62,029 nt of DNA, taken from assembly GCA_029339195.1 (NCBI GenBank), contig JAPTJF010000383.1, forward strand, positions 1 to 62,029, in the 5' to 3' direction. Source of the DNA: Micractinium sp. NFX-FRZ (lineage: Eukaryota > Chlorophyta > Trebouxiophyceae > Chlorellales > Chlorellaceae). Positions within the stretch are counted from its first letter, which is position 1. Each line of letters opens with the position of its first letter. The notes under the pieces were generated by a model, which searched no databases, was not told where the DNA came from, and saw only the letters and a program-made list of their open reading frames with translations. The position numbers and the translations under genes are program-made. This document shows positions 1 through 62,029 of this stretch, in pieces.

Positions 1-138
1 GTGCGGCAGGGCACTCAGCTGCAGCTGGCTGGCTTGCAGCAGGAGCGGCTGCAGCGCTTTGCTGCCTTTGAGGCAGAACCTACCTCTCCTTTGCCCCTCG
101 CTGCATTCGTGACGCCTCTTCTGGCTAGCTCACGGTAG
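1..138 (+). CDS. 3' terminal exon of an unidentified gene (partial)
   Basis: Frame 1 is open from the first base of the window to TAG at 136-138 and encodes 45 residues, beginning VRQGTQLQLAGLQQERLQRF and ending LLASSR. The first part (QLQLAGLQQERLQRFAAFEAE) reads like an amphipathic helix. The stop is followed by about 190 nt of lower-GC sequence and then two TGTAA poly(A) signals, which is what a terminal coding exon plus 3'UTR would look like. No family is recognised. The 5' part lies outside the window, so the assignment rests on open frame, composition and the downstream signal only. Confidence 0.4.
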   Translation: MRQGTQLQLAGLQQERLQRFAAFEAEPTSPLPLAAFVTPLLASSR

Positions 139-286
139 CGGGAAGGCAGGGCGCTGCCCGGTGTCTGGATCCCCTTGCCGATGTGCATGCCCGTCTCCCT
201 GCCGAGCTGCCTTGGGTGAGCTGCTCCATTCTCGTCCTGCGATGCTTTCGCGCTCGCATCTCAAATGTGTCATTCATTCTGTATGC

Positions 287-400
287 TTGATTCATTGATC
301 AGCACAGGTTTGTGCTGAAATGACGTGTAACCCACGTTCAGTCAGTCAGTGATTGATTCATTGAGCATCACAGGTTTGTGCTGATAAGGCGTGTAACCCA
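287..400 (+). terminator. Tandemly duplicated poly(A) signal region (TGTAA x2)
   Basis: TGTAA, the usual green algal poly(A) signal, occurs at 326-330 and again at 392-396. Each lies in a near-identical segment starting TTGATTCATTGA (287 and 353) and running through CACAGGTTTGTGCTGA to GTGTAACCCAC, so this is a 66-bp tandem duplication. It would end the partial gene at 1-138. Confidence 0.6.
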
Positions 401-1228
401 CCTCAAGTCGAATCGGTGGCGCGGCGGGGCAACGCAGGCTGGCGGCGCGGTCCGGAAACGTGGGCCTGCTGCCAAGCTGGTGGGTGGCTGTGTCTGGCAT
501 GCATGTGGTGCCTGGCGGTGTGCTGCTGGGTCGCGGGAATGCGGGTTGTCAGGGTGACTGGCTGTTAGCCCTCAGCTGTGGTGTGCAATGACAGTCTGCC
601 CAGCCCCCTCGCCTGAAAGCCTGGGGTTTGTGGTGGGCAGTCCACCCGGCTGGCCGCCAGTTGGGACTCAGCCTGGCTGTGCCGCTGGCTGGGTGGGCCT
701 TCCACACCCCGGCTACGATCGACAGCCTGGTTGGAACGGCACACCCCCCGACTCCCCGCCTTCCTCCTCCTTCTCCTCCCGCCCGCCCGCCCTTTCCCCT
801 CCATTCTTTCCCTGTTCCTGGGCTCCCTCCTCTCCCTCTGGTCGCTGACCCGCTGGCAGTTTTGGTTGAAGGTGTGCTTCAATGCATCAATTCTTAGTGA
901 TCTGGCCACCACCCGGGGCGCTTTTGGCTCGTACTGCCCACTCAGCTTCCTGCTTTGCCTTCGCCTGTGGCGTGCATGCTTCAAGGCCACCTGTGCTTCG
1001 CACCTACAGAGGGGGATGCTTACCAACCGGACACGTGTGGGCACAAGCTCCAGCACGCACCATTTCAAACAATGCAGAGCACAGCCACCTAACAGAGGTC
1101 AGCAGCAGCAGAGGTCAGCAGCAGCAGCAGAGGTCAGCAGCAGCAGAGGTCAGCTGCTGCTGCTGCTATGTCGCCAGTGCTGCTGCCACCAGCCTGCTTT
1201 GCCCAGGACACACACATTGTGGAAGGAT
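401..1228. other. No gene supported
   Basis: GC-rich sequence with pyrimidine-rich runs around 740-840. Several overlapping ORFs exist on both strands but they are biased in composition (Pro/Arg/Ser), with no conserved motif and no consistent splice pattern. I see no gene here. Confidence 0.5.
1094..1172. repeat. CAG/AGGT minisatellite
   Basis: Short tandem units of CAGCAGCAG plus AGGT, repeated about four times and ending in a CTG-rich run. This is simple-sequence DNA, which makes the ORFs crossing it (Ser/Gln-rich, Ala-rich) suspect. Confidence 0.85.
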
Positions 1229-1789
1229 CTACAGCCGCAGCTGCTCCAGCCGGTAGTGCGTCACCCCCACCGGCGCCACCGCCATCAGCGCCGCAGCCGC
1301 AGTGTCTGCAGGCAGGGACGCATACGTAGCAGAGCAAGGGGCATGAGCCAGTAGGGACTGTTGAAAGGTGGGTGCTTCAGACCCGCCGAAGCAGGCGCCA
1401 CGTTGGTGGTCGCGAACCAACGCTGCCGCCCGCAGTGTGTGCGGGCGGGGGCCAGGGCCACAGGGAGAGAGGCTGGCGGGGCGGCGCAATTGCAGCTGCA
1501 GGTGGGGCCTCCTAGGCGGGCACAGCGCACGCAGCACACAGCGCTCCCACTGCTGGCCATACACAGAAACCCTCCTCCAGGGTCTGTCTCGCAAGTTTCG
1601 TTGCGAAAAAACAGATGCAAGCCCAAAGAAGCAAGCAGGGTAAAAATCACAGTGTTCAAGTCCCCCCACGCCAGGCCTGGGGGGGGGTGGCCAGCGAAGG
1701 GCGGCCGCACCTGGGTCTGCGTAGGCTGGGCCCTCGGCGGGCGCCCCCGCCGCACGCAGCTCCGAGAACGTCCCCTCGTGGTGCCGCAC
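1229..1789 (-). CDS. Possible unresolved gene fragment
   Basis: The minus strand shows one convincing exon shape at 1711-1789: an acceptor CCCCGCAG, an open segment VRHHEGTFSELRAAGAPAEG..., then a CAG|GTGCGG donor. Downstream, one frame ends with MAVAPVGVTHYRLEQLRL and TAG at 1229-1231. I could not connect these into one phase-consistent model and recognise no family. The region is also crossed by other long alternative frames. Treat it as a hint that a minus-strand gene, or the remains of one, lies between about 1.2 and 2.2 kb. Confidence 0.22.
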   Translation of the reverse strand: MRHHEGTFSELRAAGAPAEGPAYADPGAAALRWPPPPRPGVGGLEHCDFYPACFFGLASVFSQRNLRDRPWRRVSVYGQQWERCVLRALCPPRRPHLQLQLRRPASLSPCGPGPRPHTLRAAALVRDHQRGACFGGSEAPTFQQSLLAHAPCSATYASLPADTAAAALMAVAPVGVTHYRLEQLRL

Positions 1790-2298
1790 CTGCGGGGTAC
1801 AACCGGGGCAAGCAGGGGCGTGGGAACTGTGGTTAGCGGGGACGTGGAGCGTGCGTATGCGGGAGAGGAAGTGCAAGAGGAGGAGGCCGGCCCGGAGCAG
1901 CTAGTACCCCTACCTGCGGCAGCAAGGGCATGTTGGTCGTGAGACGCACAGATGAAACGAGTGGAGCAAAAGGCAGCGCTTGCAGCGGTTGTCCATGCGG
2001 CTCCGACAACCTCCCTTCTTTGCACCGCAGCCGCAGCGCCGGACGCACTGGTGACAACGGCAGTGCAGGTAAGGGAAGTGAGCGAGGGCATAAGAGAGAG
2101 GCGTCCGCGCACCTGTGGGAGCAGGGGCGGCAAGGAGAGACCAGATTTAGCATGCACGCCGAAGCGACAAAGACAGCAGAGCGAGGGGCGGTTTGATTGT
2201 GCACACACATAAGTGGGCAAGGGGAGGCAGTAACTGTGGCATTGCCAGCGCTTGCATGTTGCCCTTGCCTCCGCTGCTGCCATGGAGCAAGTCAACGC

Positions 2299-2303
2299 TT
2301 ACA
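2299..2303 (-). terminator. Poly(A) signal TGTAA for the TIP41-like gene
   Basis: TTACA on the plus strand reads TGTAA on the coding strand, about 80 nt after the stop codon of the TIP41-like gene. Position and motif fit the green algal poly(A) signal. Confidence 0.6.
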
Positions 2304-2383
2304 GCGGCTGCAGCTCAGCAGGTTCGCTCGCTGCTTTGCAGCCCATGAAGACAATGTCAATTTCCTTTTTAGTAACACGTCAA

Positions 2384-5300
2384 TCATGTCGCATTGATCA
2401 CCTCACGCAGGACCTTGGCTGCTGGGGGTGCCGGCGCATCAAACTGGCAAAAGACGCGGGTCTGCGGGGTGGGGGAGCAGGCAGGCAGGCAGGCGGTGGT
2501 CAGCGCATGCATTGTCCCCTGGTTTCTGGGGCTCCAAGCTGCAATCCCATGCTGCCCTGTGCTGCCCCGTGCTGCACTGTGCTGGCCCCATGCTGCCCCA
2601 CCCACCCACCCACCCACCCCGGCCCCGCCCCCACACACACCGCCCTGCATGTCCCCAGCACTACACACCCTGTGCTCACCTCTCGCACCCGCACCGTCAC
2701 GCGGCCCACAACCCCTCCTTCCCACACTCCCTACCCACCTTATCCCACTGTGCTCCCCAAACCAGGCACGGCCTATCCCCGGTCCCATCCCCCATCCCCT
2801 CTCCTCTCGCTCTCACCTCTCGCAGCCGCACCATCACGTGATCCACCCGCAGCCAGAAGCGCAGCAGCACGTACCAGCAGCGCGGCATCACACGCACCTG
2901 CACACGGGGATGGAGCGAGGGCATGGCCGACGTGGCACGTGAGACAATCAGTGCCGATGGTGGTGCTGCTGCTCCTGGTTCTGGCCTGCCAGTGGTGGCT
3001 GAGGCCCATGGCTATGTGTGCCCGCCCAGCCACCACAGCACACCACACCACACCACCCGCCCGCCTTCGAACTAGCGCCAATACAACGACACTGTCCATC
3101 TCCCTGCCCCGACCCGCCACCACACCCGCCGACCCACCCAGCAGTAAGGCACTCCGTCTTCTGATCGTTCCCACTTGAATCACATCTGAGAAGAGCAGCA
3201 GCGGCCATTTAGCTCACCTCACACACCTTGCCGCCGCACACAGGACACAACACCCACCATCACTCTGCCTCACTTCGCGCCCAGCACCCTCACGCTCCCA
3301 TGCCCCAACCGCGGTACCCACACTCACACCGACCAGCAAAGCACCAACACCCTTGCCATTCCCTTCCGCCCCGCCCTCCCGCCGAGCCTACCAACCTGCG
3401 CTGCACATACAGAACGAATGCGACATCCCCTAAAACACTCACTTTGACGGACACCCGGGAGGAGCCGTGGTCGTCCAGCTCAGACTCGCACAGCGCCAGC
3501 TCATCGTAGTACAGAATCGGATCGCGGCTGGTCAGCAGGCCCCGGTTGATCTGCTCGGAAGTTTGCTCCCATCTGAGTGATGATGGCGCGGGCGCCGCCG
3601 CTGCCTCCTGCCCTGGCTGCCCCGGCGGCGGCTCCTGCTGCTGCACGTCGCCGCCTGCTGCTGCTGCTGCTGCTGCTGCCTCTGCAGCTGGTGGCCCGTT
3701 GGCTGCTGCGCCGCTGCCACTGCTGTCGCTGCTGCTGCCGTCTGTGGGAGCCGTGCCGAGGCTGCCGGTGTAGGAGGTGGTGTAAGTCCTGCGGTGCGAG
3801 GCGGGCACAGGGGACTGGGTTGCCATGTGCAGGCAACTCAGGGGGAGCAAGGAAGGGTCGGCATCCTTGGTTCAGGTGCTCGCTGCAGACCCACCGCGCA
3901 TGCCAGCCAGCCAGCTGCTGCTGTGGTCACAAGGCTAGCTCAGCACGCAGACGAGTCGGCCCGCACACCCTGCTGCAGCGCCGCACTGCCCTCCCTGCCA
4001 GCCTCCCTTCCCCCACCCTTTGCCACAACCCTCGCTCCACCCTCTTGCCTAGGCCCTCCCTCACCAGTCGTTCTCCACCATCTGTTGCATGTGTACCTCG
4101 CAAGTCCTGCCACCACCCTTTGTTGACCACACCCCTCGCGCCCCCCCTTGCCTAGGCCCCCCTCACCAGTCATACTCCACCGTATGTGTACCTCGCACGC
4201 CCGGCTGGCGCCCTCTCTGACCGTGCCCTTGTTTCCCTCTTCCACCCCCCCAACCCCCCCCCCCCCACCCCCCCAACCCCCCAACCCCCACCCCCACCCC
4301 CCTCACCAGTCATACTCCACCGTCTGTGCCGCATGGGCCTCCACATCCTGCTGCCGTGCACGCATCCAGTCCTCCGACTCCCCCACACGCACCGGCTCTG
4401 CAGGCCAGTTTCAGGAAGGTCGGTGGATGAGGGTCGGTGCACAAAGGTCGGTGGGGCAATGTGCTGGCAGGCCATCAAAGAGGCGGCAGCAGGAGTGAAG
4501 GGTATGGCTGGGCAAGCGGCAGGGGAGGGAAGGCGATGCAGTGGCCCAAGAGCGAGCTGAGTGCCCCGTCTTGAGCTACAACAGTATCTGGTCTAGCGCA
4601 GCCGGGCGCTGCAAGGCCTGCCAGCGCTGCAGCGCACCTGACGTGTCGGCCAGCCAGCCTTTCAAGGCATCCAGCGCTGTGAAGCTGCAGGACGGGAGTG
4701 GGGCAGGGGGGCAGGTGCATTGTTGGGACCAGTACGAGCAAAGGATCCTGCAAACGGGGGGCTGGCTGCCTTGCACCCAGTCCAGCAGCAGCAACAGCAG
4801 CGAGAGCGACAGGCACGAGAGCAGCAGCAGTGCTGGCGACAGGTCTGAGGCAGCGGCAGCGGCGAAGGCGGCAGCGCAAACAGGGCGACGGCATGCACCC
4901 AGCAGCTGCAGCACAGCATGCTCATGCCGCTGCCCGTAGGCATCGATGTAATTGATTGATTGATTAGGCAGTAGCAGGCGAGACACAGCACTACCTACCA
5001 CCCAGCAGCAGTGCAGCGGCAAGAAATCACAAGGGAAAGGCAGGCACCTGATGCTGGCGCCGCTGGCCTCCCACCATGCATGCCAAGGAACGGCATTACC
5101 ACCCAGCCGCAGCGCGGCAGGCAACAAAACAGAGCAAGATTATATTAACAAGAGCAACGCAGGCACCTGATGCTGGCGCCGCTGGCCTCGTGCGTGAGGC
5201 GCAGGTAGTTGTGCCCGTAAAACTGCTCGGGGGCGGCCAGCGCCCCCAGGCTGTGCTTGAGCTCCTCCAGCTCAGCATCGGCTGCGGAGGGAATTGGGGA

Positions 5301-5768
5301 GGCGGGAGGGCTGTGCATGGAGGCTGTGGGGAGGCTGTGGAGAGGGAGTGAGGGAGGAGCGGCGGCGGCGGCGGCAACTTGAGAAGGAGGCGGCAGTGAG
5401 AGCGCAGGAAGCAATTCGTCACCCGTATTCCCTGTCCAGCTACTGGTGTGAGAAGCACGCAAGGAAGTGATAAGCTCATCCGTTGGGGGCACAACGGCAC
5501 AGCCATCCAAGGGGCAGCGGCAGCGGCGGCAGGTGGCAGGCGGCGCACTCACTGGTGATGGGCCCCTTGTGGCTGCTGATCACCCAGCCGCCCACACGCA
5601 CGCCGTGGCCTCCTTCCAGCATGGAACCGCCAGCCAGCTTGACAGCTGCAAAGCGAGAAAGGCAGGATTGTTTAGCGGCAAATGGCGGAACGATCGCTGC
5701 CTCTCCGCTTTTCAAGCAAACATGCAGGGCTCACCCTTCTCATCCACGGTGCCACCCGAATAAATCAT
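2384..5768 (-). CDS. TIP41-like protein (PP2A / TOR pathway regulator)
   Basis: A 294-aa TIP41-family protein (PF04176). In yeast and animals TIP41/TIPRL binds PP2A-type phosphatase catalytic subunits downstream of TOR. Eight exons, 5' to 3': 5768-5735, 5645-5553, 5281-5167, 4684-4638, 4397-4307, 3788-3443, 2897-2817, 2461-2384. All phases agree. Diagnostic stretches, in family order: GGWVISSHKGPIT, ELEELKHSLGALAAPEQFYG, ISFTALDALKGWL, RVGESEDWMRARQQDVE, YDWTYTTSYTGSL, ILYYDELALCESELDDHG, VRVMPRCWYVLLRFWLRVDH and RLRETRVF. A low-complexity Gly/Ser/Ala/Gln insert lies between the YTGSL and WEQTSEQI segments. The start ATG 5768 opens a short first exon (MIYSGGTVDEK). Introns 3 and 5 carry copies of the preceding exon ends. 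The gene is divergent from the phosphatase gene, with a 403-bp spacer. Confidence 0.93.
4044..4323. repeat. Copies of the TIP41 exon 5 3' end and donor in intron 5
   Basis: The true exon 5/intron 5 junction occupies 4301-4323. The same 23 bases recur exactly at 4161-4183 and in diverged form at 4059-4081. The two intronic copies are 102 bp apart and share further flanking sequence (TTGCCTAGGCCC before, TGTGTACCTCGCA after), so a segment spanning the junction was duplicated and then duplicated again. Confidence 0.9.
5041..5189. repeat. Copy of the TIP41 exon 3 3' end and donor in intron 3
   Basis: Positions 5041-5070 repeat 5160-5189 without a mismatch. The segment holds the last 23 nt of exon 3 (codons for ...GASI), the CAG|GTGCCT donor and a few intron bases. 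The copy is intronic and would offer a decoy donor. Confidence 0.95.
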
Positions 5769-6171
5769 GGCCGCAAATAAGTACACAACGCAAGGCTGCT
5801 CCGCGGCGGCTGCTGCTCCGCGGCGGCTTCAAAGCCGCAGTCCAGCTGCTGAGAAGCGCGGTGCGATAGACGGCAGGATACATGCCAAACGAAGCTGCCG
5901 CCCCTCATGCACAGAGCGCCAGCTCCTCGCCGCCCATGTGGCGCAGGCGCCACGGCGCTCGCCGCACGCCTGCTCCTCATCCTTGGGGCATGCTTGGGTC
6001 ATCCTGAGCTCCTGTGTTTGTCGCACACTCATTCTTCCAAGGGCCTTTTGTCCTTTGCAGTAACAGTCCAGCCTGTTTGGCCAGGCTGGTTTGCCTCTCA
6101 GAGTCTGTCTCCGTGCAGGCACCCTACCTCTACCACCCTGCCCTCTTCCCACTCTCGTCACCCCTCTGAGC
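5769..6171. promoter_or_regulatory. Shared 5' region of the TIP41-like and phosphatase genes
   Basis: A 403-bp spacer separates the two divergent start codons, so both promoters and 5' leaders must lie here. It includes GCGGCGGC-rich runs near 5800-5830. I could not assign a TATA box or other specific element. Confidence 0.4.
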
Positions 6172-9100
6172 ATGGCAGAGGCACCCTGCCCAGCGCCCCC
6201 GCTGTCCAAGGCCGACAAGCAGGAGCAGCCTTTCCACGAGGCGGCGGCAGCGGCGGTGGCCGACCTGCCGTCCGTGGCAGACCCAATTCAGGTGCACACT
6301 GCGCAGCCCGGTCAGCAGCTGCGCTGCGGCGCCGGCGTGGGCGCTGCGTTGTGCATAGTTTGTGGAGTGCGCACTTGTCTGGGGCGCGAGGGTATCGAAA
6401 GTTAAAACATGGGGAGCAGACCAGGTGGCTGGCGCATATAGCCTCGCAGCCTAACCGCCCACCAGGGGGTGTGAGCAGCTGGCGTCTGCGCCGCCACTCT
6501 TGCCAGCACTCCACCGCCCGCCCGCCCGCCCGCCTGCCCGCCCCACGCTGTCCGCCTGTGCAGCGTGCGCGGGACCGGGCTCAGGGCGTCAACTTCCGTG
6601 ACCTGCACACCGTGGGGGGCGTCATCCAGCCGGGGCGCGTGTACCGCAGCAGCCAGGCGAGTTGGAGGGCCACGAGGGGAGGAGGAACAAACAAAGAAAC
6701 AAAAGGGAGCAAGGGGAAGAGCACACAAGAGCGGTGGGTCGCGCCGTGTAGGGGGGGCATCCAACCGGGGGGCGTGCACCGCATCCATCCAGGTGGGTTG
6801 GGAATGGGGCAGCAGCAGTCAGCGGTTGGAGGCGGAGCGTGTGGCAACCACGGCGGAGTGGAAGCATACTATGGGGAAGGGCAGTGGGGGCTGCCGTCCC
6901 CCGAGGGTCCAAGGGGATCTGCCCTGCCGAGAGGATGGGTGGGCAGGGTTGCGCACCCATGTGCAGGATTGCCTGTGGGGACGCCTGCACGGCCACGCCC
7001 TGGCGCACCGCCGCACGGCTGTGCTGGACCTGAACCGCACCAAATGCCTTCAACCCTACCCACCCACCCACCCTCCCTTGCACACACCCTCACCAAGCGC
7101 CTTGCCTCCATAAAGCTTCTTCCTAGCGCGCTTGATAGCGGGGTTCTGATTGTTATCCAAGGATTACGTTGTTATCCAAGGATTACAATCCAAGGCCTCT
7201 ATCAAGCGCGCTAGGAAGAAGCTTTATGGAGGCAAGGCGCTTTGTGAGGGCACTCAGGACTGCAGCGTGCGGCTCCATGTTGGGCAGGCCTCTCCTGCAG
7301 CAGGCCCAACATGGAGCCGCACGCTGCAGTCCTCCAGGGCCTGTCCAAGAAAGGGGGGCAGAGGTGTAAACCAAAGGTGTGTCGGCAGGTAAGTGCAGGC
7401 AAGGTGTGTCCTCAAAGTACGGGAGTTGAGGCCTGCCGGCTGGGGTCGGGTACGTGAGCTGGACTGCGAGGAGCAGTTGCACGCGGGGGCCATTACAACA
7501 AAGGTGCCCCACACACATCCAGTTAGGACCCACGCACCCATCCTTCCCCCACCCCCCGCAGGTGGTGAGCGCTCGGGAGCTGGAGTCGCTGGGTGTGAAG
7601 GCGGTGCTGGACCTGCGCCAGCCGGCGGTGGGGTGCAAGACGGAATGCGCCAACATACGGCAGGCGCTCAGGTGAGGGGGAAGGGGAGGCGACGAGGGGC
7701 GCGAGTAGGGAGATGCCCGTTGCTGCGGGCTGCAAAAAGGGGTTTAACACACGGGCAGTGCCAGTCCTGCGGGCGGGTGGGGTGCAGGACGGGGGGGGGC
7801 CAACCATATGGCAGGCGATGACGTGAGGGGGAGAGGTGGCCGCCCCCGCAGGGCGGCAGCCAACCCAGCAACCGGAAAGGTGAAGGGTGAATGTAGGGGG
7901 CTGCCCGTCGGCTGCGGGCTGCAAGGACCAGAAGCGCCGACGGACATGCACGAGCGGGCAGTTAGGCGGGACGGGAGGCTAGGTCGAGGCATTGGTGGGG
8001 GATGATGCTGTCTAACGAGTGCTGCCCTCATGGTTGCTGCAGCACGTGCTGTCTACCAGCCAGGAAGCGGGGGTGGGGCACCTTACAACGAGGTAGTGCA
8101 CATACATGCTGCCCTGCCCCCGCCCTGCTGCGCAGGCGCAGCTGCTGGGGCTGCTTCGGCTGGCTGCAGGGGCTGCTGGGGGGCGGGCGCTACGCGCGCG
8201 GGCGGCACAGCAGCGGCAGCAGCAGCGGCAGCGGGGCGGAGCCGGCGCCAGCGCCCTGCCACCGCTGCACCCAGGACACGTGCGAGCACTATGGCATCCG
8301 TGCACGCGTGTACCATGGTGGGCGGGCGGGTGGCAGGATGGGAGCCCACTGTTGAGGGTGGCAGGATTTCAAGCGTTGTGGGCCTGCCACGTCAGCACAC
8401 CGTAAAAGCAGGGGGCAGCACTTCCTGGGCACGCACACCCCACCTCCTGCCCCCACTTCCCTGCCCAGTCCTGCGTGCTGCTGCTGCGCATTCACTGGGA
8501 GCTGCCGTGCGGCCTCCCCTGACGCCCCAAGCCTCGTTCCCGCTGCCTCCCCCCCATCTGCCCCCTCTGCTCCGGCGCCACCCCCCGCTTCCCCCCAGTG
8601 GACCTGCTGCCCACCCGCGTGTCGCTGCGAATCCTGTGGGAGCTGCCGCACTGGGGGTTGTCGGTCTCGAGGGGCCTTGCCGCCCCTCTGTTCTGAACCT
8701 CACTCCACTCTCCCTCTTCCCCCCTTCTCCCCCTTCCCCCCCCCCCCGCCCACCCCCCTCACCAATGGACCTGGCCTCCCTCTCTTACTCTCACTTTCCC
8801 CCTGCCCCCTCCCATTTCTTCCCTTCCCAGTGGACCTGCTCCCCACCCGCGTGTCGCTGCGCATTCTGTGGGAGCTGCCGCGCGGCCTGCAGGCGCGCGT
8901 GCTGTGGGCGGCTGCGCGCCGGAAGCACCCCGAGCCGATCGTGGCGGGTCAGTGGGTGTAGCAGTGGGGAGGGTGGGTGCATGCACACCCCTTGGCTACA
9001 GCTCTGTTCGCGAGCTGTGCTGTGGGCGGCTGTGTGGCGCACAACCACTTTTGCACCGATTGTGGCGGGTCAGTGGGGGAGTGGCATGCATGTGTGCCCA

Positions 9101-10936
9101 GGCTCCCTGGGGCGGGTGGCTTCCCTGCACAGCCTTGGCTGCAGCCTTGAGCAGGCGCGCCTTGAGCAGGCGGCTGCGCGGCGGAGGCACGCAGAGCCAA
9201 TCGTAACGGGTCACAGCGGGAAGGCACTGGCCTGCTTGCAGGCCGGCAAACCAGCAGGGGATGGGGCCGGTGGACGCACGCCGGCGATTCCACAGGCGGC
9301 AGCAGGTGCCGTCGGGGGTTGCCAGCCTGCACTTGCCTGCGTGGCACTCTGCCCCCCGCCCCCCCACCCACCCACCCTTACCCCTTTCCAGAGCTGTCTT
9401 TCCACGCTGTCCCTCCCAACCACTGCCCCTCCCTGTGCCGTCCCTCCCTGCCGCCCCCCCACGTGAGCTGCAGGCGCAGTGGCCGACCCTGAGGTCATGG
9501 GGTACCTGAAGCTCTACACACTGCTGCTGGAGCGGGCGCAGCCAGCGCTGGCGGCCGCGCTGCGCCTGCCCGCCGACCCCGCCAACTTCCCACTCCTGGT
9601 GCACTGCATCCACGGTGCGGTTTCGGTTGATGGCAGGGACAGGGCAGGTGGTGACAGGCGTTGAGGGGTGCTGGAGAGGGTGGCATGCCCCTGCCGGTGC
9701 ACTGCATCCATGGTGGGGTGCGATGTGATCATGGCAGCTCCTGGGGACAGGGCAGGCGGTGGCAGGGGCGTTGAGGGGTGGGGAGAGGGCGACTTTCTAC
9801 CGCTGGTGCACTGCATCAACGCTGGGTGCAGTGTGATAATGACAGGTTTGGGTGGGCTGCCGCAACCTGGAAATCATGGTGTTGCTGCTGCCGCTGCCGG
9901 TGCCGCTGCCACTGCTGCTGCCACCGCTGCCACTGCCGCAGCTGCCGCCGGGGGTGCTGCACTGCCACTGCTGGGACGGGACACTCAACTACCAGTGCTC
10001 TGCCCCGTTTGACGCTGCAGGCAAGGACCGCACCGGCCTGGTGGCCATGCTCCTCCTGCTGCTGTGCGGGGCAGACCGACAGGTGGGAGGGCGGGGCGCC
10101 AATTGGGGCGTAGGGTGCCGCGCTGACATCATGCCGGCGGTGCAGGTTGCTTTGCACCGGGCTGGGCTGGGCTGGTGTGTGCTGCCTGTGGTTGCAATGC
10201 CGCCCGTGCCGGGCCTGCCCCCATCTGGAACCGGTTCATGCTGTGCATGATGTGCCTGCTGTGTTGTGCAGGCTGTGGGTCAATACTATGCCCTGTCCGA
10301 AGCGCTGCTGCTGTGCTGTGGTGTGCCGCTGCTGCGCCTGACATGCCTGCTATGCCTGCTGTGCCTGCTGCGCTATGCAGGCTGTGGTTCAGGACTATGC
10401 CCTGTCGGAGGCGCTGCTGCTTGAGAGCCGGGAGAAGCGGGAGCTGCTGGGGCTGCAGGAGCACCTGACCACTAACCAGGTGGGAACCAGAGGCAGCCCT
10501 GCACATGAGTGAGTAGCACTACTATGGAGTGACCTATGGGCATGCCTCATCAATCATTACCTGTCGTTATCGAGGGGCACACACATGTGGGTGGCTGGGG
10601 CCATGAGAAGCGGGGGCTGCTGGGCCAGCAGGGGTACCTGACCACCAATCAGGTGGGAATCAAGGGCTGGCACGCATTACTGTAGGGGAGGCGTGGGGTT
10701 AGTCAGGCCCCGGCTGCTGGAGTGTGGGCAGAGCAGAAAGCCTCACAGCTTTAAATAAAAGGCAAAGAAACTGAAAAAGTTGGAGGTGGTGGCGGAAGTG
10801 GCACTCCAAAATTGAAGCAGGACGGTTGAGGAGCTGCGCTACGCGGAAGCCCGCGACTGCCTGACGCCGGTAGCCGGCGAGGGCCCCCCCCACCAGGGGG
10901 CCCACACCTCTGCTTGCAACCCACTGCCAAGGCCGC

Positions 10937-10967
<31 letters not shown>

Positions 10968-11196
10968 TTCTTCTTCTTCTGCCTGAAGTCGAAACCCAGC
11001 CACCACACACACACAGGACGGCGTCCCGTCCCCGTCCCTGCAGGTGCTGGCGGCGGCAGCGCACGTGATGGAGCAGACTCTGGATCACTTGGAGAGTCGC
11101 TACGGGTCGGCACGCAACTATTTGAAGGCCATTGGCCTGTCGGACGCTGAGCTGGCAGGCATCGTGCGCAACCTGGCGGCGCCGCAGCGCAGCTAG
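6172..11196 (+). CDS. Tyrosine-specific / dual-specificity protein phosphatase (Y_phosphatase3 type)
   Basis: A 356-aa protein of the Tyr phosphatase family PF13350. Nine exons: 6172-6291, 6564-6656, 7562-7671, 8136-8317, 8831-8947, 9480-9614, 10021-10082, 10381-10479, 11044-11196. Key segments: GVNFRDLHTVGG and GRVYRSSQ (about residues 48-71), LESLGVKAVLDLRQPA, then the catalytic loop HCIHGKDRTG with Cys250 and Arg256 (the C-x5-R signature), followed by AVVQDYALSEALL, typical of the family. An insert of about 60 residues after the DLRQ segment holds a Gly/Ser run and a Cys motif (PCHRCTQDTC). No signal peptide or membrane segment is seen. Intron 2 uses a GC donor (CAG|GCGAGT); this is the only choice that keeps phase. 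The exon 4 acceptor is ambiguous by 6 nt (8136 or 8142). Introns 2, 3, 4, 5, 6, 7 and 8 contain copies of exon edges. Confidence 0.92.
6740..6801 (+). repeat. Copy of phosphatase exon 2 3' end in intron 2
   Basis: The segment resembles 6605-6666, the end of exon 2 plus donor, but is diverged. It carries a GT donor (CCAG|GTGGGT) where the real exon has GC. Its reading (GIQPGGVHRIHP) is a degraded form of GVIQPGRVYRSS, so it is judged non-coding. Confidence 0.75.
7087..7250. repeat. Long inverted repeat A (hairpin) in phosphatase intron 2
   Basis: Arms 7087-7137 and 7200-7250 are reverse complements over 51 nt with one mismatch. The 62-nt loop contains a 17-nt direct repeat (TGTTATCCAAGGATTAC). 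The transcript would fold into a long stem like algal miRNA/siRNA precursors or the ends of a foldback element. Confidence 0.95.
7256..7333. repeat. Inverted repeat B (hairpin) next to hairpin A
   Basis: Arms 7256-7285 and 7304-7333 are perfect 30-nt reverse complements, with an 18-nt loop. It lies 5 nt after hairpin A in the same intron and on the sense strand of the phosphatase transcript. Confidence 0.95.
7770..7838 (+). repeat. Copy of phosphatase exon 3 3' end in intron 3
   Basis: It resembles 7621-7685 (GGTGGGGTGCAAGACGG..., CAACATACGGCAGGCG..., GTGAGGGGG). A second homologous block follows each copy (GCCCGTTGCTGCGGGCTGCAA near 7713, GCCCGTCGGCTGCGGGCTGCAA near 7902), so the duplicated unit spans exon end and intron start. 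Confidence 0.75.
8592..8655 (+). repeat. Copy of the phosphatase exon 5 acceptor and 5' part
   Basis: About 55 nt match 8824-8882 closely: an acceptor CCCAG, then codons for VDLLPTRVSLRILWELP. After WELP the copy diverges and the frame runs into a stop, whereas the 8831 exon continues in frame to the next donor. It could be an alternative acceptor but not a complete exon. Confidence 0.85.
8996..9220 (+). repeat. Two copies of phosphatase exon 5 3' end in intron 5
   Basis: Segments at about 9007-9081 and 9152-9220 resemble the exon 5 end at 8892-8958, including the donor GCGG|GTCAGTG (GTGGCGGGTCAGTGGGG in the first copy). Both are diverged and non-coding. Confidence 0.8.
9685..9845 (+). repeat. 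Two copies of the catalytic-loop exon end in intron 6
   Basis: The real exon 6 end (9591-9614, GGTGCACTGCATCCACG) recurs at about 9696-9714 and 9808-9825 with a few changes, each followed by related intron sequence (GGGACAGGGCAGG, CGTTGAGGGGTG). Confidence 0.9.
10266..10313 (+). repeat. Copy of the exon 8 acceptor and 5' end upstream of exon 8
   Basis: GCAGGCTGTGGGTCAATACT and the following ATGCCCTGTCCGAAGCGCTG match the start of exon 8 at 10378-10422 with few changes. Confidence 0.85.
10605..10665 (+). repeat. Copy of the exon 8 3' end and donor in intron 8
   Basis: GAGAAGCGGGGGCTGCTGGG... through ACCTGACCACCAATCAGGTG resembles 10429-10486. It retains a CAG|GTGGGA donor but lacks a paired acceptor. 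Confidence 0.85.
10938..10980 (+). repeat. (TTC)n microsatellite in phosphatase intron 8
   Basis: An almost pure TTC tract just upstream of the last exon of the phosphatase gene. It may also act as a polypyrimidine-rich stretch. Confidence 0.95.
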
Positions 11197-11442
11197 CCTA
11201 GCCCTGAGGGCAGCATAGTCAGCAGGGGGAGGCCAGGGCTGCCACGTCATCGTGCGCGACCTGGCTGCTCCGGCGTGCAGCAGCTAGGGCAGCCGCACCA
11301 GTGGGGAGAAGTAACGCCCATCTTTGCATGTCAAGACTCCCTCCTCCACACCCTCACAACACACCTCACTGCAACATGATCAAACTCTGGGCTGCCACGG
11401 CATCGTGCGCGACCTGGCTGCGCAACGGCACAGCAGCTAGGC
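11156..11442 (+). repeat. Triplicated phosphatase CDS end including the stop codon
   Basis: The last codons and stop (CATCGTGCGCAACCTGGCGG ... CAGCTAG, 11158-11196) recur at about 11247-11286 and 11399-11440 (CATCGTGCGCGACCTGGCTG ... CAGCAGCTAG). The two extra copies lie in the 3' flank. Confidence 0.9.
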
Positions 11443-12315
11443 TGCCCGCACTGCGCAGTCTGCTGGCAGCATCGGTGTGCTACTGCCCAGCTTGGCAAGC
11501 AATTGCCCACGCCGCCACGCTGTCCACATGCAGCAGGCAGCTGGGCCGGGCTCCCTCAGTTACTCGTGGATGCCAGAGGGGGGTGCAGAGGTTCAGGCAG
11601 ATTCTGAAGGATGACTCACCTCAGAGGCCGTGCCAGGTGGGGCAGCATGGCAGAGGAATGAAAGGGTGCACCGGCGTGTGAGCAAGGGCGCAGCAGGTCG
11701 GGTCTGGCGCTGATTTGGGTTAGGAGACTGCATGCCGTACTTGTTTGCTTGCATTGGAGGGGGAGCCGACGCACCGAGTCGGTGCAACGATTATTGCAAC
11801 CGGAGCCGAGCAGTACTAGGAAATAGTGGCGTGCTTCGGCAGTGGGGTTGATGCAAGGAAACGTTGCCGCAGCAAGGCACTTGAGCGCGGATTGCTATGG
11901 ATGTGAGCAAGTGGGTGTCAGCACGGAGGGCTGGAGGGCTGGAGGGCAGGACGGCAGCGCAAGGCGTTGGCAACTGCAAGAGATGGCACATTCTTATTAT
12001 GGTCAAGGGCGACGCCTTGCATTGATGGCAGAGGAAAGCAAGGGGGGACATGTCGTCATCTCGTAGCGTCACAATGTTTCAACTAATCAAGCATCATGCT
12101 GCTGGATGATCAAGCTGAGCTTGGCATGGCGCCGATTGTGGGCGGGGTCGGAGGCAACAGCAACGGGTGCGCGTGCGGGTTGCGCTCGTGTCATGGATGC
12201 CACAGCCCAGCTCTCCCCTGGGGCACTAGCTGGGACGATGCGAGGCAGCATTGAATTGCCAGTGGGTGGTGCTCCTATCTCCTATATTGTTGCAGGGGCT
12301 GGCGGGCTCTGGTGA
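11443..12315. other. Convergent intergenic region, no gene seen
   Basis: It lies between the 3' ends of the phosphatase (+) and the receptor kinase (-) and should hold both 3'UTRs. I found no clear TGTAA for either gene and no supported coding exon. Confidence 0.5.
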
Positions 12316-15300
12316 TCAGGCAGAGAAGCGACCCCGGGGTGCAGCAGCACCCGGCTCCCCCGGCAGTGCAAGGCCCCGCAGCCCCGCTGGCTCGGCCTCT
12401 TGAATTGCAGGGCCCAGCTGGCCCGCTGCCAGCGGGCCAGCGCGGCGATCCATCCAGCCACGCAGGCGCTGCAGCAGCTGGGGCGCTGTGGGGCGGCTGC
12501 CAGGGTCTTCAACTAGGCACTCGGAAATGAGGTCGCTCACCTCCTGCAGGCCACAGGTGGAAGCAGCAGGGGGCAGTGCCAGCAAGGCAGGGCGATGAGC
12601 AACAAGAGCAGCAGCGGGGGCGGTGCCAGCAAGGCAGGCCGGCGGGCATGTGTGCAAGTGCAGTGCATGTGAGTGCCGGCAGCGTGATGGACACATGCCG
12701 GTGCACACCAGATGGGGAAGGGGGAGCAGGCGGAAGGGAAGCAGGGGCAGCTGACCAGAGCGCACGGCCCCTCGCATGTGGTGGCGCTCATCCGGCTCAC
12801 TCGCACACCCACACAAACACTCAAAAAAAGGGGGCAGGCCGGAAAGGTGGAGAAGAACAACAGATGCGAAGCAGGGCCGAAAAAGAAAAGGCGAAAAAGG
12901 AAAGACGGGGGCTCATATACACACACACACAAACACACACTCAAAAAAAGGGGACAAACCGAACAGGTGGAGAAGAACAACACGTGCAGAAGGGCCGAAA
13001 AAGGAAGATGAAAAAGCAGCCCACCTGGGGGCATTCCTCGGGCACCAGCGGCATCCGCATCACCCCCCTCCTGGGCCGCTCCCCGGTCACAATCTGCGGG
13101 GCACCAGCGCGTGAAACCCCATCACAAGTTTCAAACTAAGAAAGGCGTAGACACGTGGCTGCGCATTCGTCAAACCATGCGCTCACGTTGCAGCCTGCGG
13201 TGCACCTCCAGCCTCCGCCCAGCCTCTGCGCCCCTTCCGCCATGCACTTGGTTCCTCCACCACAGCTTGCCCCCTGGATCACACCACCCCAACACCAAAA
13301 ATGTGCAAGGAAGGTGTCGTCCAACCACCCCCATGCGCCTGCCCGGCCCCCCTTTTGCCCCTTTCAGCAGTGCGTGGATACTTCTTCCTCCCCCCCCGCT
13401 TGCCTCGTGCAGCAGCACCCCAAAGGAGAAGATGTCTGCGGCCTGCGTGACCTGCCGGCTGCCCAGCAGCACTTCGGGGGCGATCCAGGCAAAGGTGCCC
13501 ACCTGCAGCGTGGGATGGGGAGGGGGCAGGGGTGAGCGGGGTGGGGTGGAAGAAGGGGGCACAGGCAGGCGCTGTGCCCACCACCTGCCCGCCAGGTGGA
13601 GGGGGAGCGAGGGGCGGGGGTAGTGTGAGTGGGGCCTGGCCGCGGGGATGGGTGCCTAGTCTCAGAACGGTGGTGCAAGGCAGGGCGAGGCGAGGCAAGG
13701 CAGGGCAGGGCGGGACAAGGCAGGGTGGGCGAGGGGGCAGCGCAGGCAGGGCTGGCAGAGCAGAGGCGAGGCGGCAGCAGCGCACCGGCGGCGGCATCCG
13801 ACAGGCAAGGCAAGAAAGCAGGGCATGGCCAAGGCTGGCAGGGCAGGGGCGCGGGCATGAGGAGAGAAGAGCTGCGTTGAGAGCACACGGCATGGATGAC
13901 GCAGGGCACAACTGCGCCTGCATAGATGACGCACAGAGTTATGAGGGCGCAACACGCAGACATACACCCATTGTGAGGGCGCAACACGCAGACACACGCA
14001 CGCACGCACACACACACAGAAGGCGGCAGCAGCGCACCAGCGGCACGTCCGACAGGAAGCTGTGCTCCAGGTGGCGGGAGAAGGCGACGTCTGCCAGCTT
14101 GGCGCAGCCTGATGCGGTGAGCAGCACGTTGCTGCGCCGTTACGGGAGGGGTGCGTGGGGCGGCCAGGCAAGGTTAGGGGCAGAGGCTAGAGGTCGGCCG
14201 GTGTTGATAAAGGGCGTTCTGGAATGCCGACTTCAGGCCAGCTTGAGCTGCAGGCCCTGTAGCGCAGGGGGCTGGCTGGCTATAGAGCGCCCCTCACTAG
14301 CAGTACATGTTGGATTTGCCAGCGTGTGACTGGGCTCTGGCAAGCTGCACCTGCCCACAGCCCACTCCAGTCTGGGAGTCCCCCCCAACAAAATCCTGAG
14401 CCCCCCACCTGCTCTTCACATCCATGTGGACCACGCCCTGCACAGCACAGCATGCCACAGCACGTGCCAGTGGGGCACAGCACGCAAGCACAGCGTGGGA
14501 ATGAGTGCGGGGCCAGTCTGAACAGCAACAGGTGGCGTCGCTGGGAGGTGCCAAGAGCGGCCCTCTGGCCGGTAACAAGGGGGAGCCACCCCCCCCTACT
14601 TGTCGCTAGTGCATCGTGACCTTTCCCAAGCTGCCTGTGCGCACCCCTGGTGGCTCCCTCTGGCCCTGCTATGTCCAGACGTCTGCCGGAACGTGCCCAA
14701 ATGTGCAGGCGCCCACCTTGCTGGCCCCACCCTGGCTGAGCGCCCTGCCCAAAACGTGCAGGCACCGCAACCACACTTCTCCCCTCCCACCCCTCCCACC
14801 CCACCCACCCTGCTGTGCAGGTAGTTGAGCGCCGTGGCCACCTCGTAAGCCACCCGCCTGCCCCTGCGATGCCACCCAAACAGGCGCTGCTGCGTGCCCG
14901 ACACCAGCACCTCCAGAGCAGAGTGCAGGTCCCGTCCTGCTTGCAAAAGGGGCGGGTGGCACACGCTGTGAATGCTGTGATGCTGTGCTGTGAGAGTGCA
15001 GGTCCCGCCCTGCAGGCCGGGGCGGGAGGTTGGGCACCCATGGGCGGTCTGGGGTGTGGGCGGCCCAGGGCGGGCGGCACACACTAAGAAGATGCTGTGA
15101 ACGCTGTGGTGCTGTGAGCTTGTCCACCCCACCCCACCCACCCCGCCCACCCTCTGCACACGCACACCCCTGACTACCGCACCCTGCCCACTCCCACGCA
15201 GCTCATCCAGACTCACACCCTTCACCACCCCCACTCCTCCCACCCCCGCTCACATAGGCTGACTCAGACCCCTTACCCCCCCACCCCACCCACACCATCT

Positions 15301-18300
15301 GCTCACCCTCTGCATACTCCATCAGCACGCCGCCCTTGGTGCCCCGCAGCACGACGCCGTAGAAGGAGATCACGTGGGGGTGGCGCAGCTCCTGCGGGGA
15401 GGCTCAATGCGGGCTGTGGGTGTGCGGGTGTGTGGGTGGGGTGGGGGGCGCAGCGGGGACGAGGGAGTGGGTCACGCGAAGCCAACAACGTGCAAGGATG
15501 TACAGGTCACACACACATGCACATGGCCTCCCTAACTGCAGCAGCAGCGCCTCGGTGAGCAACGCCTCCTGCGCCCACCACACCTGGCGCACATGCAAAC
15601 AAGTACGGGTCACACACACAGAAACACGCACAGAAGCAGGCATGCCAGCGGCACATGCGAAGCCAGAAATGCAATGATGCCCCATTACAGAACACCCACA
15701 CCCACACCCCGCCACACACACACACAGCGGCGTCCCCTGTCCCCTGCATGCCTCACACACACACGCCCTGCTGCCAGCACCGCCCCCTCCTCCCACACAC
15801 GCACACACACACACGCGCACCTGCAGCAGCAGCGCCTCTGTAAGGAACGCCTCCTGCACAGACCGTGACGCACACAGCTCCATCTCCTTGACGGCTATCA
15901 ACTCCCCCCGGTACAGCGCCTTGAACACGTGGGCGCTGCCGGCGGATGGGAGGGGCAGGGGGAAGGGGAGGGTGGGTGGGTGGGGTGAGGCTTGGGCGCG
16001 CCTGCCTGCCTTTCTGCCTGCCTGCCCGCCCTCCCACCAAGTCTTCTGCCCACCCGCCCACCATGTCCCGCCCTTGCCTTCACTCCATCCCCGCAAGTGA
16101 CCAGAAAACCTCAAAAACCCGCACCAAGCGGCCCACCTGGCGCCGCTGCCCAGCTCCCGGGGCTTGCCGTTTGGCCAGTGCAGGTACGTCACCGCCTCAG
16201 GCAGCACCAGCCACTCCCGCAGGCGGGTGGGCAGCGCCTCTGGCGACAGAATCGTGTGCTGCGGCTCGCCTGGCGAGCTGCCAGCCCTGCCGTCGGGCAG
16301 GAGGCCAGCCGCCGCTGCCGCCTCCACTTGTGCCACGTGCTGCACGAGCTCTGGGAGCGCCTGGGCCCCGCAGAACAGCAGGCCGCTGCTGCCGGCCAGC
16401 ATGGCAGATCGGGAGAGGGGGCGCACCGAGGCGCCGGGGGTGAGCAGGCCGCTGCCGCTGCTGGCCATGCTGGCCGCGGCTGTGGAGGGGGTGCCGGCGG
16501 CGCTGCACAGCACGCTGGGCTGCCGCCGCGCGGCCGGCTCGTCCTGCTGCTGGGGGGTCAGGAGGCGGGACGGTTGAGAAGCCGCAGCTGGCGCTGCCGC
16601 TGCTGCGGCGCCTGGGGCACGGGCAGCTGGGCTGCCGGCTGCATCGCTGCTGTCGCCACGTGCTGCCGAGGCTAAAGGCGGCGGGTGTAGTGGCGGCCGG
16701 CTCGGCTCGCCATGTGGCACGGGCGCGCTGGCTGCTGTGGTCAGGCGGGGCGGCCACCTGGCACCGGGCCCCGGCTGTGGCGCCAACGGCACGCCGCCGT
16801 CTGCTCGGGCGGCAGCGTCTGGTGCAGCTGCTGCTGGGACCAGGTTGCATCCGGAGCTGCTGCCAAGGGTGGCTGGCGGCCAGCTCCGCTTGCTGCCTGC
16901 CAAGCCAGCGCCTTCTGCTGCAAAGGGCGACGCTACTGCTGCTGCTGCTGCTGCGAACGGCGCCGCTGCTGCTTCCGCCGCTGCTGCAAAGGGCGGCGCT
17001 GCTGCTGCTGCTGGTGCTGCTGCAAAGGGCGCCGTTGCTGCTTCCGCCGCTGCTGCAAAGGGCGGCGCTGCTGCTTCCGCCGCTGCTGCAAAGGGCGGCG
17101 CTGCTGATGCTGCTGCTGCAAAGGGCGAGGCTGCTGGTGCTGCTGCAAAGGGCGCCGCCGCTGCTTCCGCTGCTGCTGCAAAGGGCGATGTCATGCCGCT
17201 GCTGCCCGTCCATGTGAGGGCCACTGGGGGGGCACACAACACGCCCTGCTGATGTTGTGACCGTTGGTGTTGCGGCATTGCCGCCCCACCAGGCTGCGTG
17301 GGCGGGACGTGGGGGATGGGGCCGCCGCTCCCTGTGCCGCTGCCGCCGCTGCCTGCCTCCAGGCCGCTGCTGCTCCTATTCAGCTGCCCGCTCGCCTGCA
17401 GCTTGAGGGCTGCCAGCTGGAGGTCTCGCAGGCGCCGCTGCCGGCGGCGGCGCATCAGCAGGAAGGCACCGCCTGCCAGCGCAAGGGCAGCGAGCGTGCT
17501 GCCGACTGCGATGCCTGCCACCGCTCCGGCTGGCAGGCCATCGTCCGTTGGTGAATCTCTTACATACAGGATTGAGGAGGGGTTGAGCAGCATGTGCTCC
17601 TCGCTGTTTTCTGCTTTCATCACTCCCAGATCGGCGCGCACGCCCAGCGTGCCAGCTGCAGGGTGGAGGCGGGGTGGTGTTGTTGTGGTGGCATGGCGGC
17701 AAGGGGGGGCATGCTGTTTGGCAGCAGCAGGAGGGGAGCAGGCAAGGGCAGGAGAGTGGTGGCGCTTGCGTGAACAAGCGGTTCACGCGAGGTGGCCCAG
17801 GGCAGGGCATGCTGGTGCAAATGCCTTGAATTTAATGCCTTGCCTGGTTTCAGAGCAAGCGATGCATCAAGTGCAAATTGTACAAGGCACACACAACAAG
17901 TGCCTGCTGATGCAATTGGATGCAACACGTGTCTTGCCTGGCTTCAGGATGAAGGCCAGGCACTGCTCTTCGGCCAGGCACTGCTGCGCCAGCTGGGCGG
18001 GCGGGCCCATGCGGATGCACTCCTGCAGGTCCGGCCTGCACCGTGGGCAGGCAGCGCATGCGGGTTGCAGGGATCAGTTGAATTGTAAACATTTCGGCTT
18101 GGTTTGCAAGGGCCAGAGGGTGAACGCCGCGCAGGCAGCAGCGAAAAGCCGGCACTGCTGTGGTGCCGCTGCATGCCTGCCAGGGGGCGTCGCATGCACT
18201 TGGCTGGTCAGGCTGCGTTGAGCAGTGGCAGCAAGCAGGACGCAGCAGCCCCTGGGCTGGGCTGGGCGGCCGGGGAGAGGGGGAGGCGGAGGGAAGGCGG

Positions 18301-20878
18301 GGGGGCACCCCACCCACCCACCCACCCACCCAGCTGCCCACCCACCTCAGCGAGCCACTGCAGCTGTAGCGCCCCCAGGTGAAGAGGCCACGGCCGGGCA
18401 GGCGGCGGAAGCCCGGGAGCTCGGGGGCCCACACCCTCAGGGGTGCGCCTGAGGTGAAGCTGACGTCGGGCCCCTTGCCCAGCAGGAAGGGCGGCCAGCC
18501 CAGCACGGGGGTGGCCATCTGTTGGAAGCGGAGCTCGCCTGCAGCAGGCGGCGGCGCGCAGGAGCGGGCAGTGGTGGAGGGAGACGGGGGCAGGTGGGGC
18601 GGGCTGAAGAGAGGGCGGGGCGTGCTTTGGATGATCGCACTGTGCCGCTGCCTGGCTGGGTGAAAAATGCAGGCTGCAGGCAGGCGAGCTGGTCGGCTGG
18701 CGCAGCTGGGTGGGTGGATGGGTGGGCAGTTGGGTGAGGTGGCCAGCCTTGGCGGGAGGTGAGCAGGCACTTACACTGTCGGTACCCTAGGCTCACGAGC
18801 GGCTGCTGCACGTTGCCGCTGTCAAAGCTGCAGCGCACAACAGGGAGGTCGGTGCGGAGCAAGAGAGGGCAGGGCGGCAGCGGTGAAGCAGGTGCTGCCA
18901 AGGCAACATCAGCATTAATTTGCCCTGGTCACACATCCACACAGCCAGGTGGCAGCCAAGGGTCATGCACTCGCACTCGGCTAGCTGTGCTCGCCCCACC
19001 CCGCCTCTGCTCACCTGCACCCCCCTTCCTGTGCCGCACAACCGACCCGCAGCCCACCCCACCCCCAGCTCCCCCGCCCGGCCCCCGCTGCTTGCCTGCA
19101 CCCCCCCTCCAGCGGGCACCAGTTCCAGCAGTTGCAGAGGCCCAGCCCCTGGCTGGCCGCCAGGCGGCAGCGCTCGCAGCAGGCCTCGGCAGATGGGGCA
19201 TCGCTGGGAGGCCCCACCACGTCCCCATCCATCACGGAATGGGGGCCCACGATGCAGCCCAGGTCTTGAGGGCTTTGGGGGGGCACCACTAGCGCGCCTG
19301 GCGCCAGCTGGCCGGGAGGCACACCCACCACCTCGCCGTCCCCCTCGAACAGACGGCTGACGGCCTGCAGAGGTTGGGCGCAGGAGAGGTGGAGGGCGGC
19401 AGGGGAGGTGGGCGGGGAAGCGGGTTGGCAGAGGGCGCGGGGCGAGGGGGGACGGCTTGGTGGGGTGCGGTTGTGTGGGCGAGTCGAGCGCCGCCGCCGC
19501 AGCAGCATTGTGGCTCAGTGAGAGTGCTACTGTGGAGCGCGTCTCTCAAAGTGCTACACACAGCAGCACCGCCAGCCGCTGCCAGCCAGCCAAACAGCCA
19601 GCCAGCCTGGCATCGCCTGGTCATTCACCACTCACCACTGGCTTGGACTCGGACTGCTGCAGCGTGACCACCCCGGGCGCTGTGAACGTGTTGCTGGGCC
19701 CCAGCCCCTCCTTTTTCAGCAGCGCCACCGGTGCGCTGGAGCAGCCGTCTATGCCTGCGGGGTCCGGGATCAGGGGGAAGTGGGGATGGCTTGAACAGAA
19801 AGAGGTGCACAGCAGGGGCTGCGTGCGGTCTGGACTGGGCGCCCCTGCCCCGTCCCACGCCACGCGGCTTAGCCCCCCGTTGCATGCACCCGCCCACCGC
19901 CCCCACAGCAAGCAGTCCGAACGGCGCCGGCGCCAAGCCCAGCCTGCGTGCCCCTTCTCCCCGCACCACTGCACTCTTGTCTGCTCCCACTCCCTCCCCA
20001 ACCAAATCACATGCAAGGTACAGCCTACTCATGGGCAAGGTACAACCAACTCACCGGCTAGGCATCGCTTACTCACCGGCAAGGTACAGCCAACTCACCG
20101 GCAAGGTACAGCACAATGGCGCGGCAGGCGGGCATGCCCACACAGTTTGTCGCCGCGTCGACGACGCTGGCAAAGGCGCAGCGGCCCGGCAGGGAGGTGA
20201 GGGGGCACTCCAGGTCAGCACCCAGGATGCCAGACCCTTCGTCCACAGCAAACCCGTAGAAGATGAGCGGCAGGCCGCGGGCGGGGAAGCCAGAAGTGGT
20301 GGCGCCGGCAGCAACGCCCGTCGCCGCCACCGGCAAGTGGACCGAGCATGGGGCGTCGGCGGGGCGGGCCAGCAGGCGGCACTCTTGATAGGCCAGGCGT
20401 GCGCTGCCTGGGGAGCCACCGGGGCAGCCGGCCTGCGCGGCGGGACGGGGGGCGTCAGCGGTGCACCCTGGGCTGATGTCGTAGGGAGTGGTGTGCGGGC
20501 GGGGCCCAGGCAGGCAGGCAAGCAGGCAGGCACACTTTAGCTCATCTCCCTACCTGCATAACGCCCTCAGAGACCACTTCTCACCTCGTCGGCGCAGTGC
20601 ATGAAGTATGCACATTTCTCTGCACGGCGGCACTGTGCTGAGCAGGTTGCGGCGTCGGCCGACGCCGCCGCCGCCGCTGTTGTGGGCAGGAGCTGCCCCG
20701 CGAGTGTGGTTGTCGGTATGATGACGGCCGTGCTGTTATCGGGCTCAGTGGCTTTGTAGACTCTGTCCGGACCCAAAATTGGGGGCTCCAGAGCGGGGCC
20801 CCCGCGAGCGAGAAGGGTTGCGAGCAGCACGCCCAGCGCTGCCGCTAGCACGCGCAGGCGCCGTGTGTCTGTCAGCAT
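12316..20878 (-). CDS. Receptor-like protein kinase (TKL/Raf-like kinase domain)
   Basis: A predicted 1241-aa membrane kinase. Sixteen exons: 20878-20585, 20432-20099, 19754-19636, 19364-19096, 18827-18775, 18538-18346, 18035-17938, 17655-16137, 15935-15821, 15391-15307, 14936-14809, 14437-14409, 14131-14038, 13502-13404, 13093-13025, 12543-12316. A signal peptide opens the protein (LRVLAAALGVLLATLLA). The ectodomain has Cys-rich modules recalling PAN/Apple domains (CSAQCRRAEKCAYFMHC; CNCWNWCPLEGGC). The membrane segment is about residues 494-521, followed by RRRRQRR. A long Ala/Pro/Ser juxtamembrane region holds PFAAAAEAAAP-type repeats. Kinase motifs: LGSGASAHVF, Lys976 in IAVKEM, Asp1075 in HMDVKSSN, Asp1093 in LADVAF (in place of DFG) and GTFAWIAPEVL. 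GC donors are likely at introns 4, 7 and 14; only intron 14 has no GT alternative. Confidence 0.88.
12803..13011 (-). repeat. 120-bp tandem duplication in kinase intron 15
   Basis: Two copies 120 bp apart share ACACTCAAAAAAAGGGG, AGGTGGAGAAGAACAACA and AGGGCCGAAAAAG. The unit is purine-rich on the plus strand and lies between the last two kinase exons. Confidence 0.9.
14919..15035 (-). repeat. Copy of the kinase exon 11 acceptor and 5' end
   Basis: Exon 11 begins at 14936. On the coding strand the intron upstream holds CTGCAG|GGCGGGACCTGCACTCT at about 14996-15018, nearly the same as the true acceptor and exon start (AAGCAG|GACGGGACCTGCAC). Flanking CTGTGA-rich sequence is duplicated too. 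Confidence 0.8.
15535..15880 (-). repeat. Copy of kinase exon 9 3' part in intron 9
   Basis: Plus-strand 15535-15580 matches 15821-15868 (GCAGCAGCAGCGCCTC... ACGCCTCCTGC). On the coding strand it reads QEALLTEALLLQ, a near-copy of QEAFLTEALLLQ at the end of exon 9. The copy is followed by CTTAGG-like sequence with no good donor. Confidence 0.8.
16917..17190 (-). repeat. Coding minisatellite, Ala/Pro/Phe repeats
   Basis: Imperfect tandem units containing GCAAAGGGCGG and CTGCTG runs within kinase exon 8 encode repeated PFAAAAEAAAP-like blocks in the cytoplasmic juxtamembrane linker. All six frames look open here because of the repeat. Confidence 0.9.
20013..20106 (-). repeat. 22-bp tandem repeat made of an exon end plus donor
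   Basis: The end of kinase exon 2 and its donor (coding strand CTGTACCTTGCCG|GTGAGTTGG) is repeated with an exact 22-bp period: donors at 20098, 20076 and 20054, then a decayed fourth unit near 20032. Only the first donor keeps the reading frame into exon 3, because 22 is not a multiple of three. Confidence 0.95.
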
Positions 20879-22055
20879 GCCGACATTTCACGAGATACAA
20901 TGAACGGTCATGGCGGCCGGGGTGGTACTGGCCCCATGCCCCAGGACAGGTGCCTGCAGCGAACAGACAGCACGAAACGGCTGTAAATGGCGCAACACCC
21001 ATCGTGCACGTCATACTGGCAGGGCAAGCAGCGCCGTCTCGCAGGCAAGCCGCCTGCCACGGCCGCCGCTGCTGCTGCGGCAGCCCCCCTCATAGGAAGC
21101 TGCCGCCTCTTGGATACCCCCTGTCTGCAGGGGTCATCAATGGATGCAAGTTCAATGCATTGTTGGGACCATCCAGGCACAATAAGCCTGGCAGAAAGCC
21201 ACATGGTTTAGAGAAACCTGGGTCCTGGCCAGCAACAGCCCCCGTAAGGGCGGCCCCTCGCCAGTCCCCCGCACTCTGCTGCCTGCTGCAGGCACCTCCC
21301 TGGGCGCTGCCAGGGCACCTGCCCAAGCTGCTGCCAGGAGGTGGCACTTCTTGTGAACACATGGCATATAACAAGGGTGCGATGCCGCTAGCATGTTCCT
21401 TGTATGTCGGCAGTTAATTCCCTGCAATTACTCAGCCCCTTCCTCCCCTGACCACCACTCTCCGTGGAAGGAAGCACCCACCAAGACACCACACCGGCTG
21501 CCTCCTGATCGGGTTCACATCTCACATAATAACAATCAGATTCCGATGTCATCACTCTCAAGCGGCGGATAAAGGTGGGTGCCACGTGAAAAATGGGACC
21601 CACATCATACCGGAAGCAAAGCAGCAGCCGCTACGTGAGGGTGGTCAGTGCGGCCTGCCACGACCCCGCGTGTCTCGCTCCCATGCCGCCCCGCCGCTGG
21701 ACCAAGGGACCAGGCACTTTCACCGCAGCTTGTCTCCAGCCGGCAGCCGCAGGGGGTAGGGCGCCGCCTCACTTGCTGCACGCACATGTGCAAACGGTCC
21801 ACCAAAAATGTGATGGGGGGTGCCGAGCCTTCATCCGAAGTGCTCAGGAGCACTCTGTGCAAGCCTTCCTCGCTTGCCGCCAGCCGCTGCCGGCATGAAG
21901 AGCATCGGAGCGCTGGCGGCGGCGGCTGCTGCTGCTCTTGTGTGAAGGGCTGAGGGGCATGGGGACGCTCGCTCGCGGGCTGCCAGCTGGCAGGGCAGGA
22001 GGCGGGCAGTGGGGCTCACGTTGCCGCCCCGCCTCACGTCGCCGCCCTTCTGGCC
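20879..22055. other. Intergenic region between the DUF1499 gene end and the kinase start
   Basis: It should hold the 3'UTR of the DUF1499 gene and the promoter and 5'UTR of the kinase, both on the minus strand. No supported exon was found. One frame at 21844-22003 stays open after a CTGCCAG acceptor and could be an extra last exon of the DUF1499 gene, but it has no conserved content. Confidence 0.45.
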
Positions 22056-25000
22056 TCACTTACCTCCCTCGACCGGGTAGGACATGCCGGAGGGCTCAAA
22101 GCTGCTGCGCTGGCTGAAGGGGTCGAAGAGCTTCTCCACAAACACTGGGGCCTCGGCGTTGAACATGGTGTTGAAGTCTGCGGGGCGACAGGGAGGGAGA
22201 AGAGAGGGGTGTTTTGAGGCACACAAGGGAGGTGTTTTGAGGCACACAAGGGAGGTGTTTTGAGGCACACAAGGGAGGTGTTTTGAGACGCACAAGGGGG
22301 CGGGCAGGGTGAGGTGCAGGGGCAGCTTGTCCATGATGACGGCATGCCAGCGCAGCAACAACTGCAAACTGGCGGCAGCATTTGAGAACCGGCAGCAGCA
22401 ACTGCAAATCAGCAACAAATACAGACACCTTGCACACAGACAAATGGGCGTCACAAGTCATGCAGGCATGCTTGCGCTCTTGCCTGTGATGACGGGCACC
22501 ACCTCCCAGCGCAGCGCTGTGCGCAGCGCCTCCAACCGCCGCCGGGCCACGTTCCTGCACCGTGGGGCGGGAGGCATAACACACTAGCATCAGCGCCGGG
22601 TGCACGTAAGGTGGCAGGCACTGCTGCGGGCGCCCAGCGGAGCGGTCGTCGAAAACAGCCTGCGCCCTCCGCTCCACACCTCCCCCACACTTTACTGCCC
22701 CACTCCCTTGCCTGTGCATCAACCCGCTCGTGAAGGGCAGCACCAGGCGGCTGCGTCCCTCCCCAAGCACCCCTCCTCTCTTCTGGTCTGGTCGAGCAGG
22801 GCATCAAACCCATCCTCTCTCAAATGTGACCACCCAAGGCATCACACTCACTTGTCCACCACCAGGCCGTCGGTGAAGGACAGCGCCAGGCGGCCGCCCG
22901 ACTTGAGGCCGCCCTCCGGCTCCACACGCGACGCAGCACGCACGTTCACGATGCTGTCGTCTGCGCAGGAAAGAAGTGGAGCGGTAGTGTGCGTGTGTGT
23001 GTGACAGAGGGCAGCAAGTTGGGGGCAGGGGGGCAGGCATGTTCACACTGCTGCCACCTGCAGGAGGGAGACGAATTGGGGGACAGTGCGTCCTGGGGTT
23101 GTAAAAGTCGAACTGTGTGTAGGACGAGTGAGGGTGGGTGAGCAGGAAGGGGGCAGGGCAGCCTGCACGCTGGCGGTGCTGTCCACTGGGTGTGGCGCGG
23201 CGGGAAGACAGGCGGAGCAGGGTAAGCGCAGGGTGGGGCAGGCAGGCGCGGCAAACAACGGGCGGGCCGTGCGGCGTTGTGTGCGCAGCGCGGGGGCAGG
23301 CGGGGCGCAGGCTGGCCACCCACCTGCCAGGAACAGGCACCCGGCATCCGTGCCCTTTACTGCCTATAGCGCCAATACATGCACACACCATTACACGCCA
23401 ACACGCCAACGTTCCTCCTTTTGCCACGTCTGCCCGCCCACCTGCCAGGAACAGGAACTCGGCGTCGATGACGGCGGAGGGGTCGTCCACCTCAGTGGCC
23501 GCCCCGCCCGCTGTGCCCAGCACGACGCGCACGTACTCGGCGCCCGCGGGCGTGGTGCGCCGCTCCACCACTGCAGCAGGGGCAGGGGGGGCGGGGATGC
23601 GCCGGAGGTTTAGGAAGCAAGAGGAGCGGGTGGCTCTGTGAAGTTAAACCGCCACTGCAGCCCTATGGCAGCCGTTAAAGGGCACATGCCCAACCATGCG
23701 ATCTGCGCTGCCCCGCACATCCGCACCCGCCCCGCCCCACCCCATTAACTAGCAACACAGGGCAGCTTCCCAAGCGAACAGACACACTCACGCGCGCCGT
23801 CAAAGGGCACGTAGTCGTTCTTCTGCTTGCGCTGCCGCTTGGGCTGCTCGGGCATGTCGCCGCCTGTCATGGGACGGGGTGGGGGGGGAGGTGGGGCAGG
23901 CAAGGGGACAAGAGGGTGACCATCGGGCTGACAGGGCATCCAAGGCAGCACCTCATGGCGCAACAGCAGCATCACTTGGATAGTACGCAGCAGCAAGGCA
24001 TGCCACCCGTGCCCACCGCCGCCACTCCCGTTGCTGCATTGCAGCACTACAGCACCACTACAGCTCTACAGCGCTGCCCCTGACGACGCACGCACGCGCG
24101 CGTGGACACCGCCGGCATGCCCTACACAATGCACAGCATCATGTCTCACGCAATCAACATACCGCCAAGGCACAGCGGCACGTCTCATACACCCAACATG
24201 CTGGTAAGACACAGCACTGAACCATGTCGCGCCCAACCCAGGGACCATGCCCTTGGCTACGTTACAACCGTGCAGCACAGCAACACGATGTGCCTTGCTA
24301 CGCCACCGCAACTGGCGCACTGCTGGCGTGCAAGACTCTGCCCCGCTGGCCCACCTGTGGCCACTGCCAGCACGCCCTTTGCAATGTAGGCCGCGGCATC
24401 CGTCTGCCGGATCGAGCCAAACGTGTTGATCAGGCCGGGGTCGTAAGCTCCGCCTGTGGCCACCGCCAGCAGCTGGGCAATGGCGGCATCACGGTCCCCA
24501 TCAAACTGCAGAGGTGAGAAGGGGATGGAGGGTTGGGAGCAGATGGGGCGGAGTGGGCTGGGAGTGTGTTGGCGGGGGCGGGGCGGCTTCCCTCAGGGGG
24601 CAGCGCAGCGCCCGGGGGGGCCCGGCTGGCGAGCACCCACCCACTATCTGACCCTCTCCTGGCCCCACCGGCCCGCACCGCCGCAGCCTTTTGTTCCGCT
24701 GTGCCAGCGCGCCACAGCAGTGCAACCCACCTGTTGGCAGCGCACGCACCCACCCTGTCCCACTGTTCCCCAGGGGCGCCTCTAAAAGCAAAATCACCCG
24801 CGTAACCTTCTGCAGCACCCACCTGCAGGGACCAGCACCCACCTGACCTGCTGCAGCACCCCAACCTGCCTGCACCCACCAGACGCGCTGCTGCCCCCAC
24901 CTGCCAGGGCGCCTCAAAGTGGACCGAGTCGTCTGAGGTGGTGCTGACGCAGGACTTGGAGTCGAGGGTGCAGTTGTTCAGCGTCTCGTTGACCTCGCCT

Positions 25001-25230
25001 ACGCACTCTGGGCAGTCGCCGACTGCGGGTGGCGGCGGCACGGGGGCGGCAGCAGCCGGCGCGGCCTGCTGCGCCGCCGCTAGCAGCACCGTGGCCGCCG
25101 CCGCGGACAGCATGCTGCGCCTGTACAGCCATTGCAGGAGAGTGTGCTTGTGTTTAACCATTGCAATCTTCTGCAAAGCTGACTTAGGCGGAGCGCGCGA
25201 GCGGCGTTGTGAAGTCGACATGCCTCTCAC
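22056..25230 (-). CDS. DUF1499 protein, predicted thylakoid lumen (Tat route)
   Basis: A 327-aa protein of the DUF1499 family (PF07386), whose plant members are plastid proteins of unknown biochemical role. Seven exons: 25230-24901, 24505-24355, 23863-23792, 23570-23442, 22960-22852, 22554-22484, 22177-22056. The N-terminus has basic transit-like sequence, then LYRRSMLSAAAATVLLAAA (Arg37-Arg38 before a hydrophobic stretch) and APAAAA, which fits a twin-arginine lumen-targeting signal. Family segments: CVSTTSDDSVHFEAPWQ, DAEFLFLADDSIVNVRAASR, LALSFTDGLVVDKNVARRRL and WEVVPVITDFNTMFN. Intron 6 uses a GC donor (ACAG|GCAAGA) with no usable GT nearby. The stop codon TGA overlaps a strong donor-like GAG|GTAAGTGA, so a further exon is possible. 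Start alternatives: 25230 or the internal Met at 25161. Confidence 0.9.
22209..22300 (-). repeat. 23-bp minisatellite in DUF1499 intron 6
   Basis: About four units of GTGTTTTGAGGCACACAAGG with an exact 23-bp period. Confidence 0.95.
23317..23470 (-). repeat. Copy of the DUF1499 exon 4 3' end and donor
   Basis: Plus-strand CCACCTGCCAGGAACAGG at 23319-23336 repeats the exon 4 end and donor at 23438-23456, and the similarity continues upstream into the exon (CTCGGCGTCGATG versus CCCGGCATCCGTG). The copy sits in intron 4. Confidence 0.85.
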
Positions 25231-26096
25231 CGTGACTGGGGCGGCGGCAGCGCTGCCGCCGGTGGCACCCCTGTCCGCTGCTGCTGCGGGCGAGGGCGCT
25301 GATGCTGATTGTCGATGGATCCCGCAATGACAGTTAGCTGCCTGGAGCAGCTGAGGTAGGACATGGTTGCCGCGGAATGGAGCTCTGTGTCAGAACGGGT
25401 TGCTCCCACGATACTCTATGCAAGCTCGAACCGCGCAATTGGACCCACAAAGAATGTTCACGGCGGTGATCGATGGATTTGAGGTGCAAGGCGGCGGGTG
25501 CAAGAGAGCCCAGGGCCTGCACAGCACAGCACGACAGGGGGAACTACAGTGCTTCCCAGCCGCGTTGTTCATTGCCCGACCGCTGTCAGTCTGCGGACCG
25601 CCGAGCCTCCCACGGATCTGCGAAGCTGAAGGAGAGCAGCCGTCTTGGGGGTTGGTTGGCACGCCCGCAGATTGCCTTTGACAAGCAGCGCCGACTGGTG
25701 TCAAACTGGCACGGGGAGGACCTCACTGGGCCGCAGGCACCTCCACCGCCACTACTTCTGAGTGTAAGCTGCCCCCGCCGCCGCCGCCCGCTGCCAACGC
25801 ACTATGTTGTGCGGGACGGAGCCGATGCCACAGCCCTGTCGCAGTCTTCCGCCCTGCTTTGCCCAACCCCAGCAAATCCCTGATCTGAGTGCAGGCCACG
25901 GTAGCGTCCGCCGCCACGCCGCTCTCTAGTGGGTGCTGGTGCAGCGCGTGGCGCAGCGGGTGCAGCAGCCCTGGAGCCGGCACGGTCAACGTCACGCCGC
26001 AGCCCCTCCGCTGATCTGGAGGGGCGGGTGCCCCACCCGCGCCGCAGCCCCTCGACGGGCCTGCTACGGGACCTGGGGGGGTCGTTCATTGTGCCC
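25231..26096. promoter_or_regulatory. Shared 5' region of the DUF1499 and GT49 genes
   Basis: An 866-bp divergent spacer with no supported exon. Upstream of the GT49 start the frame is open back to about 25929, but without an ATG. No specific promoter element was identified. Confidence 0.35.
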
Positions 26097-29000
26097 ATGG
26101 AAAGGCCACCAAGCATGAAGAAGGGCGGGCGGGGGCGCAACCGGCACGTCGCGCTCAGCGCTATAGTCATGCTCTGCATCACGGTGAGCCAACAAATCCT
26201 GTGCGTCACCAGCCCATGCGGGGCCATTCAGGCGTAGGGCCGCGCAGAGCGCAGGGCCAGGCGCTGTGTTGTGGACCGCAGGGCGCGCCGGCACCCACGT
26301 CCCATCCTACGCACAATCAGGACTGCACTCATGCCCGCTCGCTCGCCCTTGCAACCAGCAGGCGCATGCCCCTGCTCGTCTCCTCCCCTGTTTTCTGCCC
26401 TAGCCAGCAGGGCTAGTTGGATGCGGCTGCCAACGGTTATGTTGCCTCGCTGCTCCTATGACGCCCGCCCCGTTGTCCCTGTCCCTTTGCCCGCCCGCAG
26501 CTGGGCGCCTTTGTCTTCCGCTACCACACCGCCATGGGGATGACGCTGGGCGCGAGCGTCGCATCGGGCGCTGGCGTGGGCAGCCTAGCGCTGCAGGGGG
26601 GCGAGGGCGACAGCGGCACAGGGGTCAACACCGCAGCTCTCATGTCGCCAGCAGAGCTCAGCCAGCAGCTAACACCTGGCAGCAATGGTCGGGGGCCGTT
26701 TGACCTGGCAAAATACCCGGGCTTCTGCCGCAAGATGCGGGTGCGTGGGAGGTGGCTTGCTTTCCACGTGCCTTTGAAGAGTGCTGGGCTCGGCAGCATG
26801 CAGGCATGGTGTGCATTGGCAGCGCATGGCACAGTGCACTTGTTGCCGTATTGGCGGTGCTGCAATGGTGGCCTGCTGCAGCGCAGGCCGCCCTAGTGGC
26901 CTTCTCCAGGCAGGCGTATGTTTGATGGTCGGAAAGCGGCGGCTTTGCAGCGCGCGCAGCGGTGCGCCATCGCATGCCTGCAACACAACACCCGCGAATG
27001 GTACAGTGCGTTGTTGTGCTTGACACTGCCGACCAGTGCGCTCATCAGTTGACACCGCGCCTGCTGCCTTCTCGTTATCCGCCCCGCCCTGCAGCCGCCA
27101 AACGTGCCCGTGCTGACGGTGCAGCGCATGTGGCTGACGGGCAAGCAGCGCAACGCCACAGATGTGTCGATTGTCACACAGCTGTCAGGTGTGTGCCTGC
27201 TTGCATGCTGCTTGGGCCGTGCTGGGTGGCGGTGCTGTTGTCTGTGCGCAGCATGCTGCCACCTGCCCACCATCTCTTTCCTCTGCCAGGCCAGTGCTCC
27301 TCACGCATAATCTGCATGCGGTGCCCTGCAATATGAATCTTACCCAACCCGCTCCAACGCACAGCTGCTTTCTCTGCCCTTGCGTCACATCTCATGGCCT
27401 ATTTGTCAGCAACGGACGCGGTTGTGCAGTCAATTCGGCATGCTCCCCTCTCCTGCACTAACCTGTGGTTGTGTGTGTACGCTGACGCTCGGGTTCTGTG
27501 TGCAGTGGACCGACTGTACATGTTGGAGGCGCAGTGCGGCAGCTGGGGCAGCATCATCTCCGCGTCGGTGCATGTTCCTCTTGTGCAGGGGCACATTGTG
27601 TCGGGTGAGTTGCATGCTGTGCTCAGTGCATGTTAGATGCGTTGCATGCTATGCTATGCGTCGCATGCTATGTTGGTCCTTGGATATCGTGGTGCATGTG
27701 TTGCTGGCAGACGACGCACGTTGTGCGACGCGCACACTGCTATGCTGCCTGCTCTGTTCCAAGCTATTTTGATGCTTATCTGCGCTCACATGCTGCGTGC
27801 ATCCCTCTAATTCTGTCCCTTATGGTGAACGTGCGGCTGCCCCCCACCCCCCTGGCACGCAGAGCTGGCTGAGCTGGCCGATAAGGACGCCAATGCCCCG
27901 CTGGAGCTCATCTCAGATTTCCACGAGCGCATGGAGAAGCGCGGCAGGTGGGTTGAGTTTTCGCTGGATTTGAGCTGCATACTGTGGTGGGTGAGAGTCG
28001 CTGGAGTTGACTGGGCGGGGCGAGCAGGTGGAGACAGCGCGGCAGGGGGTTGGTTCAAGGTTGGCTGGGTGCGTGGTGTGTTTTAAGGTTGCATAGCTGG
28101 AGTCGCATAGCCGCGCGTGCGCAGGATAAAGCCCATGGCCAGAGAATGGGTGATTCGTTTGGGTGGTTCTGTGTGGTGGTTGAGTGGGTGCACGTGTGGG
28201 CCCCTGCCTTTTCGCCTCTGCTGCACCGCCTCCCCTTGCGCCCTCTCCTTCCCCTCTGTGACACCTCCCTCCCGAATGCACGGCCGGTGCCCGTGAGGCA
28301 GCATGTGCCCCGCCCTGCCACTCCCACCCCAGCTGCTGTCATCCAACCTTGTTTGCCACCAATGTCATCCAACCTGCTGTCATCCAACCTGCTGTCATCC
28401 AACCCCCATGTTTGCATCATCACTCCTGGGCAGGTGCAAGCTGGACCTGGTGTATGTGACAGAGGAGGTGGGCAGCTTTGACCGTGTGGGGCTCTACCCA
28501 GTCAACGCGCTGCGCAACAAGGCGCTGCAGCTGAGCCAGACGGAGGTGAGGCACAGAGGGCGGGTGGGGCGGGGTGCTGCCGCTCACAGCAGGGCAAGTG
28601 GGCGGGGCGGCCGGGCCGGGATGTTGCCCAAGGCGCGGCGGGAGGGAGCGTGCTGCGCCAGCAAGGCACTGCAAGTGAGCCACACGTAGGATTGTGAGTG
28701 GGGAATGGCGGTGTTGATGGGTGGGGTGCGGGCACAAGGCAGAAGTGCAGGAGCTGCCCCGCTCTCCCTCCCATCCCCCACGGTTCGCACTGCCTGCGGC
28801 TGTCTCCTATACCTACCGCACCCTGGCATGCCTCCGCTGCCGGATGCTGGCCCCTCTGCCCTTGGCCGTCCCCCATTATCTCGGTCGCCATTTTAATGGA
28901 CGCCTTGTGCTGCCTGCCTGCCCACAGATTGTGCTGCTGCTGGACGCCGACTTCCTGCCCAACCGCGCGCTCACAGACCTCATACACGACCCCACCAACT

Positions 29001-30872
29001 ACGAGCAGCTGCGCCGCGTGACGGGTGAGCGACGGACACGCCGCCTGAGGGGGACGGGGTAGGAAGCGCCTCCAGGCACAAGTCTGACAAAGATGAGCAG
29101 CTGAGCTGCGTGTCGGCTGGTTTGGAATTGCAGAGGTTCTGTTGCTGGATTTGGCAGTGTGGCCGTTGTCGGTTTGATTTGATGTGTTCGTCCTCAAATT
29201 TCTGCCCCAATGCTGTTGTGGTGCTGCAGGCTACCGCCAGGGCATCGTGCTGCCCGCATTTGAGACGATCGATGATGGGGAGGAGGGGCGCAACACGGCG
29301 CTCAAGGCAATCAAGAGTGAGTCGGCGGCTGGATTTGTCGGTTGTGGTAGTTGGTGCGAAGGGGGTGGATAGAGGCGGGTGGCGCTTCACTAGCGTGTGC
29401 AAAGAGTGTATGCTTCCTGCTGCCGCCTGGCAAGGAGTGTATGCTTCCTCGCCGACGCCTGGTCAGTATTCGGTCCCCGTTGCTTTGCCATCGTCCAAAC
29501 ACCATCATACCAACCTACCTCTCAACCCCCACCCCGCCCCACCCCACCCTGCAGGCCGCGAGGCCCTCCAAGAGCTGTTCAAGCGTGGCGAGCTGAGGGG
29601 CTTCCACATGGACCACTACAACCGGGGGCACAGGTGGGGGGGCAGGGGAGCGTAGGTGTAGTGAGGTGTGGTCACAAGGGGAGTAAGGCAGGAGTGCTGC
29701 GGGTGGACTTCAGGCTCTTGTGCAACACTCGCATGTGGCCGGGTGGCGTTTGGAGGCAGCTCGACAGCGCAGCACGCCCCCTCTGCTTCCTTGCCGCCAT
29801 GCCCACCCACCTCCCCACCCCGCCTGGATTCGTCCCCTCCCTCCCCCTTGCAGGGCCACCGACCACTCCCGCTGGTTTGAGACCAACATCTCGTACCGCA
29901 TCCCCTACGAGGAAGGGTTTGAGCCGTACGTGCTGGTGCAGCGCCGCTTCGTGCCCTGGTACGACGAGCGCTTCAAGGGCTACCGCAAGAACAAGGTGGG
30001 TTGGGTGGTGTTGGGTGGATGAGCGGCAAAAGAGAAGTGGGAAGGGAAGGAAAGGAGTAGTGGGAAGGGAAGGAGAGGTGTAGTGGGAAGGGAGCGCAGG
30101 GTTGCGGGCAGGTGGGTGGTGGTGTGCGGTTTGCTGGTGTGGCGGATGGGCGCAATTTGCCGCCCTGCTCAGCGCTGCCTACTCTGAGACAGGTTGCCCC
30201 CCCTCCTTCTATCTAGATGCCACACAGGGGCTGGACTCGCAGAGGCTGGACTCTCAGCAGGAGGCTGCCCGTAACCCTCTGCCCTGTCCCCTGCCTGCCC
30301 TGCCCCCTGCCTGCTGCACTGCAGGTGGTGCACCTGATGCACATGTTCCGCCTGGGCCTGGAGTTTGCGTCGACGCCGCACGGCTACGTCGTGCACTCCC
30401 CGCACCCCGTCGCCAACTCGTGGAACACCACCCAGGCCACCGGCTTCTGGTACAAGGTGGGCTGCGTGCTGGCTGAGGGGCCTGACGGAGAGATCGGTTT
30501 GTGCCGGCTGGGTGCTGCGGGCGGAGGGCCCCGCTCATGCAGGGCACATGCCCTGCCGGATTGCCACCCTAAACCCCCAACATGCAGGAGAGGTCGGTTG
30601 TGCCGGCCTCAATTGGCTCAGCAAAGAAGCAGTCTGCCGACAGCCGCAAGCACCTGCCACCAGTTGCGTCTTGTCTCACCCTTCTCCTCTGTGTGTGTTG
30701 CACCCTTCTGCAGCTGAAGAAGCTGTATGCCGACAGCCGCGAGGACATGGCCAACTCAGTCTTCGTCCCGGCCACCGCCTTCAACTGCGACAGCAAGGAG
30801 CCGGAGAAGTGGAGCTTCTACCTGCGGCGCATGCTGGGCGCGCCGCTGGGCCTGGATGCGCAGTGGCCGTGA
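26097..30872 (+). CDS. GT49 / LARGE-like glycosyltransferase
   Basis: A 470-aa type II membrane protein of glycosyltransferase family 49 (PF13896), related to the glucuronyltransferase half of LARGE. Twelve exons: 26097-26183, 26501-26740, 27095-27188, 27506-27604, 27863-27947, 28434-28545, 28928-29024, 29230-29316, 29555-29633, 29854-29995, 30325-30456, 30714-30872. A short basic N-terminus (MKKGGRGRNRH) precedes one membrane anchor (VALSAIVMLCITLGAFVF), the layout of Golgi enzymes. Catalytic features: VNALRNKALQLSQTEIVLLL leads into D245-A-D247 (the DxD metal site), then FLPN, RIPYEEGFEPYVLVQRR, PWYDERFKGYRKNK, HGYVVHSPHP. These follow the family order. Likely role: transfer of a sugar to a surface or secreted glycan; the acceptor is unknown. 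Introns 6 and 11 hold exon-edge copies. Confidence 0.92.
28337..28405 (+). repeat. 15-bp minisatellite in GT49 intron 5
   Basis: Repeats of GTCATCCAACCTGCT, three clear units plus diverged ones, just upstream of exon 6. Confidence 0.85.
28506..28692 (+). repeat. Copy of the GT49 exon 6 3' end in intron 6
   Basis: Positions 28651-28690 (TGCTGCGCCAGCAAGGCACT, GCAAGTGAGCCACACGTAGG) resemble the exon 6 end at 28510-28550 (GCTGCGCAACAAGGCGCTGC, AGCTGAGCCAGACGGAGGTG). Confidence 0.7.
30621..30745 (+). repeat. Copy of the GT49 exon 12 5' end in intron 11
   Basis: AAGAAGCAGTCTGCCGACAG at 30625-30644 repeats the start of exon 12 (AAGAAGCTGTATGCCGACAG at 30717-30736). Intron 11 also has a separate tandem pair around 30489-30512 and 30591-30610 (GGTCGGTTGTGCCGGC). 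Confidence 0.85.
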
Positions 30873-31624
30873 GGCGGAGGCGGCGCCTGGCTGGCGCCTT
30901 GGCGATGCACGCAACCGAGGCACGCCTGTGTCAGCCTGCCTCGTGCGCTTCGGTGACGTGTTCCCTGCTGGCGGTGACTTGTCCATTATTTCCTGTCCTA
31001 CTGGTGTCCAACTCTTTCTTTGCTCGCCTGCTTCCCTTTGCACCCCACATGTTATCCTCAAGCCCCCTTCCTCTTGCCTGCCACATTGGGCAGGCGCCTC
31101 CGCCCCACACCCCCCAACCCGCTTCCCACCCTCGGCCCCCTGCTCCCCTAGCCTCGTCTCAATCTTGCACTTTAACTCCTGGGGGCAGCGTGGCCGCGGA
31201 GGGTGTGTGTGCATGTGACCTTGGATTTGTGACAAGAAACTGAGCACTGTTGGCAAGAAGCAAAGAGGAGGAGCGGGCAGGAGGGGAAGCAACCAAAGTG
31301 ACGGGTGAAAAAGAAGGGGATGAACTGAACAACAGGGGGGGGGAAGAGGGGGGGGGGGGAGGCAAGCTGGAGCGCAGCCGAGGCTGCACTGGCGGCCCCT
31401 GGCCCGACAATGCTACGTGCTTTCACTCTCTCAAGGGGGGGGGTCAGAACAGTCAGGGGGCAGTCTCATTCATTCATTGGCCCGCACGGCTGCAATGCAG
31501 CACGGTGCGTGATGCGGTGACCCAGAAGTGCGCAGGTGGTTGAGCAGCTAGCTGGCTGCTGCTCCTTCCGGAGCGCCGGTGCCTTGCGGTGCGCTGGCAG
31601 GGCAGTCGCGTGCTGCATTCCTCT
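30873..31624. other. Convergent intergenic region, no gene seen
   Basis: It holds the 3'UTRs of GT49 (+) and TFIIA gamma (-). Purine-rich G tracts occur at 31335-31360 and 31435-31445. No coding exon is supported. Confidence 0.5.
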
Positions 31625-32930
31625 TCACTCTTTCTGCGGCGCCAGCTTCTGGTCCACCACAACAATCTTGCAGCGTTCTACCGTAACCTCCTGCTCATCC
31701 CGCCGCGTGCTTCCCTGCAGCGCGCAGCACAGGAGCCAATGTGGTGGGTGGCGAGCTATGGGACGGGTGCGCAAGTGCCACCTCCCGCTCATCCTGCAGC
31801 GCGCTGCCCGCACCACACACAGAGCGGATGGCGTGTGTGCAGCAGCACAGCGGGGTCAGGTGCACGTGTCCAACACAGCGAGATGAAAAGGCAGGCAGGG
31901 CTATGTGGGGTGTACAAGCAAGACTGCCGGACCGCAATGAGGTGGGATGGAGAGGCGTGCAAGCAGACTAGCTGGCTAGCAACTTGCCGGGATGGCCAGC
32001 AAAGGCAGGGCAGGACGCGCAGGCACAGAACAGCACAAGTGCAAGCACAGGGCAACAAGTGCGGGCAGGCCGGCGGGGTGCGCACCTGTGTGGGCGCTAG
32101 CCTGAAGGTTGCGTCCGACAGGATGAAGGTCCACACCTGCAGGGCAGAGGAGATGGGAGGCCGGGGGTTGTTGAGGGACCAGTATGGGCAAGCGTGGTGC
32201 CGTGTGTGCAGAGCCAGGGCACGTCTGTTTGCTCCTCCTGCCTTCCACTACCCTCAAACGTCTCATCTTTGTTGACAGCGGCGTACGCAGCAGCTGTTCA
32301 TCTGGGCAACGCTTGCACGCACTGCCCAGTGAAAGAGCCAACTGAGGCCAGCAGGGCAGCTATGATTGAAGTGAAAAACGAGCATGTGATGGAGCAGAAG
32401 CGGGCAGGCGCAGGGCGGGGCAGCATTAGCAATGGACTCAGCACCCAGCCTCCGGCAGGGCGGGAGGGCAGCACGCACGTTGTCGCAGTAGCGGTAGATG
32501 TCCAGGTGGCCCTTCAGGTTGGCCTTGGCCGTCACCTTGTTCTCTAGTGCATCCAGCACGACCGTGTCGTACTGCGGGGAGATGCAACGCAGAGCAGAGC
32601 AGGTGCGGCGGTGTGAGCAGCGCAGGCGGGAGGGGGCAGGCGGCAGCCGGCCAGGCAGGCAGGAGACCGGCCTTTGTCGCGGCCAGCCTATCGTCTATGA
32701 CGATACCGCAGGACACCAGGCTGCTGGCCGAGCACAAAGGTCCCTGCGCGCGTCGCGGCGCCATCGACACGGACGCCTGCAGGGCTCCCCGCTGGTCTGC
32801 GACGGCCCACCTCATCCAGAATGCGCAGCGCCAGTTGCGGAGGCAGCTTGCCCTCCTCCACCAGCTGATCGAGCGCGTCCACCAGCGAGAGCCCCAGCTT
32901 GGTCTGACGGTACAGAGCGGAGCAAGCCAT
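31625..32930 (-). CDS. Transcription initiation factor IIA, gamma (small) subunit
   Basis: A 117-aa TFIIA small subunit, which helps TBP bind the TATA box in RNA polymerase II initiation (nucleus). Four exons: 32930-32811, 32571-32479, 32136-32086, 31714-31625. The N-terminal helical domain is clear (MACSALYRQTKLGLSLVDAL, LVEEGKLPPQLALRILDE), as is the C-terminal beta domain (LKGHLDIYRYCDNVWTFILS, DATFR). The end, EVTVERCKIVVVDQKL, matches the family's last strand. Length is close to the usual 105-115 aa. The initiator Met begins the family's normal N-terminus. Intron 3 has a copy of the exon 4 acceptor region (plus-strand 31783-31805). Confidence 0.95.
31686..31806 (-). repeat. Copy of the TFIIA exon 4 5' part in intron 3
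   Basis: Plus-strand CACCTCCCGCTCATCCTGCA at 31779-31798 resembles exon 4 (AACCTCCTGCTCATCCCGCC at 31685-31704). On the coding strand this gives a decoy CTGCAG|GATGAGCGGGAGGT. Confidence 0.7.
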
Positions 32931-33946
32931 TTTATGCCACCATGTGCGAGGCGCGTCGATCCTGATGCCAGGAGACTGCGCTGGGGCGGGAGACGGGGGC
33001 CATGTGTCCTGTCGGGCGGGTGGGCGCCAAGCGGCAGCGTGCTGGCGAGCTGGGTGAGATGTGAAACCAGTCCTCCTCTACAGGTGTAGAATATTTGGCA
33101 TCTCGAGACAGGGAAGACACAGGGTGGTGGACACTATGCCAGCCTCTCAAGCCTTGCTGCTCAAGAGCGGCAGTCGCCTCCGAGCGGGCGGGAGTGCCGC
33201 TGTCTGTCCCCCAGCCAGCCGTCCACACAATAGCTGCTCTGTGTGCACACTCTGCGCCCCATCTGCCACCGACACAGCAGAAAGCCTGTGGTCATTGCGC
33301 CGTGCAGAAAAGCCCCAAGCGTGCAGCGGGTGTAAATGCTAGGGCGAGCAGAACAGTCCTGACGTTCTGCTCTCGGTGCTTTTGTTGAGTGCAAAGGGCA
33401 CGTGCATGTGGTTTCTGTCTGCCCTATTGTCGTACCGGCCCATTTGCTGCCCAATTATATCCCCAATTTGTGGTTCCCTAGAGCCCAGTAACAATGTAGA
33501 TTTGCACGTGTATGGGTTCATGGCCCCACCCACGAGTCGCCCTGCCTCTGGCCATCTCTGACCTTCCCTCTGCTCGCCTTCAGTAACACTTTACACCTGC
33601 CGCAAGCTTGGGTGATGCTCGGTGAGCGGTACTGTAGGATTTCGGGTTCCCACAGTGCCAGCATAACGTCTGTGCATGCCCTTGCATGCTCGGCCTGCGT
33701 CACCGAGCGGGAGAGCACGTGTCCATTGTGACCCTTGAAATCTTGAAGCAATGTGCACGTCTTACCTTACTAGTCCTGTAAGTTGTTGTTCAATAGTCAA
33801 GCATGCTTGGCTGTGCCAGATCCTGTGTTGTCAATGCGGATAGCGGGAAGCTGGTGGCAACGTGCGGGTGTGGCATGGGTGCTCATTGACCTGGTGCAGT
33901 ACGGCAGGGCGCAAGCGCTGCCCCTGTTTGCTGATGCGCGCTGCGC
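32931..33946. other. Upstream region of TFIIA gamma; possible gene remnants
   Basis: It should contain the TFIIA promoter. One plus-strand frame around 33255-33345 reads RRAEKPQACSGCKC then stop, recalling the first half of a MYND zinc finger, but it has no continuation. TGTAA occurs at 33331-33335 and 33777-33781. No full gene could be built. Confidence 0.35.
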
Positions 33947-34188
33947 TGGGTGCTGAAGGCTGACGAGTGGGGCCGCGTGCCGTTGCCCTGCCCAGGCCTG
34001 GGCCGTGCTCTGCCTGCTGTGCTGGCATGCTCAGAGGCGGATCGGGAGCTGGTTAGGCACCTGACCCGCCGCCGCCGCCGCCGGCTGCGCACCTTTGCAC
34101 GCTGCCTGGCGCGGGTGCAGCGGCGCCTGGGCCAGGGGCTGCCACCGGCCTTGGTGCGCAAGATGCTGGCCCTGAGCGTGGCAGAGTG
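33935..34188 (+). CDS. Possible 3' terminal exon of an unidentified gene
   Basis: An open frame from 33935 to TGA at 34186-34188 encodes CALRWVLKADEWGRVPLP, then a basic helix-rich end (LTRRRRRRLRTFARCLARVQ, LPPALVRKMLALSVAE). The pattern looks like a real protein C-terminus rather than random GC-rich sequence. I found no convincing upstream exon, so it may be a fragment of a longer (+) gene or a pseudogene. Confidence 0.35.
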
Positions 34189-34840
34189 AACTGAGCTGCT
34201 TGCGTTTGGTCCCATCCCCGCTCACGCCCGCCTCCCCCCTTCAAAATCTGCATTGCTCTGAAGCCTCCACCCTGCATGCGTATCAATTGCACCACAACTC
34301 GCTTGCATGCTATCTCACCAGGGCCCCAGCCCCACACACTGCTCGCCTCTCGCCCACTGTTGCCCACTGCAGTGCCCAACAGTTAAAAAATGTACCGCCC
34401 TCCCATAACCCCGGCACGCCTCTCATGGGCTCTTCCTCCCATCTGTCAACCAAGCGCATGTGACCTTCCCTCCAAACACGCTGCGCCGCTCACACACATT
34501 TCTACAAGCTGCTGGGTGGATGTATTTTAACTAACTTTTAACCCCTGCTGCGCCTCGACACCTCATGCTGCATGGCGCGCCAAGCACCCACCACCACGAC
34601 CCACCGCGATGTACGTCTAGCTTGCTTCCGCACTTTACAGGTCCTCGCAACAACTGCAGGAGCCTTCTGGCGTAATGCATTGACATGCATGTGCCAATAC
34701 TGGGATGGGGTGTGTGTCAGCAACGGGGCATGCTGTGGCGTGCAGTCACCGCCACCCACACATGGGCAGTCCAGGGCGCCCCTGGCACACGCGTGCACGC
34801 CTCCGTGCAACCTACGCGCTCTAACATATGTTCATCACAG

Positions 34841-37800
34841 ATGTCAGCAGGCCGCCGTGGGCCGGCTGCGACTGCTGGCTGTCCCCAGTGCCGCTTCGCA
34901 AGTGCGCACTCCGGGAGGGCCTGCCTTCAAAAGGTAGTAAGGGCGTCGAGTTGCTGTGAGCAACCCGATGGAGAGAAGGTGTCATCCGACTCAGGGTGCT
35001 GCGGCCTTCCCGCCGCTGCCGCCGCCGCCCCCGCCCAAGCCGTCGCTACCCTTACACTGATCACCTCTCCCTTCTTGCAGGTCCCTTGGCGGCCCCGTCG
35101 CTCGCGTGAAGCGGCGGCTGCTCCATGGCGCAGCCTGGCGTGCTCCCTAGTTGCAGGCATCATCCTACTGTGTGCCCATGCTTGGCATGCCACCCGCCAA
35201 TCGGGATCGCTGGTGAGCACCGCGGTGCACCGGGCATCAACAAGCGAGCTAGCCTGCTTGACTTAGTCACATCAGTAGTGCCTAGTATCCTGCTGGGGCA
35301 TCAAGCAGGCGCACAGGCAGGCAGCGCGCGCCCTGGTGCACGCAGTGCCAAGCCTGCCGCCTGCAGCGAGCCACACACTCCCACCCCGCCCCATGCCGCT
35401 CCACGACTGCAGGGCCTGTTGCCTGCCTTGCACACACGGCATGCCATGCCTGACGCCGACCGGCGGTACGCGTACCTTCTGGCCCTCTCCAGCCACAAAA
35501 CAGGTGAGCATGACATATGGCGCTGTAATGGGCTGCATGTATGGCCGCGCTGTTGGGTGATAGCAGGTCAGTTGTTGCTTGCTCTTCACGCCTCGCTAGC
35601 CCACCAGAGCCGCTCAGCTAGGCACAGGCGACAGGAAGCCCCCTCAGCTCCTCACCCTTTTAATACCTTCATCCGCCCCTGCTGATGCCCCACGCAGGCA
35701 CCCTGCAGCTGTTTTGCTTGGCCAATGCCATAGCGAAAGCCACGGGCGCCCCACTCGTGTGGCGGGTGCGGGCATCTCCTGTTGCCATGCTCGCTTGCTG
35801 AGACGCACGGCGTGCATGCACCGGGCAGCAGCCCATGCGTTCTCCTTTTATCAGCCGACCCAGTGTGTTAACCACTAATCCGCACACTGCACATCCCTGC
35901 ACCCACCAACTCTTTCTTGCCCCCGCTCATGCAGGGTGAAGGCATGGGCGCCAGCGACGTCGCCGCTGCCCTTGCCAGCCGCGCCTTTGCGTCGGCACTG
36001 CCCAAGCCCGCCCGGCCGCCCCTGATTGGCGTGGGCCACCCCCTGGCCCAGACTTGCTACCGCAGCAGCTTGTGGCGGACGCACGCTGGCGTGGCGTGCC
36101 CCGTGCCAGAGGTGAGCAAGCTGTTTTCGATAGGGTTGCAAACTACACCGTCAATGCATCTCAACACATGCCTCCCATAATAAGACCTTGTTTGTGAGGA
36201 GGGGGAGACAGTCAGGCTTGTTGGCAGGAAGAGGCGTTTCATGCGGCAGTCAAGGCAAGCACAAGTGCTGACGATGCCTGCACTGCCAACATGCTGCCCC
36301 CGTGCAGGTGCCCTGCACCGCCGACGGCTCACCCCACCTCTCCCTGGACGGCTGCTCCCTGCTCCTGCCTGCCACCCCGGCCGGGGCGCCCGGCCTAGCG
36401 CACTTCCACCGCAACCCCTGGGATGTGGTCACCTCAGCTTACTGGTACCACACCCAGTGGCCGCTGCCCAAGTTTGAGGCCTGGCTGAGGCAGCCGGTAA
36501 TGGGGGAGGGAGGCAGGGATGGAAGGGAGGGAGGCAGGGAGGCACCAAGAGCGCATGCAACTTGCGGGCCCTTGGGGGCTGCACAGCGTGCAGGGCGTGA
36601 GCATGGTCCCCTGCACTGGCACGACACTGGCATGGCGCGCCATGGCAGGGTGTGGCGCTGGCATGCGCTGACATGGCATGCCCTGCCCTGCATCCCCCTG
36701 CAGTCGGGCCGCGTCGTGAGCAGCATGCTCTCCGCCGGCGTGCCCCCCCGGGAGCTGGAGGCTCTGGGTGTGTCGGGCAACCTGCTCAGGCTGCCGTATG
36801 CTGCCCTGCTGCGCAACATGACGGAGGAGCGTGGGCTGCTGCTCCAGTTCTGGCAGTCGCTGCCAGGTGGGGCATGCGGCTGGCTGTGCCTGGCCGGGGG
36901 TGGGGAGGGAGTGTCCGTGGGTGGTGGGCGGGCGCATAGCCCGCAGTGCGGCATTGTACGACGCCTGCCCTGCAGCTGCCTGCACTGCGGCTTGGTGACC
37001 CCTACTCTGTGGCTTCACCCGGCATCGATGCCGCTCTGAAAGCGGGGGGGTGGCCTGCCAGATGCCCCCAGCGACTGTACCGCTGATGTCCCGCCCCACC
37101 CCCGCCCTGTGCATCTCGAGCAGAGCTGTATGCGGTGGCCCGGCAGCACCGCCTCCTCAAGCAGCTGCCCGGAGCGGTGTCCGTGCGCTTTGAGGATGCC
37201 CAGCGTGACCTGGGCGCCGCCGTGCTGCCCCTGCTGCGCACTTTCTACCCTCAGGTGCTGACCTGGCACCCCACGCCCGCTTGCCTAGATGCCAGCCCAG
37301 CAAGCGCCCATGTGTGCCAAGCTGCCACGCTGTGCACATCGCGGCATATGCCTCACTGTCTTGAAAGTGAGAAGAACTGCCTGCGCCTGGGCCCTCCCTG
37401 CCCTCACCAGCAGGATGTTGCCGCCATCCTGGCCAGGGCCAGAGACATGCGGTGCGACCCCGCCACCTGGACCGCTGCCGAGCTGGGCAGCAGCGACCAC
37501 GTGACCGCCGCCAAGCGGTCACCCGACAGCAGGGAGCGGCTGCAGCGGGTGCTGTGGGCGCACCCGCCTGCTCGACACCACCTGTGCAGGCTGTCGGCGG
37601 CGCTGGACTATGAAGCACCCTTCCCCTGTCCCCCAGCAGCAGAAGCTGGAACAGAAGCCGGTACCGGTGCAGCTCAGGAGGGGCAAGCAGTGGAGGCATC
37701 CCTGCCATCTGCCCAACTGCCCGCTGGCGCTGAGGCTGAGGCAGGCTTAGTGGAGCGCCGGTGTGCAGATGGGCACAACAGCGTGCTAGCAGCGGGCCTG

Positions 37801-39936
37801 GGCAGTGGCCTTGCCCCGCCAGTCATGCAGAGCCAGGGCTGCGACCTTGAGGAGGTGCGCCGGGGCAGCAAGGGAAGCGGGGGCACACTGGCCGTTGGGC
37901 ACGGCGGCGTGAGTGCATGGGTGATGCAGTGGTGTGCATGCATGGGTGGTGTGCTGGCCACATGGCGGCTGAAATGCAGGCCGGCTTGGGATGTCAATGT
38001 GGGTGCATGAACCTCCACACTGCCGCCTCCCTTCCGCCTCCCCTCCCCTTTGTCATGTGCAGTGCCCCGCTGACTTCCTCAGCTCCACTGTCGCCTACCT
38101 GAGAGCCACGCCGCGCTTCAAGTCGCTGCTGCAGGTGGGCTAGGGGTGCGGGGGTGTCAAGAGGGCGGCAGCACAGCACTAGTCGCATCTGCCACCGCGC
38201 TTCTCGAGGTGCACACACATGCAAGCACCCGCTGATGCATGCATGCACATTGGCCCTCGCCCCCCTTGCCGCCAGATGACCCCCTGCGACCTGTGGAGCG
38301 CCATCAAGGGGCGCACGCTGTGGCTGGCGGGAGACAGCCAGACGCAGCGCTTCTACCGCACGCTGCGCTGCTTCCTGGGCGGGCTCCTGGAGCCGGGGGG
38401 GCACCCGGGGTGGGATACCTCCCTCACCAGCAACACATCCGAGCAAGAGGTAGGGTGGGTACATTGAGCATGGGTGTTTGGGTGGGGTGGGGTGGGTCGG
38501 GCAGGAGGTAGGGTGGATGCAGGGAGGTGGGCAGGCAGGCGGGCCTGCACTGTGCAGGCGGGAGGGTGGTGCGGAAGGGTGGGAGAGGGGCAGGCGGGCA
38601 AGCACACAATGACATGAGCGCATGAGCAGTACAGCACGCAGACTGTGGCCTTGTCTAACACACACACACACACACACACAACCCGCCCGCCTGCTGCAGC
38701 GGCTGCGCGCCGCCCTGCTGCGTGGCTTTGAGCACCGGTTCCTGCAAGCGCCTCAGCTGCCCGTGTGCACGCGCCTGGTTGGCGGCACACGCATCTGCCA
38801 CGCTCGTGTCAACACCGGCGACCACATGCTGCACTACCTCAAGCATCTGCACCTGCTCAACGTCAGTCGCGCAGACGTGTGGGAGATGAACGTGGGGCAG
38901 TGGTGAGGCGCGGGTGTTGATGGCTCTGCTAGGAAGGGTGGGTGGGTGGGCTGCGACAGGCACATGCGGCAGATTGAGCAGGCGTGCCGGGGCAAGCAGG
39001 CGAGCGGGCAGCACCAGGCGCAGGCTGGGACCAACGCCGTGCCCAACCTGCTGCACACGCTCTCCTAATATGCTGGACCCTTTGCCCATGCAGGCACCAC
39101 GACAGGGAGGGCCCTGGGGCATACCGCCACGTGGTGGCTGCCCTGACCGGCTACATCTCTCAGCGCCCCCGCCACACGCTCCCCCGCCTCATCTGGCGCC
39201 AAACCTCGCCCCAGCACTTTGCCGCCCCCCACGGCGAGTTCCCTAGGAACGGCCGCCAGCTGGTGGGCCCGCTGTTTCAGGGGTGCCCGCCCATTCAGGC
39301 AAGCGGTGGGGTGGGGAGGGGGCAGAGGGTGCGCATGCTGGGCGGGTGCTGTGGTTGGCCACTTGAGTTTGGGCCATGATGTGCATGCTGAGCAGGTGGG
39401 GCAGCTGGTCCACATGCTGAGCAGGTGCTGTGGTTGGGCAACATGCGCTGGGCCGCCCAAATGCTTAGCAAAGCAAAGGCCCCTCCAGCAGCTGAACATG
39501 GTGTGGCTGTTGTCAACTCATGCAGGGGGTGGAGCTTCGGCAGGATGGCCAGCTGGATGGCACAGACGCAGTCACCCTGCAAGGCGGCTGGCGCAACGAC
39601 ATTGCCACGCCCCTGATGGAGGAAGCAGGCATCCCGGTGCACGAAATCTGGAACGACTCGATCCCCCTGCATGCCGGGCACACCAGGGTGGAGTGCAGCC
39701 ACTTCTGCGCGCCGGGGGCGTACAACATATGGGCCTGGTCGCTGTGGCGGCTGCTCCACCGGCTGGAGGGACAAGTCGCTGTGGCGGCAGCCGCCCGCGA
39801 CGACGACAAGCTGCGGTTGCTTGCAGCCGAGGTTGCAGTTGCGGTTGGCAACACGTCAAAAGTACAGGCCCCGTCCCACTCCCCACCGCCACCTCTCCTT
39901 GGCCCCGTCTCCCATCTGACAGGCAAACACATGTAA
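34841..39936 (+). CDS. Membrane-anchored sulfotransferase / PC-esterase (TBL-like) fusion
   Basis: An 867-aa predicted Golgi enzyme with two domains. Fourteen exons: 34841-34933, 35081-35212, 35413-35503, 35698-35765, 35935-36111, 36308-36496, 36704-36866, 37124-37254, 37414-37908, 38063-38134, 38276-38449, 38700-38902, 39094-39298, 39526-39936. One membrane anchor at about residues 49-66. Sulfotransferase domain: ALSSHKTGT (about 99-107) resembles the 5' PAPS loop, and HFHRNPWDVVTSAYWYH (220-236; RNP...S) the 3' phosphate site. C-terminal PC-esterase/trichome-birefringence-like domain: LWLAGDSQTQRFY with the GDS serine at 558, WRQTSPQHF, and VECSHFCAPGAYNIW, where the usual DxxH is ExxH (E787, H790). 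Intron 13 has a GC donor (CAG|GCAAGC) required by phase. Introns 1 (147 nt) and 8 (159 nt) are open and in frame, so retention would not break the protein. Confidence 0.87.
38659..38682 (+). repeat. (CA)n microsatellite before exon 12
   Basis: A run of about eleven CA units in intron 11 of the sulfotransferase-esterase gene. Confidence 0.95.
39319..39450 (+). repeat. Internal tandem duplication in intron 13
   Basis: GCATGCTGGGCGGGTGCTGT (about 39332), GCATGCTGAGCAGGTGGGGC (39383) and ACATGCTGAGCAGGTGCTGT (39413) are related units in the intron that follows the GC donor. Confidence 0.8.
39932..39936 (+). terminator. TGTAA overlapping the stop codon of the sulfotransferase-esterase gene
   Basis: The last codons are CAC ATG TAA, so TGTAA overlaps Met and stop. 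I saw no other TGTAA before the neighbouring convergent gene end. It could serve as the poly(A) signal with a very short 3'UTR. Confidence 0.3.
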
Positions 39937-40417
39937 AATGACCCTCGCAGGCCAAACACGCGGAGGCCCCGCCGCTTTGCACACCTCCCACGCCGCTGCT
40001 CAGCGGCTGATTTGATCAATGACTGCTGGGTGGTGTCAGTTCAACGCCTGCTGGACAGTGTATGTTTCACGCCTGCTGAGTGGGTGCGTAACACGAGGGA
40101 TGCCTAGGGTGCCAGCGGGCGGCAGTGGCACACAAACCGCCGCCCGCCGCGCTGCTGCTGCTGCGGCCAGAACCCCGCGCCCCGCTCAGCCGACGGGCGG
40201 GCGCGCCGTGGTGAGAGCTGGCGCGCCGCACCGCCCGGCGGGGCGCGCTCCAGAAGCCTCTCAGGATGGGGTGACTGAGGGGCGCAAGGAGCTCCAATTC
40301 TTCAGAGGGGGGGCTCTCGGAGCATCATGCCTGCCTGCTCCATGTGTTCCAAGCTGCTTCAGAGGGTCAGGGGCCCCTCCCTCAAAAGGGGGTGCCTGCT
40401 GTGCCTGCTGAGGTCGC
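39937..40417. other. Convergent intergenic region, no gene seen
   Basis: It lies between the 3' ends of the sulfotransferase-esterase (+) and eL6 (-) genes. No supported exon or RNA gene. Confidence 0.5.
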
Positions 40418-43400
40418 TCAGAACTTCATGAGGTGCGGCCGGTCGCCAGAGCGCAGCGTGAAGCGGGTGGACAGGTAGCCCTTGAGGTCGTCGCTGCAGG
40501 GGGGTGGGGGAGAAACAAGGAGGGGGAGGGAGGGGGAGGTGAGGGAAGGCGGAGGTGGAGAAGGGGAGGGTGCGAGGCAGGCCACGGAAGGCAGGCGGGC
40601 GGGACAGCGCCCAGCAGCGCCCGCCTCGGCTCCGCTCAGCTGCACCGGCTGCGCAGCGGACGCTGCCCCCTGCCTCCCCATTGCCCACGCTGGGCCAGCC
40701 AAGGCAAGCTGGCAAAACAGGCAAGAGTCGTTCCGAATTCACCCCTGCCACGCTTGCACACAGCGCAAGATCATAATTTCCAAAAAAAACGTCTCGAGTT
40801 GTTCACAACTACCGCAACAGCTGTTCCTGATGCCACCCCTAGCCGCCGATGCCGCCCACTGACTTGACCTCAGCTTGCCCAGCATGCAGAAGTCTAGATT
40901 TCATTTTTTTTTCTGTGTTTTTTTTTTTTTTTTTTTTGAAAATGCGCACTCCACCACCCACTGACCTCAGCTTGCCCAGCAGCGCCGCGTCCACCGCCTT
41001 CTGGTTGGCCACATACTCGGCGGGCAGGGGGGTCTTCTCGGTCTTCTCCTGGAAGAAGCCCTCCTCGCTCTGCAATGAACAACAATGGGGGAGAAGGGCA
41101 GGGGCAGGGAGAGTGTGTGAGCAATGGGTGGGGTGGGCGCGGCAACAGAGTGAGTGGGCGGCGCCTTCACAGCGTGCTCTAGGCACACAGGCCAGCGCGT
41201 ATTCCTGGCACAAAGGGGGAGGCAGGTGCAGGGTGCGGTTGACATGGCTCCGCACAACTGAGTGAGTGGGCGAGGCAGGCGGCGGACCGGCAGCGGACAC
41301 CTGCAGTGCTGCACAGCACACGGGGTTGCCGCCACAGCGCCCGCACGGTCCGCCAGCACCAGCTTCCTCCCAGCTTCCTCCCAGATCTTTGGGCTCCCCA
41401 CCTGCTTCCGCTGCTTCTTCTCGGCGCTCTTGAAGTAGGCGTCGTCAAACTTGGCGGTGTCCACGCCAGCCACGTCCACCTGTCACAGCAGGCACAGCAG
41501 GGCAGGGAAGGGTGAGCGCACGTGCACACACAAAGACAGGAGTGGGACACAGAAGGCTGTTGGTGCGCTGCGGGAGAGCCAGCGGCGGTGCCCCACGGTG
41601 CTGCGGTCTGTTGCTGGCGGCAGCCAGCTCGTGCCGCCGGGCTGACCGGCCCGGCGCACGCCTGCTGGCACAATCTGGCTGGCAGTGCCGCGATGCTGCT
41701 GTGCTCAGCCAGCCCGACCAGCATGGGCGCCTGCTGGCTGCCCTGCCCAAGCTGACTGCTGCCCGACATGCCCAGCCGCGCCATGCTCCGGCCCGCTTTG
41801 GCGATCGTGGTAGCTGGCTGCCTGCCTGCTTCCCCCCTTGGGCAGGACATCAATCAGTCTGCACTCCCGGCTGCCAGCAGTCCGATCCAGACAGGTTTGC
41901 TGGACAGCAGGCCCTGCAGTGTGCAGCATGCCGCCGGCTGCGGAGGCTGCCCATCGCCGTGCCCACCTGTCACTCTGCAGCACACAGAACTGCTGCGCCC
42001 CACCCTGCATGTGCCGGCGCACGGCATTGCCCCAAAGCACCCGCAGCACACGCAGCACACACACGTGCAGCGCAGCACACCTTGGTGGAGGTGGCGATGA
42101 CGTAGGCCTGGTTCACGCGGCGCAGGGGGACGCCGTTGAGCTTGAAGGGGCCAGTGACGAGGAGCAGACCAGAGGGCAGCTGGCCCAGGGTCACCACGCG
42201 CTTGCCCTTGAAGCGCCCCGCCAGCAGGATGAGCACGGTGCCGGGGGTGATGCTGGCACGCAGCTTGGTGGGTCGGCGGATCACGCGGCGGGCCAGCGGC
42301 ACCGGCGCATCCTCTGCAGGCGGAGCGGGCGGGGAGCGAGCAGGCGGGCGGGCAGGGCAAGGGAGGAGGGGTTGAGCGAGGCAGGGTCGCCAGCGGGAGA
42401 GCTGTGGTGGGGGAGCGGGTGCGTGCGTGCGGAACCTGCTGCTGCTGCTGCTGCTGCTGCGAGCCGGGGCACGCCCGCCTGTGCATCGAAGCACCGGTTT
42501 GCCGGGCGATGCATAGCGCTGATCCAGGATTTGCATTCGGACGGCCTGCCGGTGTGCCATACGCAAATGAAGCCGCATCGCCAGCTCCCAGCCTGGCAGC
42601 TGATGGTGCCTCTGCCGCCACTGCTGCCGCCTCGCGCTCGGCTGCACCGTTCGCCTCAAACTCAGCTGCGACGTCAATCTCGTCCCCATACCGCTGCTGC
42701 TGCCGATCTCCAGGCTGCTCCAGCTGCAAATGCTGCTGCTGGGGCTGTCTTCATTTAGCTTCTCCACGCCTCCTCCACTGGCTGAGGCCTCGCTGCGGCG
42801 CCGCAGCCACAGCGGGCCAACGAGCGCTACACTCGCATCGCGCGCGCACACGTGCAGCCTGCTGCCGGTGGTGCTGCATCCGCGGGCCACATTGCCCCAA
42901 AACAAGCAAAGAACAACTGCATCATGCTCCACACGAGCGTGGCGCGCGCACCTGCGGCATAGAACTTGGTTGCCTTCTTGGAGGCGGCGGCGGGCGCCTT
43001 CTCCTGCTTGGCGTGGGTGGGGAACTTGCCGCCATTCTTCTTCTTGATCGCCCACAGGCCGCTGCACAGGGGCGGGGGCCAGGGCAAGCAGGCCAGTCGG
43101 CGCGTGCAAAACCAAACTGCAGGCTGTGCTCCCGCTGTGCTGCCGCCAAGCCTGCCGCCCGCCTGCCGCTGGCTGCCTGCGGCCGCACGACTCGACGCGA
43201 GCTGCTTGGCTTTCCGAGCAGCGGCAACTGCCCGGGGTGCACGTCTGCTATCGAGAGGCGCCGCCCAGCGCCACATTGGCATGGCCGCCGCTTGCCGCTG
43301 CTCGCTGGCAGCTCCCCAGGACTGGCGGCTGCGATGTCCTGTCGCCTGCAAGTGAGCTGCTCGCCAGGGAGCCCGCCCGCATGCTGCTGCCTCGCTGCAT

Positions 43401-43555
43401 GGCTTCGCTGCACGGGCTGGCGGCCTGGCTGGGGCACTCCATCCGTCTCTAGACTCCTCCTGACTTCAGGAAAGAGCAGGGACCCCCACTTACCGCCTGT
43501 GATAGGACTTGGAGCGGCCCTGCGCGGGGATGCTGCGAGCCACCTCCTTCACCAT
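40418..43555 (-). CDS. RPL6: 60S ribosomal protein eL6
   Basis: A 220-aa cytosolic large-subunit ribosomal protein eL6. Six exons: 43555-43494, 43061-42952, 42313-42081, 41479-41402, 41069-40966, 40493-40418. The N-terminus [20 protein letters not shown] and the Lys-rich ALYK-like segment ([14 protein letters not shown]) precede the conserved core: [50 protein letters not shown] and [12 protein letters not shown]. The end is [23 protein letters not shown]. Length and order are normal for the family. Intron 5 has an exon-edge copy and a long T tract (on the plus strand) near 40905-40937. Confidence 0.97.
40856..40982 (-). repeat. Copy of the eL6 exon 5 3' end and donor in intron 5
   Basis: Plus-strand CCTCAGCTTGCCCAGCA at 40868-40884 repeats 40965-40981, with CCCACTGAC before both (the copy has an extra TTGA). 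The segment is the last bases of exon 5 plus the AG|GTCAGTGGG donor. Confidence 0.9.
40905..40937. repeat. Poly(T) tract
   Basis: T-rich run interrupted by CTGTG, in intron 5 of eL6, between the exon 5 donor and its copy. On the coding strand it is an A tract. Confidence 0.95.
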
Positions 43556-45149
43556 CTTCGAATGTGCTAGCTAGCCGGGCCAGAGGCTAGAGAGACCGAG
43601 TACGGCGCGCAAGGGCGCTTTGGGGGAGCGCGCTGCTGTGCCCTGCTGGCATAGGCCAGACCCGGGCATGAAGTCGCGAGTTCTCCCTCCAACACGCCTT
43701 GATTGCGTCCGAACTTGCCCACGCGTGCTCGTGGTGGCATGTGTTCCCCTGTCCTGCCCCGCGGCCCTCCGAGCAGCACGTTCTGCACATGGCGGGCCGC
43801 CTCCCTTGTGCCCTCTCTTCCCTGAGAGTTCAGCGCTGAGGAGTATTGAGAGGGTGCCTCTGATTATCAGCAGGCGCAAGAATACTTGAACGCGCCGTGG
43901 CAGCAACACAGGGCAGGTGGGCGGCTGCGGCGGCGACAGGAGAGGCGTCAGCGGTGGCACCTCATTGCGGCACCTCAGTGTGGCCGCAGTGGACAGCGAG
44001 TACGTGCGGCGCACACGAGTGCCTGCAGCGCACACACCCTGCATGTTGGTTTCAACTGGCACGAGCTCACGCAGCCTCGGTACCTGCACCCAGGGCTTCT
44101 CCAGGGCCGCGGCAGCAGTGCATTCTGCACTAGTAATGCGGTTCACCCGCCGCCCGCACAACGCACCTGCGCCCGAGCTCCAGTGCACAGGCGCACGTGT
44201 GCCACCACTGATCTCTGTCTAACCAGCCAGCATCGCTCTCATAGGGCTGCATGAGCCCTCTGTCCATGAGCATGCCGTGCTCAGCAGGGGCAGTGAGCAG
44301 CAGCACCGCCGCCATTTGTGTTAAGCCTCGATTAACGATGTTTCCCCTGTCGTGGGGTGTGGCTGTTGTGGCAAAGCTCGCGGAGGATAGCAGAGTGGGT
44401 CCATCGCCCGCAACACAGGACCGCAAACCCTGCCCGATACCCTCGCCGCTTCCGCTGTTGTGGCTGGGACTCGCCATGGCGGCATAGCACCTCTGCCACT
44501 CTCAACCGGGAGCCGTTACAAATCAGAATTTGCTGTTGCATTCAGAGCTTGGCTGCATGCATCCAAGTGGCGGCATTTGTTTCTTACCCAGTGCCGGCAC
44601 AAATGTGTCCTACACCCAGTGCCAGCATGGTGGCGGCGGCGCGGCGGCTAGCTGACGGCAGCGTGCGCTGCAGCGCTGGAGGGAAGGGCACGGCTGCCCA
44701 TCGGCTTGCCGCGCGACGCAGATCGGGCTCCCGTGACGCTCCGTTGATCGTTCGTCACTGATTGCCTCCACCAGCGCACCGCCCTCTGCTCGGGCGCCGA
44801 CTCAACAGGTCTCGGCTCGGCACCTCGCTGCGGCGGCCCTGTAAAGGACATTGTGAGCACAGATCACAGCTGCTGCCTGATATCCAGCTGCAGGCGAGTG
44901 CGCAACCGCCCGGCCAGCCTTTCAGCAACCCTGGCCGCCTTGATGGGCTGACCGCTGCCGTCTCCAGCCGCGCACAAACACGCTCCTCCTGGCATGTTTG
45001 TGAGCGCCGGACCATTGAAGATGCCGGATAGCTAGCAGGCAAGGTGTCAGTCCTGTGCCGCCGCCCCCGCCGCCAACTTGCTTGTGCTGCTCTCGCCACT
45101 GTAGGTTGTGCACGGGACTGCGTCTGTGGCAACTTCAATAGCGTGCGCT
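43556..45149. promoter_or_regulatory. Divergent spacer between eL6 and DPE1
   Basis: A 1.6-kb region holding both promoters and 5' leaders. Several ORFs cross it on both strands but none shows motifs or a phase-consistent exon chain. No specific element was identified. Confidence 0.4.
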
Positions 45150-48100
45150 ATGCAAGCTATGGCAGCCCAGCGCTGCGGCATGGCGGGCGCCGTGCGTGCC
45201 AGCGGCAGCAACGCCACCGCACGGCCCGCCAGCGCACGACCCGCTGCCTGGGCGCGCCCGCAGCCGCACCGCCGCCCGCAACAGCTGCAGCATGCGCAGC
45301 GAGGCAGCCTGGCTGCTGCTCACGCCTTCACCTCCCCTCTGGCCAGCGTCGCCATCCAGCCCTACCCAGACCCCTTCCCGGAGCTGCAGCCAGGGGACGA
45401 TCTGGCAGATGAGTATGGCAACCCGGGGCCCAACCCGCCCAAGCACCGCCGGGCGGGCGTGGTGCTGCACCCCACTTCGCTGCCCGGCAAGTACGGCATG
45501 GGGGAGATTGGGGCAGAGGCGTACCGCTTCGTGGACTGGCTGGCGGAGACCGGCATGCAGCTGTGGCAGGTGGGTGCTTGGGCAGGGGGCGCGGCGGGGG
45601 GTGCGGAGGTGGCAGGCGCTGGGGGGCTGCCGGCGGGCGTCGCCAGTACGTGGGTGCTGCGCTCTTGGGTGCTGCCTGCATGCTGCTGGCGTGTGCCTGC
45701 TGCCCCAGCCACCTTGGGCACACCAAGCGTGCTGCTGCATGTCCTCATTGCCGGCAGACCCCTCCAAGCAACATTCCTCCTGCTGCCACTCCCACCGCCC
45801 TTGCACCTGTGCTGCCGCCCTTCGCCCCCCCATGTACCATACGTGTTGCGCATCTTCACGCAGCTGCTGCCCCTGATGGCCTCTGATATCACCTTCTGAT
45901 CACACGGCAGCGCAGCCTGGCTGCCCGTGCAGGCACCACCCTGCACCAGTTCCCTTGCCCACGCCCTCCCCCCTGTGCCCCCGCCCGTGCCCCTGCCCAG
46001 CTGCTGCCCCTGGTGCCGCCGGAGACCACCTTCTGGTCACCCTACAGCGGCCTGGACGCGCTGTGCGGCAACACCCTGCTCATACCCATTGAGGAGCTGC
46101 ACCAGATGGGGCTGCTGGCAGCGGAGGAGGTGCCGGAGGAGGCGCCGGTGGAGCTGCATGCCGACTTCACGGCGGTGGCGGCCTGGAAGGTGGGGCGGTG
46201 GGGTGGGGTGGTTGTGGGGTGGTGGGGTGAGAGCCAAGGATGGTGGTGGCCTGGGAGGTGGGGTGGTGGCGGTGGTGGTGGTGGTGGGGTGAGAGCCAGG
46301 TGGAAGGGGGCCAAGGATGGTGGTGTGGAAGTCTGGTTGCCTGGGCCAAGGATGGTGGTGGTGGAGCGATGGCCGAGGATGGTGGTGGCTGAATGAGGTG
46401 CTACAGTCAAGGGGGAGGGAGAGGCTGGGAGACAGAGAGTGCTTGGTGCAACTCGGGCGATAGCAGCATGCAAGGTGCGTGAGTGCATTGCGAGACAGTG
46501 CACGCGCCGACCCACCTGCTCCTTCGCCCCACCCCCTCATCTGCCCACCCACATCTGCCCCACCCCCTCCGTGCGCCCGCAGCTGCCGCTGCTGGACAAG
46601 GCGGCGCAGCGGCTGCTGCACGGCGACGGCTTTGACGCGCTGCGTGCGGAGATGCAGCAGTTCCGGACGGACAATGCGTGGGTGGAGCAGTCAGCGCTGT
46701 TCAGGTGTGTGTGTGGACGGTGCGGTTAAGGTGTGTGTGTGTGAGTGTGTGTCTCTAGGCGAATTTTCTGTTGAGCCCCGGTCGGCGGCGCCCCCGCAAG
46801 GAGCAGGGGCGGGCCCGAAGCCCTGCAAAAGCAGATGTGTGTGTCTATGCGTGGGTGTCTGTTTGTGTGGTAGAGCCGTGGGGCTGGTGCCGGAGTGGCT
46901 GCCCATGGACGTGGCGCAAGTCGGGTGCATGATGAGGCGGTGGTTGATCGGGGTTGGGACTGGAGGTGCAGGAGTGCATGACTGGGAATGCGTGGGCGGT
47001 TCAGTCGGTGCTGCTCAGGCGGGGCAGGGTGGAGGCATGAGGCAAGGACAGCAAGCAGGCGACACTCAGGCGGGGCATGTGACTACCGCTGCCCAGCTGG
47101 CCGCCCTGACTGTGCCCAGCCTGCCCGGCTGCTGCCCTGCCTGCCCAGCTGGGTGCCCTACTGCCGCCCCCTGTCGCCCGCCCGGCCCTGTTCCCGCTTC
47201 CTGACCTCGCCATGCGCCTGCGCCCCGACCACGCCGTGCGCAGCGTGCTGACTGAGCAGCCTGAGCTGGAGGGAGAGGCCTGGTGGGACTGGCCCGCCGA
47301 AGTGCGTGACCGCGACCCAGACACACTTGCCAAGTAAGGGGAGGCCGCGAAAGCAGCTTGATGAGAGTGTAAAGGAGAGCGGGATTGGGGCTGCTGCACT
47401 TGATGACTGCCGGCTGGAGGGGTGGCCTGTGAGGGCAGGCGCACCGCCAAGCGGCTGCGGGTGGGTGCTCTGCCTGGCGCATGCAAGCGCCTGGCCGGGG
47501 GGCACTGGCCAGGCAACCCTCTCTCGCCAGCCACCCTGCCGCCTCCCTCCCCATCTTCCACTGCCCCAGGGTGCGCCCAAATGCGTTGTCGCGTTGTGCC
47601 CACCATGCGAACCACATCAACACCTTCATGTGCCCTTCTGCCTGCCTACAGCACCTTTTCAGAGCTTCCTGTCCCTCTTGTCACCCCTTCCCGGCTGCCC
47701 CAGGGTGCGCACCGACAACGTGGACCGCATCAACTCCTTCATCGCCCTGCAGTTCCTGTTTGACCGATTCTGGAAGCACCTCAAGGTGAGGAGCAGTGCT
47801 GAGAATATATGAAGGGGGGATGGGGTGGAGGAGGGAGGGAGGGGAAGAGTCGGGGGAGGGGGGGTGGGGGAAGAGGGAAGGGAAGAAGGAAGAATGTGGC
47901 AAGTGAAGGGACAGCTCGGGCCTCGCACTGCCGCCTCTCCGCAAGCCAAGCCACTCCGCCCCGCCCCACCCATTCCTTACCCCCCTTGCCCCGACTTCAT
48001 GGCTGATGCCGCCGCATGTGGCTGCAGGGGGATGGTGGGAGCCACGTGCCTTCCTACTGTCCACGTAACTCCCACGCCCCCTCACTGCCCTTGCTGACCC

Positions 48101-50911
48101 GCCACCGCTGCCACCCCTTCGCCCATCTGCAGGCGTACGCCAACGCGCGCGGCATCGGGCTGGTCGGCGACATGCCTATCTACGTAGGCGGGCAGAGCGC
48201 GGATGTGTGGGCAAACCGCGACCTTTTTGAGCTGCTGCCCGATGGCAAGCCGGCACTGGTCAGGTATGTGTGACGGGCAGGCAGCACCAGAGGTGTAGGC
48301 CAGCTGGGCGCTGGCGGCAATGAGGCAGGCAGAAGTTCTGCTTGCCAAGGGCAAGCCGGCGCTGGGCGGGCGGGCAGGTGGGCGGGCCTGGTCGGCTGGA
48401 TGGCGCCCCCACCATCATCACCCCCCAATCGCTCCCTTGCCCCCTTTACACTAGATGGCGGCCCCACCCTCATCACCCCTCGCGCCCCCCCCTTGCCCTC
48501 CCCATCCCACCCTTGGCAGCGGCGTGCCCCCGGACGCATTCTCCGCCACCGGCCAGCTCTGGGGCTCCCCCCTGTACGACTGGAAGGCGCACGCCGCCGA
48601 GGGCTTTGCCTGGTGGCGGCAGCGCATCGCGCGCAGCATGCAGCTGTACGACGAGACGCGCATCGACCACTTCCGCGCGTTTGCGGGTTACTGGGCGGTG
48701 GAGGCGGATGCCGAGACGGGTGGGTGGCACCCATTGTGTTCAGTGCCCAGTAGGGCGAGTGGTGGTGTGGGGTTGACGGGTAGGTGCCCGGAAGTTTCGA
48801 ACGTGGGGCCAGGCGGGCACATGGTGAGGGACGGCCAGGCGCGGGGCCAGGCGGGCAGAATGGGGCAGGGGCATGCGGCCGTAGCATGGCCGGGACCAGG
48901 AAGAACAGCTGCCTGATGGGCTCTCCACCCTTAGACCTCCTCCCTATGTCCTCCCTACCTCCCTCTGCCCTATGACCTCCCCACCCGTGTGCACCCGCCT
49001 GTCCGCTCCCCCTGCAGCCATGGTGGGCACCTGGAAGAAGGGGCCCGGGGTGGCCCTGTTTGAGGCGCTGGAGTCGTCACTGGGGCAGGTGCCCATCCTG
49101 GCAGGTGGGTGGGCACACTGCCTGCTGGCTTTAGTGCCGGCTGTGGCAGCGGTTGTGGTGTACTGAGTGTTGGGTTTGGTCCCGTCTTGGCAGTGGTTGC
49201 CTTTGCGTGCCTGGGTGTGGTTCCGGCCTTGGCAGTGGGCTGTTTTGCGCTGCGTCTTGTGTGCTGTTTGCATGAACAGCAGGCTGCGAGTGCAAGGGTC
49301 GGGGGCCTTGTTTGAGGCGATGGAGTGGACACTGGCCCAGGTGCACGTTCTGGCAGGTGGACCTCAACATCAGTACATCCCCTGCAGAGGACCTGGGCGT
49401 CATCACTCGCGACGTCACCGAGCTGCGCCAGGCAATCGGCGCCCCCGGCATGGTGGTCCTGCAGTTTGCGTGGGGCGGGGGGGCCACCAACACCCACATG
49501 CCGCACAACATCTACGAAAACTGCTTCGTCTACCCCGGTGAGTTTGTTGGTACAGCTTTCACTGTGAAGGCCTACTTTTGGAAGTGCTTGTTGTCTACCC
49601 CGGTGAGAGGCTTCTGTGTGTGTGTGGTGTGTATGCGTTCGTGTGGTGTTTGTGTGTGGTGGTTGGAAGGGGGGGAGGGGGCCGCTTCGGTTTGGCAGTG
49701 GACATTAGTGTGGCTCCGGCTACTTGGCCCGGCGGCGGAAGCACAGTGCGTGGGGCCACGGCAGGCCAAGGGCCAGGTGTCGAGTGCAGGCTCCCCACAG
49801 CTGGGTCCTGCCGTGCTGCTGCCTGCCCGCCTGCCCGGCCCTCCCCTCCTGCGCTACCCGCTGTCACCGCACCCACCACCCCTCCCATCCCCCACCGCCC
49901 CTCCGCAACCCCACGCAGGCACGCACGACAACCAGACAGCTGTGGGGTGGTGGAAGCAGGGGGCCCAGGTGGAGGAGCGGGCGCTGATCCGGCGGTACAC
50001 CGGCATGACCGGTAAGCGTGTGTGGGCAAAAACGCATATGACACACAGAAACATCAGCATCACTGCCTGGGCGGAAGCCGTGTAATTGTGGGGTGAAGAC
50101 CTCCTCCTTTTTAATAAAGGCAACAGCATCCACCACTTTCAGGGGCGGGAAATGGCTGCCCCTCCCCACGGGGTCACAGGGGCGGCACGCTTCAACAGCC
50201 TGCACCGTGTTCCTGTACTTGCTTGCTGCAGACGATGACGTGGCGTACAGCTTCATCCGTGAGGCGCTCAGGTCGTGCGCCCAGACCGCTGTCGTCACCA
50301 TGCAGGTGGGGTGGGTGCGGGTGGGGCGGCAGCAGAGGTGCTGGTGGGTGCGGTGGGGGTGCGGGATCAGGGCGGCAGTGCTGGGGAGGGGCGGTCTGGG
50401 TATTGGTGCCTGTCAGGGTGGGGCGGGGCCACGGGCTGCGGATGTGGCTCCTCCCCAGGGCTGTGCTGGGCTAGGCTTATAAGAGGTGGTTCCTGGCCTG
50501 CTGTTGTCTCCCCACAGGGCTGCCTCTGCCTGTTGAATGCACCCGCACCTGCCCCTCTCTGGCCGCTCCCCTACCCCCCCCCTCCTGACCCCAGGAAGTC
50601 GTGCACGCACCACCTGTCCTCCCTCTGCCCCTCCTGCCTCTTATCACACGCCGCCCTCCCCCTTCTCCTCCCCCCTCCTCCCCCCACCCCAGGACGTCAT
50701 GCGCCTGGACGACACCGCCCGCATGAACACGCCTGGCCGCGCTGAGGGCAACTGGACGTGGCGCGTGGGGCACAGCGACGTGTGGCGCCAGCTGGGAGAG
50801 GAGCAGGCACAGCTGCGGATCTGGATCCAGCAGTACGATCGTGCCCCGCCCGGCGGCGTGCGCGCGCCGCCAGCACACCCCGGCCGCGCTGGCGGCATTG
50901 CGTTCCACTGA
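45150..50911 (+). CDS. DPE1: 4-alpha-glucanotransferase, plastid disproportionating enzyme
   Basis: A 618-aa GH77 enzyme that transfers glucan chains between malto-oligosaccharides in plastid starch metabolism. Twelve exons: 45150-45569, 46001-46189, 46583-46704, 47244-47333, 47704-47785, 48133-48263, 48520-48719, 49018-49104, 49388-49537, 49919-50011, 50232-50305, 50693-50911. The first 65 or so residues are Ala/Arg/Ser-rich and fit a chloroplast transit peptide. Motifs: VLHPTSLPGKYGMGEIG, PLVPPETTFWSPYSGLDAL, GDMPIYVGGQSADVWAN, SGVPPDAFSATGQLWGSPLY. Catalytic residues: nucleophile Asp394 in RIDHFRAFAGYW, acid/base Glu441 in AEDLGVI, and Asp494 in GTHDN. Start: ATG 45150, with a second in-frame Met 9 nt later. 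Six introns contain exon-edge copies. Divergent from eL6. Confidence 0.97.
45857..46050 (+). repeat. Copy of the DPE1 exon 2 acceptor and 5' end
   Basis: CGCAGCTGCTGCCCCTGATG at 45859-45878 and ACCTTCTGATCACAC at 45891-45905 resemble the exon 2 start (CCAGCTGCTGCCCCTGGTGC ... ACCTTCTGGTCACCC). Confidence 0.9.
46670..47022 (+). repeat. Copy of the DPE1 exon 3 3' end in intron 3
   Basis: AATGCGTGGGCGGTTCAGTC and GGTGCTGCTCAG at 46987-47018 resemble the exon 3 end at 46674-46704. Confidence 0.85.
47560..47770 (+). repeat. Copy of the DPE1 exon 5 acceptor and 5' half
   Basis: CTGCCCCAGGGTGCGC followed by ACCACATCAACACCTTCATG (47561-47630) parallels exon 5 (CTGCCCCAGGGTGCGC, ACCGCATCAACTCCTTCATC). 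It reads as a diverged pseudo-exon. Confidence 0.9.
49042..49366 (+). repeat. Copy of the DPE1 exon 8 3' half and donor in intron 8
   Basis: About 70 nt at 49293-49362 (GGCCTTGTTTGAGGCGATGG ... CACGTTCTGGCAGGTGG) mirror exon 8 at 49048-49107 (GGCCCTGTTTGAGGCGCTGG ... CCATCCTGGCAGGTGG). Confidence 0.95.
49513..49612 (+). repeat. Copy of the DPE1 exon 9 3' end and donor in intron 9
   Basis: GTCTACCCCGGTGAG at 49593-49607 exactly repeats 49528-49542; upstream GAAGTGCTTGTT versus AAACTGCTTC also matches. Confidence 0.9.
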
Positions 50912-51378
50912 GCGGCGGCGGGCTGGCTGGGGGCGTGGCCTTGCTGGACCTCAGCTGGCTGCCCGCCGTTCAGTCATTCCCAAGCCAGGTTTTCCGTTCC
51001 CTTAGAAAGTAGAGCGCACCGGATGCATGCGCCACTCTACCTGTCAGCTGCAACCTAACGAATGCCAGCGGCCTGCGCCCCGCGAGCGCCGCACCCTGTC
51101 AATACAGCACCGTCGATTCTTTGCTTGGAGCTTGGGCCTCCAAGCGTCCCTCCTTCTGCACTGTCTCACCACCATTGTTTCTGAAGCACCGGTCTCTGGC
51201 TGCTGCATACCTTTACAAAAGAAGTAGATTGTTGTGTAATCAAACGTCAATGGGCGGGTGGCGACGCTGACCTGGCGCTAGGCTTCACTTTGCCTTACCG
51301 TCTCCTTGCTGGACTCGCTTCGTTTGATACAGTGTTGCGCCTTGAACTCACCCAGGACATTCAGGCGGGCAGCCACGA
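50912..51378. other. DPE1 3'UTR and promoter of the next gene
   Basis: A 467-bp same-strand spacer with lower GC in its second half. It contains the TGTAA at 51235 and no supported exon. Confidence 0.5.
51235..51239 (+). terminator. Poly(A) signal TGTAA for DPE1
   Basis: TGTAA about 325 nt after the DPE1 stop, in an AT-richer stretch (AAAAGAAGTAGATTGTTGTG just before), fitting the green algal poly(A) signal. Confidence 0.6.
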
Positions 51379-52373
51379 TGAGCCGCAGCTACTTCGCCTC
51401 GCAGTATGACAAGAACTACCTGCCGCACAAGCTGGGCAACTGGGAGGTTGCGGACACCAACAAGGTGGGATGAATGGGCACGAAACAATGACTCGACGGT
51501 GGCCGAGACAGCGGCGGGCTGCTGGGCCATGCCCACATTCGCCTCGGTTGGCTGCCGTGGGAGCTGTCCCTGCCTCTGGACGTTGCTCCGTAACGCGCTC
51601 CGAAGCCCGACTACGCAAGCCGCGGCCCGCCCGAGAGCCGCCCCGCTCCAACCACCGCCGCCGCCGCCCCGCCCCGCCCGCACAAAGGCTGTGCAGGTGG
51701 TGCGCCCCGGCTCTGGCAGCGCGAAGGCAGAGAAGACGGCCGACGGGCGCACGATCCCCATTGTAAACGAGAAGGGCCACATCGTGCGGGGGACCAAGAA
51801 GGCGGCGGCATTTGTGACCAAGCCGCCGGTGTGGCAGCAGGCGCCGCCGGTGCGTTCCCATCACGGTCGCTTGCAGGCAGCGCTGCCGCCAGGCAGCGGC
51901 CCCAGCAGCAGCCTGCCCCACATCAAGATAGCAGCCTGACCTACCTGCTGTTGATGATTTCACGCCTGTGATATGATCCGGCACGCGCGACTACGGAGCG
52001 GCGGTGCTGACCATGCCGACCATTCTCCCATGCGTGCAGCGCTGGCCGGAGCCCAACCCCACCATCAAGGGCACCGCAGCAGCCACAATGGGCTACAAGG
52101 TGTGTGCTGCCACATTGGCTTGGGTAACAGAGTAGTGGGGCTTTGCATGCCCCGTTGTCTGTAAAATGCTGCGCCAGCTGCAGCTGCTGTGCCTGGCCGC
52201 CCCGGAAGCGGCGGCAAGCGGCGGAACGTGGCATCCCATCACCGCCCCTTCTGCATGCCACCCTTCTTGCTACCCTCTGCCTGCAGGGCATCCAGACGGC
52301 CTACCTGCCCACCAGCACAGTGCCCATCCGCACGGTGGAGATCGAGGGAGCCAAGGACTTCAACTTCCACTGA
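51379..52373 (+). CDS. Small conserved-looking protein of unknown function
   Basis: A 128-aa protein from four exons with clean splice sites and matching phases: 51379-51465, 51697-51849, 52040-52099, 52287-52373. It begins MSRSYFASQYDKNYLPHKLG-NWEVADTNK and has GRTIPIVNEKGHIVRGTKKA in the middle. It ends VPIRTVEIEGAKDFNFH. No signal peptide, membrane segment or known domain is seen; it is rich in Lys, Pro and aromatic residues, like some small structural or scaffold proteins. I do not recognise the family. TGTAA follows the stop by 16 nt. Confidence 0.72.
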
Positions 52374-52388
52374 GCAAGGGGCGGATAT

Positions 52389-52393
52389 TGTAA
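52389..52393 (+). terminator. Poly(A) signal TGTAA for the 128-aa protein gene
   Basis: TGTAA lies 16 nt after the stop codon. A second TGTAA at 52687-52691 is a possible distal site. Confidence 0.5.
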
Positions 52394-53029
52394 AGCTGAC
52401 AACACACACGGCGGTACAGGGGAGAGCGGCCTGCAGCTGGCAGCTGGCAGAGCGCCCAGGGGGCTTGCAGCGGCTGCACAGCTTGCAACGGCGGCAGCCA
52501 GCGTTGGCAAGCGACGTGACCAGCAGGGCGCCGAGTGGCAATACAATTGATATTGACGGCATGTGGGTGGTTGAGTGAGCGGGCAATCCTTGTGTGCTCA
52601 GCCCTGACTGATGACGCAAGCCGCACGGCAGCTCTCTAGACAGGCCACTGCGCAGAATGGACTGCTTACGTGTCCCTGTCCCTTCTTGTAACATCATCAT
52701 TCGGTTTCACAGGGTCACAAGCGTTGCACAGGAGTGGCAGGGGCAGTGAGCAAAGAGAGGCAATGGGAAAGGGTACAGCAGGAGCAAGGGGGGAAGGCAG
52801 CGGGGAACACAGACTCGTCAGAGGTAGCGCCAAGAGAGAGGCATGCGCCAAGAGAGATGGTCATTGTTACCAGAAGCAGGGTTTGGCAGTGAGGCAGCGC
52901 CTTTGCCGGGCGTTGACCCGGCGCTCAACGCGGGGGCGTGCACCGGTGCTGGCGCCGGCAGCAGCAGTGCCGCCCCAGGGAGGCGTCACTGCCCGGGCAT
53001 ATCCTCCTGCCCTTCTTGCTGCCCTCCAC
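52394..53029. other. Convergent intergenic region, no gene seen
   Basis: 3'UTR space of the 128-aa protein gene (+) and the filamin-RRM gene (-). Purine-rich around 52730-52860. No exon supported. Confidence 0.45.
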
Positions 53030-56000
53030 TCACTCCCCCAGCTCCTCCAGCAGCGCCTCCAGCTCATCCTCGGGCTGCTGCACCTTCTTTCCCTCCGCAG
53101 CAGCAGCTCCAGCAGGGGCATCCACCTCCATCTTGTCCCCCAACTCCTGCTGCTGCTGCTGCTGCTCCTCCTCCCCTGCCCCTGCTGCCGCCCCCTCTTT
53201 GTCCCCTCGGCTGCTGCGCTCCTTGCGGTCGCGGCTGCGCGAGCGCCGCCGCTCCTTCCGCTCCTTGTGGCTGCTGTGCCGGTGCTTGCTGTGCTTGCTG
53301 CGGTCGGCCGAGCGGCTGCGGCTGCTGCGCCGCCGGCGCTTGTCGCGGCTGTCATCCCGCCGCCGCCGCTTGTCGCGGCTGCGGCTGCGGCTGCTGCGCC
53401 GCCGCCGCACGTCCCGCTCCCGGCTCCTGCTGCTGCGCCGCCGGCGGCTGTCCCGCTCCCTGTCCCTGTCCCGGCTCCTGCTCCTGCTGCGCCGCCGCCG
53501 CTCGCTGCCGCCGTTGGCCGCTGGCGCCGGCGCAGGCGCTGGCAGCCCCCCAGCCAGCCTCCTGGACAGTGCAATGGCGGCAGCAAGGGCAGCCGACTTC
53601 TGGGAGTCATTGTCCTGAGGCTTGGTGGGCATGGGCGGCGGCGCCACGCCGGTGCGCTGTGCTGCCCGCATGGATGCCACCTGCTCTGCCAGCGCCTGCT
53701 GCTGCTGCTGCATCAGCTGGAACTGCTGCACCTGCTGCACCTGCAGCTGGAAGTAGGGGCTGTTGAGCTGCGGGGCAAGGGAAGGGGGGGAACATAGGAA
53801 GCGGTCAGTGCTGCGCGTTAGCTGGAACTGCTGCACCTGCGCCGGGAAGCGGCCATTGAGAGACACACAAAAGAGGCCTCCCCCTGCACCCCAGTGGGCG
53901 TCCACTGCACCTGCCGCCTGCTCAACCGCGCCTGCCGCGTCCACCCTCCCGGCCTCCCAGCCTGCTTCCCCAGCCAGGAGAAATTAGCAACAAGGCAGCC
54001 ACACACCTGGCCCCGCATGGCAACCGCATACGCCGCTCTCTGCAACCTCCACCCTTACAGCCCAACACTTGCTCATGCCCCTGCCTTGTCATGGAAAAGA
54101 AATGCTAAACTGCCCACCTGGACCTGCATGGCCACTGCATCCGCCGCCTTCTTGGCCTCCCGTGCCGCCTCCACCCGCAGCACCTGCCCCATCAGCGTCG
54201 GCGCCTTCAGCTCCAGCGCCGCAGCTGCAGGGCGCGAGGGAGGGCAGGGTACTAATGCGTTACTGATACATCTTTGAATCCAATGGACATGCCCCTGCAA
54301 TGGTGTGCCCTTTACAGCCAGCGCCGTGTAGCAGTGGAGGCCTGTTGACTCACGCGATATCCCACCCACCGGCCCCACCCCGTGCATCAGACCTGCAGTC
54401 TTTTTTTACCGCTCTCAGACATCAAGCACTTCTCGCGAGCACTGGAACTCACTGAACGCCAGGCAGCTGCCCATGGCCGCCCCAACTCTTCCATCACCCA
54501 CCCAACCCCCAACCCCAACCCCAACCCACCTGCTTCGCGCGAGCGGTGGAACTCGATGAACGCCAGGCCGCTGCCCACGCCCAGCAGCGTGCAGGTGCGG
54601 ATCCTGCCGCATTCCTTGAACACCTTCTCCACCTGCAGCATGTGAGGAGGAGGTGAGCAAGGTGAAACAAGACGGGTTCTTGGCAATGCAGGTGTGGACC
54701 CTGCCTAACAGCCTGGCGCTCTGTCCACAGCTACCCCCCCACACACAGCGGCCAGGAAACCCGCAAGAAGCCTCACTTCCCACAGGAGCACAAGTGAGTG
54801 CAGATTTCAGGGTTCCTGCGCCCACAGCAGCACAACTGTGTGAAGACTTCCGCGTGCCTATGCTGACTCACCGCGTCGGCGGTGGCCTCGGCAGGCACGT
54901 CGCCCACCACCACCATGTGGCTGGCTTGCTCGTCCGAGAGGGAGGGCGGGAACATCATCCCCGTCTGTGCCAGCTTGACGCCCTGCAGGCAGCAGAGGCA
55001 CAGGCAGGGGGAGGGTGGGCAGCAGGAGGGGGGCCGGGAGGCGGGTGAGTGGGGTCGGCGGCAGGGTGGGGTGCACGAGTGGCAGCGGGCAGGCAGGCGG
55101 GCGGGTAGCAGCGGGGGCAGGAAGGGAGCAGGTTAGTGATGGGTGTGGAGGCTGTGCTGCTGGCTTGTGGCCTGCCAGTGCTTCACCGAGCTGGCATCAA
55201 CCGCAAGCTGTGGCCCGCCGCGACATGTAGGACAGCAGGGCGCAGCGCAGCGCAACGGGGAGGGCAGGCGGGTGCGCCCCGCCTGGCGGTGCCTGCCTTG
55301 CCTTGCTGGGACTGCTGCAGCGTCTAGGCTGCTGACACCGGGCACAGGCGCGCCGCCTGCAGGGTGCGAGTGAGAGGGCGGGGCGCAGGGCACATGGAGC
55401 CAGCGAGCGCCCCAGCCAGCCAGCCAGCCGCCCACCCGCCCAGCCACCAACCGGCGTACTCATGTCCCTTGCCCAGGAGATACCTGTGCGCCATGACCTG
55501 GAGGCCAGCCAGCAAGCCGCGCAGCAGCAGCAGCAGCAGCAGGCAGCGGGTGCGGGGCCAAGTACCCGCCCGCCTGCCGGCCGGCACCGCAGGCAGAGCA
55601 GAGAGGCAGAAAGGCAGCACCCACCAGGGAGGTTTGTAGCGCCGGCTGGTCGGGTGGCAGCCCCATGGCCGCAGCTTCCGCAGCACCCAGCACTCCCGCC
55701 ATCGCTCCTCCCACCATCGTCGTCGCCTGCTGCGTCGCCGCCTTGATGGCATCCGCTGTCATCACGCCGTTGGGTGCCGCCGCGCCGGGCATCCCGCCTG
55801 CCTGCCCGGGCATCGCCGGCGGCGGCGGCAGCACGCCGGCTGCTGCTGCTGGCGGGGCTGCTGTGGGTGCTGAGAAGAAGATGGGAAAGGGGGAGTCGCC
55901 CAGGGCCTCTCCGTTCACCTCGATGTGCAGCTGCAGTGAAGAGGGGTGAGCAAGAAAGGAGGCACACAACGATTCTTATGAAGTGGGTGCTGAGAACGAG

Positions 56001-57341
56001 ATGGGGGAAAGGGGGGTCCCTCAGGGCTCCCTATTGACCTCAACACACAGCTGCAGTGATGATGAGCAGCCAAACAAAGGGGAGGCTTGTGAGGGTAGGC
56101 AGGGCGGGAGGGGTGACGGCATGGTTGTGGGTAGGCCGGTGGGCAGCGCTGAGCAGGCAGGCATAGGAGGGCTTGGGGCATGGCCACGGCGGCGCGCTGC
56201 ATGGGCGCAAGGAACTGCATGGGCGCAAGGAACTGCGCGCTGCATGCGCCGCCATGCTGGCAACGCTGCTCCGCAACCTACCAGCCAGCACTATTGCTGG
56301 CCACAGCCAGCCCAGCCAGCCATCCCGCTGCCTAAGCGGCACACACACACCAACAGACGACACTGCCGGCGTTCCGCCGCACCTGGCACGCTGCAACACC
56401 CCTTCTGTCAATATATCAGCCAGCCCCCCGCCAGCCCTTCCCATCCTGCCCAGCACCCACCTGGTAGTTGCCCTTTGTGGGCACCGAGTAGGAGGCTGTG
56501 TAGGAGCCGTTGCCGTGGTCCTCCACCTCAGCTTCAATGACATCGGGCTCCTGCTCCCCCGGCCGGGCCGCTGGCTCCACCATGACCAGTATGTGTGCGC
56601 CGCCCTCCCGCACCCGCTTGCCCGCCGCGTCGCGCGCCGTGATGGTGAGCTTCACCGGCTGCCCGGCGGCGGCGCCCGAGAAGCCCGGGCCGTGGGCGCG
56701 GCAGCGCGCGGCGTCGGGCGGCCCGGGGGGCGCGTCCGCCGCTTCCTCGTCGCCGCTCTCCTCGCTGTCGGACAGCTCCTTGGGAATGGGTGCATCGTGT
56801 GTGGCAATCTTAAAGTGAGCGCTGGGAGGGGCCTCCAGCATCAGCGGGTCCCCCGGCTTGCCGCCCTTTGCCTTGGGCTTCTCCTCCTCCTCATCGGGCA
56901 GCCCCGCCTCACGCCGCGCCTTGGCGCGCTCCTGCTTGGCACGCGTCTCTGCCAGGATCTGGGCCAGCAGCGGCGGCAGGTCGGGCACCTGTAAGGGGAA
57001 GAGGAGGAGGAGGAGGGGCAGGGCAGGGTGAGCAGGTAGGTGGCGGTGCGGCTTTAGGTGCCGCCTCCCGCCGCTCCCGCCACTGCAGGTCCCACGCTGT
57101 CCCGGCACGTGCCGGCCTACAGACCGTCCCTTCGTGTCTGGTGGCCTTTCTGTAGCCGCCCGCCCAGCCGCGACGGCAGGATTCGGCGCTCAGCAAGCGA
57201 CGCAAAGACAATCCAGCGCCTGTGGCTCTCGCCTGCACCTCCCGACCCTCTGAGCACCCTCCAACTGGAACTCACCCCCTCCATCTGCTTCTTCATCCGC
57301 TCCTCCGCCGTCTCCACCGGCACCAAAGCGCCGGCGTCCAT
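53030..57341 (-). CDS. Filamin-repeat, RRM and RS-domain protein
   Basis: A 652-aa predicted nuclear RNA-binding protein. Seven exons: 57341-57276, 56988-56461, 55930-55625, 54982-54872, 54632-54530, 54224-54118, 53767-53030. Domain order: a charged N-terminus; a filamin/ABP280-type Ig repeat at about residues 118-218 (PVKLTITARD, GNGSYTASYSVPTKGNYQLH, GEALGDSPFPIFFS); an Ala/Pro/Met linker; one RRM at about 320-395 (HMVVVGDVPAEATADAVEKV, GLAFIEFHRSREA, LRVEAA); a Gln-rich coil (QLQVQQVQQFQLMQQQQQ); and an RS domain (SRSRSRDRDRERD, RRRRSSRSR) with an acidic end (DELEALLEELGE). RRM plus RS suggests a splicing factor; the filamin repeat is unusual for that class. Exon 6 ends at CAG|GTGGGC; an alternative in-frame donor lies 6 nt upstream. 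Divergent from the NusG-like gene. Confidence 0.85.
53712..53850 (-). repeat. Copy of part of exon 7 of the filamin-RRM gene in intron 6
   Basis: Plus-strand AGCTGGAACTGCTGCACCTG at 53820-53839 repeats exon 7 sequence at 53715-53734. The copy lies upstream of the exon 7 acceptor. Confidence 0.85.
54428..54590 (-). repeat. Copy of the exon 5 3' end (RRM) in intron 5
   Basis: Plus-strand 54431-54477 resembles 54534-54577 (GGAACTC..TGAACGCCAGGC). On the coding strand the copy reads CLAFSEFQCSRE, a decayed GLAFIEFHRSRE. Confidence 0.9.
55863..56066 (-). repeat. 120-bp-spaced copy of the exon 3 acceptor and 5' end
   Basis: Plus-strand 55983-56066 parallels 55863-55946 for about 80 nt (GTGGGTGCTGAGAA, CAGGGC, CAGCTGCAGTGA). 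The copy carries a decoy CTGCAG acceptor followed by a frame broken by a stop. Confidence 0.9.
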
Positions 57342-57662
57342 CGTGACTCCTGTAGCCCGAGGAAGCCCCTGTGACTGGTTTTTGCGAGATCGGAAGCAGG
57401 CAGCAGTGGTATGGAGGCCAACAGAGAGTCCAAGTCTTGGTTGAGCTATGGCCGCCAGCAGGGCCCCCCATGCAGTGCCGCCAGCAGCCGTCTCTCCCGT
57501 GCATGCGTTGCGTTTCCCAATTGCGGTGTACTGTTTATTACTTTAACACGGTTGGAGCCGGGCTCCGTCATCTCCCACGCTAAGCTCCACGCTACCGCCA
57601 GCCTCAGCCGCACATTCCCCAGCGGGAGGCTGCATCGAGCTTTGCAAAGACCCACAAAAGCA
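57342..57662. promoter_or_regulatory. Shared 5' region of the filamin-RRM and NusG-like genes
   Basis: A 321-bp divergent spacer. An AT-richer stretch (TGTTTATTACTTTAACACGG) lies near 57532-57551, about 110 nt before the NusG-like start; it could belong to the core promoter but this is not shown. Confidence 0.4.
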
Positions 57663-60600
57663 ATGTATGTGGTAGCAAGCGGCCCCGCTGGGCTGGCCGC
57701 CACTTGCAGAGGCCCCCCCCGGTCCAGGAGGCTGGCACGAGTGTTTGCCGCCGCCAAGTCGGGCGACCAGGGCGCCCAGGATGTCAAGTCGGCACGGCTA
57801 TCCCGCATTCTGCGCCAGTACGAGGCTTCAGGTGGGGCAGCGGCAGCAGTGGCGGCAGGCGCCGCCGCCTGCCTGTTTGTCTCCACCCCACCTTGTCCTG
57901 TGCCGCTAGCTGGATTGCTGTGACCAGCACTGCTTGTGCATGGAATTTCCTACCCCCTGCACACACCTGTTTCAACTTGCCCCGCTCCACACCCCCACGC
58001 CTTTGCCTCCCCCACGCCTGCACCCACCCCCAGCCTCTGCTGCCTCTGAACCCCTCCCTGTCTCGCCTGCCCTCTGTTTTCAGGAGTGGAGAGGCAAAAG
58101 TCTGAGCTGGAGGCGTACATTGAGCAGCGCGAGGTGCTGCGCGGGGATCCAGAGGCGGTGGGGTCGGCCCGCGTGCTGCGTGCCTCTGCGGGCACCCGCG
58201 CCGGCGAGGAGCGCATCAACACAAAGATGGACATCTACATGCCCATGGGGCCAAACGGGTGTGTGCCTCCTGCACCATTGCTCATCCCTGTGTGTGTGTG
58301 TTGGGGTGTGGTGGTGCGGCGGATGCGTGGGTAACACGAAGATGGACATCCTTGTGCTCTTGGAGCTCTGCCTGAAACATCCCTCTGCTTTGCCCCCAGC
58401 CAGTGCTGCCCAGCATTGCTGCACGCCTTGCCTCCGCCCCTGCCTTGACTCCTGCCTCGCTGCCTGCGCCTCCCCTGGCTTCCCTGCAGCATCCGCAAGG
58501 CCAATGTGGGGCTGCACGGCAACGGGGAGCTGCACTGGTGGGCTCTCAACGTCAAGCCGGGGCGCGAGAAGCAGGTGAGCTGGCGCCACGCGGGCGCTGC
58601 CGGCGGAGGCTGGCCTGTCAGCGCGCGGTGCTGCGCTTGCTGAGGCGCCCTGGGGACCTTGAACGAGCGCACCCCAGCTTTGCCCATTCTCACCTCGCCC
58701 TGTGTTCCCCTCCCTGTGTTGCCCTCCCTCGCCAGGTGTGCGAGGCGCTGGAGCGCACGGTGCTGGGCCTGCTGGGCCCGCTGGAGCCGCTGGAGGAGGG
58801 TGGGGAGCCGCGGGAGCGCACCATCGAGACGTGGGCGCCCAAGAAGACGGTGAAAGGGTGGAACCCCAAGTGAGCTGAGTTGGTAGGGGTGATTGGGGAG
58901 GGGTGGGCTCCTTAGAAAGTGGGGTGAATGCTATGGTTTGGTTAGGTGTGAAGGGGATGGAGGCCTTAAAGGTATGGAACCCCGAATGATTGGGCAGGGT
59001 GTGTAGCTCTGTATTGACAGGTTGGTTTGACAGAGCTGAGCCCGTGCCCCGAGCCTCCTACTCCCTCCTCTGTTTCCTGGGCCAGGCAGGCGGGGCAGCA
59101 AACGCGCCGCGCCGCCCCGCCTTCTTCAGTCCCCCCCCCGCCCCACCCGCTCACTCACCCTGCTTGCTGTCCATGTCCCACCCCTTCTCCCCACATCCTT
59201 TCCTCCCCAGGACGGGAAAGATGGGGCAGCCAAGGCTCCACGCCATAGGCCGCGCGCAATGCCCTCCAACTCTTCGCCCTTCTCTTCTCAATCTCCCATC
59301 CATCATATTCTCCCCCCCCAGGACGGGCAAGATGGGCAACAAAGTGGTGCGCTACCCGGCGTCGTACAGCGAGGCGCTGGCGGGGGCGCCCAACGGCGGC
59401 TGGGTGTTTGCCCGCTTTGTGCTGGACCACGACCTGTCGGACCGCCTCAAGGCCAACCCCTCCTTCATGTGAGTGAGCAGGAGTGTGGTGGCTGTGACTC
59501 GTTGGAGTGCATGTGGGGGGTGCGGGCGGGATGGACGGGCTGCAGGTGTGCTGAACCAGGGTCTGGCGGGCCGCCTCAAGGCCAGCCCTCCCTTCTGGAG
59601 TGAGAGTGAGTATGCATGCCTGTGCGGGGGGATGGGAGAGAGCACGCGCATGCCTGTGTGTCCGGCAGCTGCTGTTACCTTCCGCAAGCCGGCACCATTG
59701 CTGACATCAGCACTCCTGTTGAGCACACGCAAGGGCTGTGCATCCTGTGTTGCTATCATTGCGTTGTTCATGAATCAAACCGTTGCCCCTCCCGCAGAAG
59801 CTGGCACCACTTTGAGCACTTTGGGGAGGAGACCAAGGGGGTGCAGAAGATGTCGGTGGTCTTCCCCAAGCCCTGCCCCCAGGACGTGCTGGACGCCGCA
59901 GCAGACGTGAGCTCCGCCTCCCTTGCCTGGTCTTGATTTTGATGGATGGAGTGTTAAGATGTCGTGGGTTGGGTGGGATTTTGGGGCACCACGGATGTGC
60001 ACGGGCAGGTTTGCATTGGGCGGCCAGGTGTGGCGGCCACGGGTGCTGATGATGAGGGCGGGGCGGGGCAGGTGGCAGGGCTGTGGCCCTCGTCTCCTTG
60101 GCTGCAGCAAGAGCGGGGCCTCCAGTGTTTGAGCATGTCTCACACACCGCACTCATAGCCACTACTCGGTGCCTAGCCCCCACCCTGCTGGCCCACCTGC
60201 AGTGGCAGCAGGGCCCGCAGCCGGCTGGGGAGGGCGCTTGCCACCCACTCCTTGTGCAAACCCCCAAGCTGCCCCGCTCACGTCTCCACCTTTGCGTTGC
60301 CCCTCCCTTCGCCCTGCCCTGTGCCTGCCTGCCTGCAGTGGGAGCAGGACATGGAGCCGACTGAGGAGGCGGCGGTGCGGGCGGCGCTGGACATCCCGGA
60401 GGAGAAGGCGCCTGCATGGGATTCAGAGCCTGTGGTGAGCACTGCCGTTTGAATTCACTCTCATCAGTTGCTAGCGGGGCCTTCCTGCCTCCAGTGGCTG
60501 GCTGTGCTGGCCCGCCGCTGCTGTGCGCTCTCGATGCTGCGCTGCTGGGGGCTGTGCTGCCCTGCACGCCTGGCTGCACCTGCCTGCCTCACGTCTGCTC

Positions 60601-62029
60601 TGCCGCTGGTACGCACCTGGATGCGTCTTCTGACACTGCCTCAGCATGCTGCCTGTTGGTTCTCATGGCCACCTGATGCATGCCTCTGCTCTGCTCTGGT
60701 CTCTGTGCAGGAGCCGCAGGCAGAGGAGTGGCAGCGCGGACGGCGCGACGGCGATCGGTTTGACGACCGCCGCGGCGGCGATCGCTTTGCCGAGCGCGGC
60801 GGCGATCGCTTTGCCGAGCGTGGCGGCAGGGATGGCGGGCGCTTCGGTGAGCGCGGCGGCAGGGATGGCGGGCGCTTCGGCGAGCGTGGCGGCAGGGACG
60901 GCGGCCGCCTTGGTGAGCGCGGCGGGAGGGATGGCGGCCGCTTTGGTGAGCGCGGCGGCCGGGACGGCGGCCGCTTTGGCGAGCGCCGCGGAGGGTTTGA
61001 GGACAGGCAGGAGCGCGGCGGCTTTGGCGACCGCCGGGAGCGCGGCGGGTTTGAGGATCGGCGTGGTGGGCGCGATGCCGCCGCCGAGCCTGCTTTGGGC
61101 GGCAGCTGGTATGAGGGCGGCGCCGGCGGCGGCAGCAGCGGCGGCAGCTACCGCGAGCGCCAGGGAGCGGGGCTGTATGATGGCCAGGGCCAGGGCGGCT
61201 TTGAGCAGCGTGGCAGCGACAGGCGTGCCGGCTTCAGCAGCTCAAGCAGCGGCGAGTGGCAGGACAGGCGGCAGGAACGCTGGCAGGGCGGCCGCGGCGA
61301 CCGCGAGTGGCAGGGTGGCCGTGGCGGGCGCGGTGACCGCGAATGGCAGGGTGGCCGCGGCGGCCGCGAGCAGCGCGGCGACTGGGGGGATCGCCGGGAG
61401 CGGGACGGCGATCGCCGGCGTGAGCGCGGTGGGCGTGACTCTGCCACCGAGCCCGCCACCGGCAGCAGCTGGTACGATGGCGGTGCCGCAGCTGCCCCCG
61501 CTGCCGGCGGCAGTGCATGGGAGGCCGGCGCTCAGCCCAAGCCGCAGGGCAGCGGCGACGATGCCGGCAGCTTCAGCGGCTGGTTTGACCAGGCAGCTGC
61601 AGCGTTTGACTTTGAGACACCTGCGGCGACAGCTGGCGCCAGCGCTGATGTGGGTGCTGCCAGCTCTTGGAGCTGGGACGATGCCTTGTCGCCCCAGCAG
61701 GCGGCAGCAGCCGCACCTGCGCCGGCGGCACCGCAGCAGGAGCCTGCAGCAGGGGCTGCCCCTGCGGCCGGCGTGTGGGAGGATACGCCTGCCATTGACA
61801 CGGCTGGCGTGTGGGACGAGCCAGCAATGGGTGCTGGCTGGGGCATGCCAGCGGCTGGCGGGGCAACCGCGTTTGGGCTGCCAGCGCAGCAGCAGCAGGG
61901 CGAGCGGCGCGTGCGGCGGTCTGGGGATGACAGGCGCGGCGATGACCGCGGCGGGCGCGGCGACGGGCGGTGGGGCGACGACCGTGGCGGCGAGCGCAGC
62001 GAGCGCGGCGGGCGTTTCGGCGACCGCGA
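57663..62029 (+). CDS. NusG-like (NGN-domain) plastid protein with RGG tail, 3' truncated by window
   Basis: Eight exons seen: 57663-57831, 58084-58258, 58490-58574, 58736-58869, 59322-59468, 59798-59906, 60339-60434, then 60711 to the window end (open frame). The start MYVVASGPAGLAATCRGPPR with following Arg/Ala/Lys looks like a chloroplast transit peptide. The core GELHWWALNVKPGREKQVCE, then GGWVFARFVLDHDLSDRLKA and a final VFPKPCPQDVLDAA, follows the order of a NusG N-terminal (NGN) domain and resembles plant pTAC13-type proteins, with a roughly 60-residue insert. The last exon encodes over 430 residues of low-complexity sequence: five GGRDGGRFGER-like units, more RGG/RER repeats, and SSWYDGG and SGWFDQAAAAFDF patches. 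Likely role: plastid transcription or RNA binding. The NGN call is by pattern and is moderate. Confidence 0.72.
58846..58998 (+). repeat. Diverged copy of the exon 4 end in intron 4 (NusG-like gene)
   Basis: AAAGGTATGGAACCCCGAAT at 58969-58988 resembles GAAAGGGTGGAACCCCAAGT at the exon 4 end. Confidence 0.55.
59203..59352 (+). repeat. Copy of the exon 5 acceptor and 5' end in intron 4
   Basis: CCCCAGGACGGGAAAGATGG at 59205-59224 parallels CCCCAGGACGGGCAAGATGG at 59316-59335. The copy then diverges from the coding sequence. Confidence 0.9.
59430..59615 (+). repeat. Copy of the exon 5 3' end in intron 5
   Basis: GGCCGCCTCAAGGCCAGCCC at 59569-59588, then TCCCTTCTGGAGTGAGAGTG, resembles the exon end (GGACCGCCTCAAGGCCAACC, CCTCCTTCATGTGAGTGAG). 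Confidence 0.9.
60740..61080 (+). repeat. Coding minisatellite, 33-bp units (GGRDGGRFGER)
   Basis: About five units of 33 bp (GGCGGCAGGGATGGCGGGCG...) preceded by two GDRFAERG units, within the last visible exon of the NusG-like gene. It encodes an RGG/RDG-type RNA-binding repeat. Confidence 0.95.

Follow-up and report, generated by a model that had tools for sequence, protein, structure and literature searches.

Why do the introns of a green alga contain sequences that resemble the edges of their own flanking exons? The question arises from a 62,029-nt stretch of the Micractinium sp. NFX-FRZ genome (contig JAPTJF010000383.1, positions 1 to 62,029; hereafter the window). A first-pass annotation of the window had reported such copies in at least ten of twelve genes, always local and in direct orientation, and had proposed repeated short tandem duplication across existing splice junctions as their origin. 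Our analysis of the window and further loci of the same genome indicates that the copies are probably traces of recurrent tandem duplications of about 110 bp that span junctions and are tolerated through predicted use of the outer splice site.

Sample and search

The training set of the gene finder comprised the window and 25 further loci of this genome, each 10 kb long. From its predictions, 153 of 717 exons (weak or short ones, and those that lost to an exon on the other strand) and 13 of 453 introns (outside 80-1000 nt) were left out, giving 440 tested introns. Exon ends and exon starts served as probes, each matched to its own adjoining intron, with a score of at least 16 required for the window count; other introns, inverted introns and the far edges of the same exons served as controls, and "local" refers to the own intron as against pieces of other introns. 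A lower cut-off (12.5 or 13) applied to any copy beyond the first in an intron, which means that chance may account for a few of the 121 copies. In an annotation-free scan of 312 kb at shifts of 20-419, low-complexity positions (~19%) were masked. The genome is GC-rich, and simple repeats are abundant.

As a check on the gene models, 615 residues were predicted for DPE1, of which 75-593 align to plant DPE1, and the proteins of six relatives have no insert at its five copy-bearing junctions. For three of these six proteins, the contig measures 2.2-2.4 kb, roughly what would be expected of a spliced message.

Introns carry copies of their own exon edges

Exon-end probes matched their own intron in 51 of 440 introns and exon-start probes in 37 of 440, compared to 1.2 and 1.3, respectively, for the same probes in other introns and 0 and 1 in inverted introns. 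Far edges of the same exons gave 1/308 and 0/310 matches, and the subset with exon scores of at least 12 on both sides gave 27/178 (ends) and 19/178 (starts). At least one copy of an own exon edge is present in 78/440 introns, about one in six, and at least one match in 21 of the 26 loci. The copies are therefore real, direct and local, as first described, and extend beyond the window.

In 87 introns of the window, 174 junctions were tested and 30 of them carry a copy (Table 1), with control values of 0.0 (ends) and 0.5 (starts) in other introns and 0 and 0 in inverted introns. The remaining loci have copies at 58/706 junctions (Fisher p 0.001); the density in the window is about twice theirs, making it a favourable one. 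Passing copies occur in nine of about twelve window gene models, whose coordinates we assigned; a tenth, at 31.6-32.9 kb, of which a single intron was testable, has a copy seen by the annotation-free scan, so the original gene count was about right. The two models without a passing copy lie at 35.9-39.8 kb and 51.4-52.4 kb. The exact 30-bp case singled out in the first-pass annotation (5041-5070) was recovered; its source is the end of minus-strand exon 5167-5281 plus 7 nt of the donor, and it lies outside the 30 counted because the next exon failed the filter. A self-comparison of the whole window gave 14 direct and 6 inverted pairs closer than 0.5 kb. Inverted repeats other than exon-edge copies do occur in the window.

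Table 1. Copies of exon edges found in introns of the window
Copy (strand)	Copied part	Source	Period (bp)	Remarks
1994..2029 (-)	exon start	1753-1788	241	
2680..2709 (-)	exon end	2817-2846	137	donor GT kept
4167..4188 (-)	exon end	4307-4328	140	GT of donor retained; another copy at 242
5041..5070 (-)	exon end + donor	5160-5189	119	exact, 30 bp; 119 bp into intron of TIP41-like gene; in annotation-free scan as repeat 5029-5070, shift 119
6748..6792 (+)	exon end + donor	6612-6656	136	tyrosine phosphatase gene (Pfam)
8599..8643 (+)	acceptor + exon start	8831-8875	232	93% over 45; another at 375
9169..9209 (+)	exon end + donor	8907-8947	262	closer copy at 121
9636..9845 (+)	exon end, ladder	9585-9614		copies at 98 and 207; 108-bp units, 78% match
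10272..10312 (+)	acceptor + exon start	10381-10421	109	alignment inspected
10608..10652 (+)	exon end + donor	10435-10479	173	alignment inspected
15536..15579 (-)	exon end	15821-15864	285	kinase gene
22717..22751 (-)	exon end	22860-22894	143	
23324..23348 (-)	exon end + donor	23442-23466	118	
24102..24131 (-)	exon end	24357-24386	255	
28649..28689 (+)	exon end	28506-28545	144	GT49 gene
29088..29116 (+)	exon end	28996-29024	92	
30624..30659 (+)	exon start	30717-30753	93	
31780..31809 (-)	exon start	31686-31715	94	83%; annotation-free scan only
40869..40884 (-)	exon end	40966-40981	97	exact, 16 nt; donor GT kept; RPL6e gene
45864..45903 (+)	acceptor + exon start	46001-46040	137	DPE1 gene
46980..47018 (+)	exon end	46666-46704	314	DPE1
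47599..47636 (+)	exon start	47712-47748	113	DPE1
48338..48365 (+)	exon end	48232-48259	106	DPE1
49312..49356 (+)	exon end + donor	49060-49104	252	DPE1
53821..53860 (-)	exon start	53725-53767	93	
54007..54041 (-)	exon end + donor	54118-54152	111	weaker one at 230
54429..54470 (-)	exon end	54533-54574	104	
56008..56041 (-)	exon start	55886-55921	120	
58333..58366 (+)	exon end	58218-58251	115	
58620..58646 (+)	exon start	58752-58777	132	
59555..59595 (+)	exon end	59426-59466	129	
60203..60233 (+)	acceptor + exon start	60339-60369	136	

Copy identities over 16-45 nt run from 1.00 down to 0.75 in the window, matching the range from exact to decayed noted before, and down to 0.69 in the full sample. 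Gene models differ in load: two have no copies at 60 and 46 junctions (median introns 182 and 191 nt), two others have copies at 10/28 and 11/36 junctions, and 0 of 5000 permutations were as uneven.

A GC-rich genome with abundant simple repeats might yield chance low-complexity matches, and dispersed introner-like or transposable elements or an assembly artefact could also be invoked. Chance and dispersal are contradicted by the near absence of matches in other introns or inverted strands. Moreover, DPE1 stretch 48520-50305 and a copy-bearing L024 intron match only themselves genome-wide, outside matches of the phosphatase gene sit in CTG/CGG-rich repeats (40 of 107 candidates scored), and most copies are several percent divergent from their source, which would not be so for doubled reads. 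We consider this group of explanations hardly tenable.

A preferred distance of about 110 bp

Among the 88 junction copies, distance to the source ranges from 66 to 314 bp (median 115) and falls at 90-119 bp in 40. The annotation-free scan recovered 239 direct segments where 8 would be expected (a figure scaled from 2 hits over 100 distant shifts), with a peak of 48 at shifts of 100-119. Intron-intron repeats have a local maximum at the same shifts (12/61), most of them near an exon-intron event. In the offset profile of 6-mers, the peak was too broad to be informative.

The similarity extends into the intron parts of the unit in 18/68 pairs at p<0.05, compared to 2/68 in the inverted control (combined p 8e-12; pairs with a period >160 or short intron parts were left out of the 88). 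In 39/88 pairs, the alignment spans at least the full unit, a figure uncontrolled for chance extension, and 13 of the 39 end ≤15 nt from the unit end; in the other 49/88, >15 nt of the unit is unmatched. When nine chosen introns were stacked, repeated units were visible by eye. At least two copies occur at 29 junctions (up to four counted, the search maximum) and the units are diverged, which does not match a minisatellite array of numerous similar units.

Introns are longer where copies are found, consistent with the proposed lengthening: median lengths for introns with 0, 1, 2, 3 and 4 or more copies are 248.5, 333, 484, 448 and 603.5 nt (n=362, 48, 22, 6 and 2). Subtracting the periods from copy-bearing introns gives 232 nt versus 248.5 nt in copy-free introns (p 0.10). 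Recognisable units make up about a tenth of intron DNA (121 copies; 130,758 nt), and the suggestion that this is a main way in which introns expand is unproven.

We infer that each whole unit originated in tandem. A segment of some 80-145 bp, comprising both exon and intron sequence, would be copied head to tail, and predicted continued use of the outermost splice site would make the change tolerable. The mRNA would be unchanged and the intron longer by one unit, with the inner exon edge and inner splice site left behind as non-coding relics. The relic would decay while selection holds the source exon, so exon-derived parts should stay recognisable longest, and more rounds would produce ladders and longer introns. 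In our preferred reading, duplication acts over gene bodies, with splicing and reading frame as filters. Tandem duplication from adjacent single-strand breaks or patch repair in plants would likewise give short direct tandem copies; in the alga, decay has blurred the breakpoints.

Within-gene tandem duplication is shared with a model in which the introns themselves were born when an exon segment with an AGGT was duplicated (Rogers-type gain), the present copies being what is left of that event. Under this model, an exon-end copy should lie at the acceptor and an exon-start copy at the donor, which we see (≤50 nt) in 3/88 cases, and in many copies the duplicated junction retains its own inner splice site, leaving such an origin very improbable.

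Copies look like non-coding relics

Differences between copy and source are about equal across the three codon positions (178/1076, 177/1076 and 201/1073), 44/45 gaps in copies break the frame, and 36/88 copies have a frameshift or stop. By these sequence criteria, the copies look like non-coding relics. Tandem exon duplication and mutually exclusive exons were rejected on the codon-position and gap counts. Junction-copy periods leave remainders of 0, 1 and 2 on division by 3 in 25, 35 and 28 cases (25/88 divisible); exon-exon repeats at shifts of 70-149 have a period divisible by 3 in 15/15 cases, representing six loci since 10 of the 15 are one protein repeat (RGG). Source third codon positions are barely more different than first and second (0.187 vs 0.165), a slower change than free synonymous change would give, which counts against the tandem duplication model.

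Identity is ~0.8 in the exon part, itself chosen for matching, 0.67-0.84 over the splice-site bases beyond the probe (six at donors, four at acceptors), and ~0.57 thereafter; this step at the junction is partly built in because pairs were chosen for exon similarity. The near-junction intron measure is flat, at 0.56-0.61 for every exon identity, even >0.95.

The expected abundance of decoy splice sites is supported: the 10th percentile of scores for predicted real sites is reached or exceeded by 22/51 donor copies and 17/37 acceptor copies, compared to 2% of random intron positions. This retention could indicate that selection keeps exon-edge copies as spare or decoy sites or splicing enhancers, or that gene conversion from the exon maintains them. 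In line with this, exon-derived parts look conserved relative to their flanks (22/29 versus 6/29 copy-copy pairs similar within one intron), and our best-fitting simulation halves the exon-derived decay rate. However, the copy-copy comparison is biased because a match to the exon was what selected both copies, a copy keeps its donor GT no better than nearby exon bases (0.84 and 0.69 vs ~0.8), there is no codon pattern, and 44/45 gaps break the frame. Maintenance by selection or conversion is, in our judgement, quite unlikely.

Junction-aimed copying and simulations

We also considered a process aimed at splice junctions, through break-prone or R-loop-prone borders or template switching, that copies junctions far above other sequence. 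After merging repeats <80 bp apart, we observed 57 exon-intron, 27 intron-intron and 3 outside events (9 mixed and 8 exon-exon events stand outside this comparison), and 20 of the 27 intron-intron events lie near an exon-intron event. Uniform duplication with equal decay predicts 13.2 : 15.2 : 9.0; this plain model failed, as a junction-aimed process would have it. With faster intron decay, at a rate calibrated on other data, expected shares become 0.51-0.68, 0.31-0.20 and 0.19-0.12, and the first two observed shares (0.655 and 0.31) fit; direct repeats outside gene models fall below the simulated level (3/87 vs 12-19%). In-frame repeats of the same period also occur inside exons (99-138 bp, five loci), and the intron-intron maximum at 100-119 likewise speaks against a junction-aimed process. 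Placement geometry, loss of frame-breaking exon copies, a constrained source and faster intron decay together give a junction-to-intron ratio like that observed. Junction-specific copying is thus not needed if the decay rate of intron-derived sequence is about double that of the exon-derived copy, and we regard such copying as unlikely.

Several results nevertheless sit uneasily with recurrent tandem duplication. Intron parts match in 20-23% of 64 pairs at p<0.05 (88 pairs less those with a period >160 or short intron parts), compared to 34-61% in neutral tandem simulations under ten settings, and in just 6/29 copy-copy pairs. The fit needs exon-relic decay at about half the intron rate and no youngest ages, both without an independent cause, and the fitted ages predict almost no young intron-intron pairs (67/1723), whereas 7/29 segments were seen. 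The flat near-junction measure, the 49/88 incompletely matched units, the broad 6-mer profile and the shortfall of repeats outside gene models count on the same side. A "filler" model, which restricts copying to the exon edge and the consensus, was rejected: it predicts 3% intron-part similarity against the 20-23% seen, and the stacked units also oppose it.

Repeated short duplication and the copying of existing junctions are supported. The further claim that the process is ongoing stands in part: identities are spread, with 8/88 copies at ≥0.95, but the best-fitting simulation lacks the youngest class.

Relation to known systems and implications

In the potato RdRp gene, as described in PMC4974935, a duplicated unit runs from the 3′ part of an intron, through the acceptor, into the beginning of the following exon, and an 83-bp tandem duplication inside an intron is also reported there. 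The likeness is that the unit crosses an intron-exon boundary with its splice site; in the potato account, one event made a new intron, whereas in the alga existing introns lengthen at many loci of one genome, with the inner junction predicted to go unused. The Rogers 1989 model, as presented in PMC4974935 and PMC3443670, creates an intron by tandem duplication of an exonic AGGT. It shares with the alga a short internal tandem duplication carrying splice signals, but the algal segment already contains a junction. Gao & Lynch 2009, as cited in PMC4974935, found within-gene duplication to be common, whole introns included; the lasting products here are partial exon edges in introns, with a preferred period of ~110 bp.

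For Chlamydomonas and its relatives, PMC8226300 gives median introns of 198-343 bp, describes the mechanism behind intron length as likely ancient, and states that the advantage of long introns is unknown. Its account concerns Chlamydomonadales and, in the portion at hand, sets out no duplication mechanism; the alga here belongs to Chlorellaceae.

The process would add intron length stepwise, leaving datable relics and many decoy splice sites, and it bears on why compact green-algal genomes keep long introns, a point that PMC8226300 states to be unknown. Because selection holds one copy still, exon-derived relics could provide an internal clock for the neutral evolution of introns, and the uneven copy load between gene models makes its cause testable. 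Much more tentatively, ~110 bp may be a quantum of intron growth, set by strongly gene-specific tandem duplications tied to transcribed gene bodies; splicing would conceal every unit that crosses a junction and so act as a ratchet, such that introns of hot genes would consist largely of eroded exon-edge units that can mostly no longer be recognised.

Gene models and sample

From the 66-Mb genome (838 contigs), we sampled the window and 25 stretches of 10 kb on other contigs, which together served as training data for a hidden Markov gene finder. The finder kept 564/717 exons and predicted 453 introns (90 in the window) with a median length of 262 nt, a donor consensus that is mostly CAG|GTGNG and an acceptor consensus of TGCAG|G. 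Pfam searches returned RPL6e, GT49, tyrosine phosphatase, kinase and TIP41 domains for five of the six spliced window proteins submitted. In PDB/Pfam searches, the 615-residue product of the DPE1 model (plastid 4-alpha-glucanotransferase) was matched over residues 75-593 (E 9e-165). These matches support the gene models. The window DPE1 is 81% identical to that of Micractinium tetrahymenae, 82% to M. conductrix and 84% to Chlorella variabilis; by such best protein matches the window belongs in Chlorellaceae.

Exon edges are copied into their own introns

We probed 440 introns with the adjoining 45 nt of exon end or exon start, accepting matches with a score of at least 16. Exon ends matched their own intron in 51/440 cases and exon starts in 37/440, compared to 1.2 and 1.3 (mean of ten) for length-matched pieces of other introns, 0 and 1 for the inverted own intron, and 1/308 and 0/310 for the edges of these exons that face away from the intron. 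The first-pass annotation had claimed that introns in the window hold copies of their flanking exon edges; this stands beyond chance and holds across the 26-locus sample. The 88 matches are spread over 78 introns and 21/26 loci have at least one, with the window richer (30/174 junctions) than the other loci (58/706; p 0.001). Scanned without annotation, the sample gave 239 ungapped direct-repeat segments at shifts of 20-419, whereas distant shifts predict 8; the count was highest, at 48, for shifts of 100-119.

The distance from copy to source has a median of 115 bp (40/88 at 90-119). At least two copies are present at 29 junctions, the later ones scored at a lower threshold, and some of the longer periods are second rungs of such a ladder.

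Copies are free of coding constraint and probably kept out of the message

Identity between copy and source averages about 0.8 per position in the exon part and about 0.57 deeper in the intron, with 0.67-0.84 over the first six donor-side and last four acceptor-side intron bases. The step at the junction is partly built in, because the exon part was selected for matching; the splice-consensus bases of the copies are also retained, though they were not used in selecting pairs. Differences fall about evenly over the three codon positions (178/1076, 177/1076 and 201/1073), 44/45 gaps break the frame, and 36/88 copies contain a frameshift or stop; therefore, the copies are not under coding constraint. 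Across the whole sample, third codon positions of the source differ from the relics at 0.187, versus 0.165 at first and second positions, a slower third-position difference than free synonymous change would give.

Direct repeats wholly within exons (shifts 70-149) have a period divisible by three in 15/15 cases, although ten of these belong to one RGG-type protein repeat, leaving six independent loci. In contrast, the periods of junction-spanning copies leave remainders of 0, 1 and 2 in 25, 35 and 28 cases, suggesting that junction copies are kept out of the message. At the five copy-bearing junctions of DPE1, the proteins of six relatives continue through without an insert; the contigs encoding three of them measure 2.2-2.4 kb, roughly as long as a spliced message would be.

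Other repeats in the window
Position	Feature	Context
7087-7250	inverted repeat, 86% identical to own reverse complement	phosphatase-gene intron
7256-7333	inverted repeat, 83%	same phosphatase-gene intron
12804-13018	tandem repeat, 120 bp, about two units	kinase-gene intron without a listed exon-edge copy
16915-17188	in-frame alanine-rich repeat, 33 nt	exon upstream of kinase domain
60711-62029	long RGG-like in-frame protein repeat, 33- and 66-nt units	runs to contig edge; accounts for ten of the 15 exon-exon repeats

For the inverted repeats at 7087-7333, no other genomic copy was found among the 40 of 107 candidates that were scored.

Extent of the proposed duplicated unit

Alignments reach over the entire proposed unit or further in 39/88 pairs; in 49/88 they miss more than 15 nt of it. 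The intron parts are alike in 18/68 pairs (2/68 when inverted) and in 6/29 copy-copy pairs. Nine introns picked for their several copies, when stacked and judged by eye, have homologous intron halves full of indels. Neutral tandem simulations give similar intron parts in 34-61% of pairs, compared to 20-23% of 64 observed; duplication of the edge alone predicts 3%, and we rejected it. Similarity near the junction is flat irrespective of copy age. Duplication of the whole unit, followed by rapid decay of its intron half, is the weakest link in our reading.

A junction-aimed process is not required

With uniform tandem duplication and equal decay, simulations predict exon-intron, intron-intron and outside events at 13.2 : 15.2 : 9.0. 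We observed 57, 27 and 3 (plus 9 mixed and 8 exon-exon), which counts against this simple model. The intron-half data are best fitted by simulations in which intron-derived sequence decays about twice as fast as exon-derived relics. The expected shares then become 0.51-0.68, 0.31-0.20 and 0.19-0.12 (observed 0.655, 0.31 and 0.034), accounting for the junction excess over the intron interior but not for the deficit outside gene models. Direct repeats at shifts of 70-149 are rare there in the window and the 25 loci (3 of the 87 events in these three classes; calibrated simulations expect 12-19%), a deficit possibly linked with transcription. The fitting age range also predicts almost no young intron-intron pairs, yet 7/29 young segments are such pairs. 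Faster intron decay may stem from slippage in G-rich or C-rich intron ends, or from mild conservation of the relics.

Most likely, stretches of about 110 bp have repeatedly been duplicated in tandem, and splicing and reading frame have acted as filters on the products. Of the earlier proposal of repeated short tandem duplications across junctions, the recurrent duplication is retained, while copying aimed at junctions is unnecessary once this difference in decay is allowed. Passages of PMC3443670 and PMC4974935 treat tandem duplication as an established origin of new introns, the latter with a potato case across an intron-exon boundary. Among the top matches listed from the open literature, we found neither exon-edge relics described on a genome-wide scale nor introns reported to lengthen through tandem duplications that span junctions, a weak negative since most subscription papers lie outside that scope.

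Intron length and differences between genes

Green-algal introns are long for reasons given as unknown in a passage of PMC8226300. Here, median intron length for 0, 1, 2, 3 and 4 or more copies was 248.5, 333, 484, 448 and 603.5 nt (n=362, 48, 22, 6 and 2), with a slope of 80 nt per copy. After subtraction of their periods, copy-bearing introns have a median of 232 and are not distinguishable from copy-free ones (p 0.10). Recognisable units make up about one tenth of intron DNA (121 copies, including lower-scoring ones, in 130,758 nt); such duplications may be the main source of intron growth.

Copy rate is very uneven over the 43 gene models with at least four introns (0/5000 permutations as uneven). 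Two models, in loci L017 and L001, have 30 and 23 short introns and zero copies; others, in L004 and L024, have them at roughly one junction in three. Six features were tested over the 43 models. Copy rate showed no association with intron GC, exon GC or exon length; it correlates with median intron length (rho 0.69) and with the coding score per nt (rho 0.47, p 0.002), which reflects codon bias only weakly. It also correlates with the median of the same models' copy-free introns (rho 0.35, p 0.02), and these longer copy-free introns in copy-rich models would fit older units that have decayed past recognition.
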